Positions 1 to 64,000 of a stretch of 64,000 nt of DNA are shown here, piece after piece. The stretch's first letter is position 1, and each line of letters opens with the position of its first letter. The DNA comes from Burkholderiales bacterium. Its GTDB lineage: Bacteria > Pseudomonadota > Gammaproteobacteria > Burkholderiales > Burkholderiaceae_C. A program made the translations under genes and the position numbers. The notes beneath the pieces are model-generated. The model saw nothing but the letters and a program-made list of their open reading frames with translations. It searched no databases and was not told the origin of the DNA. The stretch is taken from assembly GCA_017307855.1 (NCBI GenBank), contig JAFKGD010000010.1:165578-229577 (forward strand). Direction: 5' to 3'.

Positions 1-560
1 CGCTCGAGCAGCGCGGCCGTGGTGGCGAATGCGGCGAGCAGGCCGGTGAATGTGTCGACGATGGGAAAGCCCACGCGCATGGACGGACTGCCGGCCTCGC
101 CGGACAGCGTCATCAGGCCCGACATGCTCTGGATGATCTGGTCGATGGCCGGATGGCCCTTGAGCGGCCCGGCCTGGCCAAAGCCCGACACCGAGCAGTA
201 GACGATGTCCGGCCGGAGGGCGCGGCACGCGTCGTAGCCCAGGCCCAGCCGGTCCATCACGCCGGGCCGGAAGTTCTCCATCACCACATCGGCGCGGGCG
301 ACCAGCCGGCGTGCGATGTCCAGGTGGTCACCGCGCTTGAGGTCGAGCACGATCGACCGCTTGCCCGCGTTGACCGAGACGAACGAAGGCGCCAGCCCGT
401 CCGCGAAAGCCTGGCCGCCGTAGTTGCGCATGGTGTCGCCAGCGGCGGATTCGACTTTGATCACGTCCGCGCCCTGAAGTGCGAGGTGGTTGGTGGCGAT
501 GGGACCCGCCAGCACGTGCGTGAAGTCCAGCACCTGGATGCCCTTGAGCGCTTGGGTCAT
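1..560 (-). CDS. CaiB/BaiF family CoA-transferase (3' end outside window)
   Basis: This is the N-terminal ~186 residues of a family III CoA-transferase, which moves CoA between acyl-CoA and a free acid. The start ATG is at 560 and the frame stays open to the left edge, so the C-terminal half is missing. It begins MTQALKGIQVLDFTHVLAGP, the typical N-terminus, followed by GADVIKVES and, further on, LKRGD and VMENFRPGVMDRLGL, all family hallmarks. A catalytic Asp is expected past residue 160 but was not assigned. It lies 12 bp downstream of an enoyl-CoA hydratase gene on the same strand, so the two probably activate and hydrate one acid. The acid is unknown. Family certain, substrate not. Confidence 0.9.
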   Translation of the reverse strand, partial: MTQALKGIQVLDFTHVLAGPIATNHLALQGADVIKVESAAGDTMRNYGGQAFADGLAPSFVSVNAGKRSIVLDLKRGDHLDIARRLVARADVVMENFRPGVMDRLGLGYDACRALRPDIVYCSVSGFGQAGPLKGHPAIDQIIQSMSGLMTLSGEAGSPSMRVGFPIVDTFTGLLAAFATTAALLE

Positions 561-572
561 TCCATTGCTCCG

Positions 573-1361
573 TCAGTCGGCCACGCGCGGGTAGTCGCCG
601 GTGAACGACGGCTGGCGCTTCTCCGCAAAGGCGCGCTTGGCCTCGCGGCCGTCGGGCGTGAGGCCCAGGTACCGCTGCATGGGGCCGCCGGCCTCCAGAT
701 GCGTGGTGAAGCCGGCGTTGTCCAGCAGCAGGTTGGTGGCGCTCTTGGTGTAGCGGATGGCCAGCGGAGGCAGGGCGGCGAGCGCCTGCGCATAGTCCTC
801 GACCGCCGCGTCGAAGTCGGCCGCGCTGGCGACGCGGTTGATCAGGCCCCAGTCGAGCGCCTGCTGCGCGTCGATCTTGCGGCCCAGCAGCGACATCTCG
901 AGCGAGCGCGCGCGGCCCACCGTGAACACAAACGCCCCGCCGCTGTGGTTGCCGGCCTGGATTTCGCGCATCTGGAAGTACGCGGTGTCCACCGCGACGA
1001 TCAGGTCGCACGCGGTGGCCAGGTAGCAGCCGCCACCGATGGCCGGTCCGTTGACGGCGGCCACCACTGGCTTGAAGTTGCGCTGGATGCGCTGGCGCGC
1101 CGCCACATTCCACCGGCCATAGGCATCGATGGCGCGCGCGTCGGCGCTGCGGGTGAAGCGCAGGTCCTGCCCTGCGCTGAACATGTCGCCGGCGCCCGTG
1201 AGGACGGCGCACCGGCAGGCCGGATCGTCCTCGACCTCGTCGAAGGCGCGCACCAGCTCGCGGAACATGTCGAGATCGTGCGCGTTGCGCACTTCGGGAC
1301 GATTGAGGATGACGCGCCAGACGCCGTCGGCGCGCTTGTCGATGTGAAGGCTGTTGAACAT
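573..1361 (-). CDS. Enoyl-CoA hydratase/isomerase family protein
   Basis: A 262-residue crotonase-fold enzyme, the usual length. Family signs are the oxyanion-hole region (GDMFSAGQDLRF), VVAAVNGPAIGGGCYLATACDLIVA in short blocks around residues 95-120, and the C-terminal EAKRAFAEKRQPSF stretch. Crotonases hydrate or isomerise enoyl-CoA esters in the cytoplasm. The start at 1361 (MFNSLHIDK) is preferred over a longer reading frame because GGAGCC lies just upstream. It precedes the CaiB-type CoA-transferase by 12 bp, so the pair is probably co-transcribed, under the promoter at 1385-1414. The residue usually Glu in the second catalytic position was not confirmed, so hydratase versus isomerase or other crotonase chemistry is open. 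Confidence 0.9.
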   Translation of the reverse strand: MFNSLHIDKRADGVWRVILNRPEVRNAHDLDMFRELVRAFDEVEDDPACRCAVLTGAGDMFSAGQDLRFTRSADARAIDAYGRWNVAARQRIQRNFKPVVAAVNGPAIGGGCYLATACDLIVAVDTAYFQMREIQAGNHSGGAFVFTVGRARSLEMSLLGRKIDAQQALDWGLINRVASAADFDAAVEDYAQALAALPPLAIRYTKSATNLLLDNAGFTTHLEAGGPMQRYLGLTPDGREAKRAFAEKRQPSFTGDYPRVAD

Positions 1362-1384
1362 GTCTTTGGCTCCGTGATGCCAAA

Positions 1385-1414
1385 AGTATGTTTTGCAGCC
1401 TGAGGCGCAGGCAA
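1385..1414 (-). promoter_or_regulatory. Predicted sigma70-type promoter of the enoyl-CoA hydratase/CoA-transferase unit
   Basis: On the minus strand a -35 TTGCCT (1409-1414) and a -10 CATACT (1385-1390) are separated by 18 bp, about 24 bp ahead of the hydratase start. The large palindrome at 1434-1463 lies upstream at roughly -70 from the expected start. Inferred by eye from consensus similarity. Confidence 0.4.
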
Positions 1415-1433
1415 TGGCCGGCATACCTCAATT

Positions 1434-1463
1434 CATGGATGTGAAAATGTTTTCACATCCATG
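1434..1463. promoter_or_regulatory. 30-bp palindrome, likely operator of the hydratase/CoA-transferase promoter
   Basis: Two perfect 14-bp arms, CATGGATGTGAAAA and its reverse complement, are separated by only TG. It is the most A+T-rich stretch nearby, lies between the LuxR-type regulator gene and the hydratase, and sits just upstream of a plausible promoter. The core TGTGA-N8-TCACA resembles a CRP-type site but has 8 rather than 6 central bases. No T-run follows, so a terminator is less likely. The adjacent LuxR-type protein is the natural candidate binder, by inference only. Confidence 0.6.
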
Positions 1464-1560
1464 CAGGATGGATCAGGGTTTTACCAGGGTGGCGTGCGCC
1501 AGCGCCACGCGGCGTTCGCGTTCTCGTTCGCGCTGGCGGCCGGCGCGCCGAACCGAGCCG

Positions 1561-2544
1561 CTACTGCGCCTCGCGCAGCGCCTCGATCAGCCCGGCCACG
1601 TGGGCGACGCCGAGCTTGCCGTACACCGAGCGGATCTGGTTGCGCACCGTGGCTGGTGAGCGCTGCAGCACGCGTGCGATCTCCTTGTAGGTGTCGCCGC
1701 GCGCCATCAGCGTGGCGACGGTGCGCTCGCGTGGCGTCAGGCGGTCGGCGCGGCAGCGCGGGCGAGCCGTCACGAACATCAGTCCGTGATCGATGCGCTG
1801 CGATATCACCACGTCGCCACCGGCCAGTGCGGCATGCCCGCGCAGGAAATGCTCGAGCACCGGCGCGGGCAGCCGGCCGGCGGGGCCGTGAGGCCATTCG
1901 CGCCGCCGCAGCTCGTCGAACGCCTCGTCGGCGTGATAGATCACGCCGCGCAGGTCGCAGATGGCCGTGCCGCGCCCGGCGCGCGCGGGTGACTGCAGCC
2001 GGTCGAGGTGGGCGATGCGGTTGAGCGTCAGCGCCTGCATGACGTGCGGCGCCAGCAGCGAGAGCAGCTCGCGCTCGGCTGGCCGGCAGTGCGCATCCTC
2101 GTCTTCGCGGAACAGCGTGATCCAGTGCACGAAATCGGTGGCCGCGTCGAAGTCGCTGGTGATGAAGAAGTTGGCCTGCCCGTGGCGCCGGCCGTGTTCG
2201 CGCAACTCGGCCTGTGCGGGCTGGTCGAACCAGTGGTTGGCGTTGAATCCCAGCGTATGGCGCGGGCGCGCGCCGGCCTGCTGCGCCGCGGTGTCGAGGT
2301 GCTTGAGCCGCTCGTAGCCCGCCAGCATTTCCTCGGACTGGCGGTGCAGGTGAATGGTGTGGATGTCGATGCCGTGGGGCGTGCTGGTGGCCGTGCCCCA
2401 CATCGACGAATCGAAGGGCAGCACGCTGCGCACCAGGGCGAGGGTGGCGTCCTGGAACTGGTCGAGCGGACGTTCATGCGACAGCCGGTACAGACGCAGC
2501 AGCAGATCGCTGAACCCGGCCGGTGCGCAGAGCGGGGGTGTCAT
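1561..2544 (-). CDS. LuxR-type HTH transcriptional regulator
   Basis: A 327-residue protein. The last ~65 residues are a LuxR/FixJ-type helix-turn-helix (LTPRERTVATLMARGDTYKE, then PATVRNQIRSVYGKLGV). The ~250 residues before it form a sensory region without an obvious autoinducer-binding or receiver signature; it starts MTPPLCAPAGFSDLLLRLY and contains HLDRL and RGVIYHADEAF, the latter reminiscent of PAS/GAF-type ligand domains. It lies upstream of the hydratase/CoA-transferase genes on the same strand, 199 bp away, with a 30-bp palindrome between. The likely role is local control of that acyl-CoA pathway. Ligand unknown. Confidence 0.85.
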   Translation of the reverse strand: MTPPLCAPAGFSDLLLRLYRLSHERPLDQFQDATLALVRSVLPFDSSMWGTATSTPHGIDIHTIHLHRQSEEMLAGYERLKHLDTAAQQAGARPRHTLGFNANHWFDQPAQAELREHGRRHGQANFFITSDFDAATDFVHWITLFREDEDAHCRPAERELLSLLAPHVMQALTLNRIAHLDRLQSPARAGRGTAICDLRGVIYHADEAFDELRRREWPHGPAGRLPAPVLEHFLRGHAALAGGDVVISQRIDHGLMFVTARPRCRADRLTPRERTVATLMARGDTYKEIARVLQRSPATVRNQIRSVYGKLGVAHVAGLIEALREAQ

Positions 2545-2658
2545 GGCAGCGCTTCTTGATGGAGTTGTTTCGCGGGCCGGATGGCAGGGCCATCATGCGC
2601 CCGTTACCGGGGAGCGCGCAATCACGCGTTTGCAGGAGGCCGCGCGGTCGTGGCGGCG

Positions 2659-3284
2659 TCAGGCCGCGGCCAGACGGGCGAAGTCGGCCGGCGTGGCGAA
2701 CACATGGGCCGGATCCGCGCCACGCAGCGTGCCGGCGTCGTTATAGCCCCAGGTCACGGCGCAGAAGGCCATGCCCGCTTCGCGTGCGGCTTCGGCGTCG
2801 CGCAGTTCGTCGCCGACGTAGACCGCTTCGGCGGGCGTGCAGGCCGTGTGGCGCAGGATGCGCCGCAGGCGCTGCGGCTTGCCGAACAGGCCGGTGCCGC
2901 ATTCGAGCGCGCGCATGCGCGCCACCAGATCGTCGCCCAGCACGGCGCGCACGTTGTCTTCCGTGTTGGAACTGGCGATGGCCAGATCGATGCCTGCATC
3001 CAGCAACTGCCGCAACGCCTGGGGCACGCCCTCGAAGGGCTTCACCTCGGCGATGCGGCCGGACACGATGCGGCGCAAGTCCATCGCCACGGCCGGCACC
3101 CGCCACAGCGGCAGGCGCAGCTCGCGCAGCACCTGCGAAGCGCCCAGGCGGCGCAGCCGTTCATGCTCGCCGGCGCCGATCGTGCGGAAGCGGTGCCGCA
3201 CGGCCAGCGTGTTGACCGACTGCGCGAACACCGCCCACGAATCGGCCAGCGTGCCGTCGAAGTCGAAGATCGCCAGCCGGACGC

Positions 3285-3288
<4 letters not shown>
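2659..3288 (-). CDS. HAD-superfamily hydrolase (phosphoglycolate-phosphatase-like)
   Basis: A 209-residue HAD phosphatase. The nucleophile motif FDFDGTLADSW is at the N-terminus, a Ser/Thr-type second motif lies in AIASSNTEDN, and the acidic motif VYVGDELRDAEAA is near residue 165. The helical cap between motifs I and II resembles phosphoglycolate phosphatase/Gph proteins. The start ATG overlaps the stop of the ABC ATPase gene by ATGA, so the two are translationally coupled. The substrate could be phosphoglycolate or another small phosphate ester; sequence alone does not decide. Confidence 0.85.
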
Positions 3289-3943
<655 letters not shown>

Positions 3944-3947
<4 letters not shown>

Positions 3948-4915
3948 GGCGCACTGTCCTGCGTGCCATGCACGTGCTGCCGCACCTGCGCCAGCAGCCG
4001 CGGCAGCGCATCGGGCGCGTCGCAGGCGATCACGCGGCGCTCGGGCATGCTGCGCAGCCAGGTGATCTGGCGCTTGGCCAGCTGGCGCGTGGCGGCGATG
4101 CCGCGTTCGCGCAGCACAGACAGCGCAACGGGCTTGCCAGCGGCCTGCGAGTCCAGCCATTCCCACGACTGGCGGTAGCCCACGCAGCGCATCGACGGCA
4201 GGTCGGCGTGCAGGTCGCCGCGCGCGCGCAGGGTGCGCACTTCGTCGAGCAGGCCACTGTCCAGCATGGTGTCGAAGCGCGCGGCGATGCGCTCGTGCAG
4301 CCAGGCGCGGTCGGCCGGTTCGAGCGAGAGCAGCGGAGGGGCGTCGTCGCGCCGCTTGCGCGCGGTGAAGAACGACGACAGCGGCCGGCCGGTGGCGTGC
4401 CACACCTCCAGCGCGCGCTGGATGCGCTGGCTGTCGCCGGGCGCCAGGCGCGCGGCCGTGAGCGGGTCGACCTGCGCCAGCTCGGCGTGCATGGCGGGCC
4501 AGCCGCGTGCGGCAGCCTGCGCGTCCAGCCGGGCACGCAGGATGGCGTCGGCTCGCGGTAGGTCGTCCAGGCCCTCGAACAGCGCCTTGAAGTAGAGCAT
4601 GGTGCCGCCAGCCAGCAGCGCGATGCGGCCGCGCGCGTGGATGCCGGCGATCAGCGCGCGCGCATCGGCCACGAACTCGGCCGCCGAATAGGCCTGCGAC
4701 GGATCCCGGATGTCGATGAGATGGTGCGGCACGGCGGCGCGCTCCGCCGCGGTGGGCTTGGCGGTGCCGATGTCCATGCCGCGATAGACCAGGGCCGAGT
4801 CGACCGAGATCACTTCGGTTGGAAATTCGGCCGCGATGGCCAGCGTGGCCGCCGTCTTGCCGGAAGCCGTGGGCCCGGCCAGGGCGAGCGTGATGCCGGG
4901 GCGGGTATCGGCCAT
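3944..4915 (-). CDS. miaA: tRNA dimethylallyltransferase MiaA
   Basis: A 323-residue enzyme, normal length, that transfers the dimethylallyl group to A37 of tRNAs reading UNN codons. The P-loop GPTASGKT is at residues 14-21, followed by the substrate-recognition stretches [16 protein letters not shown] and [18 protein letters not shown], and later [15 protein letters not shown] and [14 protein letters not shown]. The stop overlaps the start of the ABC ATPase gene (ATGA). It is downstream of the MFS transporter gene with a 16-bp gap. Confidence 0.97.
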
Positions 4916-4931
4916 GGGGCGCCTTCCCGCC

Positions 4932-6173
4932 TCAGTCGGCGCGCGGCGCGCCGTGGCGGCGCACCAGCGTCCACGCGGCCAGTGCGATGCACAGGCACCA
5001 GAAGCTCATGCCCTCGACCATGGGCATCACCGTGCCGTCCAGCCGCCAGCCCATCCACAGGCCGATGGCGAAGGCCAGCAGCATCATGAAGAAGCCGTTG
5101 AGCGCCGACGCCGCGCCAGCCGCGCGCGGAAACGGGCCCACCGCGCCGCTCTGGCTGCAGGGCTGGTGCACGCCGTGCGCCAGCATGAACAGCAGCATGG
5201 GCAGCAGCAGCGCCCACAGGCTCTCGCGCACGCCGGCCGCGGCCAGGCCCGCCATGATCAGGCCGGCCGCGAGCGTGCAGCAGGCCGCCAGCGCCACCGA
5301 GCGCTGCACGCCCAGCCGCACCAGCAGCCGCCGGCACACCATCGTGCCCGCCACGTACACGGCCGACACGCAGAACAGCGCCGCGCCGTACTGCAGCCGC
5401 GACAGCCCCAGCACACCGATCAGCACGAACGACGACGAAGCGAGAAAGGTGAACAGCGCGCCGTACGACGCCGAGGCCAGTGCGCTGTAAGCCAGGAAGG
5501 TGGGATTGCGCACGATGGTGCCCCAGGTGCGCAGCAGCGTGGCGGGCTCCAGCGCACGCGGATTCAACTGCGGCAGCGTCTCGGCAAAGCGCAGCGCGAT
5601 CAGCGCCAGGCTGGCCGCGCCGAACAGCGCCAGCGCCAGCAGTGCTGCGCGCCAGCCCAGCAGGTCGGCCAGCACGCTACCCAGCGGGACCGCCAGGCAG
5701 GCGATCACGCCCAGCCCCGTGAGGCCGCGCGACATGGCGCGCGCGCCCTGCTCGGGCGTGTAGAGATCGCGCACCACCGCGCGTGCGCACATCACGGCCG
5801 CGCCCATGGCCGCGCCCTGCACGGTGCGCGCGACGATCAGCAGCACCATGTCGGGCGCCAGCGCACCCAGCACCGACGCGAGCGTGTACGCCGCCAGGCC
5901 CCACAGCAGCACGGGGCGGCGGCCGAACCGGTCCGACAGCGGCCCCCACACCAGCTGGGAGATGCCGAAGGCCAGCAGCAACGCCGACAGCGTGAGCTGC
6001 GACTGCGCCACCGGCGCGCCCAGCTCCACGGTCAGCGCCGGCAGCGCGGGCAGGTAGAGGTCGGTGGTGACGGGCTGGATGCCCAGCAGCAGGGTGAGCA
6101 CCAGCACGACGAGCGAATCGGGCATGGGCATGGCGCGCGGCACGCCGGCCTGAGCGCGGAAGGCGGAAGACAT
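4932..6173 (-). CDS. MFS multidrug efflux protein, Bcr/CflA type
   Basis: A 413-residue protein with about 12 hydrophobic segments. It carries [10 protein letters not shown] in the first loop (the Bcr/CflA variant of the major facilitator entry), [20 protein letters not shown] between helices 2 and 3 (MFS motif A), and [18 protein letters not shown] in the next loop. These proton-driven inner-membrane pumps export drugs such as bicyclomycin or chloramphenicol and sometimes sulfonamides or cysteine. It is followed by miaA on the same strand. The substrate is not predictable. Confidence 0.9.
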
Positions 6174-6239
6174 CCGGTCGAGGTTAGCAGAAGGTGGCGC
6201 GTGCGACGCTACCGGCAGGCCATGCCCCGCCCGCGTGCG

Positions 6240-7139
6240 TCAGAGCGCCGAGGCCTGCAGCGTGTCGGCCGCCTGCGGCTGGAACGCGGGCTGCTCGCCG
6301 AACAGCGTGCGCAGCGCCTCGCGGTACTGCGTGTGGCCGATGGTGTTGGTGCTGAAATGCGAGCCGCCCTCCACCAGCACGAACAGCTTCGGGCCCACGG
6401 CGGCTTCGTAGAGCTTCCTGCCCAGCGAGGGGAGGATCAGGTTGTCGGCCGAGCCGTGCACCACCATCAGCGGCGAGCCGATGCGACTGACCTTGGCCGT
6501 CGATTCGAAGCGCTGCGTGATCAGGCCCGACAGCGGCAGCCAGCCCCACTTGAAGGTGCTGACCACTTCGGGGATCGAGGTGAACGTGCCTTCGACGATG
6601 GTGCCGGCCTCGTCCTTCACCTGCGCGGCCAGGTCGATGCCGATGGCGCCACCCAGCGAGTGGCCGAAGATGTAACGCGGCCGGCCGGGATAGTTCTTCG
6701 CCAGCCAGTCCCACGCGGCGCGCGCGTCTTCGTAGGCGGTCTTCTCCGAGGGCAGCAGCGACGTGCTCTTGCCGAAGCCCCGGTAGTCGATGGCCAGCAC
6801 CGAGAAGCCCAGCTCCTGCATGCGGCGGATGCGCGGCGCCGAGCCGGCCACGTTCCACTTGGCGCCATGCAGGAACAGCAGCACGGGACCCAGCGCGCCG
6901 GCTTCGGGCGGGCCGTCCATCCACAGGCCGTGCAGCCGCGTGGATTCGCCCGAAACGCGCGAATCGAAGTCGATCCAGACGTCCTTCATGTCCGACGCCA
7001 TGGCGGCGCTGTTGCCCCAGCTGGCGTCGCTGGGCTGGAAGATCCACTGGCGCTGTTTCTCGTCAAGCGACGAGCATCCCGCCAGCAACAGCAGGGCAGC
7101 GAACATGGCGACGAGGGGGTGGCGCAGCAGGCGGCTCAT
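6240..7139 (-). CDS. Alpha/beta-hydrolase lipoprotein
   Basis: A 299-residue protein. The start at 7139 gives a lipoprotein signal, MSRLLRHPLVAMFAALLLLA then GC with lipobox LLAGC, so it should be lipidated and anchored in an envelope membrane. The mature part is an alpha/beta-hydrolase: GHSLGG nucleophile elbow (Ser), Asp candidate in GSADNLILP, His candidate in GGSHFSTN. It resembles the BEM46/YfhR group of serine hydrolases. The substrate is unknown. It is monocistronic, with an unusual cluster of palindromes upstream at 7175-7254. A longer frame from 7178 lacks a good signal start. Confidence 0.88.
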   Translation of the reverse strand: MSRLLRHPLVAMFAALLLLAGCSSLDEKQRQWIFQPSDASWGNSAAMASDMKDVWIDFDSRVSGESTRLHGLWMDGPPEAGALGPVLLFLHGAKWNVAGSAPRIRRMQELGFSVLAIDYRGFGKSTSLLPSEKTAYEDARAAWDWLAKNYPGRPRYIFGHSLGGAIGIDLAAQVKDEAGTIVEGTFTSIPEVVSTFKWGWLPLSGLITQRFESTAKVSRIGSPLMVVHGSADNLILPSLGRKLYEAAVGPKLFVLVEGGSHFSTNTIGHTQYREALRTLFGEQPAFQPQAADTLQASAL

Positions 7140-7174
7140 GGGGCGACAGAGTCCGGTGATTTGACAAAGTTCAA

Positions 7175-7254
7175 GCACGTAACGTGCCGTTGCCAGACCG
7201 GTCTGACAGGGTTGACCCCGAGCGCCGCACTGTTACACGCCCAGTGTGTAACAG
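7175..7254. promoter_or_regulatory. Cluster of three perfect palindromes upstream of the hydrolase lipoprotein
   Basis: Three inverted repeats fall in 80 bp. GCACGT-A-ACGTGC is at 7175-7187. The 12-bp palindrome CAGACCGGTCTG is at 7194-7205, a form common among TetR-family operators. CTGTTACAC-N7-GTGTAACAG is at 7230-7254 and has 9-bp arms. The region lies 36-115 bp upstream of the lipoprotein start and is otherwise non-coding. No regulator gene is adjacent. The third element could also fold as RNA, but no T-run follows. Confidence 0.5.
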
Positions 7255-7354
7255 CGCCGAGGCCATGGCCGCGCGCGCTGCCTGAACATTCATGCGCGCC
7301 CGCGTGTATGTAAACGCAGGCGATGCACCGGCGTGGAGCGCCGGCGGTGGTGCC

Positions 7355-7705
7355 TCAGAACGGGATGCGGCCCCGCCAGATGTCGCGGTACATCGCCCAG
7401 TCGCCCATGAAGCTGTAGAGCGGGCGCTTGAACGAGGCCGGCCGGTTTTTCTCGAAGCCGAAATGGCCGATCCATGCGAACCCGTAGCCGCACAGCAGAC
7501 CGGCCAGCAGGAAGCCCGGGCGGCCCGTGAGCACGAGCGCGGCCAGGCAGGCCAGCGCCAGCGTCGAGCCCACGAAGTGCAGGCGCCGGCAGGTGCGGTT
7601 GGAATGCTCCGTCAGGTAGAACGGATAGAACTCGGCGAAGCTTGCGAAGCTGCGCGGGTCGGGCGCGGCGTGCGCACCGGTGGGGGATGGCGTCGTGGTG
7701 TCCAT
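7355..7705 (-). CDS. DUF962/Mpo1-like membrane protein
   Basis: A 116-residue protein of the DUF962 (YGL010w/Mpo1-like) group. It contains FAEFYPFYLTEHSNRTCRRL followed by HFVGSTLAL, two hydrophobic segments, and GYGFAWIGHFGFEKNRPASF and YSFMGDWAMY, the conserved tail. Yeast Mpo1 is an iron-dependent dioxygenase in 2-hydroxy fatty acid alpha-oxidation; whether small bacterial members share that activity is unknown. The conserved His residues (EHSNRT, LHFVGS, IGHFGFEKN) are present. The start at 7705 follows GGAG, and the gene is divergent from the thioredoxin-like gene. Confidence 0.85.
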   Translation of the reverse strand: MDTTTPSPTGAHAAPDPRSFASFAEFYPFYLTEHSNRTCRRLHFVGSTLALACLAALVLTGRPGFLLAGLLCGYGFAWIGHFGFEKNRPASFKRPLYSFMGDWAMYRDIWRGRIPF

Positions 7706-7821
7706 GGCATGTCTCCTGGAGCGGGAAGGCCTCTGGCGGGCCGGTCCGTCCATTCTTGCGGCCGAGTCACAATAGTCAAGCCAGTGCGCGACAGCGCGCC
7801 GCCATTCCTGACCTGCCGCCG

Positions 7822-8172
7822 ATGACCCCGTTGCCGCCCACCTCCCGCCTGATCGCCTGCCTCTGCGCCGAATGGTGCGGTACCTGTCGCGACTGGCGCG
7901 CGCTGTTCGACGAGGTGACGGCGCGACACCCCGGCGCGCGCGTGCGCTGGATCGACATCGAGGACGAGGCCGACCTGGTGGGCGACATCGACGTCGAAAC
8001 CTTTCCCACGGTGCTGGTGGTGGATGGCGGAGAGCGCGTGCGTTTCTTCGGCCCGCTGCTGCCGCATGCGCAGACGCTGGCCCGCCTGCTCGATTCGCTC
8101 GAGCCCGGCGGCGCGGATCAGGCCGTGGATGGTGAAGTGAAGGCGCTGGCGCGGCGGCTCGCGGCGGGCTGA
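7822..8172 (+). CDS. Thioredoxin-fold protein
   Basis: A 116-residue protein with the redox motif EWCGTC near residue 18 and a downstream ETFPTVLVVDGG holding the cis-proline of the thioredoxin fold. No signal peptide is visible, so it is probably cytoplasmic. The start ATG at 7822 gives MTPLPPTSRLIACLCAEW; the longer upstream frame is not supported. It runs convergently into cofD with only 9 bp between the stops. A role as a small disulfide reductase is likely; there is no evidence of a link with F420. Confidence 0.85.
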   Translation: MTPLPPTSRLIACLCAEWCGTCRDWRALFDEVTARHPGARVRWIDIEDEADLVGDIDVETFPTVLVVDGGERVRFFGPLLPHAQTLARLLDSLEPGGADQAVDGEVKALARRLAAG

Positions 8173-8181
8173 TCCGGCCCC

Positions 8182-9123
8182 TCAGCCGCAGCGCGCGATC
8201 AGTTCGAGCGAAGCGCGGGCCACGCGCTCGCGCGAGTCGGCATCGGTCATCAGCGTGTCGGTCACCCCCACCCGGATGCCCAGCGCCTCGATGGCGGGCG
8301 CCTGCGCGGCATCGCGTCGGTCGAGCACCAGGCCGTCGATCAGGCCCGCGTAGCGCCGCGCCACGCCCAGCGCCGACACCTCCAGGCCCAGCTCGGCCAT
8401 CATCTTGGCAGCCGGGCCCTTGACGGCCTGGCCCGCGATGATCGGGCTCACGGCCACGCAGGGCGCGCGGCGTTGGCCGAGCCGATCGCGCAGCCCGGGC
8501 ACGGCCAGCATCGGGCCGATGCTCACGAACGGATTGGAGGGGCAGATCACCCAGCCTTGCACCGCGCCGGCATCGGCCTGCCGCGCCAGCGGCGCAGCCA
8601 GCCGGGCCGTGCCCGCGCCCTCGAAGCGGATGCCGCGGCACAAGGGCTCGCAGCGCCGTCGCACGAAGTAGTCCTGAAACGCAAGCACGCCCTCGGGCGT
8701 GTCGACATGCGTGCGCACGGCGTCGTCGCTCATGGGCACGATGTCGAACGCCAGGCCCAGCGCATGCGCCATGCGCGCCGTCACCTCGGACAACGTCGCC
8801 CCCTGGCGCAGCCAGTCGGTGCGCAGCACGTGGGTGGCCAGGTCGCGGTCGCCCAGCATGAACCAGCTCTCGAAGCCCAGCTGCGGCAGGCTGTGGTGGA
8901 AGTTCCAGCTCTCGTTCTCGCGGCCCCATCCGCGCACGCTGTCGTTGAGCCCGGCCGCGGCGTAGAGCACGCTGTCGATGTCGGGGCACACGCGCAGGCC
9001 GAGGTAGTCGAAGTCGTCGCCCGTATTGACCACGGCCATGAGTTCGCCCGGCCCGCACACGCCGGCCAGGCCGCTGACGAGTTTGGCGCCGCCCACGCCG
9101 CCGGACAGTGCAACGAGGGTCAT
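8182..9123 (-). CDS. cofD: 2-phospho-L-lactate (or analogue) transferase CofD/FbiA
   Basis: A 313-residue enzyme that joins the deazaflavin F0 to the activated phospho-acid-GDP/GTP adduct made by CofC, giving F420-0. The N-terminus ALSGGVGGAKLVSGLAGV is the family P-site; VVNTGDDFDYLGLRVCPDID, ICPSNPFVSIGPMLAV and VAVSPIIAGQAVKGPAAKM are CofD signatures. It is the last gene of the F420 operon and its ATG overlaps the cofE stop (ATGA). The acid added (2-phospholactate, 3-phosphoglycerate or phosphoenolpyruvate) cannot be read from sequence. Confidence 0.95.
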   Translation of the reverse strand: MTLVALSGGVGGAKLVSGLAGVCGPGELMAVVNTGDDFDYLGLRVCPDIDSVLYAAAGLNDSVRGWGRENESWNFHHSLPQLGFESWFMLGDRDLATHVLRTDWLRQGATLSEVTARMAHALGLAFDIVPMSDDAVRTHVDTPEGVLAFQDYFVRRRCEPLCRGIRFEGAGTARLAAPLARQADAGAVQGWVICPSNPFVSIGPMLAVPGLRDRLGQRRAPCVAVSPIIAGQAVKGPAAKMMAELGLEVSALGVARRYAGLIDGLVLDRRDAAQAPAIEALGIRVGVTDTLMTDADSRERVARASLELIARCG

Positions 9124-9878
9124 CGGAACAGGTCTTCCTTGAGCGGGCGTTGCAGGTCGCGGGCAGACGCGCCCGCGTTCGCCTGCCACGCAAAGCCACG
9201 GATCACCACGGCCGGCGTGCCCTCGCTGCCCTGGCCCATGACGGCCGACGCGGCGGCGGCCAGCTCGTCGGCCGTGCCCACTTCGGAGGACACCAGCCGG
9301 TAGCCGTACAGGTCGGTGTCGCCGCGCAGGTCGTTCAGGCATACCAGGCCGCTGGCGCCGATGGCCTGGCCCACAGTGCCGCGCCGCCAGGCCCGGCCCA
9401 GGCTGTCATTGATGATCACCGGCACGTCGAAGCCGCAGCGCGCAGCCAGCGCCGCCGACAGCCGTGCGGCCGACGCATCGGGATCGCGCGGCCATGTCAC
9501 CACCCACTCGCCGGGGCCCAGTTGCGGCACGTTGGAGCGGTCGACACCGGCGTTGGCCAGCACCACGCCGCTGCGGTGGCGCGTGATGATCACGTGCGGC
9601 GTGCAGCGCACCACCTCGTCCGATTCGGACAGCACCACCTGGACCAGGCGCGGGTCGCGCTTCATCAGGGCGCCCAGTTCGCGCGCGCGGTCGGAAGGCT
9701 CCACCGCCTCGACGTTGACGAAGCAGTTCTCGGTCTTGGAGACCACCTTCTGCGCGAACACCAGCAGGTCGCCGGCCGCGAGGCCGCCGGCCTGCGTAGC
9801 GGCGGCCTCGAAGGCGAGCTGGCAGAGGTCGTCGCCCGGCCCCAGGCGGGGCGGCAGGCGCAGGGCGATCAATTGCAT
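9120..9878 (-). CDS. cofE: Coenzyme F420-0:L-glutamate ligase CofE
   Basis: A 252-residue GTP-dependent ligase that adds the glutamate tail to F420-0. Family marks are GDLLVFAQKVVSKTENCFVN (residues ~41-60), HVIITRHRSGVVLANAGVDRSN, VIINDSLGRAWRRGTVGQAI and GDTDLYGYRL. Unlike mycobacterial FbiB, it ends after the ligase domain and has no C-terminal nitroreductase-like FMN domain. That domain reduces dehydro-F420-0 when phosphoenolpyruvate is the precursor, so its absence argues for a saturated precursor such as 2-phospholactate or 3-phosphoglycerate, unless the reductase is elsewhere. It overlaps cofD by 4 bp. Confidence 0.95.
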   Translation of the reverse strand: MQLIALRLPPRLGPGDDLCQLAFEAAATQAGGLAAGDLLVFAQKVVSKTENCFVNVEAVEPSDRARELGALMKRDPRLVQVVLSESDEVVRCTPHVIITRHRSGVVLANAGVDRSNVPQLGPGEWVVTWPRDPDASAARLSAALAARCGFDVPVIINDSLGRAWRRGTVGQAIGASGLVCLNDLRGDTDLYGYRLVSSEVGTADELAAAASAVMGQGSEGTPAVVIRGFAWQANAGASARDLQRPLKEDLFR

Positions 9879-9944
9879 CGTCGGGTCGGCAGGATCATGC
9901 GCGGTGTGTCGGTAACCCCCGATGATGCCTGCGCCGCGCGGGCA

Positions 9945-10625
9945 TCACGACGCCTGCGGCGGCAGGCCCGTGATGCGGATGCCGGAGTCGGGCACCTTGT
10001 AGTTGCGGTTGAGCCAGATCAGCACCGAGGTGAGCGCCTCGGCCACCACGGAGTTGGCCAGCGCACCGGCTTCCACCGCGCTCATGCCGATGCCGCGGAT
10101 GAGACCGGCCACGGCGCGGCGCGCGTCAGCATCGTCGGCGCAGACCAGCACGTCGCAGTCCACCGCGTGGTCCAGATCCAGCAGCGCATGGGCCGATACG
10201 TTCTGGAACGCCGACACGACGCGCACGTCCGCGCCCAGCTGTTCCTGCAATTGCTTCACGCACGACTGGCCGCCAGGCAACTGCGCCACGCTGACCTTGG
10301 GTGGCACCAGCGGCACCGTCACGTCGATGAGGATCTTGCCGGCCAGCGCGGCCTTCAGCGCCAGCGCCGTGGCCTGCTGTGCACTGAACGGCACGGCCAG
10401 GATCACGATGTCGCCCGCCGCCGCGGCCTCGGCCAGGCTGGCGCCGCGCAGGTTCGTGGTCTGGGTGAGCGTGTTCAGTTCGGCGGCCTTGTCGGCCGCG
10501 CGTTGCGCGTCGCGCGAGCCGATGACGACCGCGTGGCCGCCCAGGGCCAGGCGCGCCGCGATGCCGGCACCTTCGTGGCCGGTGCCGCCGAGCACGGCAA
10601 TGGTCGTGGATGTGGGAAGCGTCAT
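9945..10625 (-). CDS. npdG: NADPH-dependent F420 reductase (NpdG/Fno type)
   Basis: A 226-residue enzyme that exchanges hydride between NADP(H) and F420, here probably making F420H2 for the LLM enzymes. The Rossmann motif is GGTGHEGAGIAARLALGGH near residue 13; VIGSRD follows as the NADP 2'-phosphate region, and VILAVPFSAQ, VSAFQNVSAHAL and VPDSGIRITGLPP are typical of the NpdG family. The start ATG overlaps the fbiC stop (ATGA), and a 66-bp gap follows before cofE. Its presence inside the biosynthetic operon shows that the cell uses NADPH to reduce F420. Confidence 0.93.
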   Translation of the reverse strand: MTLPTSTTIAVLGGTGHEGAGIAARLALGGHAVVIGSRDAQRAADKAAELNTLTQTTNLRGASLAEAAAAGDIVILAVPFSAQQATALALKAALAGKILIDVTVPLVPPKVSVAQLPGGQSCVKQLQEQLGADVRVVSAFQNVSAHALLDLDHAVDCDVLVCADDADARRAVAGLIRGIGMSAVEAGALANSVVAEALTSVLIWLNRNYKVPDSGIRITGLPPQAS

Positions 10626-12994
10626 GCCTGGAGGATCTCCTGTTTGTGCGGGTATTGCATGGGAAGGTCGGCCGGCACGATCGGGCGCGCCTGGGTGACG
10701 GGTTGGTAGAGGGTGGTGCGCTGCTGCAGGCGGCGGCCGGTGGCCTCGGCGATGGCCTGCAACTGGCCCAGCGTCATTTCCTGGCCCCAGTCGGCGCCGG
10801 CGGCGCGCGAGATGCTCTCGTTCATCAGGATGCCGCCGAAGTCGTTCACGCCCGCGGCCATCGTCTCCCGCATCCCGGCCGGGCCGAGCTTGACCCACGA
10901 GGTCTGGATGTTGGGAATCAGCGGATTGAGCACCAGGCGCGACACCGCGTACATCAGGATGTTTTCGCGCCACGTGGGCCCGCCGCGCGAGACGTGGCGC
11001 TTGAACATCGGCGTGTTCATGGGCACGAAGGGCAGGGGCACGAATTCGGTGAAGCCGCCCGTGCGTTGCTGCACGTCGCGCACGGCCAGGATGTGGCGCG
11101 CCCAGTGGATGGCGCGGTCCACGTGGCCGAACATGATGGTGGCCGTGGTGGCGATGCCCTCGCGATGCGCGTCCTCGATCACCGACAGCCATTCGGACGT
11201 GTTCACCTTGTCGGGGCAGATGATGGCGCGCACCTCGTCGTCGAGGATCTCGGCGGCCGTGCCCGGCAGCGAGCCCAGGCCGTGCGACTTCAGCTCGCGC
11301 AGCAGTTCGCGGTGGCTGATGCCGAGTGTTTGCGCGCCGTGCCAGATCTCCAGCGGCGAGAACGCATGCACGTGCATGTCGGGCACGGCGGCCTTCACGG
11401 CCCGCAGCAGGCCGATGTAGGTGTTGCCGTCGAAGCTGGGGTGGATGCCGCCCTGCATGCAGACCTCGGTGGCACCGCGCTGCCAGGCCTCCGCCGCCAT
11501 GCCGGCGACTTCGGCGTAGGCCAGGTTGTAGGGGCCGTCCACCTTGCGCTCGCCGCCCGTGCGCTTGGAGAACGCGCAGAACGAGCACTTGTAGCCGCAC
11601 ACGTTGGTGTAGTTGATGTTGCGGTTGACCACGTAGCGGGCCACGTCGCCGCTCACGCGCTGGCGCACCTCGTCGGCGCTGCGCACGATGTGGCGGTAGT
11701 CGGCGCCACGGGCTTCGAAGAGCCGGGCCACTTCGTCTTCATGAAGGCGCTGGCCGGCCACGGCGCGCGCCACCAGGTCGCGCACGTCGGCCGAGGGGCG
11801 TTCGGCCGCGTGCACCGGGGCCGAACCCAGGGGCGGCTGCGCGCAGGCCACGTCGCCCGGGCGCCATTCGCCCTCGCGCGCCAGGCCCGACACGTCGCTG
11901 CGCAGCATCACGCGGCCGAGCAGCGCGGGTGCGATCCAGGTGGCGGCGTCGCGCACATAAGCCGGGTAGACGGGCAGGCGCTGGGCCAGGGTGAAGTCGG
12001 CTTCTTCCAGCTCGCGCGCCAGCACGGGCAGTTGCGGCCAGGCGGCCTCGGGGTTGACGTAGTCGATGGTGACGGGCGAGATGCCGCCCAGGTCGCTCAC
12101 GCCCGCATCCAGCAGGTCGAGCACTTCGCTGCCGGCGGTGAGATTGGGCGGCGCCTGCACGGCGATGCCGGCGGGCAGCATCAGCCGCGCGGCGGCGATG
12201 GTCCACAGGTGCTCGGCGTGCGAGGGCTCGGCCCAGTCGCGCATGGGCGTGTTGTCCTTGGCGCGGAAGTTCTGCACGATCACTTCCTGGATGTGGCCGA
12301 ACTCGTCGTGCAGCGCGCGGATGGCGGCCAGTGCCTGCAGGCGCTCTTCACGCGTTTCGCCGATGCCGATCAGGATGCCGGTGGTGGTGGGGATGCGAAG
12401 GCGCCCCGCGTCGCGCAGCATGGCCAGTCGCAGCACGGGCTGCTTGTCGGGCGAGCGGTAGTGCGCACCGCCCTTGAGCATCAGGCGGTCCGAGGTGCTT
12501 TCCAGCATCAGGCCCATCGACACGCTGTGCTCGCGCAGCGCGGCCAGTTCGTCGGCGGTCAGGATGCCGGCGTTGACGTGCGGCAGCAGCGTGCTGTTGC
12601 GATTGACCTCGCGGCAGGCGGCCAGCAGGTAGTCGAAGGTGGACGCATGGCCGTGCGCCTGCAGCCACTGGCGCGCGACTTCGAAGCGCAGCTCGGGCTT
12701 GTCGCCCAGCGTGAACAGCAGTTCGGTGCAACCCTGTTTGTGGCCGTCGCGCGCCAGCTTCACCACTGCGTCCATGTCCATGTAGGGCGGCGTGCTGGCG
12801 CGCGGCGGGCGCGAGAAGGTGCAGTAGCCGCAGAAATCTCGGCACAGCATGGTCAGCGGCGCGAACATCTTGCGCGAGTACGTGATGACCGGACCGTGCA
12901 ACGCGCGGGCGCGCTCACCGGCGGCGGCCAGAAGTGTGGCCGCGGGCGTGGCCAGCACCTGGCTGGCGTTCCATGCGGGATGGGCGAGGGACAT
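10622..12994 (-). CDS. fbiC: F0 synthase, CofG-CofH fusion (FbiC)
   Basis: A 790-residue bifunctional radical-SAM enzyme that makes 7,8-didemethyl-8-hydroxy-5-deazariboflavin (F0) from tyrosine and 5-amino-6-ribitylaminouracil. The N-terminal CofG half has the [4Fe-4S] motif CRDFCGYC (C51, C55, C58). The C-terminal CofH half has CGYKCSFC at about residues 465-472. Other signs are GEDKPE-like LGDKPELRFE in the first half and PGTAAEILDDEVR and FVPLPFVPMNTPM in the second. The fused arrangement and order match actinobacterial FbiC, whereas archaea have two separate genes. It follows cofC by 34 bp and overlaps npdG. Confidence 0.97.
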   Translation of the reverse strand: MSLAHPAWNASQVLATPAATLLAAAGERARALHGPVITYSRKMFAPLTMLCRDFCGYCTFSRPPRASTPPYMDMDAVVKLARDGHKQGCTELLFTLGDKPELRFEVARQWLQAHGHASTFDYLLAACREVNRNSTLLPHVNAGILTADELAALREHSVSMGLMLESTSDRLMLKGGAHYRSPDKQPVLRLAMLRDAGRLRIPTTTGILIGIGETREERLQALAAIRALHDEFGHIQEVIVQNFRAKDNTPMRDWAEPSHAEHLWTIAAARLMLPAGIAVQAPPNLTAGSEVLDLLDAGVSDLGGISPVTIDYVNPEAAWPQLPVLARELEEADFTLAQRLPVYPAYVRDAATWIAPALLGRVMLRSDVSGLAREGEWRPGDVACAQPPLGSAPVHAAERPSADVRDLVARAVAGQRLHEDEVARLFEARGADYRHIVRSADEVRQRVSGDVARYVVNRNINYTNVCGYKCSFCAFSKRTGGERKVDGPYNLAYAEVAGMAAEAWQRGATEVCMQGGIHPSFDGNTYIGLLRAVKAAVPDMHVHAFSPLEIWHGAQTLGISHRELLRELKSHGLGSLPGTAAEILDDEVRAIICPDKVNTSEWLSVIEDAHREGIATTATIMFGHVDRAIHWARHILAVRDVQQRTGGFTEFVPLPFVPMNTPMFKRHVSRGGPTWRENILMYAVSRLVLNPLIPNIQTSWVKLGPAGMRETMAAGVNDFGGILMNESISRAAGADWGQEMTLGQLQAIAEATGRRLQQRTTLYQPVTQARPIVPADLPMQYPHKQEILQA

Positions 12995-13028
12995 GAAGGG
13001 GCTCCTGGCGGGAGTTCGCTTCGCGCCG

Positions 13029-13682
13029 TCAGGCGTGCAGCGTCGGTTCTGGCCGTGATGCCGCCGTGGCGGCGGCGACGTCGCCGGTGGGACGCCAGCG
13101 CAGGTAGTCGGCCGGTTCGTCGATGTCGAAGGCGAACACGGAATCGCGCTGCACCACGGGCTGCAATCCTTCGCGCCAGGCCATCAGCCGGTGGCGAACG
13201 AGGCTGCCGGGTCCGAAGGCGTAGTCATCCAGCGCCACCGGCGACTGGAACAGCAGGTTCGTGCCCTGGCCGTGGTGGTCGGGCACCAGCACGCACACCG
13301 GGCCGCGGGGGGCCGTCTCGACCAGGCGCCGCAGGTCGTCGCCGCTGCCGCAGGGCAAGTCCACCGGCATGACGAGGACGGCATCGGCGCCGCACTCGCG
13401 CGCATGCAGCGCGCCCCATTGCACCGCCGCGTTCAGGCCGTGAGGAGGCGGCTCGGACAAGGCCTGGCAGCCGTGCTCGCGGGCGATGCGCAGCACCTCG
13501 CGCGAGCGGCTCACCACCACCGTGCGGGCAGCGCCCGGGTAGGTGCTGGCGCGCTCCAGCGTGCGCAGCAGCAGCTGGCGATTGAGCGCCACGCGTTCGG
13601 ACGGCGAGAGCATGCCGGCCAGGCGCGTCTTGCCCTCCTCGAAAGGCTTGACGGGAATGACCGCATGGAGCTGGCGGGGCAT
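13029..13682 (-). CDS. cofC: Phospho-acid guanylyltransferase CofC
   Basis: A 217-residue nucleotidyltransferase that activates 2-phospho-L-lactate, 3-phosphoglycerate or phosphoenolpyruvate with GTP. It begins MPRQLHAVIPVKPFEEGKTR, with the VIPVKPF...GKTRL nucleotide-binding signature. LSPSERVALNRQLLLRTLE, VLVMPVDLPCGSGDDLR and FAFDIDEPADYL follow. The start at 13682 is chosen because homology begins here. A longer frame reaches back to 13796 but runs through the promoter and operator (13740-13803), so it cannot be right. It is the first gene of the F420 operon. Confidence 0.93.
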   Translation of the reverse strand: MPRQLHAVIPVKPFEEGKTRLAGMLSPSERVALNRQLLLRTLERASTYPGAARTVVVSRSREVLRIAREHGCQALSEPPPHGLNAAVQWGALHARECGADAVLVMPVDLPCGSGDDLRRLVETAPRGPVCVLVPDHHGQGTNLLFQSPVALDDYAFGPGSLVRHRLMAWREGLQPVVQRDSVFAFDIDEPADYLRWRPTGDVAAATAASRPEPTLHA

Positions 13683-13739
13683 GGCGGGTGGCAGGTGGCG
13701 GGAGCTGGAAGGGGCAGCGGAACAGGCTCGTGTGGAACC

Positions 13740-13803
13740 AGTATCGGCAAGCCGCAGGGTCGCCTCAACAGCCGGCCCTATTTGGGCGATAAGCACTGCT
13801 TAT
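13740..13803 (-). promoter_or_regulatory. LysR-type operator and promoter of the F420 operon (copy 1)
   Basis: Read on the minus strand: palindrome ATAAGCAGTGCTTAT (13789-13803, perfect 7-bp arms, T-N11-A), then 20 bp beginning CGCCCAAATA, -35 TTGAGG (13763-13768), 17 bp, -10 GATACT (13740-13745). The expected start is near 13733, about 50 bp before cofC, with the palindrome centre near -63. The same layout occurs at 28573-28636 and 30916-30979. The LysR gene ends 40 bp further upstream. Confidence 0.85.
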
Positions 13804-13843
13804 GCGTGTCCGGCCCCGCGGCGGCCGACGACCGGTGCGTCAG

Positions 13844-14788
13844 TCAGGCCACGCGCAGGCGTGGCGAGGCGTCGCCCTGGCCGCGCAGGGTGCGCAGCTT
13901 TTCCTGGTCGTCGGCCAGCTGCATGCGCATGCAGCGCAGCAGGGTCTTGCTGGCTTCGGACATCAGCACGCCCGGGCGGGACACCATCACGCACGAGAAC
14001 AGCACGTTTAGCGAGAACGGACGGATCACCAGGCCACGCTCGACGAAATCGATGGCGACGATGGGATTGACAAGCCCGATACCCACGCCGGCCAGCGCCA
14101 GCTCGCAGATGGTGCTGGCGTACGGGGTTTCGACCACGGGAGCGAGGCGGTGGTCGGTCGCCTGCAGCATCTTCTCCAGCCGCAGCCGCGAGGCATCCTC
14201 GGGGTTGAGCCCCACGTGCGGGTGCGACACCAGGTCGGCCGGCTCGATCACGCTCTTGCGCGCCAGCGCATGGCCGGGCGCCATCACGATCACGCCGTTC
14301 ATGTGCGCGAAGGCGTGGTGCTCCAGGCCCGAGGCCGGCGTCTCGTCGGCCATCAGTCCGAAGTCGTACTGGCCGGCCAGCACGTTCTGGTAGACGTCGC
14401 GCGAACTCATCACCTGCAGCGAGACCTTCATGTTGTCCAGTTGCGGCTGCATGCGCGCGATGGCGCGCGGCACGAAGCTGGTGCCATAGGCCGGATACGC
14501 GGCGATGCGCAGGCGGCCCATCACGCCCGAGCGCAGGCTGCGGATGCGGTGCTGGATCAGTTCGAGGCCCACGAAGCACTGGTTCACCTCGGCCAGCAGC
14601 GCCTCGGCTTCCTGCGTGGGCACCAGCCGTCCGCGCACGCGCTCGAACAGGCGGAACTCGGCGCTGGTCTCGAGCTTGCGGATGATCTGGCTCACTGCCG
14701 GTTGCGAGATGCCGAGCAGGGTGGCCGCCTTGCTGGTGCTGCCCGCCCCCATCACGGCCCGGAAGACTTCGATTTCGCGCAGCAGCAT
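13844..14788 (-). CDS. LysR-family regulator of the F420 locus
   Basis: A 314-residue LysR protein. The N-terminal winged HTH (MLLREIEVFRAVMGAGSTSK, then SQPAVSQIIRKLE) is followed by an effector-binding domain from about residue 90 (GRLRIAAYPAYGTSF, VSLQVMSSRDVYQNVLAGQYD). LysR proteins usually need a small-molecule co-inducer, often a pathway substrate. It lies directly upstream of the F420 operon on the same strand, and the T-N11-A palindromes at three promoters in this locus are the type LysR proteins bind. Its own upstream region (14789-15006) has no copy of that palindrome, so no autoregulation through it is visible. Confidence 0.92.
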   Translation of the reverse strand: MLLREIEVFRAVMGAGSTSKAATLLGISQPAVSQIIRKLETSAEFRLFERVRGRLVPTQEAEALLAEVNQCFVGLELIQHRIRSLRSGVMGRLRIAAYPAYGTSFVPRAIARMQPQLDNMKVSLQVMSSRDVYQNVLAGQYDFGLMADETPASGLEHHAFAHMNGVIVMAPGHALARKSVIEPADLVSHPHVGLNPEDASRLRLEKMLQATDHRLAPVVETPYASTICELALAGVGIGLVNPIVAIDFVERGLVIRPFSLNVLFSCVMVSRPGVLMSEASKTLLRCMRMQLADDQEKLRTLRGQGDASPRLRVA

Positions 14789-15006
14789 GGTGATATCGCC
14801 TGTGAGTTCGCCACCCTCGGCAGAACGCCTCGGGCTTCGAAGTCCAATCTAGCAACTTGCATGCCGCGGGCGCGAGCGGGCGAGTCCGGTTGCCGTCGTC
14901 GTCAAACGGAGTTAGGCACTTGTCTGGATGTGTACTTTTGGATTGATGCCTGCGCCCGCGAGGGTGGCAGGGACCGCCGGGTTCCGGCCGCGAAGCGCGT
15001 CGACGT

Positions 15007-16014
15007 TCAGTGCGGGGGCGTCGCGGTCCAGCGTGCCGCGCTCGCGTCATACACCGTGCGCCGGATGCGGTTGAGGTTGCCGAGTGGGCGGAACGCGTCC
15101 GGTGCATTCCATGGATTGAATGGCGTAGCGTCGACGGCCTGCGCTGTCGCCATTGCCGCAGGTGACCGCAGATCGCGCGTGGACAGCGTGAGCGTGGCAA
15201 TCTTCACGAACGGCACCGTGCTTTCGTCCCAACCCGTGCAGCCGTCTTCGATCGGCGTCATCACGTCATCGACGTATCGCTGGGCCGACAGCTGATAGAG
15301 CACGTCGCCCTGCAGCAGGGTCTGCGCGAAATCGGACGACAGATCCGGCGGTGCGTGCATTCCAGAGACCGGCGGCACGGCCGGATGCAGTTTGAGTCGC
15401 ACCGGCCCTGCATCGCCCCAGAGCAGGGCCCCCCGGCTCCAGAAGCTTTCGTCGGCAAGTCGCCGCGTTGCGCCCGTTGCCGACTTGAGGTTGCGCAGGA
15501 TGCGCAGCATCTCCGCCGGCCCGAAGGTGAACAGCAGCCGCGGCAGCAGCAGCGACCTGGCCCCCGACATGATCGATGCGAACTGGACGGACTGCACAGC
15601 GTCCCGCGCATGCGATACCGGGTAATTCGTCAGCAGGAGTTCATGCACGTTGCCGTCCGGCAGATGAAGCCGCAAGGCAGCACCCCGCATGTCAGGCTTC
15701 CTGCCGCCGTGGGGAATGCCACTGGCATTGGACAGGCGGACGGTGCAACGCAGACGCGCACCGGGCTGGAAATGATGCTGTCGCAGATCGGGCGGAACGT
15801 CGTCTGCCACCTCGAAGATCGCGTCATCGACGCCGGCCAGGATTTCCGCGTGCAGCGTGCGCAGTTTGCGGCCGTCGGAAACCTGGGCCTGGTTGCGCAG
15901 TTGCACGTCGCGCATGCGCATGACCAGTTCTTCGAAGAGCCGCGATTCCGCAGCTTCGGATCCATTCATCCATGTTTCGCGCCACTGCCGGGCCGGGGTG
16001 GTGGTGTCGCTCAT
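15007..16014 (-). CDS. Catalase-like heme protein
   Basis: A 335-residue catalase-superfamily protein. RTLHAEILAGVDDAIFEV matches the region of the catalase distal His (HAKG in true catalases). RGAALRLHLPDG, DVMTPIEDGCTGWDE and FNPWNAPDAFRPLGNLNRIR match later catalase blocks. It stops where true catalases would carry the proximal-Tyr helix (RLFSY...), which I cannot find, and is much shorter than the ~480-residue family norm. It may bind heme differently, act on lipid hydroperoxides, or be inactive as a catalase. GGAG precedes the start. It follows the GFA-like gene by 64 bp. Confidence 0.8.
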   Translation of the reverse strand: MSDTTTPARQWRETWMNGSEAAESRLFEELVMRMRDVQLRNQAQVSDGRKLRTLHAEILAGVDDAIFEVADDVPPDLRQHHFQPGARLRCTVRLSNASGIPHGGRKPDMRGAALRLHLPDGNVHELLLTNYPVSHARDAVQSVQFASIMSGARSLLLPRLLFTFGPAEMLRILRNLKSATGATRRLADESFWSRGALLWGDAGPVRLKLHPAVPPVSGMHAPPDLSSDFAQTLLQGDVLYQLSAQRYVDDVMTPIEDGCTGWDESTVPFVKIATLTLSTRDLRSPAAMATAQAVDATPFNPWNAPDAFRPLGNLNRIRRTVYDASAARWTATPPH

Positions 16015-16078
16015 CGTCGCTCCAGGTTCGTTGACTCGTGCCGCGTGTCTGGCACCGGCAGCCCTGCAAGTACCCGGC

Positions 16079-16486
16079 CTAGGGTTGGCCGTCGAAGGAG
16101 GGTGTGCCGGGAGGGAGTTTCACCCATGCCTGCCGGCGGCGCGTCCAGATCTCGCGCTGCGGGGCGCCGAGCTCGTGGCGCTGCGCCAGCGTGCCGGTGC
16201 GCAGCGAGTACGACGGCGGATCCTGCACCGCGCAGGCGTACAACTGCGTGCCGCAGACCTCGCAGAACGCGGTGAGACGCTGCCTCCCGCTGGCCGCTGT
16301 CTTGACGTAGGTGCGCGGCGTGCCTCTGACGAGCCGGAAGCCCGCCGCAGGCGCCGGGATGTTGGCCCGGAACGCCGAGCCGGATTGCACCTGGCAATCG
16401 ATGCAATGGCAGACGGTGACGGTGCCGGTCTCGACCTCGGCTTCGTACGCCACCGCGCCGCAGTGGCAAGCGCCTTCGACTTTCAT
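16079..16486 (-). CDS. GFA-domain (glutathione-dependent formaldehyde-activating-like) zinc protein
   Basis: A 135-residue zinc protein with the GFA Cys pattern: GACHCGAVAY near residue 5, VCHCIDCQVQSGSAF, and FCEVCGTQLY. The founding enzyme speeds S-hydroxymethylglutathione formation, though many relatives have unknown roles. The start at 16486 has a strong Shine-Dalgarno (AGGAG) upstream; a longer frame is unsupported. It lies downstream of the LLM gene (181-bp gap) and upstream of the catalase-like gene. If the local pathway releases formaldehyde this gene could help, but that is inference. Confidence 0.87.
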   Translation of the reverse strand: MKVEGACHCGAVAYEAEVETGTVTVCHCIDCQVQSGSAFRANIPAPAAGFRLVRGTPRTYVKTAASGRQRLTAFCEVCGTQLYACAVQDPPSYSLRTGTLAQRHELGAPQREIWTRRRQAWVKLPPGTPSFDGQP

Positions 16487-16667
16487 GGAGGATCTCCTGG
16501 TATTCGCGACCGCGCGTCGTCGGCGGCCGGATGGTGATGCTCCCACGATATCGCCGTTCGCGTCAGCCGTGATTGGCTGCCGAACCCATCGCGTGCATGC
16601 GCATGGAGGCACCACGCCGCTACTGGACGGCGAGGTGGCGGAGCGGGCCGGCCCCGCCGCCGCCCCG

Positions 16668-17675
16668 TCAGCGCACCACCGCCAGCGCCTGGCCGATCCC
16701 CGCCCGGTCGTCGATGCCGCCGATGGTGACTTCGTCCAGCCCCAGCGCCATGTATTCGCCGTAGCGCGCGCGCACCTGCTGCGGCGTGCCGGCGGCGGCG
16801 TGCGCGCGGATCACGTCGTCGGTGACCAGGCGTTCGAGCGTGGGCCAGTCCTCGTCGCGGAAGGCGTTCCACACGGCCGCCTGGTCCAGCCGCGTGCCCG
16901 AGAGTTCCACGTTCTTCGCATGGTGCGGACCCCGCAGGATGAAGCCCATGGTGCGGCGGATCCCGCCCAGCGCTTCGGGCTCGGTGGCGGCGATGCGCGT
17001 GTACACGATGGCCGTGCGGCTGCAGCGGCCCGGGGCGCTGCGATGGGCCTGGCCGCGATCGACCTGCTCCAGGCACCAGCGGATGAAGGGCGTGCCGGTG
17101 GCGGCCGAGATCAGCACGCCGTCGGCTTCGGCGCCGGCCAGCTCCAGCATCTGCGGGCCCGATGCGGCCAGCACGATGGGCACGCGGTCGGTGGGGTTGG
17201 GCAGGCGGCGGCCCTGCACCGTGAACACCTCGCCGGCGTGCGCCATGGTCTCGCCGGCCAGCAGCGCGCGGCAGACACGGATGGCCTCGCGCAGCGTGGC
17301 CAGCGGACGCGGCGCCTCGATGCCTGCGGCGGCCAGGTCGCCCGGCGCGCCCACGCCCAGGCACAGCACCACGCGGCCCGGAAACAGTTCGTCGAGCGCA
17401 GCCGCCGACATGGCGATGTACACGGGGTGCACCGTGAACGGGCTCATCGCCATCAGGGCGACCTTGATGCGCGAGGTGGCGGCCAGCGCGGCGTGCGCGG
17501 CGGTCACCGGGTCGCGCAGGAACAGGTGGCAGGCGACCCAGAGCGTGGAGGCGCCGCCGGCCTCGGCCGCCCGGGCCTGCTCGACGAATTCGGCCAGCGT
17601 GGCGCGGCCATCGGAAGCCACGCCGATCCGGCCGGCGGGGGAGAGAGCGTGAGCGTCAGGCGACGTCGAAACCAT
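16668..17675 (-). CDS. LLM-class (luciferase-like) oxidoreductase, probably F420-dependent, Mer-like
   Basis: A 335-residue TIM-barrel luciferase-like protein. Visible blocks are GRIGVASDGRATLAEFVEQA, SRIKVALMAMSPFTVHPVYI, ELFPGRVVLCLGVGAPGDL and VPIVLAASGPQMLELAGAEA, all typical of the Mer/F420 subgroup rather than FMN monooxygenases. It differs from the two LLM proteins at 20134 and 28649, which are close to each other. The ATG at 17675 overlaps the threonine-synthase-like gene by 20 bp. Dependence on F420 rather than FMN is inferred from the neighbouring F420 operon and the lack of a flavin reductase gene. Confidence 0.85.
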   Translation of the reverse strand: MVSTSPDAHALSPAGRIGVASDGRATLAEFVEQARAAEAGGASTLWVACHLFLRDPVTAAHAALAATSRIKVALMAMSPFTVHPVYIAMSAAALDELFPGRVVLCLGVGAPGDLAAAGIEAPRPLATLREAIRVCRALLAGETMAHAGEVFTVQGRRLPNPTDRVPIVLAASGPQMLELAGAEADGVLISAATGTPFIRWCLEQVDRGQAHRSAPGRCSRTAIVYTRIAATEPEALGGIRRTMGFILRGPHHAKNVELSGTRLDQAAVWNAFRDEDWPTLERLVTDDVIRAHAAAGTPQQVRARYGEYMALGLDEVTIGGIDDRAGIGQALAVVR

Positions 17676-18906
17676 AGTGTTCCTTGAGCGTGGCGAGCGC
17701 CGCGTCCAGCCGGGGCGCGGTACGCGGCACCGGTGGCAGATGGCGCTCGGCCACAGGGTTGTCCTTGAGGCCGGAGGCGGTGAGCAGCGACACCACGCGA
17801 TCATGCGGTGCGATGGTGCCGTCGGCGCGCAGCCGCTCGATGGCCGGCAACGTGGCCACTGAGGCGGGCTCGGCATACACGCCTTCGGCGGGGCCCAGGC
17901 GCGCGTGCCAGCGCAGGATGTCCTCGTCGGGCACGTGCACGGACACGCCGCGCGAGGCGCGCAGGGCCATCAGCCCCTGCAGCGTGCCCTGGGCGGCGGC
18001 GATCGACGCCGCCGACGAGGGTGCCGCCAGCGGGCGCACGGGCGGCACGTCGCCACCCTCGGCCATGGCGCCGGTGATCGAGCCCGACACCTCGGCGGCC
18101 AGCAGGCGCGGCATGCGCCGTGTCCAGCCCAGCGCGCGCAGGTCGTCGAAGCCCTTCCAGATACCGTAGAGCGAGTCGCCGTAGCAGGCCGGGACGGCGC
18201 ACCACTCGGGCACGTCCCAGTCCATCGCCTCGGCGATCTCGTAGGCGATGGTCTTGTAGCCCTCGATGCCCAGCGGACTGCTGCCGATCACGGGCCCGAA
18301 GTACGCCGTGGTGGGAAACCAGCCATGGCGCGCCACGGCCTCGACCAGCACGGTCCAGCGGTCGGCGCTGGTGGGCACCTTGAGCAGCAGCGCGCCATAG
18401 GCCTGCATCTGCGTGACCATGGCGCCGCCCGCGTTCTCGGTGGTCAGCACCACGCAGGGCAGCCCCGCGCGCGCGGCGTACGCGGCGGTGGCCGCACCCG
18501 CATTGCCCGACGAGCTGCAGGCGATCACGCGCGCGCCCATGCGGCGCGCCATCGTCACGGCCGCGCTGGCCAGCCGGTCCTTGAACGACCAGGTGGGGTT
18601 GCGGCTCTCGTCCTTGAACCACAGCGGGCCCAGGCCCAGGCGAGGCATGTCCAGCAGCGGCGTGAGCCCTTCGCCCAGGCTCACGGCCGCGTCGGCGGGC
18701 GCGTGCAGCAGGTCGGCGTAGCGCCACATCGAGTGCGGCCCGCGCGGCAGGCCCTCGGGCCGCAGCGCGGGCCAGGGCGCGTCGTAGCCCACCGTGAGGT
18801 TGGCCGCGACACCCTGCGCGGCACAGGCGTCGCAGCCGCGCACGTGGTCAGCCAGCGCGAACCGCTTGCCGCAGCGGATGCAGGTCAGGTGGGTCGACTC
18901 GCGCAT
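17656..18906 (-). CDS. Threonine-synthase-like PLP enzyme
   Basis: A 416-residue fold-type II PLP enzyme. The N-terminus has a zinc-ribbon-like CIRCGKRF and CDACAAQG, then SLGEGLTPLLDMPRLGL, the PLP lysine in NPTWSFKDRLAS, and CSSSGNAGAATAAYAARAGL as the phosphate-binding loop. The zinc-ribbon version of threonine synthase-like proteins includes both true threonine synthases and enzymes with other beta-replacement or elimination activities. Its place between livK (17-bp gap) and an LLM gene, far from threonine biosynthesis genes, suggests a catabolic lyase or a synthase of a pathway amino acid. Confidence 0.87.
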   Translation of the reverse strand: MRESTHLTCIRCGKRFALADHVRGCDACAAQGVAANLTVGYDAPWPALRPEGLPRGPHSMWRYADLLHAPADAAVSLGEGLTPLLDMPRLGLGPLWFKDESRNPTWSFKDRLASAAVTMARRMGARVIACSSSGNAGAATAAYAARAGLPCVVLTTENAGGAMVTQMQAYGALLLKVPTSADRWTVLVEAVARHGWFPTTAYFGPVIGSSPLGIEGYKTIAYEIAEAMDWDVPEWCAVPACYGDSLYGIWKGFDDLRALGWTRRMPRLLAAEVSGSITGAMAEGGDVPPVRPLAAPSSAASIAAAQGTLQGLMALRASRGVSVHVPDEDILRWHARLGPAEGVYAEPASVATLPAIERLRADGTIAPHDRVVSLLTASGLKDNPVAERHLPPVPRTAPRLDAALATLKEHYGFDVA

Positions 18907-18923
18907 GGGCCGGGCGATCGTGC

Positions 18924-20063
18924 TTACTTCAGCTCGTAGGTGTCGAGCACCGACACCTTGCGGTCCTTGACCTGGTTGATCACCACCAGGCGGCCGGCCT
19001 GGTTGTTGGCGTCGAAGGACAGCTTGCCGCCGTGCAGGCCGGTGATGCTGGCCTTGGCCATGGCATCGCGCACCTTGACCGGGTCGTCGCTCTGCGCATC
19101 GCGGATCGCGGCGGCGATCATGCGCACGCTGTCGTAGCCCGCCCAGGCCTGCAGGTTGGCGGGAATCTTGTGGCGCGCGAGGATGGTGGCGGCGAACTTC
19201 TTGTTGGCCGGGTTGTCGATCTCGGGCGCATACGTCCACGCCGAGATCGATCCGTTCAGGCCGCCGGCCTGGATCAGTTCCACCGTCTTGCCCGAGAGGT
19301 CAGCGCGGCCGGTGAAGGGAATGTTCACGCCCATCTGCATCGCGGTGCGGAAGAAGTTGAGCGAATCCGCGCCCAGCATGAACATGGCGATGGCGTCCGG
19401 GCGGCGCTGCGTCACGCGTGTGAGCAGCGGCGTGAAGTCCGGCGTCATCTGCGGCGCGAAATCGGTGGAGACGATGGTGAGCCCGGCCTTCTGTGCCAGC
19501 GGCGCGAAGGCGGCGGCGCCGCCACGGCCGAAGTCAGAATCCTCGCCCACCACGGCGATGGTCTTGAACACCTTCTTCTGGCCGAGGTACTCGGTCAGGC
19601 CCTGGGCCATGCGCAGGTCGTCCGGGCTCAGGCGGAACATGTAGGGGTTGCCGCCCGCGCCCGAGAGTTCGCCGATCTTCGGGCTCGACGAGACGGCCGT
19701 GACCATGGGGATCCTGGCCTCGGCAATGATCGGCATCATCGCCAGCGTGGCGCTGGAGCAGTGCGCGCCCACGATGGCGCTGACTTTGTCCTGCGCTAGC
19801 TTGCGCGCGGTGTTGGCGCCTTCGGTGGGGTTGCAGCGGTTGTCGGCGGTGATGACTTCGATCTTCTTGCCCAGCAGGCCGCCGGCCGCGTTGATCTCTT
19901 CGACCGCGAGGTCGACGCCCCACTTCTCCCATTCCGACGCGGCGGCGGCCGGGCCGGTGAAGCCGCTGGAGAAGCCGATGCGGATGGTGTTCTGCGCCTG
20001 GGCACCGAACGAGGCGAGGGCCATGGCGACAGCCACGGCGGATGCGGAACAGAAATACTTCAT
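18924..20063 (-). CDS. livK: Periplasmic substrate-binding protein of Liv-type ABC importer
   Basis: A 379-residue binding protein. A Sec signal peptide (MKYFCSASAVAVAMALASFG then AQAQ) is followed by NTIRIGFSSGFTGPAAAASE, the Leu/Ile/Val-binding family entry, LAVEEINAAGGLLGKKIEV, and DNRCNPTEGANTARKL. It collects a small solute in the periplasm and delivers it to LivHMGF, encoded upstream. AGGAG precedes the ATG. In this family the solute may be an amino acid, amide, urea or aromatic acid. It is separated from livF by hyuA, hyuB and an LLM gene, all on the same strand. Confidence 0.93.
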   Translation of the reverse strand: MKYFCSASAVAVAMALASFGAQAQNTIRIGFSSGFTGPAAAASEWEKWGVDLAVEEINAAGGLLGKKIEVITADNRCNPTEGANTARKLAQDKVSAIVGAHCSSATLAMMPIIAEARIPMVTAVSSSPKIGELSGAGGNPYMFRLSPDDLRMAQGLTEYLGQKKVFKTIAVVGEDSDFGRGGAAAFAPLAQKAGLTIVSTDFAPQMTPDFTPLLTRVTQRRPDAIAMFMLGADSLNFFRTAMQMGVNIPFTGRADLSGKTVELIQAGGLNGSISAWTYAPEIDNPANKKFAATILARHKIPANLQAWAGYDSVRMIAAAIRDAQSDDPVKVRDAMAKASITGLHGGKLSFDANNQAGRLVVINQVKDRKVSVLDTYELK

Positions 20064-20133
20064 GGAATGCTCCTGGGGTTGGGATGGAACGCGGGGACGG
20101 ACGGAGGGATGACGAGGCGAGGCCGCACGTGCC

Positions 20134-21141
20134 TCACTTGATGTGCGGCATCACCTCTTCGGCGAACAGCTGCATCTGCTCGATCAGGTCGGGCACGGAG
20201 CTGGCGGCGAAGTAGATGCCCAGCAGGTGCGTCACGCCGGCTTCGCCCAGTGCATTGCACTTGTCGATGATTTCGGCGGGCGTGCCGACGAGGTTGGAAT
20301 CGGTCATGCTGATCGCGCCCTGGTCCTTGAGCGTGGACTTCTTCAGCGACACGAGGTGCTTGTACATCTGGCTGGCCTCGAAATCGGCCACGGCCTTCTC
20401 GCGGTTCCGGTCGATGCGGCAGATGAACTGCGGCGCCACCTCCAGCGTGCGCCAGTCGCGGCCCACGCGCTCGCAGTGCTCGCGCAACTGGGCCACGCCT
20501 TCGCGCACCTTGCTCACGTGCAGGCCGGCCGGCAGCCAGCCGGTGCCGTACTCGGCCGCACGGCGGATGTTGTTGGGGTTGTTGCCGCCCACCAGGATGG
20601 GAATCTGCTTTTGCAGCGGCTTGGGCCACAGCTCGACGTCGCGGTAGTTGTAGAACTTGCCTTCGCAGGAGGCCACGCGCTCGGTCAGCAGCTTGATGAG
20701 CGCATGCGCGCCTTCTTCCACGATGTCGCCGCGCTGCAGCGGCGAGTCGGGCTGCAGCGCGTCGAACTCCTCGCGATAGGCGCCGATGCCCAGGCCCAGT
20801 TCCAGCCGGCCGCCGCTGAAGTGGTCGAGCGTGCAGATCTGCTTGGCCGTGACCACGATGTCGCGCCGCATCGGCAGCACCAGGATGCCGGTGCCGAAGC
20901 GCAGCTTCTTCGTGATGGAAGCGAGGTAGGCGTAGGTGATCAGCGGCTCCCAGAAGCGCGGTGGCGTCGGGAACTCCTCGCGCACGTAATGCTGCGTGGT
21001 CATGTGGTCGTTGCCCCAGACCGAGTGGTAGCCATATTTCTCGGCGGCGAGGGCGATGTCGATCACGGCTTGCGGATCGGAGAACGGGATCGGGTAGGTG
21101 AGGCCCTCCATGCCGGTGGGCAGTCCTGCGCTGACTTTCAT
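20134..21141 (-). CDS. LLM-class oxidoreductase, probably F420-dependent (paralogue A)
   Basis: A 335-residue luciferase-like TIM-barrel protein beginning MKVSAGLPTGMEGLTYPIPF. It has YHSVWGNDHMTTQHYVREEF, KKLRFGTGILVLPMRRDIVV and GGRLELGLGIGAYREEFDAL, and IPILVGGNNPNNIRRAAEYG. The SVWGND.TTQ.YVR block and general layout are shared with the LLM protein at 28649, so the two are paralogues. It lies between hyuB and livK. A hydride-transfer reaction with F420H2 on the imported compound is inferred from context. No flavin reductase is nearby, which argues against an FMNH2 monooxygenase. Confidence 0.87.
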   Translation of the reverse strand: MKVSAGLPTGMEGLTYPIPFSDPQAVIDIALAAEKYGYHSVWGNDHMTTQHYVREEFPTPPRFWEPLITYAYLASITKKLRFGTGILVLPMRRDIVVTAKQICTLDHFSGGRLELGLGIGAYREEFDALQPDSPLQRGDIVEEGAHALIKLLTERVASCEGKFYNYRDVELWPKPLQKQIPILVGGNNPNNIRRAAEYGTGWLPAGLHVSKVREGVAQLREHCERVGRDWRTLEVAPQFICRIDRNREKAVADFEASQMYKHLVSLKKSTLKDQGAISMTDSNLVGTPAEIIDKCNALGEAGVTHLLGIYFAASSVPDLIEQMQLFAEEVMPHIK

Positions 21142-21186
21142 GTCGGTCTTTCTGGGGTGGTCGGGGTGGATCGGTGGATGGCCCTG

Positions 21187-22923
21187 TCAGGCCGGGGTGG
21201 CGGCGGCGCGCCGGCGGGCGGTGGCGTCGGTATCGGGCGTGCCGTCGGCGGCCAGCACGACGCCATAGTCGCGCTCGGCCGCCTCGCGCGAGACGAGGCC
21301 GAAGCGCACGTCCTCGGCCACGCGCGCCGGGTCGCGCTTCATCGGGTCGCCCAGGCCGCCGCCGCCGGGCATTTCCATGAGGAAGGTCTCGCCCGGCTGG
21401 ATGGTCTGCTGGCCCTTGCCGCGCAGGGTGCGGCCGGCACTGGTGGTGAGCACGCCGCGCGCGCCGTCGTGGCCGCCTTCGCGCCCGCGCGGCGGGAAGG
21501 TCACGCGGTCGTAGTTGGCGCTGATGAGGAAGGGCGCGTCGTCCAGGTGCACGGCCTCCATCACCTGGCCCAGGCCGCCGCGGAATTCGCCCGCGCCGCC
21601 CGAATCCACGCGGTACTCCTTGCGCCGCACCAGGATGGGCGAGAGCGCCTCGGTGATCTCGATCGGGCAGTTCTTCACGCCGCTGGGAAAGGCCGTGGCC
21701 GACATGCCGTCCAGCCCCGGCCGCGCGCCCGTGCCGCCCGAGTGGAAGCTCATCACGTTGAAGGCGCGCGACTTCGCGATCAGCTCCAGGTCGGCCTCGA
21801 TGCGGCTGTCGCCGCCCATGGCGAACAGGTTCCACAGGCACGAGGTGCCTTCGGCCGGCACGCCGTTCTTCACCGATTGCGCGAGGCAGCCGAACATCAG
21901 GTCGGGCAGCAACTGGCCGGTGATGTGGCGCGTGGCCACGGGCGAGGGGTGCTGCGCGTTGAGGATGCAGCCTTCGGGCGCCCGGATGCGGATGATCGAG
22001 AGCGACCCCGCGTTGTTGGGCACCTTGGGCGAGACGATGCACTTGATGCCGAAGCTGGCGTACGCCTCGGTGTAGCAGAAGGGCACGTTGATGCCGAAGG
22101 CCGACACGCCCGAGGTGCCGTCGAAGTCCACGTCGATGCCGGTGGCGCTCACCGTCATCGTGGCCACCAGCGTCACGGGCTTGTCGTAGCCGTCCACCGT
22201 CATCTCGTGGCGGAAGGTGCCGGCGGGCAGTTGCGCCACCGCTTCCAGGCTGGCCTCGCGCGAGCGGTCGAGGATGTGCGTGGCCAGCGTGTCGAGCGAG
22301 TCGAGCCCGAACTCGTCCATCATCGACAGCAGCCGGCGCGCGCCGATCTTGTTGCAGGCGGCCAGCGAGAACAGGTCGCCGATCACCTGCGTGGATTCGC
22401 GCACGTTGCCGCGGATCACTTCCACCAGCGCCTCGTCCACCTGGCCGGCGCGCGCGAAGTGCAGCAGCGGGATGTAGATGCCTTCCTCGTACACCTGGCG
22501 CGCATCGGGCCCCATGCCGCGCCCGCCCACGTCCACCATGTGGCTGGTGGAGGCCAGCAGGCCGATGGCGCGCCCGTTGCGGAAGGCCGGCGTGACGAAG
22601 GTGAAGTCGTGCAGGTGGCCGGTGCCCTTCCACGGGTCGTTGGTGAAGAACACGTCGCCGTCCTTCATCGTGTCGAGCGGGTACTTCTCCAGGAAATGCA
22701 CTACGGCGCGCGCCATCGCGTTGACGTGGCCGGGCGTTCCGGTGACGGCCTGGGCCAGCATGCGGCCCTGGGCGTCGAACACGCCGGCCGACACGTCGCC
22801 GGCCTCGCGCGTGGAGGTGGAAAAGCCGGTGCGGATCAGGGTCAGCGCCTGTTCCTCGGTGACCGCGATCAGGCGGTCCCACATCACCTGCATCTGGATC
22901 TGGGACAAGGACGACAAGCTCAT
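21187..22923 (-). CDS. hyuB: Hydantoinase/oxoprolinase family subunit B
   Basis: A 578-residue HyuB-family protein, the second subunit of ATP-dependent N-methylhydantoinase/5-oxoprolinase-type enzymes. Signs are SLSSLSQIQMQVMWDRLIAV, DVFFTNDPWKGTGHLHDFT, STSHMVDVGGRGMGPDARQV and PGGGGLGDPMKRDPARVAED near the C-terminus. The ATG overlaps the hyuA stop (ATGA), so the two subunits are coupled. The pair cleaves a cyclic amide bond with ATP. Family members also include acetone carboxylases, so the reaction is not certain. The downstream partner is an LLM gene. Confidence 0.92.
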   Translation of the reverse strand: MSLSSLSQIQMQVMWDRLIAVTEEQALTLIRTGFSTSTREAGDVSAGVFDAQGRMLAQAVTGTPGHVNAMARAVVHFLEKYPLDTMKDGDVFFTNDPWKGTGHLHDFTFVTPAFRNGRAIGLLASTSHMVDVGGRGMGPDARQVYEEGIYIPLLHFARAGQVDEALVEVIRGNVRESTQVIGDLFSLAACNKIGARRLLSMMDEFGLDSLDTLATHILDRSREASLEAVAQLPAGTFRHEMTVDGYDKPVTLVATMTVSATGIDVDFDGTSGVSAFGINVPFCYTEAYASFGIKCIVSPKVPNNAGSLSIIRIRAPEGCILNAQHPSPVATRHITGQLLPDLMFGCLAQSVKNGVPAEGTSCLWNLFAMGGDSRIEADLELIAKSRAFNVMSFHSGGTGARPGLDGMSATAFPSGVKNCPIEITEALSPILVRRKEYRVDSGGAGEFRGGLGQVMEAVHLDDAPFLISANYDRVTFPPRGREGGHDGARGVLTTSAGRTLRGKGQQTIQPGETFLMEMPGGGGLGDPMKRDPARVAEDVRFGLVSREAAERDYGVVLAADGTPDTDATARRRAAATPA

Positions 22924-25010
22924 TGCATGGCTCCCTTGCGCTCCATGACGATGTAGCCGAGCGCGTTGATGGTGGCGGTGAAGCCGGCGGTCACCAGCGT
23001 CGAGGTTTCTTCCTCGGCGATGATGGCCGGGCCGGGGATGGCGACGCCCGGCACGAGGCCGAAGCGCCAGTACAGCGGCACCGGCCGGCGCTCGCCGGTG
23101 GCGGCGTCGAACATCGGGCGTTCGCCGGCCGGCGTGGCCTGCTCGCGCGTGGCGGGCGTGGGCGGGCAGGGCTCGGGCGGCGGCGTGGCGGCGGCCATGC
23201 GCAGCGCCCAGCTGGTGATCTCCACCTGCATGCCGGGGATGGTGATGCCGAACACGCGTTCGTACTCGGCCTCGTAGGCCGCGCGCAACTGATCGGGCGC
23301 GGCTGCGCCGAAGGCGTCGCCCGGGATGCGTACCGTCAGATCGTGCCCCTGGCCGGCGTAGCGCATGTCGGCGGTCCAGACCTCGGTGAGGTCGGCCGTG
23401 GGCTCGCCCGCGCGGATGAAGTCGCGCGCCGTGCTGCGCATTTCCTCGCGCATGGCGTTGATGGCCGAGGGCTCGGCCAGTTGCGACAGCGCGGTGTAGC
23501 GCGTGCGCACCACTTCGAAGGCCACGGGCGCCAGCAGGAAGCCCACGGCCGAGCCGACGCCCGCACCGGTGGGCACCAGCACGCGCGCGATGTCCAGCTT
23601 CTCGGCCAGACGTGCGGCGTGCAGTGGCGCGGCGCCGCCGAAGGCGATCATGGTGCGGCCCGCCAGTTCCTTGCCGCGTTCCACGGCATGCACGCGCGCG
23701 GCGTTGGCCATGTTTTCCTCGACCACCTCGACGATGCCGTAGGCCGACTGCTCGGGCGTGAAGACCAGCCGCGCGCCGATCACGTCGTCCATGGCCTTCG
23801 CCGACTTCGACGGGTCGAGCGCAATGGTGCCGCCCGCGAAGCGCGCGGGGTCGATGGCACCCAGCACCATGTCGGCATCGGTCACCGTGGGCTGCGTGCC
23901 GCCGCGGTCGTAGCAGGCCGGTCCCGGCTCGGAAGCCGCGCTCTCGGGGCCGACCTGGATGCGCTTCATCGCATCGACGCTGGCGATGGAGCCGCCGCCG
24001 GCACCGATCTCCACCATTTCGACGACGGGGATGCGCAGCGGCAGGCCGCTGCCTTTCATGAAGCGGTAGGCGCGTGCCACTTCGAACGTGCGCGAGTACT
24101 GCGGCTCGCCGTCATCGATCAGGCATACCTTGGCCGTGGTGCCACCCATGTCGAACGACAGCACCTCGTCGTAGCCGCACTGCTGTGCCAGCTGCGAGGC
24201 CAGGATGGCGCCGCCCGCCGGGCCCGACTCCACCAGGCGGATGGGGAACATGCTCGCCGTCTCCAGCGTGGTCAGGCCGCCGGCCGAGGTGATGAGGAAC
24301 ACAGGGCAGGCGAAGCCCTGCGTGGCCAGCGCGGCCTTCAGGCGGCCCAGGTAGCCGGCCATCACCGGCTGCACGTAGGCATTGGCCACGGCGGTGGACC
24401 AGCGCTCGTACTCGCGGATCTCGGGGCTCACGTCGCTCGACAACGTGATCCACAGATGCGGCAGGCGCGCCTTGAGGATGTCGCGGGCGCGCTGCTCGTG
24501 CGCCGGCCACGCGTACGAATGCAGGAAGCCGATGGCCACGCTTTCGACCTTTTCGGCCTCGAGCTGGTCGGCGATGCGGCCGAGCGCGGCTTCGTCCAGC
24601 GGCTCGATCTCGTTGCCGCGCGCGTCCATGCGCTCGGGCACCGAGAGGCGCAGCGGGCGCGCCACCAGCGGCGGCGGCTTGTCCATGAGGATGTCGTACT
24701 GCTCGAAGCGGTTCTCGAACGCCATCTCGATGGAGTCGCGGAAGCCCTCGGTGCACACCAGCGCCGTCTTCGCGCCCTTGCGCTCGATGATGGCGTTGGT
24801 GGCCAGCGTGGTGCCGTGCACCAGCACGTCGATGTCGGCCGGCGTCAGCTGCGCCTTGGCCAGGATGGTGGCGATGCCGTTCAGCACGCCTTCCTCGGGC
24901 GCGCGGGGCGTGGTCAGCACCTTGGCGCTGACGCGGCGGCCGCCCACATCCAGGGCCAGGTCGGTGAAAGTGCCGCCGATGTCGACGGCGAGGCGAGCGC
25001 GTGCGCCCAT
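22920..25010 (-). CDS. hyuA: Hydantoinase/oxoprolinase family subunit A
   Basis: A 696-residue HyuA protein of normal length. It begins RARLAVDIGGTFTDLALDVG, the phosphate-1 motif of the ASKHA ATPase fold, then VHGTTLATNAIIERKGAKT. The second phosphate loop is in SFDMGGTTAKVCLIDDG and the metal/ATP region in ERGKELAGRTMIAFGGAAPL. This subunit binds ATP and activates the carbonyl of a lactam or imide ring (5-oxoproline, hydantoin, N-methylhydantoin). AGGAG lies before the ATG. It is cotranscribed with livF upstream (20-bp gap) and hyuB downstream. Confidence 0.93.
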   Translation of the reverse strand: MGARARLAVDIGGTFTDLALDVGGRRVSAKVLTTPRAPEEGVLNGIATILAKAQLTPADIDVLVHGTTLATNAIIERKGAKTALVCTEGFRDSIEMAFENRFEQYDILMDKPPPLVARPLRLSVPERMDARGNEIEPLDEAALGRIADQLEAEKVESVAIGFLHSYAWPAHEQRARDILKARLPHLWITLSSDVSPEIREYERWSTAVANAYVQPVMAGYLGRLKAALATQGFACPVFLITSAGGLTTLETASMFPIRLVESGPAGGAILASQLAQQCGYDEVLSFDMGGTTAKVCLIDDGEPQYSRTFEVARAYRFMKGSGLPLRIPVVEMVEIGAGGGSIASVDAMKRIQVGPESAASEPGPACYDRGGTQPTVTDADMVLGAIDPARFAGGTIALDPSKSAKAMDDVIGARLVFTPEQSAYGIVEVVEENMANAARVHAVERGKELAGRTMIAFGGAAPLHAARLAEKLDIARVLVPTGAGVGSAVGFLLAPVAFEVVRTRYTALSQLAEPSAINAMREEMRSTARDFIRAGEPTADLTEVWTADMRYAGQGHDLTVRIPGDAFGAAAPDQLRAAYEAEYERVFGITIPGMQVEITSWALRMAAATPPPEPCPPTPATREQATPAGERPMFDAATGERRPVPLYWRFGLVPGVAIPGPAIIAEEETSTLVTAGFTATINALGYIVMERKGAMQ

Positions 25011-25030
25011 GGGTGTTCTCTCCTCGGGAT

Positions 25031-25766
25031 TCAGGATGCTTCGGTGGGTGCGGCGGCTGCCGCCTCGGAGGCGGTGACGCCCAGGTAGGCCTGGCTCACG
25101 CGCGGATCGTTCATCACCTCGTCGGCCGGGCCCTCCATGAACTTGCGGCCGAGCTCCAGCACGATGGCGGTGTCGGACATGCGCAGCGCGCCATGCACGT
25201 TCTGCTCGACCATGAGCACTGTCACGCCGGTATCGGCCACGCGGCGCGCCATCTCGAACACGTCCTGCTGCATGCGCGGCGAGAGGCCCAGCGAAGGCTC
25301 GTCGAGCAGCAGCAGGCGCGGCTTGAGCAGCATCACCATGGCGGTTTCCAGCATTTGCTGCTCGCCGCCGGACATGTTGCCGGCCAGCATGCCCAGCTTG
25401 TCCTTGAGGAAGGGAAACAGCTCCAGCACCGGCGCGATCGCGGCGTCGTGCTGGCGGCGCGGCAGGGTGTAGCAGGCGATCTTGAGGTTCTCGGCCACCG
25501 ACAGCGTGGCGAAGTTGCAGCGTCCCTGCGGCACGAAGCCGATGCCGAGCTTCAGGCGCTCCCAGGGTGGCAGGCGCTCGATGGCGCGGCCGGCGAACAC
25601 GATCTGCCCGGAGAACCAGCGATTGGAGCCGTAGATGGCGCGCATCAGCGTGGACTTGCCCGCGCCGTTGCCGCCGATCAGCGTGGTGACCGTGCCCGTG
25701 GCGATGCGCGCGGAGAAATTGCGCACGATGGGCAGGCCGTCGTAGCCGGCCGTCAGGTCGACGATC

Positions 25767-25783
<17 letters not shown>
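25031..25783 (-). CDS. livF: ABC transporter ATP-binding protein LivF (TTG start preferred)
   Basis: A 250-residue ATPase with Walker A GGNGAGKST, signature MSGGEQQML, Walker B LLLLDEPSLGL, and the usual LivF N-terminus LEIVDLTAGYDGLPIVRNFS. I prefer TTG at 25783 because GGAGG lies 6 bp upstream and the homology begins here. An ATG at 25813 would add ten residues, overlap livG by 47 bp, and has no Shine-Dalgarno. It energises transport together with LivG. Confidence 0.9.
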
Positions 25784-26632
<849 letters not shown>

Positions 26633-26633
<1 letters not shown>

Positions 26634-27583
26634 CACGCGTCCTCCGTCAGGCTCTGGCGCAGGCGCGCGATGCGGCGGTCGCGCAGCCAGCCGGCCACGC
26701 CCTGGGGCAGCACCAGCACGGCCACCACGAGGATGGCGCCGTAGATCACCATGCGCAGTTCGTTGGAGAAGCGCAGCGCCTCGGGCAGCACCGACATCAC
26801 CATGCCCGCCACCACCACGCCCCAGAAGCTGCCGGCACCGCCGATGATGACCATGATGAGCCACGCCTGGGCGTAGTACATGTCGAACATCGTCGGGTCG
26901 ACGATCTTCAGATAGAACACCTGGATGCCCCCGGCCATGCCGGTGAGTGCCGCGGCCACGGCGAAGGCCAGCAGCTTGTAGGGCGAGGGCGGAATGCCGT
27001 GCGCCAGCACCAGCGGCTCGTTCTGCCGGATGGCGCGCAACGTGCGGCCGATGCGTGAACTGCCCAGCGCGTACAGCACGCCCAGCGCGAACAGCATGAA
27101 GGCCAGCGCCAGCCAGTAGATCGAGCGGATGCCGGCCAGCGGCTGGCCGAACAGCTCGGGTGCGGGCAGGCCGGGCAGGCCCATGGGGCCGCGCGTGAGG
27201 TCCACCCAGTCGCGCGAGACCATGAAGGCCAGCAGCGAGAACGACAGCGTGACGATCACGAACGACTGGCGCTGCAGCCGCAATGCGGCCCAGCCCACCA
27301 CCAGCGCGAGCACGGTGCACAGGGCGCCGGCCGCGGCCAGCCCCGTCCAGAACGAACCGCCGGCATCCATCACGATGAGCGCGGTGCAGTAGCCGCCGAT
27401 GCCCCAGAACGCGAGCTGCGCGAACGAGAGCAGGCCGGCGTAGCCGTACACCAGGTTAAGGCTGGCGGCGGCCACGGTGAACGTGAGGGCGGTGACGCCC
27501 GCGCCGATCACGTAGTCCGACGCGGCCAGCGGCGCCACGGCCAGCAGCACGGCGGCGGCGAGGGCGAATGCGAGTTCCTTCAT
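26633..27583 (-). CDS. livM: ABC transporter permease LivM
   Basis: A 316-residue inner-membrane permease with about nine or ten hydrophobic segments, starting MKELAFALAAAVLLAVAPLA. Family marks are LSFAQLAFWGIGGYCTALIV in the first part and GRTLRAIRQNEPLVLAHGI in the cytoplasmic EAA-like loop, then GGAGSFWGVVVAGMVMSVLP. It forms the channel with LivH. The livH stop is 4 bp upstream of its start, and its own stop overlaps livG, so the transporter genes are coupled. Confidence 0.93.
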
Positions 27584-27587
27584 CGCG

Positions 27588-28475
27588 TCAGCCCACCCGC
27601 ATGTTGCGCTGGCCGAACAGGCCGTGCGGACGCACCATCAGGATCACGATCATGATGATGAAGCCGGCGGTTTCCTGCCAGATGATGTTGAAGAAGCCGC
27701 CGACCCAGCTCTCGACGATGCCGATCAGCAGGCCCGCGACGATGGCGCCACCCACGCTGCCCAGGCCGCCGATCACGACCAGCGCGAAGGCCTTGAAGAT
27801 GAGGAACTGGCCCATGATGGGTTGCACCAGGTGCACCGGCGCGAGCGCCGCGCCGGCCAGGCCGGCCAGCACGGTGGCGATGACGACGGCGTTGCGCGCC
27901 ACGGTGCGTGGCTTGATGCCGACCATGAGCGCGGCTTCGCGGTTGATGGCCACGGCGCGCATCGCGCGGCCCAGTTGCGTGCGGTAGAGCACCAGCCACA
28001 GCGACACGAAGGCGATCAGCGCGATGCCGCAGGCCGCCACGCGCGTCCAGGTGATGCGGATGCTGCCGATCTGCAGGCCCTGGTAGCCCAGCTCGGTGGT
28101 GACCATGCGTGGCGTGGAGGAAAACAGGTACTGCATGCCGTAGAGCAGCACCATCGAGATGCCGGTGGTGATGAGGATGCTGCTCTCGAAATCCTTCTCG
28201 CGCAGCCGCACGATGAAGCCGTCGTAGAGCAGCACGCCCAGCACGGCGCTGGCGGCCAGCGTGACCAGGGTGGCGGGGATGTAGCGGCCATCGAACGCGC
28301 CGAGCGCGAAGCTCATGACGAAGGCGCCGACCATCAGCACCTCGCCGTGTGCGAAATTGATGATGTCCAGCACGCCGAAGATCAGCGAGAGGCCTACGGC
28401 GATGAGGGCGTAGATGAGCCCCAGCATCAGCCCGTTGAGGGCCAGCTGCAGCAGGTAGGTCGGGTCGATCTGCAT
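27588..28475 (-). CDS. livH: ABC transporter permease LivH
   Basis: A 295-residue permease with about eight hydrophobic segments. It has LALNGLMLGLIYALIAVGLS then LIFGVLDIINFAHGEVLMVG, classic LivH, and GRAMRAVAINREAALMVGIK in the cytoplasmic loop. The ATG at 28475 (MQIDPTYLLQ) is preferred over an ATG at 28580: the latter sits inside the predicted promoter core (28573-28601) and precedes the expected transcript start. It is the first gene of the long transporter-hyuAB-LLM-livK unit. Confidence 0.92.
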   Translation of the reverse strand: MQIDPTYLLQLALNGLMLGLIYALIAVGLSLIFGVLDIINFAHGEVLMVGAFVMSFALGAFDGRYIPATLVTLAASAVLGVLLYDGFIVRLREKDFESSILITTGISMVLLYGMQYLFSSTPRMVTTELGYQGLQIGSIRITWTRVAACGIALIAFVSLWLVLYRTQLGRAMRAVAINREAALMVGIKPRTVARNAVVIATVLAGLAGAALAPVHLVQPIMGQFLIFKAFALVVIGGLGSVGGAIVAGLLIGIVESWVGGFFNIIWQETAGFIIMIVILMVRPHGLFGQRNMRVG

Positions 28476-28572
28476 GGCGTCAGCTGCGGGGTGCGGGCGC
28501 GTCGCGCCGGAGGGAACGGGTACTGCCGGGATGATCCATGGGGGGGATGAAGTGCTCGCTACTGTGTTCTGC

Positions 28573-28636
28573 AGTGTCATGGAACGGCTCGTGCGCGGCT
28601 ACCTGCAGGTCTACTTGAACGAGAAGCGCTGCTTAT
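28573..28636 (-). promoter_or_regulatory. LysR-type operator and promoter of the liv-hyu operon (copy 3)
   Basis: On the minus strand: imperfect palindrome ATAAGCAGCGCTTCT (28622-28636), then 20 bp beginning CGTTCAAGTA, a very poor -35 TAGCCG (28596-28601), 17 bp, and -10 GACACT (28573-28578). The layout and spacings equal those of copies 1 and 2. The predicted start near 28566 leaves a leader of about 90 nt to livH. The weak -35 suggests activator dependence. Confidence 0.8.
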
Positions 28637-28648
28637 ATGTGCGGTGCG

Positions 28649-29686
28649 TCACGCCAGCGGCGCAGGGGCCGGGTGCCGGTAGTCAGGCACACGGGCCATC
28701 ACCTCCTGGGCGAACCACTGGATCTGCTCGTCCATCTCGCTCACCGTGTCGGTGGGAAACATGAGCGCCGAGCAGTGGTCCACGCCGATGGCGCGCAGCC
28801 TGTCGATCTTCTCGAGCACGACCTCGGGCGTGCCGACGAGGTTGGCGACGACCTGCTGGCCGAGGTCGCGGCCGGTGTAGGCCAGCGACTTGCGGTGCGC
28901 GGCCAGCCCGCTGGCCATATGACGCTTCTCGGCCTCTTCCATCGTGCGGCCCAGCGTCACCGAGAACTGCGGCGCGATCTCGATGCCGGACGGATCGCGG
29001 CCGATGGCCTCGGCTTCGCGCTTCAGCGTTGCGATGCGTTCCTGCATCTCGTTGAGCGGCCGCCAGGCCGGCAGCCAGCCCTGGCCGTAGCGGACGGCCC
29101 GCCGCACGGCTTCCATGTTGTGGCCACCGACATACAGCGGGAACGGCTGGGCGATGCTCTTGGGCGCCATCTCGATGCCGTGGAAGGAGTAGTACTTTCC
29201 GTCCATGCTGGCGCTGTTTCCGGTGAAGAGCTTCTCCAGTGCCACCAGGCCCTCGTCCATCATCTCGCCGCGAACGGCGCCAGCCACGCGCTTGCCGCCC
29301 CAGGCAAGAAACTCCTCGCGGTAGGCGCCCAGGCCCACGGCCATCACGAAGCGGCCGCCGCTCATCCGGTCGAGCGTGATGGCCTGCTTGGCCAGGTAGA
29401 CCGGGTCGCGCATGGGCAGCACGCACAGCGCGGTGCCCAGCTTCAGGCGCGTGGTGGCGGCGCTGATGGCCGACAGCACCATCATCGGTTCGTAGAAGTT
29501 GGGTGTCTGGCCCGGATGGAGCTGGCGCACGTAGTCCTGGGTGGTGATGTGGTCGTTGCCCCAGACGGAGTCGTAGCCGAGCCTCTCGCACATCACGGCC
29601 TGGCGGATGAAGTCTTGCGGGCCGCAGAAGCCGATGGGATACATCACGCCCTCGAAGCCGGTGGAGAGGCAGACACTGAATTTCAT
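28649..29686 (-). CDS. LLM-class oxidoreductase, probably F420-dependent (paralogue B)
   Basis: A 345-residue luciferase-like TIM-barrel protein beginning MKFSVCLSTGFEGVMYPIGF. It shares YDSVWGNDHITTQDYVRQL, TRLKLGTALCVLPMRDPVYL and GGRFVMAVGLGAYREEFLAW with the protein at 20134. FPLYVGGHNMEAVRRAVRYG follows. It lies 14 bp downstream of the PLP lyase gene, and its stop is about 12 bp before the operator of the next unit. The pair of related LLM enzymes may act on successive intermediates. F420 dependence is inferred, not shown. Confidence 0.87.
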   Translation of the reverse strand: MKFSVCLSTGFEGVMYPIGFCGPQDFIRQAVMCERLGYDSVWGNDHITTQDYVRQLHPGQTPNFYEPMMVLSAISAATTRLKLGTALCVLPMRDPVYLAKQAITLDRMSGGRFVMAVGLGAYREEFLAWGGKRVAGAVRGEMMDEGLVALEKLFTGNSASMDGKYYSFHGIEMAPKSIAQPFPLYVGGHNMEAVRRAVRYGQGWLPAWRPLNEMQERIATLKREAEAIGRDPSGIEIAPQFSVTLGRTMEEAEKRHMASGLAAHRKSLAYTGRDLGQQVVANLVGTPEVVLEKIDRLRAIGVDHCSALMFPTDTVSEMDEQIQWFAQEVMARVPDYRHPAPAPLA

Positions 29687-29700
29687 GGAGGCTCCGGCAG

Positions 29701-30882
29701 TCAGGCCACGCACGCGCGCAGGGCGGCGAAGGCGCCGGCCAGGTCGTCGAGCAGGGCCTGCAACTCCTCCAGTCCCACCGACAGTCGCACCAGCGCCGAC
29801 TGCACGCACGGATGGGTGCGCGACTGCTGCTCGCTCGCCGGGTAGAGCGCGGCGAGGCTGTGCACGCCGCCCCAGCTCGCGCCGATGGAGAACACGCGCA
29901 GCGCGCCGAAGAAGGCCTCGGTCTGGGCCTCGCTCCAGTCGCGCGGCTGGAAGGTCAGCACGCAGCCGGCGCCATGGAAGTCCCGCTGCCACAGCGCGTG
30001 GCCGGGCGAGCCGGGCAGCGGCGGGTAGAGAACGGATCGCACCTCGGGCTGCGCGGCCAGCAGCGCGGCCACCTGCAGCGCGGCGACGGCCTGGGCTTGC
30101 AGGCGCACCTTCAGCGTCTCAAGCCCGCGCAGGACGAGGAAACAGTCTTCGGGGCTGACCGACTGGCCCAGCGTGCTCTGGGCCGAGCGCAGCTTTTCGT
30201 ACAGCCCCCGGTCGTTCACGGCCACGGTGCCCAGCAGCACGTCGGAATGACCGCCGAACATCTTGGAGGCGGCCTCCACGCTGATGTCCACGCCCAGCGC
30301 CAGCGGGCGCAGGCCCAGCGGCGAGGCCCAGGTGTTGTCGATGAGCGTCGTGACGCCGTGGCGGCGCGCGGCGGCCACGGCGGCGGGAATGTCCAGCATC
30401 TCCATGGTGATGGAGCCCGGCGATTCGAGGCACAGCAGGCGCGTGGCGGGACGCATCAGCGCTTCCAGCGCTGCGGATTCGATGGCGGGCGGATAGAACT
30501 CGACCTCGATGCCCCAGCCGGCCATCCACTCGCGGCCGAACGATTTGAGCGGGCCGTAGGCCGCATCGGAGATGAGCACGTGATCGCCCGCGCGCAGCAC
30601 GGTCATCAGCGCCAGGCACAGGGCGGCCTGGCCCGAGGGCAGCACCACGCAGTGGGCCGCGCCTTCGAGCGCGGCCACGCGGCGTTCGAGCTCGCGGCTG
30701 GTGGGCGTGCCGGTGATGCCATAGCTGTAGCCGTCGTACAGGCGCTCCCGGCGCCGCGTGAAGTCACCGATGCTGTCGAACAGAACGGTGGACGCGCGCC
30801 AGACGGCGGGCGAGAGACTGCGAAAGGGCGTCTCGGCGCGGTCCGGCGTGGCGGCGACGCTCTTGTGGGAATCCAGGCTCAT
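29701..30882 (-). CDS. Cystathionine-beta/gamma-lyase-like PLP enzyme
   Basis: A 393-residue fold-type I enzyme of the Cys/Met-metabolism PLP family. YGYSITG-like SYGITGTPTSRELERRVAAL replaces the usual YGR.GNPT block; HCVVLPSGQAALCLALMTVL, TTLIDNTWASPLGLRPLALG and the lysine motif EAASKMFGGHSDVLLG follow. Members eliminate thiols from cystathionine-like amino acids or replace gamma-substituents. The start at 30882 (MSLDSHKSV) is chosen because a longer frame from 30972 runs through the promoter and operator. First gene of a two-gene unit with an LLM oxidoreductase. Confidence 0.9.
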   Translation of the reverse strand: MSLDSHKSVAATPDRAETPFRSLSPAVWRASTVLFDSIGDFTRRRERLYDGYSYGITGTPTSRELERRVAALEGAAHCVVLPSGQAALCLALMTVLRAGDHVLISDAAYGPLKSFGREWMAGWGIEVEFYPPAIESAALEALMRPATRLLCLESPGSITMEMLDIPAAVAAARRHGVTTLIDNTWASPLGLRPLALGVDISVEAASKMFGGHSDVLLGTVAVNDRGLYEKLRSAQSTLGQSVSPEDCFLVLRGLETLKVRLQAQAVAALQVAALLAAQPEVRSVLYPPLPGSPGHALWQRDFHGAGCVLTFQPRDWSEAQTEAFFGALRVFSIGASWGGVHSLAALYPASEQQSRTHPCVQSALVRLSVGLEELQALLDDLAGAFAALRACVA

Positions 30883-30915
30883 CGATGTTTTCCGGGCAGG
30901 TAGGGGGCCCGGAAA

Positions 30916-30979
30916 AGTATCGAGCGAAGGCGCCGCGCTCCCAACAAGCTGAGGTAGTTGCGCGATAAGCACGGCTTAT
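30916..30979 (-). promoter_or_regulatory. LysR-type operator and promoter of the PLP lyase-LLM unit (copy 2)
   Basis: On the minus strand: palindrome ATAAGCCGTGCTTAT (30965-30979, 6-bp perfect arms), 20 bp beginning CGCGCAACTA, -35 TTGGGA (30939-30944), 17 bp, -10 GATACT (30916-30921). The start is expected near 30909, about 27 nt before the coding start. The symmetric site could also serve the divergent pxpA gene; a weak match TTCGTG (31001-31006)/TATGCG (31023-31028) with 16-bp spacing lies on the plus strand, so this is only a possibility. Confidence 0.85.
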
Positions 30980-31143
30980 ACGCGGGGGCTCCACGGCCGG
31001 TTCGTGCCACGGCGCGGTACCCTATGCGCCTGCAGGCAAGCCTCGTTTGGCCGACCCATCGCCGACGTGTCGTCCGGCGCGATGCCTTTGATCGCGTGGC
31101 TGCCCCCGGTGGCAATGTGACGAGACACGCAAAGACCCAGGAC

Positions 31144-31908
31144 ATGAAGACCATCGATCTCAACAGCGACCTCGGCGAAGGCATGGGCGACGACGACGCC
31201 ATGCTCTCCATCGCCTGCAGCGCCAACGTGGCCTGCGGCTTCCATGCGGGCGAGCCGGCCGGCATCCTGCGCACGCTGCGCCAGGCGGCAGGACGCGGCG
31301 TCGCCGTCGGTGCGCACGTGAGCTACGCCGACCGCGAGCATTTCGGCCGCCGCGCGCTCGACGTGCCGTCGGAGCAGTTGCGCGCCCAGGTCATCTACCA
31401 GATCGGCGCGCTGAAGGCATTGGCCGCCGTGGCGGGCACGCAGGTGCGCTACGTCAAGCCGCATGGCGCGCTCTACAACACCATCGCGCACGACCGGCGC
31501 CAGGCCACCGACGTCATCGAGGCGATCCGCGCCGTCGATCCGGCGCTCGCGCTGGTGGGACTGGCCGGCTCGCCACTGCTCTCCTGGATCCGCGAAGCTG
31601 GCCTGCGGCCGGTGGCCGAGGCATTCGCCGACCGTGCCTATACCGCAGCGGGCGCCCTGGTGCCGCGCGAACAGCCCGGTGCCGTGCTGCACGATGGCTT
31701 GGCCATCGCGCAGCGCATGGCCCGGCTGGCGCGCGAGGGCGTGGTGGCCGCCATCGACGGCACCGACGTGCGCGTGCAGGCCGATTCCATCTGCGTGCAT
31801 GGCGACACGCCCGGCGCGGTCGAGGTCGCCCGCTCCGTGCGCGCCGAACTCAGTCGCGCTGGCATCGCAGTCGCCTGCTTCGCCGACGCGGCCGGAGCCC
31901 GCGCGTGA
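31144..31908 (+). CDS. pxpA: 5-oxoprolinase subunit A (LamB/YcsF family)
   Basis: A 254-residue YcsF-family protein. It has [56 protein letters not shown] and [19 protein letters not shown], all family marks. In Escherichia coli PxpA works with PxpBC in ATP-dependent opening of 5-oxoproline to glutamate; the exact step PxpA performs is not well defined. It is the first gene of a divergent unit, 30979-31144 away from the shared operator. The TGA overlaps the next ATG by one base. The role could be 5-oxoproline or a related lactam. Confidence 0.92.
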
Positions 31909-31955
31909 TGCGCTTCGCCATCACCGACGTGCCGGATTCGGCCTACCAGGTGTGA
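31908..31955 (+). CDS. 15-codon mini-ORF coupling pxpA to pxpBC
   Basis: An ATG overlapping the pxpA stop (TGATG) opens a 15-codon frame ([15 protein letters not shown]) that ends in GTGTGA, so its stop overlaps the GTG start of pxpBC by four bases. It may be a coupling peptide or the relic of a pxpB start lost by a frameshift. Nothing shows it is made as a stable product. Confidence 0.3.
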   Translation: MRFAITDVPDSAYQV

Positions 31956-33616
31956 CCCGCGACGACCCCGCATCCCGCCCGCGCGGTCAGGCACCCGCCC
32001 TGCGGCTGCTGCCCGTCAACCTCGACGCGCTCATGGTCGAGTTGCCGGGGCAGGCCGACGTGCTGGCGCTGCTCGATTCGCTGCGGCGCGACCCGGTGCC
32101 TGGCGTGACCGAACTGGTGCCGGCGGCGCGAACGCTGCTCGTGCGTGTACGCCCGCTGGAATGCAGCCTCGCGCGGCTCGCGCAGATCCTCGCCACCCGC
32201 GATCTGGCCGCGGCAGGTCCGCCCGCGGGGCGCCAGGTCGAGATCGCGGTGCGCTACGACGGTGAAGACCTGGAGGAGGTCGCGCGGCTGCTCGGCATCG
32301 ACGCGGCCGAGGTGGTGCGACGCCACATGGCGCAGGAATGGGCGGTGGCCTTCACCGGGTTCGCGCCGGGTTTTGCCTATCTCACCGCCGACGCAGGCCT
32401 TGCGGTGCCACGCCGCGCTGTGCCGCGCACGCGTATTCCAGCGGGCGCCGTGGCGCTGGCCGGTGGCTTCAGCGCGGTCTATCCGGCCGCGAGTCCGGGC
32501 GGATGGCAGATCGTGGGACGCACCGATGCCACCTTGTGGGATCTCGCCCGTGATCCGCCCGCGCTGCTGCAGCCCGGCGACCGGGTGCGCTTCGTCGATG
32601 CCGGCGACCGCGTGCGTGCGTCGTCGGCGGCCAGCAGCCGTGCGGGCGAAGGCGGCTACGTGCGCGGCGCGCGCTCGCACGATGCGCTTGGCGCGGGGCA
32701 GACCGCGCTGCTGGTGCGCTCGCCCGGGCTCTTCAGCACTTTTCAGGACCACGGCCGGCCGGGCCTGGCGGCGCAGGGCGTGAGTGCGTCGGGCGCGCTC
32801 GATCCGGTCGCGCTGGCGGCGGCCAACCGGCTGGTGGGCAACGATGGCCGCTGTGCCGTGATCGAGAGCGCCGGCGGCGGCCTGCAGTTGCAGAGCGTGG
32901 GCCCCAACGTCGTGGCCGTCACCGGCGCGCGCGCCGCGCTCGGGCTGCTGTCGGCCGACGGGCGTGGGCTGCAGCCGGCTGGCCATCAGGCCATCGCGCT
33001 GGATGACGGCGATGTGCTGTCCGTGGGCGCGGCCGTGGCGGGCACGCGCTGCTACGTGGCGGCGCGAGGCGGGTTCGTACACGAGAGCGTCCTCGGCAGT
33101 GCCGCCACCGACACGCTTGCGCGACTGGGGCCGGCGCCGCTGGCGGCCGGCGACGTGATCGGAATTCGCCCGGCGCCGCCTGGTGCCGCAGTCGGTCTGT
33201 CCGAGCCCGAACCACCGCTGGCCGCGCCTGGCGACGAGATCGTTCTCGATGTGGTGCCCGGCCCGCGCGCCGACTGGTTCACGCCCGAGGCGCTCACGTA
33301 CCTGGAGCGGCAGCGCTGGCGCGTGACCGCGCAGTCCGACCGCGTCGGCCTGCGGCTCGAAGGCGCCGTGCCGATGGCGCGTGCCGTGGCCGGCGAACTG
33401 CCGAGCGAGGGTACCTGCCGCGGATCGATTCAGGTGCCGCCCAGCGGGCAGCCGGTGCTGTTCCTGGCCGACCACCCGGTCACCGGTGGCTATCCGGTGA
33501 TCGCCAGCGTGGCCCTGCACGACCTCGCCCGCGCCGGGCAGGTGCCGCCAGGCGCCTGGGTGCGCTTTCGTCTCCTTCACGTCGAGGCGCTCGCGGCGCC
33601 CGCATCGAACCTGTGA
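31952..33616 (+). CDS. pxpBC: Fused 5-oxoprolinase subunits B and C (KipI-KipA)
   Basis: A 554-residue fusion. The first ~230 residues are KipI/AHS1-like ([54 protein letters not shown]). The last ~300 are KipA/AHS2-like ([52 protein letters not shown]). Usually these are two genes. The same AHS1-AHS2 fold forms the carboxyltransferase half of urea carboxylase, which matters because a biotin carboxylase-BCCP gene follows at 33613. The GTG start at 31952 is a best guess; the first ~16 residues are not conserved. Confidence 0.85.
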
Positions 33617-35358
33617 ATATGAAGAAAGTCCTGATCGCCAACCGTGGCGAAATCGCCGTCCGCATCGCACGCGCCTGCGCCGACTACGGCGTGGCCAGCG
33701 TGGCCGTCTACGCCGACCCCGACGCCGACGCGCTCCACGTTCGCCTGGCCGGCGAGGCCTGGGCGTTGCCGGGGCAACGGCCCGCCGAGACCTACCTCGA
33801 CATCGCGGCCCTGCTGGACGTGGCGCGCCGCAGCGGCGCCGACGCGGTGCACCCGGGGTACGGCTTCCTCTCCGAAAGCGCGCCGTTCGCGCAGGCGGTC
33901 GTCGATGCGGGACTCACCTGGATCGGCCCGCCGGCGCATGTGATCGCGGCGCTGGGCGACAAGGTGCAGGCGCGACGAATCGCCGAGCGCGCGGGGGCTC
34001 CGCTGGTGGCCGGCACGCCTGGCCCGATCGCCGGTGCGGCCGAGGCGCTGGCCTTCGCCCGCGAGCATGGGCTGCCCATCATCATCAAGGCCGCATTCGG
34101 CGGCGGTGGCCGTGGCATGAAGGTGGCCTGGCGCATGGACGAGGTGGAGCCGCTGTACGAGTCGGCGATGCGCGAGGCGGTCGCCGCTTTCGGGCGCGGG
34201 GAATGCTTCGTCGAGCGTTTCCTCGACCGGCCGCGCCACATCGAGGCGCAGGTGGTGGCGGACATGCACGGCCAGGTGGTTGTGCTGGGCACGCGCGACT
34301 GTTCGCTGCAGCGGCGCAACCAGAAGCTGGTGGAGGAAGCGCCGGCGCCGTTCCTCGCCGACGCGCAGCGCGCTCGCATTCACGCCTCGGCGCGCGAGAT
34401 CTGCGCCGCCGCGGGCTATGTCGGCGCGGGCACGGTGGAATTCCTGCTGGCGGGCGATGGCACGCTGTCCTTCCTGGAAGTCAACACGCGGCTGCAGGTG
34501 GAGCATCCGGTGACCGAACAGACCACCGGCCTCGATCTCGTGTTGCTCCAGCTGCGCATCGCCGACGGCCTGCCGCTCGCGCTGGCCGATACGCCCGCGC
34601 CGCAGGGCCACAGCTTCGAATTCCGCATCAATGCCGAAGACGCCGGCCGTGGCTTCCTGCCCACGCCGGGGCCGGTCACGCGATTCGATCCGCCTTCCGG
34701 GCCGGGCGTGCGCCTGGACAGCGGCGTGGTCGCTGGCTCGGTGGTGCCAGGGACTTTCGATTCGCTGATGGCCAAGCTGGTGGTGAGCGGCGCCACGCGC
34801 TCCGAGGCCCTGGCGCGCGCGCGCCGCGCGCTGCGTGAATTCCGCATCGAAGGCGTGGCGTCGGTGCTGCCGTTCCACCGCGCCGTGGTCGATCATCCCG
34901 ACTTTGCCGCTGCCGATGGCGCGTTCCGGGTGCACACGCGCTGGATCGAGACCGACTTCGCCGGGCCGCTGGACGCCGCCGCGCGTGTCGATCCGCACCA
35001 CGCCCCGGGCCTGGTGCGCACGGCGATCGAGATCGATGGCCGCCGCGTGATGCTGGGGCTGCCATCGTCGCTGTTGAGCGGTTTGACTGCGGGCGGCGCG
35101 GCGGTCCCGGCAACGACTGCGGGTCTCGTGCCGACGCAGCTGGACGCCGACGGCATCGTGGCGGCGCCGATCGCGGGCACGTTGCTGGCCTGGAAGGTGC
35201 AGGAGGGTGCGGACGTGAGCGCGGGCGACACCATCGCCGTGATGGAGGCGATGAAGATGGAGATGCAGGTGCAGGCGCCGCGCGACGGCCGGGTCGCGCG
35301 TCTGGCCGCCGCGGGGGCGGCCCTGGTGGCCGGCGCACCGGTGGCGCGCATCGGCTGA
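33613..35358 (+). CDS. Biotin carboxylase fused to biotin carboxyl carrier domain
   Basis: A 581-residue fusion. Residues 1-450 are biotin carboxylase: [37 protein letters not shown], the ATP-grasp [17 protein letters not shown] and the active-site [20 protein letters not shown]. The final ~70 residues are a BCCP domain with the biotinylation site EAMKMEM. No classical carboxyltransferase subunit is encoded, but AHS1-AHS2 (PxpBC) is immediately upstream with a 4-bp overlap, so together they have the domains of urea carboxylase. The start is GTG at 33613; ATG at 33619 is the alternative. Confidence 0.9.
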
Positions 35359-35359
35359 C

Positions 35360-35385
35360 GCGTGAGGCCGGCGCGTGAGGCCGGC
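35360..35385. repeat. 13-bp tandem duplication
   Basis: Two adjacent copies of GCGTGAGGCCGGC follow the carboxylase stop. It looks like a small local duplication; no function is suggested. Confidence 0.8.
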
Positions 35386-35427
35386 GCGGCGTTCACCTGT
35401 CGGCGAACGCCGTAGGGCCCGTGACGC

Positions 35428-35913
35428 TCAGGCGCCGCGCCGGAACACGGCGCGCAGGCAGACGATGGCGCCGAACGCGAACAGCGCCAGGCTGTAGAAC
35501 TCGTAGGGCACGCCCAGAAGCTTCACCGCTGCCTCGGCGCATGACGCCGTGGGAGAGAACACCGAAGGCGCCAGGTCGAACAGCCGCAGCTGGCCCATCA
35601 CGTTGTCGGCGAAGGTCATGGCGCAGGAATCGCTGGCCGCCGCCACGAAGTGCTGCCACAGCGCGCTGGCCACGCCGCCCAGCGCGGCGGCGGCGGCCAG
35701 CAGGGCCAGCAGGCGCTGCAGCACGCCGGGCATCACGGCGGCGAACAGCGCAAGCAGGCCGGTCACGATGAACAGCAGGCGCTGGAACGTGCACCAGGGG
35801 CAGGGCTGCAGATCGAAGTAGTACTGCGACACCAGCGCCGCGCCCACGGCGGCGAAGCTGGTCACGGCGACGATCAGCAGCCACACCGAAGACGAATAAC
35901 CCCGGCGGCTCAT
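35428..35913 (-). CDS. dsbB: Disulfide bond formation protein DsbB
   Basis: A 161-residue inner-membrane protein with four hydrophobic segments. The redox Cys pairs are QPCPWC in the first periplasmic loop and the later Cys residues in ASDSCAM and PTASCAEA. DsbB passes electrons from DsbA to quinones. It sits between the carboxylase (convergent, 69-bp gap) and the RidA gene (same strand, 31 bp). Normal length for betaproteobacterial DsbB. Confidence 0.92.
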   Translation of the reverse strand: MSRRGYSSSVWLLIVAVTSFAAVGAALVSQYYFDLQPCPWCTFQRLLFIVTGLLALFAAVMPGVLQRLLALLAAAAALGGVASALWQHFVAAASDSCAMTFADNVMGQLRLFDLAPSVFSPTASCAEAAVKLLGVPYEFYSLALFAFGAIVCLRAVFRRGA

Positions 35914-35944
35914 CGCGCGGCCCCCGTCGAGTGGATGGCGCGTG

Positions 35945-36412
35945 TCATGCGGCCACCTCGGCGATCAGTTCGATCTCGACGCAGGCGCCCATGGGCAACT
36001 GGGCCACGCCGAAGGCGCTGCGGGCATGGGCGCCACGCTCGCCGAAGACTTCGCCGATCAGTTCGCTGCAGCCGTTGGTGACCAGGTGCTGCTCGGTGTA
36101 GCTGCCGCTGGAGTTGACCAGGCTGAGCACCTTGACGATGCGCGTGACCTTGTTCAGGTCGCCCACGGCGGCATGCAAGGTGCCCATCAGATCGATGGCG
36201 ACGGCGCGCGCGGCCGTCTTGGCCGTGGCGGTGTCCATGTCGGTGCCCAGCTGGCCGACCCAGGCTTTGCCGTCCTTCTTTGCGATGTGGCCCGAGAGGA
36301 AGACGAGGTTGCCGGTGCGCATGAAGGGCACGTAGGCAGCGGCGGGGACGGCCACCGGAGGCAGCTCGATGTTCAGGGCTTTCAGCTTGTCGTAGACGCT
36401 CGGGGTGCTCAT
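35945..36412 (-). CDS. RidA/YjgF-family protein
   Basis: A 155-residue member of the RidA group (reactive enamine/imine deaminases), with RTGNLVFLSGHIAKKDGKA, VAIDLMGTLHAAVGDLNKV, and a final RSAFGVAQLPMGACVEIEL stretch. It resembles the longer, YjgH/Rid-like subtypes, and the usual catalytic Arg is not confirmed. The ATG overlaps the stop of the transglutaminase gene (ATGA). It may protect PLP enzymes, but its coupling to a transglutaminase gene is unexplained. Confidence 0.85.
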   Translation of the reverse strand: MSTPSVYDKLKALNIELPPVAVPAAAYVPFMRTGNLVFLSGHIAKKDGKAWVGQLGTDMDTATAKTAARAVAIDLMGTLHAAVGDLNKVTRIVKVLSLVNSSGSYTEQHLVTNGCSELIGEVFGERGAHARSAFGVAQLPMGACVEIELIAEVAA

Positions 36413-37347
36413 GGTCTGGTTTTTTCCTTGGAGTCTGGAGTTGCGTTGGAAGCGGGCGCGGCGGGTTGGTTCCAGGGCTGCACGGTCACGCCCACATGCA
36501 GCGTATGGTGCGCGCCACCGTGGATGACGCCCCGGATCGGCGACACGTCGGAGTAGTCGCGGCCGACGGCGAGTGTCACATAGTCCTCCCCCGGCGCGCG
36601 GTTGTTGGTGGGATCCAGGTCGAACCACGCGCCGCGGCCATGCGCGTCGGGCGCGTACACCGAGACCCAGGCGTGCGAGGCGTCGCTGCCCACCAGGCGC
36701 GGCTGGCCCGGCGGTGGCTCGGTCAGCAGGTAGCCGCTGACGTAGCGCGCCGGCAGGCCCAGCGAGCGCAGACAGGCCACCATCACGTGCGCGAAATCCT
36801 GGCAGACGCCGCGCCGCTGTGCCAGCGCTTCGAGCGGCGGCGTGTTGACCTGGGTGCTTGCCGTGTCGTATTCGAAGTCGGTGTGGATGCGGTCCATCAG
36901 GTCGCGCGCGGCCAGATGCAGCGCAAGGCCCGCCGCGAAGCTGGGGCGCGCGTAGGCAGAGAACTCTTCGTGGCGTGGCACGTAGGGCGACGGAAACACG
37001 AATTCGGCCGCTGCATCGAACGCCGCGCCTGCGTGGTAACGGAAGCGTTCGCGCACCTGTTCCCAGGGCAGGCTGCTGGTGGGGCGCGGTGGCTCGTCGG
37101 TGTCGACGATGCTCTCGGCCACAACGGCCAGTTCTTCATGCGCGGCGGGCAGCGAGAAGAAGGCGCGCGTGTTGCCGAATACATCGCGCGTCTGGGCCTG
37201 CTGGGCCGGATCGGGCGACACGGTGAGCGTGTGCGAGAGCACGCGCTGCCACGGCAGATCGAGCGGGCGCAGGTGTGCCATGTGCTGCGCGGTTTCCACC
37301 GGTGGGCTGTAGTCGTAGCGGGTCTCGTGCGTGACGTGCAGCAGCAT
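36409..37347 (-). CDS. Transglutaminase-like protein
   Basis: A 312-residue protein with an N-terminal beta region (LHVTHETRYDYSPPVETAQH) and a transglutaminase core: Cys in RRGVCQDFAHVMVACLRSLG, His in DASHAWVSVY and Asp in WFDLDPTNN. Such proteins form or break isopeptide bonds. It follows the 871-residue ATP-grasp/alpha-E fusion by 12 bp, matching the classic cluster of circularly permuted ATP-grasp, alpha-E and transglutaminase seen in proposed peptide-tagging systems. Product unknown. Confidence 0.9.
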   Translation of the reverse strand: MLLHVTHETRYDYSPPVETAQHMAHLRPLDLPWQRVLSHTLTVSPDPAQQAQTRDVFGNTRAFFSLPAAHEELAVVAESIVDTDEPPRPTSSLPWEQVRERFRYHAGAAFDAAAEFVFPSPYVPRHEEFSAYARPSFAAGLALHLAARDLMDRIHTDFEYDTASTQVNTPPLEALAQRRGVCQDFAHVMVACLRSLGLPARYVSGYLLTEPPPGQPRLVGSDASHAWVSVYAPDAHGRGAWFDLDPTNNRAPGEDYVTLAVGRDYSDVSPIRGVIHGGAHHTLHVGVTVQPWNQPAAPASNATPDSKEKTRP

Positions 37348-37359
37348 GGCGCGGCTTCC

Positions 37360-39975
37360 TCAGGCGCCCAGGCTCTGCTTGGCTTCGCCCGAATGCGTGA
37401 AATAGTGGGCGCTGATCGCGTCGGACACGCGATAGGCGGCTTCGGTGCAGTGCGCCAGCAGCGCCAGAAGCGCGGGATGGCGGCCGTCCTCGCCGGGCTC
37501 GCAGATGTCGTCCAGCACCCATGTGGCGGGGTCGGGCAGCGTCTGGGCCAGATCGGGTGCGCCGCCCATGCCTTCATGGGTGCTGCTGGCCGCGAGCTTG
37601 GCCAGGCGGCCGCGCAACGTCTGCAGCACCCAGCCCAGGGCGCGCGGGTTGTCGCGGTCGAGCACGAGCAGATCGAGCAGTGCCGCCACTTCGCGGCTTT
37701 GCTGGTATTGCGCGTGGAAGGTGATGGTGCTGTCGAACAGCGCGATGAGCGCCTCGAAGCCGCCCGCGTCGTGCACGGCACCGGTCTCGAACGACTCCGC
37801 CAGCGCGCCGGCGAGGAAGCCCAGTCGCTCGATGTGGCGGCCGATGGACAGCAGGCGCCAGCCGTCGTCGCGCGTCATGCGGTCGGTCTGCGCGCCCGTC
37901 ATGGCGGCCAGGTGGCCGCTGGTGGCTTCGAGCAGGCGCATGGCTTCGAGCGGCGAATGCCCGCCCTCGGCGGCCTGCTCCGCGGTGCGGCGGAAGAACT
38001 CGTGCTCGGCGCCCACGATGACGTTCCAGTGCTCCTGCGACAGCCGCTCGCGCACGGCGCTGGCGGCGCCCTTTACCGCCTGCAGGTTGTAGCCCACGCT
38101 GGTGGCGTTGTGCGTGTCGCCCAGCGATGCGACCAGCGATCGCTCGAACACGCGGCGCGCCTGCGTGGCCGGCGGTACCGAAGGCAGCACCAGGCCGCCG
38201 TGCACGGCCAGCTCGGTCAGCCAGGCCAGCAGCGGCTGCGACGACTGGTCTTCGCCGCCCAGGCTCTGCAGCGTGAGCCGCGCCAGCCGCGTGGAGTTCT
38301 CGCTGCGCTCGCTATAGCGGCCCAGCCAGAAGAGGTTCTCGGCGGCCCGGCTGGTGACCAGGCGCCGCCGCGTGGCGATGGAGGCCGGCGTGAGATGCGG
38401 CTGCAGCAGCGTGGTCGAGTCGACCGTGCCGTGCGTGAGCACCCAGGCGTCGGCGCTGCTGCCACCGCGTTGCATCGAGGTGATCTCTTCGTCGGCCGTG
38501 GCGATGCGCGCCAGGCCACCGGGCAGCACACGCCAGCGCTGCTCGCCGTCGGCCACGGCGAACACCCGCAGCATCACCGAGCGCGGTGCGATGCGGGCGC
38601 GCCGCGGGCCGTCGTCCCAGGTGGGCATCTGCGACATGGGAAGGAAGGCCTGCACGGTGTGAACGTCGCCCTGGCGGACGATGCGGCCCGACCATTCGTC
38701 GAGCGCGCGCCGGTCCAGCCCGCGGCCGAGCACGGCTTCGAACGACTCGTGCGCGGCCGAGCCCGGGTAGGTGGGTTTGATGACGCATTCGTCCAGCTGC
38801 GGCAGCACCTCCTCCAGCGCGGCGCGCTCGCCACACCACCAGGTGGGCAGGGCGGGCAGCAGCAGTTCTTCTCCCAGCAGGCGGCGCGCGAGCGCCGGCA
38901 GGAAGCCCAGCAGCGCCGTCGATTCGAGGAAGGCCGAGCCCGGCGCATTGGCCACCAGCACGTTGCCCGCGCGGATGGCCTGCAGCAGGCCCGGCACGCC
39001 CAGGGTGGAGTCGGGCCGCAGTTCCAGCGGGTCGAGGAACTGGTCGTCCAGGCGCTTGAGCAGGCCGTGGATCGGCTCCAGTCCCTGCAGCGTCTTGAGA
39101 TAGAGCTTCTGGTCGCGCACCGTGAGGTCGCTGCCCTCGACGAGCGTGAGGCCGAGGTAGCGCGCCAGATAGGCGTGCTCGAAGTAGGTTTCGTTGTACG
39201 GCCCTGGCGTGAGCAGCGCGATGTGCGAATCGGCGCCCGCCGGGCTCATCGCCTTGAGGTTTTCAATCAGACTGCGGTAGGTGGCGGCCAGCCGCTGCAC
39301 ACCCATGGTCTCGAAGGCCTGCGGGAACGTGCGCGAGACAATGAGCCGGTTTTCCAGCAGGTAACCCAGGCCCGAGGGCGCCTGCGTGCGCTGCGAGACC
39401 ACCCACCAGTTGCCGTCGGGCCCCCGCGCCAGATCGAACGCGGCGATGTGCAGGTGCGTGCCGCCAACGGGCCTGACGCCATGCAACGGCCGCAGGTAGC
39501 CCGGATGGCCCTGCACCAGCGCGGGCGGCAGCAGGCCTTCGGCCAGCAGGCGCTGCGGACCGTACACGTCGGCCATCACGCGGTCGAGCACGCGCACGCG
39601 CTGCAGCACGCCGGCCTCGATCTGCTTCCAGCTCTCGGGCGAGACGATCAGCGGGAACAGGTCGAGCGACCACGGCCGCTGCGGGCCGTCGGCGTCGGCA
39701 TAGACGTTGTAGGTGACGCCGTTGTCGCGGATCTGCCGCTCGAGGTTGGCGCGGCGGCGCGTGAGGTCATGGAAGCCGGCATGGCCGAGCAGGGAAAAGA
39801 ACTCGTCCCAGGCGGGGGCGAGCGGCGAAGCGGCGCCGGCCGCCGCCGCGTCGGCCGCACGGCCACGCAGTTCGTCGTAATGGCCGGGCGCCGCGGCGGG
39901 CGCGAGCGAGGCCGCCAGTTCGGCGGCCGTTTCGCGGGCCTGGTCGGGGAAGAGGGAGTCGCTGGGGTTTTCCAC
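37360..39975 (-). CDS. Circularly permuted ATP-grasp/alpha-E fusion
   Basis: An 871-residue fusion. The N-terminal ~500 residues are a circularly permuted ATP-grasp amidoligase (RQIRDNGVTYNVYADADG, LLTPGPYNETYFEHAYLARY, VIKPTYPGSAAHESFEAV). The C-terminal ~330 residues are an alpha-E helical domain (ENLFWLGRYSERSENSTRLA, IGRHIERLGFLAGALAESF). The two domains are separate genes in the paralogous pair at 47223 and 48754. The family is predicted to ligate amino groups to carboxylates, perhaps in peptide or polymer tailoring. It precedes the transglutaminase gene. Confidence 0.9.
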   Translation of the reverse strand: MENPSDSLFPDQARETAAELAASLAPAAAPGHYDELRGRAADAAAAGAASPLAPAWDEFFSLLGHAGFHDLTRRRANLERQIRDNGVTYNVYADADGPQRPWSLDLFPLIVSPESWKQIEAGVLQRVRVLDRVMADVYGPQRLLAEGLLPPALVQGHPGYLRPLHGVRPVGGTHLHIAAFDLARGPDGNWWVVSQRTQAPSGLGYLLENRLIVSRTFPQAFETMGVQRLAATYRSLIENLKAMSPAGADSHIALLTPGPYNETYFEHAYLARYLGLTLVEGSDLTVRDQKLYLKTLQGLEPIHGLLKRLDDQFLDPLELRPDSTLGVPGLLQAIRAGNVLVANAPGSAFLESTALLGFLPALARRLLGEELLLPALPTWWCGERAALEEVLPQLDECVIKPTYPGSAAHESFEAVLGRGLDRRALDEWSGRIVRQGDVHTVQAFLPMSQMPTWDDGPRRARIAPRSVMLRVFAVADGEQRWRVLPGGLARIATADEEITSMQRGGSSADAWVLTHGTVDSTTLLQPHLTPASIATRRRLVTSRAAENLFWLGRYSERSENSTRLARLTLQSLGGEDQSSQPLLAWLTELAVHGGLVLPSVPPATQARRVFERSLVASLGDTHNATSVGYNLQAVKGAASAVRERLSQEHWNVIVGAEHEFFRRTAEQAAEGGHSPLEAMRLLEATSGHLAAMTGAQTDRMTRDDGWRLLSIGRHIERLGFLAGALAESFETGAVHDAGGFEALIALFDSTITFHAQYQQSREVAALLDLLVLDRDNPRALGWVLQTLRGRLAKLAASSTHEGMGGAPDLAQTLPDPATWVLDDICEPGEDGRHPALLALLAHCTEAAYRVSDAISAHYFTHSGEAKQSLGA

Positions 39976-40058
39976 TGAAGGGAGATTGTCACATCATGGC
40001 GTGACTGGCCAGCGGGGGGGCTTGCTCGTCCCGTTCATTTGGCGCGCGCTGACTGACG

Positions 40059-40871
40059 CTAAAGCCGGCTGACCGACGGCAGTTCGAACGTTGCCGGCAA
40101 GCCGTCGATCATCCTGGGATCGTCCTGATAGGCATATGCGTCGACTTCGAATGCACTGCGCTCGTACCCGGACCTCTGCAACTCGGCCAAAACTGCATTC
40201 ACGAAGTTCGAGCCGCTGTCATGAGCAGCTTCCGCTTGCCGCACGTGTCGCAATTCGTGTGCCAGAACGTCTGAATCGACGGATCCTTCTCCCACGAAAA
40301 TGATGGCATCGGGCCCTAGAGTGAGTCCCAGGAAAGTGCTGGCGGGGAGCCCCATGAGTTCCTCCAGCTTTGGTGGGAATATCCGCTGAAATTCGGTGGG
40401 CGACATGCAGACATAGCGCACCCGCTCCGGATGCAAAACGCCCGCGCGTCGGGCGATTTCCAATTGAGGCCGAGACAAGGGGTGACCACTGTCCAGCACC
40501 AGTTGTCGCATCTTGTCGGCGGCCTCGAGCAAAGCATCTTTTTCAGCGGGCGGCAGATTCAATGAGGGTGGGTGCTCAAGAAAATGCCGGACGTCCCCCA
40601 GCGGATCCATCTGGATATCCATGGGCGGGCAGCCCGGGGCGAGTTGATTCTTCTTGATCAGCAAGTCAGCCTGGCATACGTCGCAGGCCACCTCGCCGAA
40701 GTCTGACTGGGTCCATCCGAGCATGTGGCGTTTTTCCATTTCGCTCGAAAGTTGGGCAAGCCTCGCATCAAGGTCATGTTGCCCGCGACGCGGAGGCGAG
40801 ATCGCTTTCGACGCAACTTCGGAACGGGCAACAGTTCCGTCGATCGGAAAAGAAGTAGTCTGGATTTTCAT
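40059..40871 (-). CDS. HELRH-motif protein, possible zinc metallopeptidase (DUF4157-like)
   Basis: A 270-residue protein of unknown function. DSDVLAHELRHVRQAEA near residue 205 gives the zinc motif HExxH (HELRH), like the AHELxHVxQ motif of DUF4157 proteins. A Cys pair (VACDVCQ) lies near residue 65. No signal peptide is seen. Its DNA is clearly lower in G+C than its neighbours (sampled lines 57-60% versus about 70%), suggesting transfer. It separates two amidoligase genes on the same strand and is probably its own unit. Peptidase or secreted-effector roles are possible. Confidence 0.65.
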   Translation of the reverse strand: MKIQTTSFPIDGTVARSEVASKAISPPRRGQHDLDARLAQLSSEMEKRHMLGWTQSDFGEVACDVCQADLLIKKNQLAPGCPPMDIQMDPLGDVRHFLEHPPSLNLPPAEKDALLEAADKMRQLVLDSGHPLSRPQLEIARRAGVLHPERVRYVCMSPTEFQRIFPPKLEELMGLPASTFLGLTLGPDAIIFVGEGSVDSDVLAHELRHVRQAEAAHDSGSNFVNAVLAELQRSGYERSAFEVDAYAYQDDPRMIDGLPATFELPSVSRL

Positions 40872-40967
40872 GAGAAGCTGCTCAGGAAATGGTCTACAGA
40901 CTGTATGTGCCCCCGCCGGTCTGACGTTGCGCCAAGGCGAACCGGCGCCCCGTGTCGCGAAGCTGCG

Positions 40968-43900
40968 CTAACGCCGCAAATCCAGCGTGAACGGAAACTC
41001 CCGGCTCCCCGGCACGCCGATGCTGGCCGGCGGCACCTGCATCCGCCCCGGTGTGTGGCCCATGCGGAAGAAGCGCGCCAGGCGGCGGCTTTCTGCCTCG
41101 TAGGCGTTGATGGGGAAGGTGACGTAGTTGCGCCCGCCCGGGTGGGCCACGTGGTACTGGCAGCCGCCCATCGAATGCTTCATCCACGTGTCGACGATGT
41201 CGAAGGTGAGCGGCGCATGCACGCCGATGGTGGGGTGCAGCGACGAGGGCGGGTTCCAGGCCTTGTAGCGCACGCCGGCCACGAATTCGCCGGCGGTACC
41301 CGTGGGCTGCAGCGGCAGCGGCTCGCCGTTGACGGTGACCACGTAGCGGCTTTCGTTGAGGCCGGTCACGCGTACTTCGATGCGCTCCAGTGACGAATCG
41401 ACGTAGCGCACGGTGCCGCCGATGGCGCCTTCCTCGCCCATGACGTGCCAGGGCTCGAGTGCGGTGCGCAGCGTGAGTTCGATGCCGCGCGACTGGACCT
41501 GGCCCACCAGCGGGAAGCGGAACTCGAAGTGCGGCGCGAACCACGTGGGATCGAACGCGTAGCCGGCCTGTTGCATCTCGGCGATCACGTCGTCGAAGTC
41601 CATCTTGACGAAGGTGGGCAGCAGGCAGCGGTCGTGCAGTTCGGTGCCCCAGCGCGTGGCGGGGGCGGCGTAGGGCTCTTTCCAGAACCTCGCGATGAGG
41701 GCGCGCAGCAGCAGCTGCTGCGCGATGCTCATGCGCGCGTGCGGCGGCATCTCGAAGGCTCGCAGCTCCAGCAGGCCCAGACGGCCGGTGCTGCTGTCGG
41801 GCGAGTAGAGCTTGTCGATGCAGAACTCGCTGCGGTGCGTGTTGCCGGTCACGTCGATGAGGATGTTGCGCAGCACGCGGTCGACCAGCCAGGGCGGCAT
41901 GTCCTGGCCGTGCCTTTCGCGGTTGGCGCGGATCTCCTTGAGCGCGATCTCCAGCTCGTAGAGCTGGTCGTTGCGGGCTTCGTCCACGCGCGGCGCCTGG
42001 CTGGTCGGGCCGATGAACATGCCCGAGAACAGGTACGACAGCGACGGATGGTTGTGCCAGTAGAGGATGAGGCTGGCCAGCAGCTCGGGCCGGCGCAGGA
42101 AGGGGCTGTCGGCCGGCGTGGCGCCGCCCAGCACGAAGTGGTTGCCGCCGCCGGTGCCGGTGTGCTTGCCGTCGGTCATGAACTTCTCGGCCGACAGGCG
42201 CGATTCCCACGCAGCCTGGTAGAGGAATTCGGTGTGCTGCACCAGCTCGCCCCAGCTGTGGGCCGGATGGATGTTCACCTCGATCACGCCGGGGTCGGGC
42301 GTGACCTGCAGCAGCTTGAGCCGGTGGTCGCGCGGCGGCGGATAGCCTTCGAGCACGATCTGCACGCCGAGCTCCTCGGCCGTGGCTTCGACGGCGGTGA
42401 GCAGATCGAGATAGTCCTCCAGCCGCGCCAGCGGCGGCATGAAGACGTAGAGCACGCCTGATTTGCTGCCCTGCTGCTCGGCCTTGGGGCCGTTGGCGCG
42501 GCGCGGATCGCGTGCTTCCACGCACAGTGCCGTGCGGGTGATGCCGTGGGCCGATTCGAAGCGGTTGGGGTGGCGCACGAAGTCGGCCGGTTCGGCCTGC
42601 GATGCGGCGGCGCCGTTGCCCGTACCGCCGCCCGCGCCGTTGCGGATCGGCGTGCCGGGGATCACGTCGCCGTAGGCCGTGCCTCGCCGATGGCTTTCCT
42701 GCAGGCGGCGCGCGGCCTCGGCCGGCACCGCGGCGCCGGCCACGTAGGGCACGGCGTAACGCGCCCGCAGCGCGCCCGCATCGGGCAGCGCGTCGCGCGG
42801 CGCCATCGGATCGGTTTCGTGCTGATAGGGGTAGTCGCCCTTGCTGACCCAGGGCAGCGAATCGAGCGGCAGGCGGTAGCCCATGGGCGAATCGCCAGGG
42901 ATCAGGTACATGCGCTCGTCGCGGAAGAACCAGGGCCCGGTGGTCCACAGCGGTCCGCCGAGCGCGGGTACCTGGCCCGTGGGCGCCAGCGGCAGCACGT
43001 AGCCGACCACGCTGTCGAGCTTCTGCTCGAACACGCGGCGCAGGCGCGCGCGCTCGAGCTCGTCGTCGAGCCGCGAATCGAACGGATCGACGTTGACCGG
43101 CAGCCGGCGCTCGCGCCACAGGTAGTACCAGGTGTCTTCGTAGCCCGGCTCGATGAACTGCGGCGAGAGGTTGAGCTTGCCCGACAGGGCGTGGATGAAC
43201 TTCTTCGCGTCGGCGCTGGTGTAGCGTGCGGGCAGGCGCTCGTCGGCGAACAGGGCGGGGTTGCGCCACAGCGGCTGTCCGTCGGCACGCCAGAAAATCG
43301 ACAGCGCCCAGCGCGGCAACTGCTCGCCCGGATACCACTTGCCCTGGCCGAAGTGCAGGAAACCGCCCTCGCCGTATTCGGCGCGCAGCTTCTGCACGAG
43401 TTCGGTGGCATAGCCGCGCTTCGTCGGGCCCAGCGCGTCGGTGTTCCATTCGGCGCCGTCGCGATTGTCGATCGACACGAACGTGGGCTCGCCGCCCTGC
43501 GTCAGGCGCACGTCGCCGGCCACCAGTTCGGTATCGACCGCTTCGCCCAGCGCCAGCACCTGTTGCCACTGCTCTTCGGTATAGGGCTTGGTCACGCGCG
43601 GCGATTCGTGGCTGCGCGTGACCTCCATCGTGTGGCCGAATTCGACCTCGCACTTGTCCACCCCGCCTTCGACCGGCGCCGCGCCCGAGGGCTGGGGCGT
43701 GCACGCCAGGGGGATGTGGCCTTCGCCGGCCATCAGGCCGGACGTGGGATCGAGCCCGATCCAGCCCGCGCCGGGCAGGTAGACCTCGCACCAGGCGTGC
43801 AGGTCGGTGAAGTCGACCTCGGTGCCGCTGGGACCGTCGAGCGCCTTCACGTCGGGCTTGAGCTGGATCAGGTAACCCGACACGAAGCGCGCGGCCAGGC

Positions 43901-44483
43901 CCAGATGGCGCAGCAGCTGGACCAGCAGCCAGCCTGAATCGCGGCACGAGCCCGAGGCGTTCGCCAGCGTCTGCTCGGGCGTCTGCACGCCGGGCTCCAT
44001 GCGGATCAGGTAGCGGATGTCCTGCTGCAACTGCTGGTTGAGCCTGACGAGGAAATCGATCGTGCGGGTCTTGCTGCGGTCGATGCGGTCGAGATAGGCC
44101 TGCACGCGCGGCGTGGCCGGCTCGGCGGCGAGGTAGGGGGCCAGTTCCTGTGCCAGCCCCGCTGCGTACTTGAACGGAAACTCCTCGGCCTCGGGTTCGA
44201 GGAAGAAGTCGAACGGGTTGTAGACCGCCATCTCCACCACGAGGTCGACCGTCACCTTGAACTCGGTCGTCTTCTCGGGGAAGACCAGTCGCGCCTGGTA
44301 GTTGGAGAACGGATCCTGCTGCCAGTTGATGAAGTGCTCGGCCGGCTCGATGCGAAGCGAGTACGAGACGATGTTGCTGCGGCAGTGCGGTGCGGGCCGC
44401 AGGCGGATGACCTGGGGACCGAGGTTCACCGGGCGGTCGTATTTGTAGTGGGTGACGTGGTGGAGGGCAGCGTGGATGGACAT
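40968..44483 (-). CDS. Large transglutaminase/DUF2126 protein
   Basis: A 1171-residue protein. The N-terminal ~280 residues are transglutaminase-like (Cys in ASGSCRDSGWLLVQLLRHLG, His in DLHAWCEVY, Asp in GLDPTSG). The remaining ~850 residues are the DUF2126 amidoligase region (EPTFVSIDNRDGAEWNTDAL, GYEDTWYYLWRERRLPVNVD, VNIHPAHSWGELVQHTEFLY, GTGGGNHFVLGGA). The fused form is known in many proteobacteria and lies with CP-ATP-grasp and alpha-E genes. It is predicted to make or cut isopeptide bonds. No partner ATPase is adjacent other than the 871-residue fusion. Confidence 0.92.
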   Translation of the reverse strand: MSIHAALHHVTHYKYDRPVNLGPQVIRLRPAPHCRSNIVSYSLRIEPAEHFINWQQDPFSNYQARLVFPEKTTEFKVTVDLVVEMAVYNPFDFFLEPEAEEFPFKYAAGLAQELAPYLAAEPATPRVQAYLDRIDRSKTRTIDFLVRLNQQLQQDIRYLIRMEPGVQTPEQTLANASGSCRDSGWLLVQLLRHLGLAARFVSGYLIQLKPDVKALDGPSGTEVDFTDLHAWCEVYLPGAGWIGLDPTSGLMAGEGHIPLACTPQPSGAAPVEGGVDKCEVEFGHTMEVTRSHESPRVTKPYTEEQWQQVLALGEAVDTELVAGDVRLTQGGEPTFVSIDNRDGAEWNTDALGPTKRGYATELVQKLRAEYGEGGFLHFGQGKWYPGEQLPRWALSIFWRADGQPLWRNPALFADERLPARYTSADAKKFIHALSGKLNLSPQFIEPGYEDTWYYLWRERRLPVNVDPFDSRLDDELERARLRRVFEQKLDSVVGYVLPLAPTGQVPALGGPLWTTGPWFFRDERMYLIPGDSPMGYRLPLDSLPWVSKGDYPYQHETDPMAPRDALPDAGALRARYAVPYVAGAAVPAEAARRLQESHRRGTAYGDVIPGTPIRNGAGGGTGNGAAASQAEPADFVRHPNRFESAHGITRTALCVEARDPRRANGPKAEQQGSKSGVLYVFMPPLARLEDYLDLLTAVEATAEELGVQIVLEGYPPPRDHRLKLLQVTPDPGVIEVNIHPAHSWGELVQHTEFLYQAAWESRLSAEKFMTDGKHTGTGGGNHFVLGGATPADSPFLRRPELLASLILYWHNHPSLSYLFSGMFIGPTSQAPRVDEARNDQLYELEIALKEIRANRERHGQDMPPWLVDRVLRNILIDVTGNTHRSEFCIDKLYSPDSSTGRLGLLELRAFEMPPHARMSIAQQLLLRALIARFWKEPYAAPATRWGTELHDRCLLPTFVKMDFDDVIAEMQQAGYAFDPTWFAPHFEFRFPLVGQVQSRGIELTLRTALEPWHVMGEEGAIGGTVRYVDSSLERIEVRVTGLNESRYVVTVNGEPLPLQPTGTAGEFVAGVRYKAWNPPSSLHPTIGVHAPLTFDIVDTWMKHSMGGCQYHVAHPGGRNYVTFPINAYEAESRRLARFFRMGHTPGRMQVPPASIGVPGSREFPFTLDLRR

Positions 44484-44677
44484 GCAGTTGTCTCGAAAGC
44501 ATGGAGCCGCGGACGACGCCCGCGACGACGCATCCTAGCAAGAGGCGAGCCAGTCGGCATGACAGATTGCCCGCCGGGGGCTGACGCCGAGTTGTTTCCA
44601 GTGTTGACGCCCGTGCGCCGCGGGGCCCGCACGCCTGCACAATCCGCGCCCTTCACAGGGAGAGCGGAGACAGCGCG

Positions 44678-47134
44678 ATGCATGGCGCGGAAACGCGCGT
44701 CATCACGCGCCGAGGGACCGATGCGGCGCCGTCGCCAGCGCCGGTGTTGCTGGGCTGGGTGGCCGGCACGGCGTGGCAACTGCAGCAGGCGGTGCTGCCG
44801 TCGGCAGCCGCGTGCGCGCTGTGGCTGGCTGCCGCCGTGGTCCTGGCGGCAGTGGCTGCGATGCTGGGCCGACGTCACGTCGGCGCCTCGTTCGGCGGGG
44901 CGAAGCTGGCCTGGGCGCTGTCGGCGGCGTTGCTGGCGTTCGGTGTGTGCAGCAGCCGGGCGGCGCTGTTCGCGGCCAATGCGCTGGCGCCGCCGCTCGA
45001 AGGCCGGGAACTGCAGGTGGAGGGCGTCGTCGATGCGATGCCGCAGCAGGGTCCGGCCGGCACGCGGCTGCGCTTCGAGGCCGATCAGGCGTTCTGGCGC
45101 GGCGAGCCGGTGCGCCTGCCGGCGCAGCTCAGCCTGGGGTGGTGGACGGGCGAAGGCGGCATTGCTGCACCGCCTTTCGTGCCTGGCGAGCGCTGGCGCC
45201 TCATCGTGCGGCTGAAGGCGCCGCACGGTCTGCTCAACCCGCACGGCTTCGACACCGAGCTCTGGTTCTGGGAACAGGGCCTGCAGGCCTCGGGGTCGAT
45301 CGCCGCCGCCACGCGGCTGCAGGCGGCCGGCTGGCGGAGACCGGTGGAACGCGCCCGCCAGGCCGTGCGCGACGCCATCGTGGCGCGCGTGGACGAGGCA
45401 CAGTCTGCCGGCGTGGTGGCGGCCCTGGTGACGGGCGACCAGGCGGCCATCGGCCGTGCCGACTGGCAGCTGTTCCGCGAAACCGGCGTGGCGCACCTGA
45501 TGAGCATCTCGGGCCTGCACGTCACGCTGTTCGCCTGGATCGCGGCGGCGGTGGCGGCGCGCGCGTGGCGCCGCTCCGCCCGGCTGTGCCTGGCCTGCCC
45601 GGCGCAGCATGCGGCGCTGATCGCGGGCGTTTCGCTGGCCGCGGCCTACGCCGTGTTCAGCGGCTGGGGCGTTCCGTCGCAGCGCACGGTGCTGATGCTG
45701 GCCGCCGTGGCCCTGCTGCGGCTGGCCGGCAGGCGCTGGCCCTGGCCGCAGGTGTGGCTGCTGGCGGCGGCCGTCGTGCTGGCGGCCGATCCGTGGGCAC
45801 TGCTGCAGGCGGGCTTCTGGCTGAGCTTCGTCGCCGTGGGCGTGTTGTTCGCCACCGACGCAGGCATGGCCGGCGCACGGATGGAGGCCGCGCCCGACCG
45901 GGCTGGCGTGCACCGTGCGCTGCACGGCCTGGGCGCGCTGCTGCGCGAGCAGGTGGTGATCACGGCGGCGCTGGCGCCGCTCACGCTGCTGCTGTTCCAG
46001 CAGGTGTCGCTGGTCGGGCTGCTGGCCAACCTCGTGGCGATTCCGTGGGTGACGCTGGTGGTCACGCCGCTGGCGATGCTGGGTGTGGCCGTGCCGGCGC
46101 TCTGGAGCGCGTCCGCGCTGGCGGTGCAGGCGCTGGGCTGGCTGCTGGCGCATCTTGCGTCCTGGCCTCTCGCCACGCTGTCGCGGCCCGCCGTGGCACC
46201 CTGGCTGGGCGCGTTGGCCGTGGCGGGCGGTGTGCTGCTGGTGATGCGGCTGCCGTGGCGCCTGCGCCTGCTCGGCCTGCCGCTGCTGCTGCCAGCGCTG
46301 CTGTGGCAGCCCCCGCGCCCGGGCACGGGCCGCTTCGACGTGCTGGCGGCCGATGTCGGGCAGGGCAATGCGGTGCTGGTGCGCACGCGGCAGCACGGGC
46401 TGCTCTACGACAGCGGCCCGCGCTGGTCGGCGGACAACGACGCGGGCGGCCGCGTGCTGGTGCCGTTGCTGCGGGCGCTGGGCGAGCGGCCCGATCTGCT
46501 GGTGCTCAGCCACCGTGACAGCGACCACACGGGCGGTGCCGCTTCCATCCTGGCCGCCCAACCGGGCCTGCCGGTGCTGGCGTCGCTCGAACCGGGCCAC
46601 GCCTTGCGCGCGCTGGCCCCCACGCGGGACTGTGAAGCCGGCCAGGCCTGGACGTGGGACGGCGTGCGCTTCGAAGTGCTGCATCCGCCGCCGGGCGAGG
46701 GCGCGGCGGTGAGGCCGAATGCGCGCTCGTGCGTGCTGCGCGTGGTAGCTGCCGATGGCACGGCGGCCTTGCTCACAGGAGACATCGAGCGGGCACAGGA
46801 GCGCGCGCTGGTGGAGGCGGGCGTACCCCTTGCGGCTGACCTCCTGCTGGCGCCGCACCATGGCAGCGGCACCTCGTCGTCCGCGGACTTCATCGACGCG
46901 GTGTCGCCAGCGGTGGCCGTGGTGCAGGCGGGCTACCGCAACCGCTTCGGCCACCCGGCGTCGGCCGTGCTGGAGCGCTATGCCGCAGCCGGCGTTCCGG
47001 TAGTCGGCACGCCGGGCTGTGGCGCGCTGCGCTGGCATTCGCGAGCGCCGGGCCAGTGGTTCTGCACGCGCGACGAGCGGCGACGCTATTGGCATCACGC
47101 GCAGGCCGACGCGGCGGCTGCGGCCGGGCGCTAG
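44678..47134 (+). CDS. comEC: ComEC/Rec2 DNA-uptake channel protein
   Basis: An 818-residue membrane protein with many hydrophobic segments. It has the competence block RETGVAHLMSISGLHVTLFA, and a C-terminal metallo-beta-lactamase-like domain with LSHRDSDHTGG and LLLAPHHGSGTSSS, as in Gram-negative ComEC. It carries single-stranded DNA across the inner membrane in natural transformation. The ATG at 44678 follows GGAGA. It is divergent from the DUF2126 gene. Other competence genes were not seen in this window. Confidence 0.93.
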   Translation: MHGAETRVITRRGTDAAPSPAPVLLGWVAGTAWQLQQAVLPSAAACALWLAAAVVLAAVAAMLGRRHVGASFGGAKLAWALSAALLAFGVCSSRAALFAANALAPPLEGRELQVEGVVDAMPQQGPAGTRLRFEADQAFWRGEPVRLPAQLSLGWWTGEGGIAAPPFVPGERWRLIVRLKAPHGLLNPHGFDTELWFWEQGLQASGSIAAATRLQAAGWRRPVERARQAVRDAIVARVDEAQSAGVVAALVTGDQAAIGRADWQLFRETGVAHLMSISGLHVTLFAWIAAAVAARAWRRSARLCLACPAQHAALIAGVSLAAAYAVFSGWGVPSQRTVLMLAAVALLRLAGRRWPWPQVWLLAAAVVLAADPWALLQAGFWLSFVAVGVLFATDAGMAGARMEAAPDRAGVHRALHGLGALLREQVVITAALAPLTLLLFQQVSLVGLLANLVAIPWVTLVVTPLAMLGVAVPALWSASALAVQALGWLLAHLASWPLATLSRPAVAPWLGALAVAGGVLLVMRLPWRLRLLGLPLLLPALLWQPPRPGTGRFDVLAADVGQGNAVLVRTRQHGLLYDSGPRWSADNDAGGRVLVPLLRALGERPDLLVLSHRDSDHTGGAASILAAQPGLPVLASLEPGHALRALAPTRDCEAGQAWTWDGVRFEVLHPPPGEGAAVRPNARSCVLRVVAADGTAALLTGDIERAQERALVEAGVPLAADLLLAPHHGSGTSSSADFIDAVSPAVAVVQAGYRNRFGHPASAVLERYAAAGVPVVGTPGCGALRWHSRAPGQWFCTRDERRRYWHHAQADAAAAAGR

Positions 47135-47222
47135 GCCGGCGTCGCCGGTCCGCCGCCGTTGTCCGACGCGACGGCGGCCTGGAAATTGCTATCCTGTCGG
47201 GCAGGAGAAAAAAAGGCTGCCT

Positions 47223-48749
47223 ATGCTGAAATTCGACGAGATGCACGCGACATCGGGGGATGTGCGGGACCATTACAAGAGCTACGACAAATGGCTGGCC
47301 CGGCAATCCGCCGATGCGATGCGGGCCCGTCGGGAAGAGGCGGAAATGATCTTCCGCCGTGTGGGCATCACCTTCGCGGTCTACGGCGCCAAGGACGAGG
47401 ACGGCGCCGGCACCGAGCGGCTCATCCCCTTCGACCTCATCCCCCGCATCATCCCGGCCCACGAATGGGCCAGCATGGAAAAAGGCCTGGTGCAGCGTGT
47501 CACCGCCCTCAACCGCTTCATCCATGACGTCTACCACGACCAGGAAATCATCAAGGCCGGCGTGATCCCCGCCGAGCAGATCGTGGGTAATGCGCAGTTC
47601 CGCCCCGAGATGATCGGCGTGACGGTGCCCAACCAGATCTATTCGCACATCGCCGGCATCGACATCGTGCGCGCCCCCAACGCGCGCGGCGAGGGCGAAT
47701 ACTACGTGCTGGAAGACAACCTGCGCGTGCCCAGCGGCGTGAGCTACATGCTGGAGAACCGCAAGATGATGATGCGGCTCTTCCCGGAGCTGTTCAACCA
47801 GAACCGCGTGGCGCCCGTGGCGCACTATCCCGACCTGCTGCTGGAGACGCTGCGCGCCTCCTCGCCGCCGGCCACGGCCGAGCCCACGGTGGTGGTGCTC
47901 ACGCCCGGCATGTACAACAGCGCCTACTTCGAGCACGCCTTCCTGGCCCAGCAGATGGGCGTGGAGCTCGTCGAAGGGCAAGACCTGTTCGTCAAGGACG
48001 ATTTCGTCTGGATGCGCACCACGCGCGGCCCGAAGCGTGTGGACGTGATCTACCGCCGCGTGGACGACGACTTTCTCGACCCCGAGGTGTTCCGCCCCAC
48101 GTCGACGCTGGGCGCGGCGGGGCTCATGCGCGCCTACAAGGCCGGCAACGTCACCATCTGCAATGCGGTGGGCACCGGCGTGGCGGACGACAAGTCCATC
48201 TACCCCTACGTGCCCAAGATGATCGAGTTCTACCTGGGCGAGAAGCCGATCCTCAACAACGTGCCCACCTACATGTGCCGCAACCGGGACGACCTGTCGT
48301 ACGTTCTGGCCAACCTCAAGGACCTGGTGGTCAAGGAAGTGCACGGTGCCGGCGGCTACGGCATGCTGGTCGGCCCGGCCGCCACGCAGGCCGAGATCGA
48401 GGACTTCCGCCGTGCGGTGGAAGCCAACCCGGCCGGCTACATCGCCCAGCCCACGCTCAGCCTGTCGAGCTGCCCGACCTTCGTCGAATCCGGCATCGCG
48501 CCGCGTCACATCGACCTGCGGCCCTTCGTGCTCTCGGGCAAGGAAGTGCAGATGGTGCCCGGCGGCCTCACGCGTGTGGCACTCAAGGAAGGCTCGCTGG
48601 TGGTCAACTCGTCGCAAGGCGGCGGCACCAAGGACACGTGGATCCTGGAAGACGCGGCCCGCGGCGGCCGTGCCCCGGCGTCATCGCAATCCCAGTCGCA
48701 GTCTTCATCGTCTCAAACCCAGAGCCAGACCGCCGGCGCAAGGAACTGA
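47223..48749 (+). CDS. Circularly permuted ATP-grasp amidoligase
   Basis: A 508-residue stand-alone CP-ATP-grasp protein (DUF404/DUF407 group). It shares RIIPAHEWASMEKGLVQRVT, VLEDNLRVPSGVSYMLENRK, VLTPGMYNSAYFEHAFLAQQ and DLVVKEVHGAGGYGMLVGPA with the first half of the 871-residue fusion. The C-terminus has a low-complexity Ser/Gln tail (SQSQSQSSSSQTQSQT). The ATG at 47223 has AGGAG a little upstream. It is followed 4 bp later by the alpha-E gene, so they form a two-gene amidoligase unit. Confidence 0.92.
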   Translation: MLKFDEMHATSGDVRDHYKSYDKWLARQSADAMRARREEAEMIFRRVGITFAVYGAKDEDGAGTERLIPFDLIPRIIPAHEWASMEKGLVQRVTALNRFIHDVYHDQEIIKAGVIPAEQIVGNAQFRPEMIGVTVPNQIYSHIAGIDIVRAPNARGEGEYYVLEDNLRVPSGVSYMLENRKMMMRLFPELFNQNRVAPVAHYPDLLLETLRASSPPATAEPTVVVLTPGMYNSAYFEHAFLAQQMGVELVEGQDLFVKDDFVWMRTTRGPKRVDVIYRRVDDDFLDPEVFRPTSTLGAAGLMRAYKAGNVTICNAVGTGVADDKSIYPYVPKMIEFYLGEKPILNNVPTYMCRNRDDLSYVLANLKDLVVKEVHGAGGYGMLVGPAATQAEIEDFRRAVEANPAGYIAQPTLSLSSCPTFVESGIAPRHIDLRPFVLSGKEVQMVPGGLTRVALKEGSLVVNSSQGGGTKDTWILEDAARGGRAPASSQSQSQSSSSQTQSQTAGARN

Positions 48750-48753
48750 AATC

Positions 48754-49713
48754 ATGCTGTCCCGCACCGCCGACCACCTCTACTGGATGTCCCGCTATAC
48801 CGAACGTGCCGAGAACACGGCGCGCATGCTGGACGTCAACTACCAGACCTCGCTGCTGCCGCAGTCGGCCGCCGTCGCGCAGATGGGCTGGCAGGGCCTG
48901 CTGTCGATCAGCGAACTGCTGCCGTCCTACGGGGCGCTGCACGGCCAGATCGAGGCCGACCGCGTGATGGAGTTCATGGTGAAGGACGAGAACAACCCCT
49001 CGTCCATCATCTCGTGCCTGCGCGCCGCGCGCGAGAATGCGCGCGCCGTGCGCGGCTCGCTCACCACCGAGGCCTGGGAAACGCAGAACACCACCTGGCT
49101 CGAATGCCGCCGCATGCTCAAGGCCGGCGAGTTCGAGCGCGATCCGGGCCAGTTCTTCGAATGGGTGAAGTTCCGCTCGCACCTCTCGCGCGGCGTCACC
49201 GTGGGCACCATGCTGATGGACGAGGCGCTGCACTTCATGCGCATGGGCACCTTCCTCGAACGTGCCGACAACACGGCGCGCCTGGTCGATGTGAAGTTCC
49301 ATGCCGTGCAGAGCGACTTCTTCGGCGCCGCCAGCGAGCGCGACCAGGAATACGACTTCTATCACTGGAGCGCGATCCTGCGCAGCGTCTCGGCCTTCGA
49401 AATCTACCGCAAGGTCTACCGCGACGTAATCCGGCCCGAGCGCGTGGCCGATCTACTGATCCTGCGCCCCGACATGCCGAGGTCGCTGCACGCCAGCCTC
49501 AACGAAGTGGTGGGCAACCTGGCCATGGTGGCGGCCGACCCGGCCAGCGAAACCTTGCGCCGTGCCGGCAAGCTGCGCGCCGACCTGCAATACGGACGCA
49601 TCGACGAGATCCTGGCTACCGGGCTGCATGCCTTCCTGACGCAGTTCCTCGACCGCGTGAACGAACTGGGCTCGCGCATCAGTCGCGAATTCCTGGTGCC
49701 AGTGACGCAGTAA
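48754..49713 (+). CDS. Alpha-E domain protein
   Basis: A 319-residue all-helical alpha-E protein (DUF403). It starts MLSRTADHLYWMSRYTERAE and has MGTFLERADNTARLVDVKFH, the second repeat of the same signature, then EIYRKVYRDVIRPERVADLL. The function is unknown; it always travels with CP-ATP-grasp proteins. Its partner ATP-grasp gene is 4 bp upstream. It ends 31 bp before the convergent small gene at 49745. Confidence 0.93.
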   Translation: MLSRTADHLYWMSRYTERAENTARMLDVNYQTSLLPQSAAVAQMGWQGLLSISELLPSYGALHGQIEADRVMEFMVKDENNPSSIISCLRAARENARAVRGSLTTEAWETQNTTWLECRRMLKAGEFERDPGQFFEWVKFRSHLSRGVTVGTMLMDEALHFMRMGTFLERADNTARLVDVKFHAVQSDFFGAASERDQEYDFYHWSAILRSVSAFEIYRKVYRDVIRPERVADLLILRPDMPRSLHASLNEVVGNLAMVAADPASETLRRAGKLRADLQYGRIDEILATGLHAFLTQFLDRVNELGSRISREFLVPVTQ

Positions 49714-49744
49714 GCACAGGGGCGCCGGCGGGCGCCGCGTCCGC

Positions 49745-50014
49745 TCACTGGGCGAAGCGGTCGATCGGCTCGCCCAGCACCTTGGCCACCCACAGCGTGA
49801 GTGCCTGCGGCAGTTGCGATTCCCGGTGGTACACCTCTGCCGCGTCGCGCGCGCGCATGTCCTGCGCGTCGGTGTCCCAGGCCAGGCGGGCGTGTTCAGC
49901 CACCAGCTCCAGATCGAACTCGCCGTCAGGATCGAGCTGGCGGTGCGCCTCGATGAAGTCGTAGATCCAGTTCTCCGCCGTGCGATCGTCGTGCGCCTGC
50001 TGCATGGAGTTCAC
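49745..50014 (-). CDS. Conserved small hypothetical protein
   Basis: An 89-residue soluble, acidic protein (MNSMQQAHDDRTAENWIYDF, HRESQLPQALTLWVAKVLGE). Function unknown. The GTG at 50014 overlaps the mltB stop (GTGA); an ATG at 50005 is the alternative. It is probably co-transcribed with mltB. No recognisable domain. Confidence 0.65.
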   Translation of the reverse strand: MNSMQQAHDDRTAENWIYDFIEAHRQLDPDGEFDLELVAEHARLAWDTDAQDMRARDAAEVYHRESQLPQALTLWVAKVLGEPIDRFAQ

Positions 50015-51174
50015 CGCCCGGCCGCCTGCTGCACTTCGCGCGCGAGTTCGATCACGGCCATGGCGTAGTAGCTGCTCCAGTTGTAGCGCGTGATGACGTA
50101 GAAATTCTCGGTGCCGGCCACGTACTGCGCGGGGTCGTTTCCGTTCTGCAGCTCGATCAGCGCCAGCGGGCCCGTGTGCGTGAGCGCGGGGCCTTCGATC
50201 ACCGCCCCCCTAGCCTGGAAGCCTTCGATGCTGAAGGTGGGCAGGATGTCGGGCGCCATCAGTGCGTCCATATCCAGCCTGCTGCTGTCGAACCGGACCG
50301 GGTAATGCGTGGGCATGCCGGTCTTCCATCCGAACGCCTTGAAGTAGTTGGCCACCGAGCCGATGGCGTCGGCGGGGCTGCCCCGCAGGTCCACCCGTCC
50401 GTCGCCGTCGAAGTCGACCGCCCAGCGCACCCAGCTCGAGGGCATGAACTGCGGCAGGCCCATGGCGCCGGCATAGCTGCCCACGGGCTCGAGCGGATCG
50501 CCGCCGGTGCGGCTTTGCAGGCTGAGGAACTGTTCGAGCTCGCCGCGGAAGAACTCGGTGCGTTCCTTCGCGCGCGGGTGCGATTCGGGAAAGTCGAAGG
50601 CCAGCGTGGCGAGGGCATCGATCACGCGGAACGTTCCCATCTGCTGGCCGTAGATGGTTTCCACGCCGATGATGCCCACGATCATGGCGGCCGGCACGCC
50701 GTACTCGGCTTCAGCGCGTGCCAGCGTGGCGTCGTTGTCCTGCCAGAACCGCACGCCGGCGGCGATACGCGTCGCGTCGATGAAGCGGCTGCGATAGACG
50801 CGCCAGTTCTTGGGCGTGCCCGGTGGTGCAGGCTGCATCAGGCGCGGCACGTTGGTCAGGAAGCGGGCCTGACCGATGGCCTGGCGCACCCAGGCGCGGT
50901 CGAGGTCGCGGCGGCTCGCCAGGTCATCGGCGAAGGCCATGGCCTCGGCCCGGGTGTCGTAGGTGACGGCCGGGCGGGGTGCCTGCTTGGCCGGCCGCTT
51001 GGCCGGCACTCCCTGTGCCCAGGTGGACACGATGGGCGCCATCAGCGCGCCTGCAAGCGCTGCCGTGACCACGAAGCTGAAGCGGTGCCGGGACGCCGTG
51101 CGCCGTGGCGCAGCGGTGAGCAATGACGGGAAGGACGGAAGGCAGGGCAGGGAGCGGGAGACTTTGAAGTTCAT
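50011..51174 (-). CDS. mltB: Lytic murein transglycosylase B-like
   Basis: A 387-residue protein with an N-terminal membrane segment (FVVTAALAGALMAPIVSTWA). The catalytic Glu lies in GIIGVETIYGQQMGTFRVID, and MGLPQFMPSSWVRWAVDFDG and DAIGSVANYFKAFGW are family blocks. MltB cleaves peptidoglycan glycan strands with formation of 1,6-anhydro ends. It has no lipobox, so it may be a soluble periplasmic or anchored form. The ATG overlaps the tgpA stop (ATGA). Confidence 0.92.
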   Translation of the reverse strand: MNFKVSRSLPCLPSFPSLLTAAPRRTASRHRFSFVVTAALAGALMAPIVSTWAQGVPAKRPAKQAPRPAVTYDTRAEAMAFADDLASRRDLDRAWVRQAIGQARFLTNVPRLMQPAPPGTPKNWRVYRSRFIDATRIAAGVRFWQDNDATLARAEAEYGVPAAMIVGIIGVETIYGQQMGTFRVIDALATLAFDFPESHPRAKERTEFFRGELEQFLSLQSRTGGDPLEPVGSYAGAMGLPQFMPSSWVRWAVDFDGDGRVDLRGSPADAIGSVANYFKAFGWKTGMPTHYPVRFDSSRLDMDALMAPDILPTFSIEGFQARGAVIEGPALTHTGPLALIELQNGNDPAQYVAGTENFYVITRYNWSSYYAMAVIELAREVQQAAGR

Positions 51175-53180
51175 TGCGCGCGTGGCCAGGAGATCTGCCT
51201 GAATTCTCGCCGCAGCTGTGCCAGCCCCTCGTGCCGTGCGGACTCACGCGCGTAACGTTGTGCTTCCAGCCGCAGCAGCCACCGGCTGGCGGCGCGTGCC
51301 TGCTCGCCGAATTGTTGCTCGGCCAGGTGGGCGAGCGATCGCGGCGTGCTGGCCGCCGGGCTTTGCAAGCCGCCTTTCTCCAGCGCTCGGCGGGCCTGCG
51401 AGAGCAGGCGCAGCCAGGGATCGTGCTGCGCGCGGCTCCACAGGCTCCAGGCCACACCGCCCAGGCCCGCCAGGCCCAGCAGGGCGCCGATCAGCACCAC
51501 CAGGTCCTGCCAGGTGGGCGAGTCGAAGCCGAGCTGGCGCAGCAGATCGAGCTGGCGCGTCTGCGAATAGTTGAGCACCCACTGGTTCCAGCGGTTGTTG
51601 ACGGCTTCCCAGGCCGCGCGCATGCGCGTGAACAGACCCGGGCTGAACGAGTCGAGTGCGCCGCCGAAGGCGCCCGCGATGACGCCGGGTTCGGCCTGCA
51701 GGCGCTGGAATGCGCCGGTGCGGCCCGGAAACACGGCGGACGTCGGATCGACGCGCACCCAGCCGGTGCCGGCCTCCCACACCTCGGCCCAGGCATGCGC
51801 ATCGCTCTGGCGCAGCGTCCAGTAGCCGTCGACGTTGTTGACCTCGCCCCCCTGATAGCCGGTGACGATGCGCGCAGGCACCTCCATGGCGCGCATCAGC
51901 ACGACGAAAGCCGAGGCGATGTGCTCGCAGAAGCCCATCTTGCGGTCGAACCAGAACTCGTCGGCCGTGTGCTGGCCGAACACACCGGGCTCCAGCGTAT
52001 AGGTGTAGCCGCCGGTGCGCAGCCGGTCCATGACGGCCTGCACGCGCGCGCGGGTGTCGCGGCCGGCGGCGGCGGCGATCTCTCGCGCCAGCTCGCGCGT
52101 GCGCGGATCGCTCCCTTCGGGCAACTGGAGGTAGAGCTCGAGGCCCGGCACGAAGCGGCGCGGGCCGTGGCGGAATTCGGGGTAGCTCTCGACGTCGTAG
52201 CGGATCAGGTCGCCGACGATGCGGTCGGTGCTCCATTGCAGATCCTGCGTCATCGCCACGCCGTAGCCCGGCACGCGCGGCGGACGCAAGGCGGCCTCCA
52301 TCACGAACAGCCATGGCCGCCGGCTGGCTTCCATGGTGACCTGGTAGCGGTAGGGCTCGCCACTGACCTGCAGATCGGCGTCGGCGGGAAAGCTGCGCGC
52401 GGTGCGCGGGTTGAGCGGCTGCCACTGGCGGCCGTCGAACGCGCCGAACACGGGGCCACGGAAGTACAGGTCGCGCTGGGGCGGCGTGGGGCCTTCGAAG
52501 CGGATGCGCAGGGCGATCGAGCCATCGAGCGCGAGCGAGGCAATGGAGCCGATCTCCATGCTCGACGACAGCCCGCTCTTGCCAGCCATCGCATCGCCCG
52601 GCACGCCCCACAGCGGCGCCAGGCGCGGGAACAGCATGAAGAGCGCGGCCATGATGGGCGCGCCCAGCAGCACCATCTTGCCCGCCGTGCGGGCCGCCAG
52701 TGCCAGCGGCGGCCGGCCGACCGGCATGTGGGCATTGACCAGGGCCGTGAGCAGGCCGAACAGGCCGAGCAGGATCGCCGCTGCCGTGGGCAGCGATTGC
52801 GAGAAGAAGAAGTTCGAGAGCATCACGAAGAAGCCCAGGAAAAACACGACGAAGGCATCGCGCCGCGCGCGCAGCTCCAGCGTCTTGAGCGCGAGCAGCA
52901 CCACGGTGAGCGTCACTCCTGCGTCGCGCCCCAGCACCGTGCGGTGCGAGGCCAGCGTGGCCACCACGGTGATCGCCAGCAGCCCGGCCACCCACCATGA
53001 ACTGGGCAGCGGGCGGCCGTGCCAGGCCAGCCAACCGCGCCAGGCCAGGATGGCAGCCGCGAAGGCCGTGCACCACAGCGGCAGGTGCGGCACCAGCGGC
53101 ACCAGCACCCAACCGATCACGGCCAGCAGGAACAGCGTGTCGCGCGCCTCGCGCGGCAGGGTGGACAGGCGGTTCAGCAC
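51171..53180 (-). CDS. TgpA-like membrane transglutaminase (DUF3488-transglutaminase)
   Basis: A 669-residue protein with several N-terminal hydrophobic segments (FLLAVIGWVLVPLVPHLPLW onwards) then a transglutaminase domain: Cys in KMGFCEHIASAFVVLMRAME, His in QSDAHAWAEVW, Asp in VRVDPTSAV. A last membrane segment (VLIGALLGLAGLGGVAWSLW) and a cytoplasmic DUF4129-like tail follow. In Pseudomonas aeruginosa TgpA is essential and its active domain is periplasmic. The GTG at 53180 overlaps the DUF58 stop, with GGAGG about 10 bp upstream. Confidence 0.9.
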   Translation of the reverse strand: MLNRLSTLPREARDTLFLLAVIGWVLVPLVPHLPLWCTAFAAAILAWRGWLAWHGRPLPSSWWVAGLLAITVVATLASHRTVLGRDAGVTLTVVLLALKTLELRARRDAFVVFFLGFFVMLSNFFFSQSLPTAAAILLGLFGLLTALVNAHMPVGRPPLALAARTAGKMVLLGAPIMAALFMLFPRLAPLWGVPGDAMAGKSGLSSSMEIGSIASLALDGSIALRIRFEGPTPPQRDLYFRGPVFGAFDGRQWQPLNPRTARSFPADADLQVSGEPYRYQVTMEASRRPWLFVMEAALRPPRVPGYGVAMTQDLQWSTDRIVGDLIRYDVESYPEFRHGPRRFVPGLELYLQLPEGSDPRTRELAREIAAAAGRDTRARVQAVMDRLRTGGYTYTLEPGVFGQHTADEFWFDRKMGFCEHIASAFVVLMRAMEVPARIVTGYQGGEVNNVDGYWTLRQSDAHAWAEVWEAGTGWVRVDPTSAVFPGRTGAFQRLQAEPGVIAGAFGGALDSFSPGLFTRMRAAWEAVNNRWNQWVLNYSQTRQLDLLRQLGFDSPTWQDLVVLIGALLGLAGLGGVAWSLWSRAQHDPWLRLLSQARRALEKGGLQSPAASTPRSLAHLAEQQFGEQARAASRWLLRLEAQRYARESARHEGLAQLRREFRQISWPRAQ

Positions 53181-54129
53181 AGCGCCAGGGCCTCCAGGCA
53201 GCGACGGCGATGGGCCTCGCCGCTGGCCGGAGCGATCTCGCGTCCCGGCAGCCGCAGCCCGTACTCCAGCGCCGCGCGGTCCGCCATCAGCACCCAGGCG
53301 GCCAGTCGGGCGATGCGGTGCTCGGCATCGCTGGCGCCGTTCTTTGCGAAGTCCAGCCACAGCTCGTGCCGCTGCGCCTGCTGGGCATCGCGGCTCACCA
53401 GTTCGCCCGATTCGCTGGACAGCGCGAGCGCCGCCTTCTTCCACACCACGAGCTTGAGCGGATCTCCCCGCCGGTAGGTGCGCACGCCGTCGAACTCCCC
53501 CGTGGTCGCCACGGCCTGCGCAGCCGCCGCGCCATCGCTGCGCGGCTCGCCGGGCGGCAGCGGCGGGGCCTGGGGCTCCGGTGCCGGATAGACCAGGATC
53601 TGCGCCGCCGGCCGCCAGATCGTCCAGACGCGGAAGGTGCCCAGCGGAAAGCGCGTCTCGGCCGTCAGCGTGGGAATGCGGTGCAGGCCGCGCCGCTGCG
53701 GCTGGAAAGCGAGGCCGACCGTGGCGGTGGCACGCGCATCGACATCGACCCACGACCAGTGCCCGCTGCCCTCGACGGCCAGGCCGACGGCATGGCGCGT
53801 GCGCCGCCCCGGGTTGTCCAGCAGCACTTCGAGCGGCGCATGCTGGCCCGCGAAGCACGGCTCGGGCGGCGCCAGCCGCAGCGTGAGGCCGCGCAGCGTG
53901 CCGTGGCACACGTGCATGCCCACGGCCGCGCTGCCGGCCAGCATGAAGGTGAGCAGGAATCCCAGATTGAGCTGGTAGTTGATCGACGCCACCAGCAGCG
54001 CCAGCAAGGTGATGGCCAGCATCAGGCCCGGACGCGTGGGCAGGATGTAGACGTTGCGCTGCGTGAGCGTGGTGCTGTCCGCCTGCGGCAGGCGCGAATG
54101 CCACCACTGGCGCAGGCGCGCACGCGGGC

Positions 54130-54133
<4 letters not shown>
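53174..54133 (-). CDS. DUF58 protein
   Basis: A 319-residue protein with two N-terminal hydrophobic segments (GLMLAITLLALLVASINYQL, NLGFLLTFMLAGSAAVGMHV). The soluble part includes the DUF58 block EFDGVRTYRRGDPLKLVVWK, a von Willebrand-like region often paired with MoxR ATPases. It lies between moxR and the TgpA-like gene, with overlaps on both sides, the standard MoxR-DUF58-transglutaminase operon. Function unknown. Confidence 0.9.
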
Positions 54134-55050
<917 letters not shown>

Positions 55051-55130
55051 TGTTGGTGTTCTGCTGGCAATATCCTCGCGCCCGACGTTAGCCGAAAACG
55101 GGAAACAAACAGCAAGAATCCGGAATAACT

Positions 55131-56084
55131 GTGACCACCACCGGTTATTTTTTCCACGCCGCATGCCATCGGCATGACATGGGTGACGGCCACCCCGAGT
55201 GTCCACAGCGACTCGACGTCATCGAAGACCGCTTGCTCGTCACCGGCGTGGCCGACGCGCTCGAGCGGCGCGAGGCACCCGAAGCGTCGGTCGAAGACCT
55301 CGAACTCGCCCACGGCCGCATGCACGTGGCCGCCATGCGCGGCCTGCGCGACACGGTGATCGAGCAGGCACGCGCCGGCGGCCCTGGCCACGTGCATGTC
55401 GATCCCGACACCGCCGTCAACGCCCACACCTGGGACGCCGCGCTGCGCGCCGCGGGCGCCGCCATCGCGGCCACCGACGCCGTCATCGCCGGCGAGATCG
55501 AGAACGCCTTCTGTGCCGTGCGTCCGCCCGGCCACCACGCCTGCCGTGACCGCGCCATGGGCTTCTGCTTCTTCAACAACGTGGCGGTGGCCGCCCGCTA
55601 TGCGCTCGAGCGCCACGGCCTCTCGCGCGTGGCCGTGGTCGATTTCGACGTGCATCACGGCAACGGCACCGAAGACATCCTGGCCGGCGACCCGCGCGTG
55701 CTCATGGTGGGCCTGTTCCAGCATCCCTTCTATCCGTACAGCGGCGATGTGCCGGCCGGCCCCAACATGGTCAATGTGCCGGTGCCCGCCTACACGAAGG
55801 GCATGGACGTGCGCGAGATGATCGAGGCCCAGTGGATCCCCCGGCTCGAGGCGTTCCGGCCCGAGATGATCTTCGTGAGTGCGGGCTTCGACGCGCACCG
55901 CGACGACGACCTGGGCCAGCTCGGGCTCACCGAGCAGGACTTCGCCTGGATCACCCTGCGCGTGCGCGACGTGGCGCGGCGGTTCGCCCGGGGCCGCATC
56001 GTCTCGTGCCTGGAAGGCGGCTACAACCTGGACGCGCTGGCGCGCAGCGTGGAAGCCCACGTGCGCGAACTCGCCGATCTCTGA
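55131..56084 (+). CDS. Histone-deacetylase-family amidohydrolase
   Basis: A 317-residue zinc amidohydrolase of the HDAC/AcuC/polyamine-amidohydrolase family. The motifs are RPPGHHACRDRAMGFCFFNN, DFDVHHGNGTEDILAGDP with zinc Asp and His, and VSAGFDAHRDDDLGQLGLTE. Bacterial members remove acetyl groups from small amines or proteins. The GTG at 55131 is the best start; the gene is divergent from moxR. It is 28 bp upstream of the MscS gene. Confidence 0.93.
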   Translation: MTTTGYFFHAACHRHDMGDGHPECPQRLDVIEDRLLVTGVADALERREAPEASVEDLELAHGRMHVAAMRGLRDTVIEQARAGGPGHVHVDPDTAVNAHTWDAALRAAGAAIAATDAVIAGEIENAFCAVRPPGHHACRDRAMGFCFFNNVAVAARYALERHGLSRVAVVDFDVHHGNGTEDILAGDPRVLMVGLFQHPFYPYSGDVPAGPNMVNVPVPAYTKGMDVREMIEAQWIPRLEAFRPEMIFVSAGFDAHRDDDLGQLGLTEQDFAWITLRVRDVARRFARGRIVSCLEGGYNLDALARSVEAHVRELADL

Positions 56085-56112
56085 CCGCGTGAAAGGCGCG
56101 GCGACGCACCGA

Positions 56113-57435
56113 ATGGAACTGCTCGAACTTCAACGGCTGGCCGAGGACTTCCGCCAGTCCAACACCTGGATCGAACTGGCGGTGCTGATCGCCTGCCTGC
56201 TGGTGGCGGGCTTCATCAGCCGCGCGGCCTACCGGCGCAATCCGCGCGAGAATTCGGTGCTGTTCGGACGCTCGCCTTTCGATGGCTTCCTGTTCGCCGT
56301 GCTGGCGCTGGTCCTGGTGGGCGTGGCGAGCCATGTGGTCGTGCGCTTCCAGCCGGTAGTGCTGCTGAAGGTGGCGGTGCCCATCCTGGTGTCGCTCGCC
56401 GTCATCCGGCTGTGCGCACGCGTGCTGCGCATCGTGTTTCCCAATTCGGGCTTCGTGCGTCTGGTCGAGCAGCTGATTTCATGGATGGCCTGGGTGGCGG
56501 CCGCGCTCTGGAGCGTCGGCCTGCTGCAGCCGCTGCTGCAGGATCTGGACACCATCACGCTGCCTTTCGGCAAGTCGGGCGTGAGCATCCGAACCCTGAT
56601 CGAGGGCGCGATCTCGGCCGGTCTCGTGCTCGTGGTCACGCTGTGGATTGCAGCCACGTTCGAGAAACGCGTGCTGCGCGAGCACGTGGCCGACCTGTCG
56701 ATGCGCAAGGTCGCCTCCAACATCACGCGTTCGGTGCTCATCCTGGTGGGTCTGCTGTTCGCGCTGTCGGCGGTCGGGGTAGACCTCACGGCGCTGTCGG
56801 TGTTCGGCGGCGCGGCCGGCGTCGGCCTGGGCTTCGGCATGCAGAAGCTGGCCGCCAACTACGTGAGCGGCTTCGTGATCCTGCTGGAGCGCTCGCTGCG
56901 CATCGGCGACAACGTGCGCGTCGATTCGTTCGAGGGCCGCATCACCGACATCAAGACCCGCTACACGCTGATCCGCGCGGGCAACGGGCGCGAGTCCATC
57001 GTGCCCAACGAGTCGCTGATGACGCAGCGCGTGGAGAACCTCTCGGTCTCCGACCGCAAGTTCAACCTCACCACCAACATCATCGTGGCCTTCGACAGCG
57101 ACGTGGATCAGGTGCGCGGCATCCTCGAGAACGCGGCGCAGGTGCAACCGCGCGCGCTGTCCGATCCGGCGCCGGTGGCCTTCCTCGTCAATTTCGTGCC
57201 CGACGGGCTGGAGTTCAGCCTCAACTTCTGGGTCGCCGATCCGGAGAAGGGCCAGGCCAACATCAGGTCGGCGGTCAACATCGCCATCCTCAAGGGCCTG
57301 CGCGACGCGGGCATCACCATCCCGCAGCCGCACCGCGTGGTGCACGTGCCCGAGCTCAGTGATGCAGCGCGGGCGCTGGCCGGTGACCGGCCGCATGAGC
57401 CGCCGCCGCAGCCGTCGTCGCTGCCTGCGGGCTGA
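56113..57435 (+). CDS. MscS-family mechanosensitive channel
   Basis: A 440-residue protein with about six hydrophobic segments and an MscS core: FGGAAGVGLGFGMQKLAANY with the pore helix, then VSGFVILLERSLRIGDNVRV and IVPNESLMTQRVENLSVSD in the beta domain. It releases solutes on hypoosmotic shock. The last ~40 residues (HEPPPQPSSLPAG) are Pro-rich. Its 3' end overlaps the convergent gene at 57356 by 80 bp. Confidence 0.93.
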   Translation: MELLELQRLAEDFRQSNTWIELAVLIACLLVAGFISRAAYRRNPRENSVLFGRSPFDGFLFAVLALVLVGVASHVVVRFQPVVLLKVAVPILVSLAVIRLCARVLRIVFPNSGFVRLVEQLISWMAWVAAALWSVGLLQPLLQDLDTITLPFGKSGVSIRTLIEGAISAGLVLVVTLWIAATFEKRVLREHVADLSMRKVASNITRSVLILVGLLFALSAVGVDLTALSVFGGAAGVGLGFGMQKLAANYVSGFVILLERSLRIGDNVRVDSFEGRITDIKTRYTLIRAGNGRESIVPNESLMTQRVENLSVSDRKFNLTTNIIVAFDSDVDQVRGILENAAQVQPRALSDPAPVAFLVNFVPDGLEFSLNFWVADPEKGQANIRSAVNIAILKGLRDAGITIPQPHRVVHVPELSDAARALAGDRPHEPPPQPSSLPAG

Positions 57436-57982
57436 GCGCCGCTTCGCCGGCGGCCTTCGCCTCGCGGCGCGCATCCATGCGGTCCAGCACATAGGCGCCC
57501 ACGGCCAGTTGCTGGTGCGCCGGCAGCGGGCGCAGATCGCCGAAGACGCGCTGCACGTCGGGGCGCTGCATCGACGAGCGTGTGCCCAGGTACCACAGGC
57601 GCAGCACCTGCGCCTCGGCCGAGAGCGCGATGCGTGGCGCCAGCAACATCACCGCCACGAACAGATAGCCGGCGGCGTTGTCCAGCCCGGCGGGGCCGGG
57701 ATCGACGTCGTCCGATGCCACGCTCCAGGTGTCCAGCGGCATCAGGCGTTGCAGGCAGCGCGCGCGGCCGAGGCCGGGATCCAGCTGCAGGCTGGCAGGC
57801 CAGGCCTGCAGCGGGTCGCTGCCCGCGTGCAGGCGCAGGGCGGCCCGGGCCACGCGCAGCGCTGCAGAGCGTGCGTGGCCGGCGTCGCGGCGACTGAAGA
57901 AGAGCCGGATGGTGCGGCTGGTGTCATCCAGCAAGGCGCGCAGGCCGGAGGCGGGATCGATGTGGATGGGGCTGGCAGGCAT
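57356..57982 (-). CDS. Conserved hypothetical protein
   Basis: A 208-residue protein of unknown function. It begins MPASPIHIDPASGLRALLDD, contains AAGYLFVAVMLLAPRIALSA and AQVLRLWYLGTRSSM, and ends in an Ala-rich, low-complexity tail (TTAAAAAHAAGHRPAPAL). It follows the unknown gene at 58011 by 28 bp, so they are probably co-transcribed. The tail overlaps the convergent MscS gene by 80 bp and may be an extension past the original stop. No domain was recognised. Confidence 0.6.
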   Translation of the reverse strand: MPASPIHIDPASGLRALLDDTSRTIRLFFSRRDAGHARSAALRVARAALRLHAGSDPLQAWPASLQLDPGLGRARCLQRLMPLDTWSVASDDVDPGPAGLDNAAGYLFVAVMLLAPRIALSAEAQVLRLWYLGTRSSMQRPDVQRVFGDLRPLPAHQQLAVGAYVLDRMDARREAKAAGEAALSPQAATTAAAAAHAAGHRPAPALHH

Positions 57983-58010
57983 GGTGGGCCTCGCTGTCGG
58001 GTGGCGCGTT

Positions 58011-58553
58011 CTAGGCGTGCAGATGGCGGCCGGCCGCGCGGTGCGAGCCGCGATGCACAGGCCGCATGCCGGCGGGCAGCAGAAGGCCTGACACGGGGGC
58101 GCGGGCGTCGAGCTGGTCGTGCGCACGCTGCGTGAGGTAACGGAACTCGATCTGGATCGAACCGTAGGCTGGATGCTCGGGGTCGAGCAGCAGGATGTGC
58201 TGGTTCTCTGCGAACTCGCTCGGCACCCAGGCACACAGCAGGCTGTTGCGCTTGAGGTAGCGGAAGAACTCACGGCGTGCCTGCGGCGTGTCGCTCCAGG
58301 TGCCCGTGCCTTCGACGGTGAGATGCCGGTGCAGTTGCGGATCGCCCGGCAGCAGCAAGGTTTCGCGCAGCAGCGCGGACTCGTCGGCCAGCGACTCGAA
58401 CGTGCACAGGGAGGCCAGTTCGGGCGACTCGTAGGCCACCACGGCTTCGCGCACGCCGTCGTCCGTCCTGTTGGAGCGCGGCATCGCGATGGGCGAGTCA
58501 TGCGCTGCCACGCGGTAGGCCTTGATGTGCATGGGGATGCTGGCGGTGGTCAT
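58011..58553 (-). CDS. Conserved hypothetical protein
   Basis: A 180-residue protein of unknown function (MTTASIPMHIKAYRVAAHDS, VVAYESPELASLCTFESLAD, SSLLCAWVPSEFAE-like NSLLCAWVPSEFAENQHILL). AGGAG lies just upstream of the ATG at 58553, preferred over an in-frame ATG at 58598. It has its own promoter (58606-58634) and probably an operator, and precedes the unknown gene at 57356. No domain was recognised. Confidence 0.65.
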   Translation of the reverse strand: MTTASIPMHIKAYRVAAHDSPIAMPRSNRTDDGVREAVVAYESPELASLCTFESLADESALLRETLLLPGDPQLHRHLTVEGTGTWSDTPQARREFFRYLKRNSLLCAWVPSEFAENQHILLLDPEHPAYGSIQIEFRYLTQRAHDQLDARAPVSGLLLPAGMRPVHRGSHRAAGRHLHA

Positions 58554-58605
58554 CTGCGGCTCCTGGGAGTGCGGGCCACGGCGGGTTGCCGGGCTCATGG
58601 AGCGG

Positions 58606-58652
58606 ACTCTAGGCAGCGGCCTGCACGCGCACAAACGAATTAATCTTCGTTT
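58606..58652 (-). promoter_or_regulatory. Predicted promoter and A+T-rich inverted repeat of the two-gene unknown unit
   Basis: On the minus strand -35 TTGTGC (58629-58634), 17 bp, -10 TAGAGT (58606-58611). Overlapping the -35 is AAACGAA-N6-TTCGTTT (58633-58652), a perfect 7-bp inverted repeat in an A+T-rich patch, likely an operator for repression. The regulator is unknown. Confidence 0.5.
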
Positions 58653-58692
58653 AACACTCCACCGTGCGAAGGGCGACGGACGGCTCGGCCGG

Positions 58693-58740
58693 GCCTGAAA
58701 AATGGCCCCCATGCCCCCCGGGGGGGGCTTTTCATCTTGG
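58693..58740 (-). terminator. Probable intrinsic terminator of the histidine-kinase operon
   Basis: Reading the minus strand past the kinase stop, runs of C and G (CCCCCCCCGGGGGG, then GGGGG) can pair strongly and are followed by ATTTTT. The stem is made of plain C/G runs, so several pairings are possible. It lies about 40-90 bp after the kinase stop at 58781. Confidence 0.5.
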
Positions 58741-58780
58741 GGCGGCCCGGCGATGAAAAAGCGGCCCTCGCCTGCCGTCG

Positions 58781-61093
58781 TCAGCCCTCGGCGCGCGGCA
58801 GCGACAGCTCGAACAGCGTGCCCTGGCCGGGCCGGCTGCTCACTTCGATGCGGCCACCATGCCGCGTGGCCACGGTGCGCACGAACACGAGTCCGAGTCC
58901 CACGCCCGGGCTGCCGCCTTCGGGTGCGAGGCGCCGCCAGGCGGTGAAGAGTTCTTCCTGCTGCGCCGGTGTGAGACCCGGCCCCTGGTCGCGGATGCCC
59001 AGCGTCCAGTCGGCACCGTTGGCGCGCAGCGTGCAATCCACGGTCCCGCCTTCGCGGCCGTACTTGACTGCGTTACCCAGCAGGTTGGCGAGGGCCCGCA
59101 GGAGCAGGCCGCGGTCAGCCTCGCACAGCGCGGGGCCGGGTGGGCGCTCCTGGGTGAAGCGCACGCGCCGCGCCTGCGCCTGCGGCCACACCTCGTCGAT
59201 GGCGTCGCCCAGCAGCTCGCCCAGGTCGAGCAGGGTGAGCTGGTAGGCGCTGGATTCGGCGCGCGCGAGCTGGACGAACTCTTCGGCCAGCTCGAGCGTG
59301 CGGCGGGCGTGGCGCTCGATGCGGTCCACGGTGTCGGGCTGCAGCGACTGGGCCGCGTCGGCCTGCGTCATGCGGTGCAGTTCCAGCAGCGCGAGGATGG
59401 AGCTCTGCGGCGAGCGCATGTCGTGCGAGATGAAGCGCAGCGCCACGTCGCGCTGCCGCTCGGCGGCGCGGATGGCGGAGATGTCGGTCAGGCTCGCGAT
59501 CCATCCGGTGAGCGCGCCATCGGTGTTGAAGCAGGGCGCGAACTTGGCGAGCAGGTCGCGTCCGCGCGCATCGCAGGCCTCGGCACTCCAGGGCTGTGGG
59601 TCCTGCGCCAGCCGCCCTTCGGGCAGCACGGCCTGGCGCGTGCCGGTGCGCAGCACGTCGCGCAGCAGCGCATCGAGCCGCTGGCCGCGCAGCGCCGTGT
59701 CGCCGAAATGCCGCTGTGCCATCTGGTTGTGCATCAGCACGACGCCCCCGGTATCGGCGATCAGCGTGGCGTCGGGCAGGCTGTCGAGCGTGTCGCTCAC
59801 GAAGCGGTGCAGGTTGCGCAGTTGCTCGGACGCACCGCGCAGTCCGTCGATGTGGCGGTCGAGCAGGTCCACCGTGCGCGCGCCCGGCTGCATGGCGGGC
59901 AGGTCGCGCCGCTGCTCCATGCAGGCCGACTCTTCCAGCAGGTAGTCGGTGGCCGCGCGCAGGCGGCGCCAGATCCATAACGGATAGGCCAGCGCCACGC
60001 CGGCCACTGCGGCCGATGGCGCGAGCTGCAGGCCCAGCAGGCGTTGCGCCAGCGCGCTCGACAGCAGCACCAGCACGATCAGGGCGGCGCTCCCGAGCAG
60101 CGACGCCGTCGGCGCCAGCCACATCACGGCCAGCAGCGCGAGGGCGACCGGCAGCAGCGCGAAGACGATGTCCTGCGCGGGTGTGGCGCGCTCCAGCCTC
60201 AGGTCGGCCAGCAGGGCGTTCATCACGTGGGCGGAGATTTCCACGCCCGCCATGAGGTCGCTGCCTGCCGACCAGGGCGTGGGGTAGGCGTCGCCCATGC
60301 CAGCCGAGGTGGCGCCCACCAGCACATACTTGCCGGCGAAGGTGTCGGCGGGCACGTCGCCCCGCAGGACGTCCACGTACGACACCGTGCGAAAGCTCCC
60401 GGCCGGGCCGGCGAACGGAATCTGCATCCAGTGGTCGCGCAGCCACGCACGGCCCGATGCATCGGACGGCGGCGGCGCGCGACGGCCCGGCAGGGTCGTG
60501 GGCTGGAAGCCGCCCGCGCGCAGCACGGCCAGGCCGAACTGGTCCCACCACGCATCGCCGCGGCCCTCGCGCAGGAACGTGCTGCGCACGATGCCGTCGG
60601 GGTCGATCTCCAGATGGATGTGAGCCTGGGCCGCCGCTGCGGCAGCCAGCGGTGCGGTAGGGCTCACGCGCTCCAGGCTGCCCGCGCCGCTGCGGTCGAG
60701 CAGCAGCACCGGCAGCACCACCGGTGCGGCGCGTTGCATCGCGGCGGCCAGATGCACGTCGGCCGCGTCGGGCTCGGTGAGGATCAGGTCGAGCCCGATG
60801 GCACGCGGCCGCGCCAGCGCCAGCCGGTCGAGCAGTGCAGCGTGCACGGTGCGCGGCCAGGGCCAGCGGCCCACCTCGGCCAGGCTGCGGTCGTCGATGA
60901 CCACCAGCACGATCCCGGGCGATGCGGCGTGGCGCGTCCAGCGCCCCAGCTGATCGCGCCACAGGTTGTCGATGCGCTCGAACACCTGCAGCCCGGCCAG
61001 CAGCGCGGTGAAGGCCAGCAGCAGCGCCGAGAGCGCAACCCATTCGCGCCAGCGTGCGCGGCGGCGCGAGGCGGGCGACGCGGGTGGGCTCAT
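58781..61093 (-). CDS. CHASE2-PAS sensor histidine kinase
   Basis: A 770-residue kinase. After an N-terminal membrane helix ([20 protein letters not shown]) comes a periplasmic CHASE2 domain (IVLVVIDDRSLAEVGRWPWP, AIGLDLILTEPDAAD, YVLVGATSAGMGDAYPTPW), further helices around residues 310-380, a PAS-like region (DSLPDATLIADTGGVVLMHN), the HisKA motif RFISHDMRSPQSSILALLEL with the phospho-His, and an ATPase domain (LANLLGNAVKYGREGG, IRDQGPGLTPAQQEELF, GVGLGLVFV). It is coupled to the FecR-LysM gene by ATGA overlap. The signal is unknown. Confidence 0.93.
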   Translation of the reverse strand: MSPPASPASRRRARWREWVALSALLLAFTALLAGLQVFERIDNLWRDQLGRWTRHAASPGIVLVVIDDRSLAEVGRWPWPRTVHAALLDRLALARPRAIGLDLILTEPDAADVHLAAAMQRAAPVVLPVLLLDRSGAGSLERVSPTAPLAAAAAAQAHIHLEIDPDGIVRSTFLREGRGDAWWDQFGLAVLRAGGFQPTTLPGRRAPPPSDASGRAWLRDHWMQIPFAGPAGSFRTVSYVDVLRGDVPADTFAGKYVLVGATSAGMGDAYPTPWSAGSDLMAGVEISAHVMNALLADLRLERATPAQDIVFALLPVALALLAVMWLAPTASLLGSAALIVLVLLSSALAQRLLGLQLAPSAAVAGVALAYPLWIWRRLRAATDYLLEESACMEQRRDLPAMQPGARTVDLLDRHIDGLRGASEQLRNLHRFVSDTLDSLPDATLIADTGGVVLMHNQMAQRHFGDTALRGQRLDALLRDVLRTGTRQAVLPEGRLAQDPQPWSAEACDARGRDLLAKFAPCFNTDGALTGWIASLTDISAIRAAERQRDVALRFISHDMRSPQSSILALLELHRMTQADAAQSLQPDTVDRIERHARRTLELAEEFVQLARAESSAYQLTLLDLGELLGDAIDEVWPQAQARRVRFTQERPPGPALCEADRGLLLRALANLLGNAVKYGREGGTVDCTLRANGADWTLGIRDQGPGLTPAQQEELFTAWRRLAPEGGSPGVGLGLVFVRTVATRHGGRIEVSSRPGQGTLFELSLPRAEG

Positions 61094-62790
61094 CGGCCGC
61101 CGGGGCGCACGGGCTCGCCCGCGCTGCTGCGCACGGGCTGGTTGTCACCGCTCAGAAGGCGCGCCGGCACGTCGAAAGTCTGACGACCGCCCCAGGCGCC
61201 TTCGAGGCCGGTGGTGGCATCGATCTGCCGCACGCGCACGTGATACTGGCCGGGCTCCAGGGCCGCGCCCTGGTAGCTCGGCGAAGTGAGGCGCGTGTCG
61301 AGCAGCAGGCGCGAGAACGCGGCGTCGTGCGCGATCTGCAACTGGTGCAGCCACGGGCCGGCGCCGGTCTCGGTCCAGCGGATGGTGAAGGTATCGCCGC
61401 CCGCGCCGTCGATGTCCGGCGTGGCGCCCACCGGGGGCAGCGCCAGCACCGTGAATGGCACGGGCGGGCTGAACGGGCCCTGGTCGCGTGTCCCGCCGGA
61501 TTCGAGCGCCACGGTGGCCACGCGCCAGAAGTAAGCGCCGGGCGCGGGCATGTCCAGGGTGCGTTCGCAGCGTGCCGCCGCGGCATCCCCGGCCAGGGAT
61601 TGCGGCTGGGTGAATGCCGCGTCGCGTGCGAGCTGGATCACGTAGCCGATGGCGTCCGGAACGTCGGCGCAGCGGATGCGCAATTGCTCGCCGTGCACCC
61701 GCGCGCCGCCCTGCGGCTCGATGCGCAGCGGCGGCTCGGGCCGGGCGTTGACCTCCAGCGCCTGCACCGACTCCCCCCCAGGAATGCCGCGTGCATCCAC
61801 GGCACGCACCGCCACGCGGTAGCGGCCGTCGGGCAGCCCGGGAAAGCGCGCCTGCGCCGAACCCGGGAACTCGCCATTGCGCACGACCTGCTCCAGCCCC
61901 GCGTCGGCGGCGATGCGCACCTGCCAGCGCGACGCATCGGCCTGGCGTGGCAGCGGCAAATCGATGAAAGCGATGTCTTCCACGACGGCCGGCAGGCCCG
62001 CCAGATCGGGCGCGGGCAGCAGGGGCGTGACCATGATGGCCGCGCCGTCGGCGCCGACGCGCGTTCCCTCGCCGCCGCGCAACAGGGCGCTGTCGCCCGC
62101 GGTCGTGGTCGTCGCGCGCTGCACCTGCACCGAACCTTCGCGCACGTCGCCGATGAAGCTGCCGTCGTCGGCCACGGCGACGCCGAAGGTGGTGCCGCGC
62201 ACGCCGCCGGTGGCCAGGGGGGTGCGAACTTCGAAGCGGCTGCGTGGCGAGGTGAGCGGAGCCACGGTGGAGTCGATCCGGCCGCGTTCGAGCCCGATGG
62301 TCGATCGTGCGGCGCCGCCGGGGGCCTGCCGCAATTCGTCCAGGCGCGCGCGGCTGCCGGCCGGCAGCCGCAGCGTCGAGCCATCGGCCAGTCGCAGGGT
62401 GACGAAACCATCGTCGCCGACGTCGATGCGCGAACCTTCGGGCACCGTGTCGCCCGCCGCCAGGGGGCGTGCAGCGCCGGCAGGGTCGCGGCCGCTGGCA
62501 CTGCCGCTGGCATGCACCACGCGGGCAGGCACGGGCTCGGGCCTGAGCAGCGCGGCCGGAATGACCAGTTGCATGCCTGGCGTCAGTCGGCGTGGATCGC
62601 GCACCTGATTGAGCCGCTGCAACTGCGGCCACTGGTTCGGATCGTCCAGATAGCGCTGGGCCAGGCCATAGAGGTGATCGCCGGCCTGAACGGTATGCAC
62701 GCGGTCCTGCGCGGTGGCAAGGCCGGCGCCCAGCAGGCTGGCGGCCAGGACGAGTGTGGCGCGGCCGGCCTGAGTCGAAGGCATGAACAT
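61090..62790 (-). CDS. Periplasmic LysM-FecR protein
   Basis: A 566-residue secreted protein with a signal peptide (RATLVLAASLLGAGLATAQ). A LysM peptidoglycan-binding domain (HTVQAGDHLYGLAQRYL, RLTPGMQLVIP) is followed by a FecR domain (EGSRIDVGDDGFVTLRLADG, TPLATGGVRGTTFGVAV, EGSVQVQRA) and about 300 residues of fibronectin-like beta domains. It lies between the response regulator and the CHASE2 kinase, so it may present a cell-wall or periplasmic signal to the kinase. The ATGA overlap with the kinase suggests a fixed stoichiometry. Confidence 0.92.
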   Translation of the reverse strand: MFMPSTQAGRATLVLAASLLGAGLATAQDRVHTVQAGDHLYGLAQRYLDDPNQWPQLQRLNQVRDPRRLTPGMQLVIPAALLRPEPVPARVVHASGSASGRDPAGAARPLAAGDTVPEGSRIDVGDDGFVTLRLADGSTLRLPAGSRARLDELRQAPGGAARSTIGLERGRIDSTVAPLTSPRSRFEVRTPLATGGVRGTTFGVAVADDGSFIGDVREGSVQVQRATTTTAGDSALLRGGEGTRVGADGAAIMVTPLLPAPDLAGLPAVVEDIAFIDLPLPRQADASRWQVRIAADAGLEQVVRNGEFPGSAQARFPGLPDGRYRVAVRAVDARGIPGGESVQALEVNARPEPPLRIEPQGGARVHGEQLRIRCADVPDAIGYVIQLARDAAFTQPQSLAGDAAAARCERTLDMPAPGAYFWRVATVALESGGTRDQGPFSPPVPFTVLALPPVGATPDIDGAGGDTFTIRWTETGAGPWLHQLQIAHDAAFSRLLLDTRLTSPSYQGAALEPGQYHVRVRQIDATTGLEGAWGGRQTFDVPARLLSGDNQPVRSSAGEPVRPGGR

Positions 62791-62799
62791 CGGGGCCTT

Positions 62800-63513
62800 T
62801 CAGGCGGCGGCGTGAGGCTGGGTGACCTGGCCCAGGTCTTCCAGCCGGTAGCCGTGGTTGTAGACCGAGACCAGCCGGAAGCCGCCCTCGGCGCGCAGCC
62901 CGAGCTGGCTGCGCACGTGCGAGATGTAGACGTCGAGCGAGCGCGAAGACACGTCAGCGCCGGGCCCCCACACGCTCTCGATCAGGTGGGCGCGCGAGAG
63001 CAGCCGGCCCAGGTTGCGGAACATCAGCAGCGCGATGTCGAATTCCTTGGCCTTGAGCGTGTCCACCTCCACGCCATCGACCCACACCGTACGTTGCTCC
63101 AGTTGGAAGCGGTAGCGCCCCCACTGCACTTCGGGCGTGGCACGCATGTGGCCGCCGCGGCGCAAAAGCGCCATGAGCCGGGCGCGCATCTCGCCCACAC
63201 GGGAGGACTTGACCATGTAGTCGTCGGCGCCGCTGGCCAGGCCCTCCACGATGTCGCGCTCGTCGCTGCGATTGGTCATCATGAGGATGGGCGTGGGTGC
63301 GGTGGCCCGCTCGCGCAGCGAACGGATGATGGCGGGACCGGGAATGTCGGGCAGTTCCCAGTCGATGATGAACAGATCGAACGTTTCGCGCTGCACGGCG
63401 CGCATGAGGCTGCCGGCATCCGGAAAGAGATGCGCGTCGTGCCCCATGGCGCGCACGACGGCCTGGATCAGATCCAGCTGCGCCGGATCGTCGTCAACTG
63501 CCGCTATTCGCAT
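62800..63513 (-). CDS. OmpR-type response regulator
   Basis: A 237-residue regulator. The receiver has VDDDP, the phospho-Asp in IIDWELPD, the Thr in ILMMTNRS and Lys in MVKSSR. A winged-helix DNA-binding domain follows (LKAKEFDIALLMFRNLGRLL, VSSRSLDVYISHVRSQLGLR). It is the first gene of the three-gene operon with the FecR-LysM and CHASE2-kinase genes. GGGGAACC precedes the ATG. Confidence 0.93.
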   Translation of the reverse strand: MRIAAVDDDPAQLDLIQAVVRAMGHDAHLFPDAGSLMRAVQRETFDLFIIDWELPDIPGPAIIRSLRERATAPTPILMMTNRSDERDIVEGLASGADDYMVKSSRVGEMRARLMALLRRGGHMRATPEVQWGRYRFQLEQRTVWVDGVEVDTLKAKEFDIALLMFRNLGRLLSRAHLIESVWGPGADVSSRSLDVYISHVRSQLGLRAEGGFRLVSVYNHGYRLEDLGQVTQPHAAA

Positions 63514-63836
63514 CGGTTCCCCACATCGTCTTGCCGCTCTCGGTAATACCTATTGTCACATCCGCCTGCCCGGATGGCGCTATCCCACGGTGGGCACTGT
63601 ATCGGCGGGGGCTTTGCGGCGCAGCGGCTTTGACAATCCGGCAAGGATTGGGGACGTGACTCCGTGCGCGTGAAGGCCGGCGGGGCTGGGTCTAAACTCG
63701 TGGGCGGGCCGCCGAACGCCCTTTAGAATGCGTCAACGCCAAAAGCACGACCGTTCGATTTTCCGGGGTGCTGCACGCCGGATTCAAGACGTCCCATTGA
63801 CGTCACCGATTTTCAACAACTCTCAGGAGCCAAGGC
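63514..63836. other. Intergenic region between the response regulator and etfB
   Basis: This 323-bp gap between divergent genes holds no ORF of note. Promoter-like elements are TTGACA at 63630-63635 and, for etfB, a -10-like TAGAAT at 63724-63729, but no well-paired -35 was found. CAGGAG lies before the etfB start. No repeat or terminator is obvious. Confidence 0.6.
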
Positions 63837-64000
63837 ATGAAGGTGCTGGTACCCGTCAAGCGCGTGGTGGACTACAACGTCAAGGTGCGCGTGAAGTCAG
63901 ACGGAAGCGGTGTGGACATCGCGAACGTGAAGATGAGCATGAACCCGTTCGACGAGATCGCGGTGGAAGAGGCCGTGCGGCTGAAGGAAAAGGGCGTGGT
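63837..64000 (+). CDS. etfB: Electron transfer flavoprotein beta subunit (5' part)
   Basis: The first 54 codons of etfB; the rest lies beyond the window. It starts [20 protein letters not shown] and continues [20 protein letters not shown], the standard EtfB N-terminus. EtfAB carries electrons from acyl-CoA dehydrogenases and other flavoenzymes to the quinone pool. CAGGAG precedes the ATG. etfA is expected downstream but is not visible. Confidence 0.95.

What the first reader, a model, noticed from the sequence alone, without database searches (positions are those of the whole stretch)
13740..30979. Three identical LysR-type operator-promoter modules tie F420 synthesis, transport and catabolic genes into one regulon
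Upstream of cofC (13740-13803), livH (28573-28636) and the PLP lyase (30916-30979) the same module occurs in the same orientation: ATAAGC-N3-GCTTAT (copy at livH has one degenerate arm), exactly 20 bp (each with CAA at the same offset: CGCCCAAATA, CGCGCAACTA, CGTTCAAGTA), a poor -35 (TTGAGG, TTGGGA, TAGCCG), exactly 17 bp, then GATACT, GATACT or GACACT. The palindrome fits T-N11-A and its centre falls near -63, the usual LysR activator site. A LysR gene (13844-14788) lies next to the first copy. Three-way conservation of sequence and spacing over about 64 bp, several kb apart, is hard to explain by chance.
Basis: partly seen in the sequence, partly recalled or inferred. Interest (0 to 1): 0.9.

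Follow-up and report, generated by a model that had tools for sequence, protein, structure and literature searches.

The report
LysR regulon that includes F420 synthesis
One LysR-type regulator appears to switch on, through three copies of the same DNA switch found nowhere else in this genome, both a nutrient-breakdown pathway and the genes that make the rare cofactor F420 which that pathway probably uses.

Summary
In the 5.0-Mb genome, ATAAGC-N3-GCTTAT with up to one mismatch occurs at only three places, all here; the 25-bp extended pattern with up to three mismatches gives the same three. They precede cofC, livH and a PLP lyase with identical spacing to a -10 element.

Relatives of the neighbouring LysR gene say what it is. 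In 13 of 18 rows of its tree clade, the window included, an ATAA-N7-TTAT palindrome lies beside lysR, mostly between lysR and a divergent homologue of the same PLP lyase. A matrix from relatives alone ranks the three window sites 1-3 of about 128,000 positions, mainly through the palindrome. The operator-to--10 distance is conserved too.

The site-1 operon holds complete F420 synthesis plus an NADPH:F420 reductase. In 399 sampled family genomes, the LysR (13) and CofG (7) coincide only here.

So an older LysR/PLP-lyase/transporter regulon seems to have annexed F420 synthesis and a hydantoinase pathway. The sites are not identical: livH's is degenerate. The window's lysR lacks an own-promoter site. 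Inducer and substrate are unknown; nothing is tested at the bench.

The parts
13789..13803 (-). Site 1 operator palindrome ATAAGCAGTGCTTAT, 40 bp after the lysR stop codon, upstream of cofC
13740..13803 (-). Site 1 module: palindrome, CAAATA box, -35 TTGAGG (13768-13763), 17 bp, -10 GATACT (13745-13740)
28622..28636 (-). Site 2 operator palindrome ATAAGCAGCGCTTCT (one mismatch), upstream of livH
28573..28636 (-). Site 2 module: palindrome, CAAGTA box, weak -35 TAGCCG, 17 bp, -10 GACACT; livH then starts at ATG 28475
30965..30979 (-). Site 3 operator palindrome ATAAGCCGTGCTTAT, between the PLP lyase (-) and pxpA (+)
30916..30979 (-). Site 3 module: palindrome, CAACTA box, -35 TTGGGA, 17 bp, -10 GATACT
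13844..14788 (-). LysR-type regulator, the proposed activator (HTH_1 + LysR_substrate)
13029..13682 (-). cofC, first gene after site 1 (start ATG 13682)
10622..12994 (-). cofGH (FbiC-type FO synthase)
9945..10604 (-). fno/npdG, NADPH-dependent F420 reductase (5' end approximate)
9120..9878 (-). cofE, F420-0:glutamate ligase
8182..9114 (-). cofD (5' end approximate)
27588..28475 (-). livH-like permease, first gene after site 2
26633..27583 (-). livM-like permease
25767..26633 (-). livG-like ATPase; N-terminus carries a hexanucleotide repeat. Assigned from position and sequence, no profile search run on it
25031..25813 (-). livF-like ATPase (5' end approximate)
22920..25010 (-). hydantoinase/oxoprolinase A subunit
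21187..22923 (-). hydantoinase/oxoprolinase B subunit
20134..21141 (-). LLM2, luciferase-like F420-dependent oxidoreductase (TIGR03619, above cut-off)
18924..20063 (-). livK-like binding protein
17656..18920 (-). threonine-synthase-like PALP enzyme (5' end approximate)
16668..17650 (-). LLM3, Mer-like luciferase-family oxidoreductase (5' end approximate)
16079..16615 (-). GFA (formaldehyde-activating-enzyme family) protein
29701..30882 (-). PLP lyase (Cys/Met metabolism; cystathionine beta-lyase-like), first gene after site 3
28649..29690 (-). LLM1, luciferase-like F420-dependent oxidoreductase (TIGR03619), second gene after site 3 (5' end approximate)

Best explanation
The three modules are operator-promoters of the LysR-type regulator encoded at 13844-14788. 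A LysR tetramer anchors on the ATAAGC-N3-GCTTAT palindrome centred near -63. With an inducer it contacts the downstream CAANTA/-35 region and recruits RNA polymerase to weak promoters with a GAYACT -10. This co-activates three minus-strand operons: PLP lyase-LLM1 (site 3); livHMGF-hyuAB-LLM2-livK-PALP-LLM3-GFA (site 2); and cofC-cofGH-fno-cofE-cofD (site 1). In relatives the same LysR clade sits beside a divergent PLP lyase and, where annotated, amino-acid ABC transporter genes, so this genome's version is an older catabolic regulon extended to an F420-using catabolic cluster and to F420 synthesis itself. The inducer is probably an amino-acid-like compound imported by the Liv transporter. Shown: sites, spacing, uniqueness in the genome, cross-genus linkage of LysR, palindrome and PLP lyase. 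Inferred: binding, activation, operon extents, direction of evolution, inducer, substrate.
For: Genome-wide uniqueness of the three sites. The 25-mer with up to 2 mismatches occurs, of 299 family genomes, only in the own and in one other, at G214:C1:185768-185792, 19 bp after the stop of that genome's 54%-identical LysR homologue. ATAA-N7-TTAT beside lysR in 13 of 18 clade rows (12 exact, 1 with one mismatch; the window is one of the 13): abutting the lysR start (gap -2 to 4 bp) or 19-73 bp after its stop. Of the 12 rows other than the window, 10 have a PLP lyase 39-62% identical to the window's near by. Matrix from 14 relatives' sites, no window sequence: s1, s3, s2 rank 1-3. A -10-like hexamer (A at 2, T at 6, at least 3 of 6 to TATAAT) at exactly offset 59 in 7 of 13 relatives' sites and at offset 58 in 3 more, against a mean of 0.46 per other offset. 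The second operator copy in G214 precedes a solute-binding-protein gene, so more than one target is native to the clade. F420 set above NCBIfam cut-offs for cofC, cofG, cofH, cofE, cofD and fno. In G271, which is not among the LysR hits and shows no LysR match in the fetched stretches, LLM1 (70%), the F420 genes and the PLP lyase (62%) are also clustered: an independent link between the target groups.
Against: No experiment. In the window lysR has no palindrome at its own start and is co-directional, not divergent. Five of 18 clade rows (the PALP-linked subclade) have no site with up to one mismatch, and of 5 sister rows none has an exact one (two have one mismatch). ATAA-N7-TTAT is a generic LysR-family form: 2 of 9 other LysR genes of this genome have one upstream. 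In some relatives the last bases of the palindrome overlap the lysR start codon (gap -2), which by itself constrains them. Site 2 is weak: broken arm, -35 TAGCCG. The downstream-only matrices are poor: positions 16-64 from all 14 relatives rank s1 40th, s3 61st, s2 814th; positions 26-64 rank s3 2,419th, s1 2,955th, s2 7,384th. The strict sigma-70 scan finds no promoter in either region scanned. The sites aligned were chosen because they carry a palindrome, so only their downstream conservation is independent evidence.
Confidence: 0.82

Rival explanations
1. The palindromes are operators, but of another LysR-type regulator (one of the 80 other LysR-like matches in the genome) and the adjacency of this lysR is incidental.
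For: ATAA-N7-TTAT occurs upstream of 2 of 9 other LysR genes of the genome; the window's lysR lacks a site at its own promoter.
Against: The GC-inner palindrome is confined to this locus and ATAA-N7-TTAT sites accompany homologues of this LysR in other genera. The next best LysR in the genome is only 34% identical.
Confidence: 0.07
2. Only sites 1 and 3 are functional; site 2 is a decayed or weak site and the liv-hyu operon is expressed from read-through of the PLP lyase-LLM1 operon or another promoter.
For: Site 2 has a mismatched arm, poor -35, GACACT -10; it ranks 814, 3,885, 4,409 and 7,384 in four downstream-only tests. LLM1 ends 12 bp before the palindrome, so read-through is possible.
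Against: Spacing is exact and the all-three identity over positions 16-64 includes site 2 (19 of 49); the full matrix still ranks it third; the TTCT arm recurs at a relative's PLP-lyase site (L132).
Confidence: 0.2
3. The palindromes are repressor sites (LysR as pure repressor) rather than activator anchor sites.
For: LysR-type proteins can repress (recalled); in relatives the site abuts the lysR start codon, fitting autorepression of lysR there.
Against: Centre at -63 with weak -35 elements and conserved spacing to the -10 fits the geometry reported for OccR (IR1 at -64 from the start site) (PMC5002191, passages).
Confidence: 0.08
4. A small dispersed repeat or a duplicated promoter block, without regulatory meaning.
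For: Three copies in 17 kb, same orientation.
Against: Sequence outside the module is at background (8-10 of 36 identical pairwise at positions 65-100); no other copy in the genome; conserved spacing in other genera.
Confidence: 0.02

Closest known systems
OccR of Agrobacterium (octopine catabolism, LysR type)
   Same: LysR type; high-affinity inverted repeat at -64 from the target start with another at -33 (PMC5002191, passages). Its effector domain (5vvh) is one of only two solved-structure matches to the window LysR at E 1e-10.
   Different: Only 54.7 bits, to the effector domain alone; occR and occQ share one intergenic region (same passages); here three operons, a co-directional lysR and a cofactor pathway as a target.
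LysR / cystathionine-beta-lyase-like loci of Burkholderia arboris, Caballeronia, Variovorax plasmids, Paraburkholderia phenoliruptrix
   Same: Homologous LysR (48-59%), PLP lyase (53-62%), ATAA-N7-TTAT palindrome at the lysR start.
   Different: lysR divergent from the PLP lyase with one site; amino-acid type ABC transporter genes where annotated; no cofC, cofGH, cofD, LLM or hydantoinase match by tblastn in the fetched stretches (cofE and fno were not in that query set).
G271 F420 / PLP lyase / molybdenum hydroxylase cluster (same family)
   Same: LLM1 70%, CofGH 62%, Fno 64%, PLP lyase 62%, LLM3 45%.
   Different: No match to this LysR and no exact ATAA-N7-TTAT in the fetched stretches, about 60 kb; TctC-type receptor, PntAB, molybdenum hydroxylase genes.
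Mycofactocin regulator MftR
   Same: A ligand-responsive regulator controlling synthesis of a redox cofactor (PMC8728441; title and start of abstract seen in the listing).
   Different: Other cofactor and, from memory, another regulator family (TetR).

Membership tests
LysR-type regulator and its operator | N-terminal HTH_1 plus LysR_substrate domain | tested here: met
   HTH_1 62.8 bits, LysR_substrate 127 bits, both above cut-off
LysR-type regulator and its operator | T-N11-A interrupted palindrome as anchor site (definition recalled) | tested here: met
   met at s1 and s3; at s2 the A is replaced by C (arm TTCT), so it is not met there
LysR-type regulator and its operator | Anchor site centred near -65 of an activated promoter | tested here: inconclusive
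   -63 relative to the start inferred from the -10; no start site mapped
LysR-type regulator and its operator | lysR divergent from target, shared site, autoregulation (common, not obligatory; recalled) | tested here: not met
   window lysR is co-directional with cofC and has no palindrome at its own start; the layout is met in relatives
LysR-type regulator and its operator | Inducer binding and inducer-dependent activation | not testable with these tools
   needs protein and transcript work
Complete F420 biosynthesis operon | cofC, cofG+H, cofD, cofE above curated cut-offs | tested here: met
   CofC 127.8 (105), CofG 480 (213), CofH 531.7 (374), CofD 299.5 (257), CofE 243.3 (181) bits
Complete F420 biosynthesis operon | Single transcript from site 1 | not tested
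   all genes on the same strand; gaps unresolved where 5' ends are approximate; no RNA data
F420-dependent luciferase-like oxidoreductases (TIGR03619) | Score above subfamily cut-off | tested here: met
   LLM1 193.4 and LLM2 191.0 against 166.9 bits; LLM3 is below the cut-offs of all families listed
OccR | Close sequence relation to OccR | tested here: not met
   only 54.7 bits, to the effector domain

The most novel reading that the evidence does not exclude
Made-to-order cofactor: a single catabolic LysR regulator induces F420 synthesis, F420 reduction, substrate uptake and the F420-dependent enzymes together, so this bacterium makes F420 only while eating one particular (probably amino-acid-derived, cyclic amide-containing) compound. 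It would be a dedicated transcriptional regulator of F420 biosynthesis, created when an existing LysR/PLP-lyase regulon gained operator copies in front of an F420 catabolic cluster.
Probability: 0.55. Interest if true: 0.68.

Novelty: new variant of a known kind. Interest (0 to 1): 0.56.

Why it matters
What F420 is for in most Proteobacteria, and how its synthesis is controlled, is poorly known. [quoted passage not shown] None of the titles and abstract starts listed by my ten paper searches (capped lists) describes a dedicated F420-biosynthesis regulator. If this regulon is real, the inducer of one LysR protein names the substrate, and with it one physiological role of F420 in this lineage. 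It is also a clean case of regulon expansion, with a likely older state still visible in relatives.

Tried and rejected
Dispersed repeat or promoter-block duplication: rejected, flanks at background. Terminator hairpins: the scan found one terminator-like stem in each region, neither at a palindrome. A fourth site in the window at 40830 (+), matrix rank 4: rejected on inspection, no palindrome. A divergent promoter towards pxpA from site 3 (matrix rank 5, 30965 +): much of the score is the palindrome read backwards; not claimed. CofGH relatives as a route to the regulator: the 80 loci kept of 386 (best 57% identity) gave no LysR match at E 1e-10 and no palindrome with one mismatch. Class-wide search for the LysR at E 1e-80 found only the own genome in 369; the order-wide one added two in 399. 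The inducer could not be deduced from PDB matches. The own genome has five further, less similar PLP-lyase-family matches (38-43%), not pursued. Paper searches for F420 with hydantoinase and LysR, or with NpdR and picrate terms, returned none. Not run: structure prediction, fold search.

Rows dropped or chosen by me: L130 (near-identical to L125) left out of the tree; L127 (near-identical to L126) left out; of 71 plasmid records with a match, 40 were listed and 8 fetched; sites picked because they hold a palindrome (<=2 mismatches, or ATAA-N7-TTAT for L117, L129, L133) and oriented by me towards the PLP lyase, the divergent gene or the downstream gene.


Full report
OBSERVATION. Counting from the first base of the palindrome as position 1: palindrome 1-15, a CGNNCAANTA box at 16-25, -35 hexamer at 36-41 (s1 TTGAGG, s2 TAGCCG, s3 TTGGGA), 17-bp spacer, -10 at 59-64 (GATACT, GACACT, GATACT). 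Palindrome centres lie 63 bp upstream of the start inferred from the -10. In-frame starts after the modules are ATG 13682 (cofC), ATG 28475 (livH) and ATG 30882 (PLP lyase), with leaders of about 51, 91 and 27 nt. The listed livH ATG at 28580 overlaps the -10 and is not the likely start; the match to the LivH profile extrapolates to about residue 36 of that frame, which is ATG 28475.

CHANCE. In the window the palindrome with up to 2 mismatches has exactly these 3 matches (expected 0.28; 0 of 100 shuffles reach 3). In the whole genome (4,991,047 bases) exact matches are s1 and s3, one mismatch adds only s2, and the 25-mer ATAAGCNNNGCTTATCGNNCAANTA with up to 3 mismatches gives the same three places, with no match of the reversed control. 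Over positions 16-64, 19 of 49 columns are identical in all three; no random window triple (0 of 100,000) and no shuffle (0 of 100,000) reaches this. For positions 26-64, register zero is the best of 289 (12 columns, next 9; 4 of 100,000 shuffles reach 12). Without the -10, the stretch 26-58 is only mildly alike (7 of 33; 2,714 of 100,000 shuffles). Flanks beyond the -10 are at background (8-10 of 36 pairwise), so these look like separately maintained sites, not recent copies of one DNA block.

GENES. Site 3: PLP lyase (Cys/Met metabolism family, nearest solved structure cystathionine beta-lyase), then LLM1. Site 2: livH, livM, livG, livF, hydantoinase/oxoprolinase A and B, LLM2, a livK-like binding protein, a threonine-synthase-like PALP enzyme, LLM3, a GFA protein, and a 335-aa protein with only a sub-threshold catalase match. 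Site 1: cofC, cofGH, an NADPH:F420 reductase, cofE and cofD, i.e. F420 synthesis and reduction. LLM1 and LLM2 exceed the cut-off of the TIGR03619 F420-dependent family. On the plus strand beyond site 3 lie pxpA, pxpBC and a biotin carboxylase. Operon extents are inferred from strand and spacing only.

WHO BINDS. The LysR at 13844-14788 has no close paralogue in the genome (next best 34%). Two independent searches met at the same spot. Of 299 family genomes scanned for the 25-mer with up to 2 mismatches, one other than the own matched (G214:C1:185768-185792). Of 399 family genomes searched for the LysR at E 1e-60, 13 including the own matched, among them G214 with a 54% homologue at C1:185842-186759. 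The G214 site lies 19 bp after that lysR's stop codon, the layout of site 1 (40 bp). I looked at 24 loci with LysR matches, own included. An exact ATAA-N7-TTAT abuts the lysR start (gap -2 to 4 bp) in 11 loci (L110, L111, L115, L117, L124-L127, L129, L130, L133), one with a mismatch in L132; exact sites follow the lysR stop in the window (40 bp), L110 (19 bp) and L128 (73 bp). In the tree of 32 rows the window LysR falls in a clade of 18 (support 100/98, its place inside unresolved); 13 of the 18, the window included, have such a site (12 exact, 1 with one mismatch). The five without are one nested, PALP-linked subclade; in the five-row sister clade none is exact and two have one mismatch. Against over-reading: 2 of 9 other LysR genes of the own genome also have ATAA-N7-TTAT upstream, since this is a general LysR-type form; and where the palindrome overlaps the lysR start codon the last bases are constrained anyway.

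Of the 12 site-bearing rows other than the window, 10 have a divergent PLP lyase 39-62% identical to the window's near by; L117 and L128 show none in the fetched stretch. In the three annotated records with this layout the PLP lyase is followed by amino-acid ABC transporter genes, and in G214 the second site precedes a solute-binding-protein gene.

HOLD-OUT TESTS. A matrix over positions 1-64 from 14 relatives' sites and no window sequence ranks s1, s3 and s2 first, second and third of all window positions on both strands (27.1, 25.0, 13.4 bits; next 10.5). Most of this is the palindrome. Downstream-only tests are mixed (same call): positions 16-64, all relatives: s1 40th, s3 61st, s2 814th; positions 26-64, all relatives: s3 2,419th, s1 2,955th, s2 7,384th; positions 16-64, six sites of close relatives: s1 1st, s3 13th, s2 3,885th; positions 26-64, only the PLP-lyase sites of L110 and L111: s1 1st, s3 24th, s2 4,409th; positions 49-64, the same two: s1 16th, s3 223rd, s2 1,593rd. 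So the downstream part is shared with near relatives for s1 and s3, and not demonstrably for s2. The position of the -10 is conserved more widely: 7 of 13 relatives' sites have a -10-like hexamer at exactly offset 59 and 3 more at 58, against a mean of 0.46 at other offsets.

MECHANISM. The architecture matches the layout described for OccR (inverted repeat of greatest affinity at -64, another at -33 from the start; PMC5002191, passages); the same passage puts the PcaQ site 65.5 bp upstream of its target gene. The CAA of the box (20-22) and the TTG of the -35 (36-38) are spaced symmetrically around position 29 in s1 and s3 (read by eye), so the -35 may be part of a second, inducer-dependent LysR subsite; this is my inference and does not hold in s2. 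With weak -35 elements the promoters should depend on LysR.

HOW IT AROSE. F420 synthesis is rare here: CofG in 7 of 399 family genomes including the own; the LysR in 13 of 399; both only in the own genome. In G271, another CofG-positive family member, LLM1 (70%), cofGH, fno, cofE, cofD, cofC, PntAB, the PLP lyase (62%) and a LLM3 homologue (45%) are clustered with molybdenum hydroxylase genes, without a match to this LysR or an exact ATAA-N7-TTAT in the fetched stretches. F420 genes beside HyuAB, PxpA or LLM genes also recur among the 80 CofGH loci. The simplest reading: PLP lyase and F420-dependent LLM chemistry belong to one pathway, and in this genome the LysR that elsewhere sits with the PLP lyase and a transporter came to control all of it. 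Which event came first is not shown.

LITERATURE. F420 with hydantoinase and LysR: none. NpdR with F420 and picrate terms: none. No listed title or abstract start describes a dedicated transcriptional regulator of F420 biosynthesis; most lists were capped and subscription papers are mostly outside this library, so this is weak evidence of absence. Papers seen: PMC5002191 and PMC8498797 as passages only; the rest as listings.

VERDICT. The finding stands and is stronger than its author could know. Confidence that the sites are operators of this LysR is about 0.82; that all three, including the weak livH site, function is lower. LysR regulons are ordinary; putting F420 synthesis under a catabolic LysR is the unusual part.

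Noticed in passing
L147/L148 (G271:C1 about 2,887,000-2,909,600): A related F420 cluster in another family member: M24 peptidase, GTP cyclohydrolase II, TctC receptor, LLM1 (70%), cofGH-fno-cofE-cofD-cofC, PntAB transhydrogenase, PLP lyase (62%), AstE/AspA-type deacylase, molybdenum hydroxylase, XdhC. Suggests F420 use in heterocycle breakdown.
   Followed up: partly
L027, L029, L031, L043, L054, L070, L072; L038, L064, L066, L089: F420 synthesis genes near hydantoinase A/B (with an LLM gene in L027, L043, L054, L070, L072; none listed for L029, L031), or near PxpA (with PxpBC in L038, L064), in Alphaproteobacteria, a Gammaproteobacterium and Cupriavidus: a recurrent F420/cyclic-amide association.
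   Followed up: no
window about 26555-26605: Run of GACGGC-like hexanucleotide repeats inside the N-terminal coding region of livG.
   Followed up: no
window 36409-44483: Two transglutaminase-like proteins (one fused to DUF2126) and a circularly permuted ATP-grasp plus Alpha-E protein: apparently a separate amide-ligase-like cluster.
   Followed up: no
window 31144-35358 (+): pxpA, pxpBC and a biotin carboxylase start divergently from site 3; whether the site-3 palindrome also serves them is open.
   Followed up: partly
L112, L100, L113, L114, L116: A LysR subclade next to a threonine-synthase-like PALP gene (31-36% to the window's PALP) without the palindrome; the window carries a PALP gene in the site-2 operon.
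   Followed up: no
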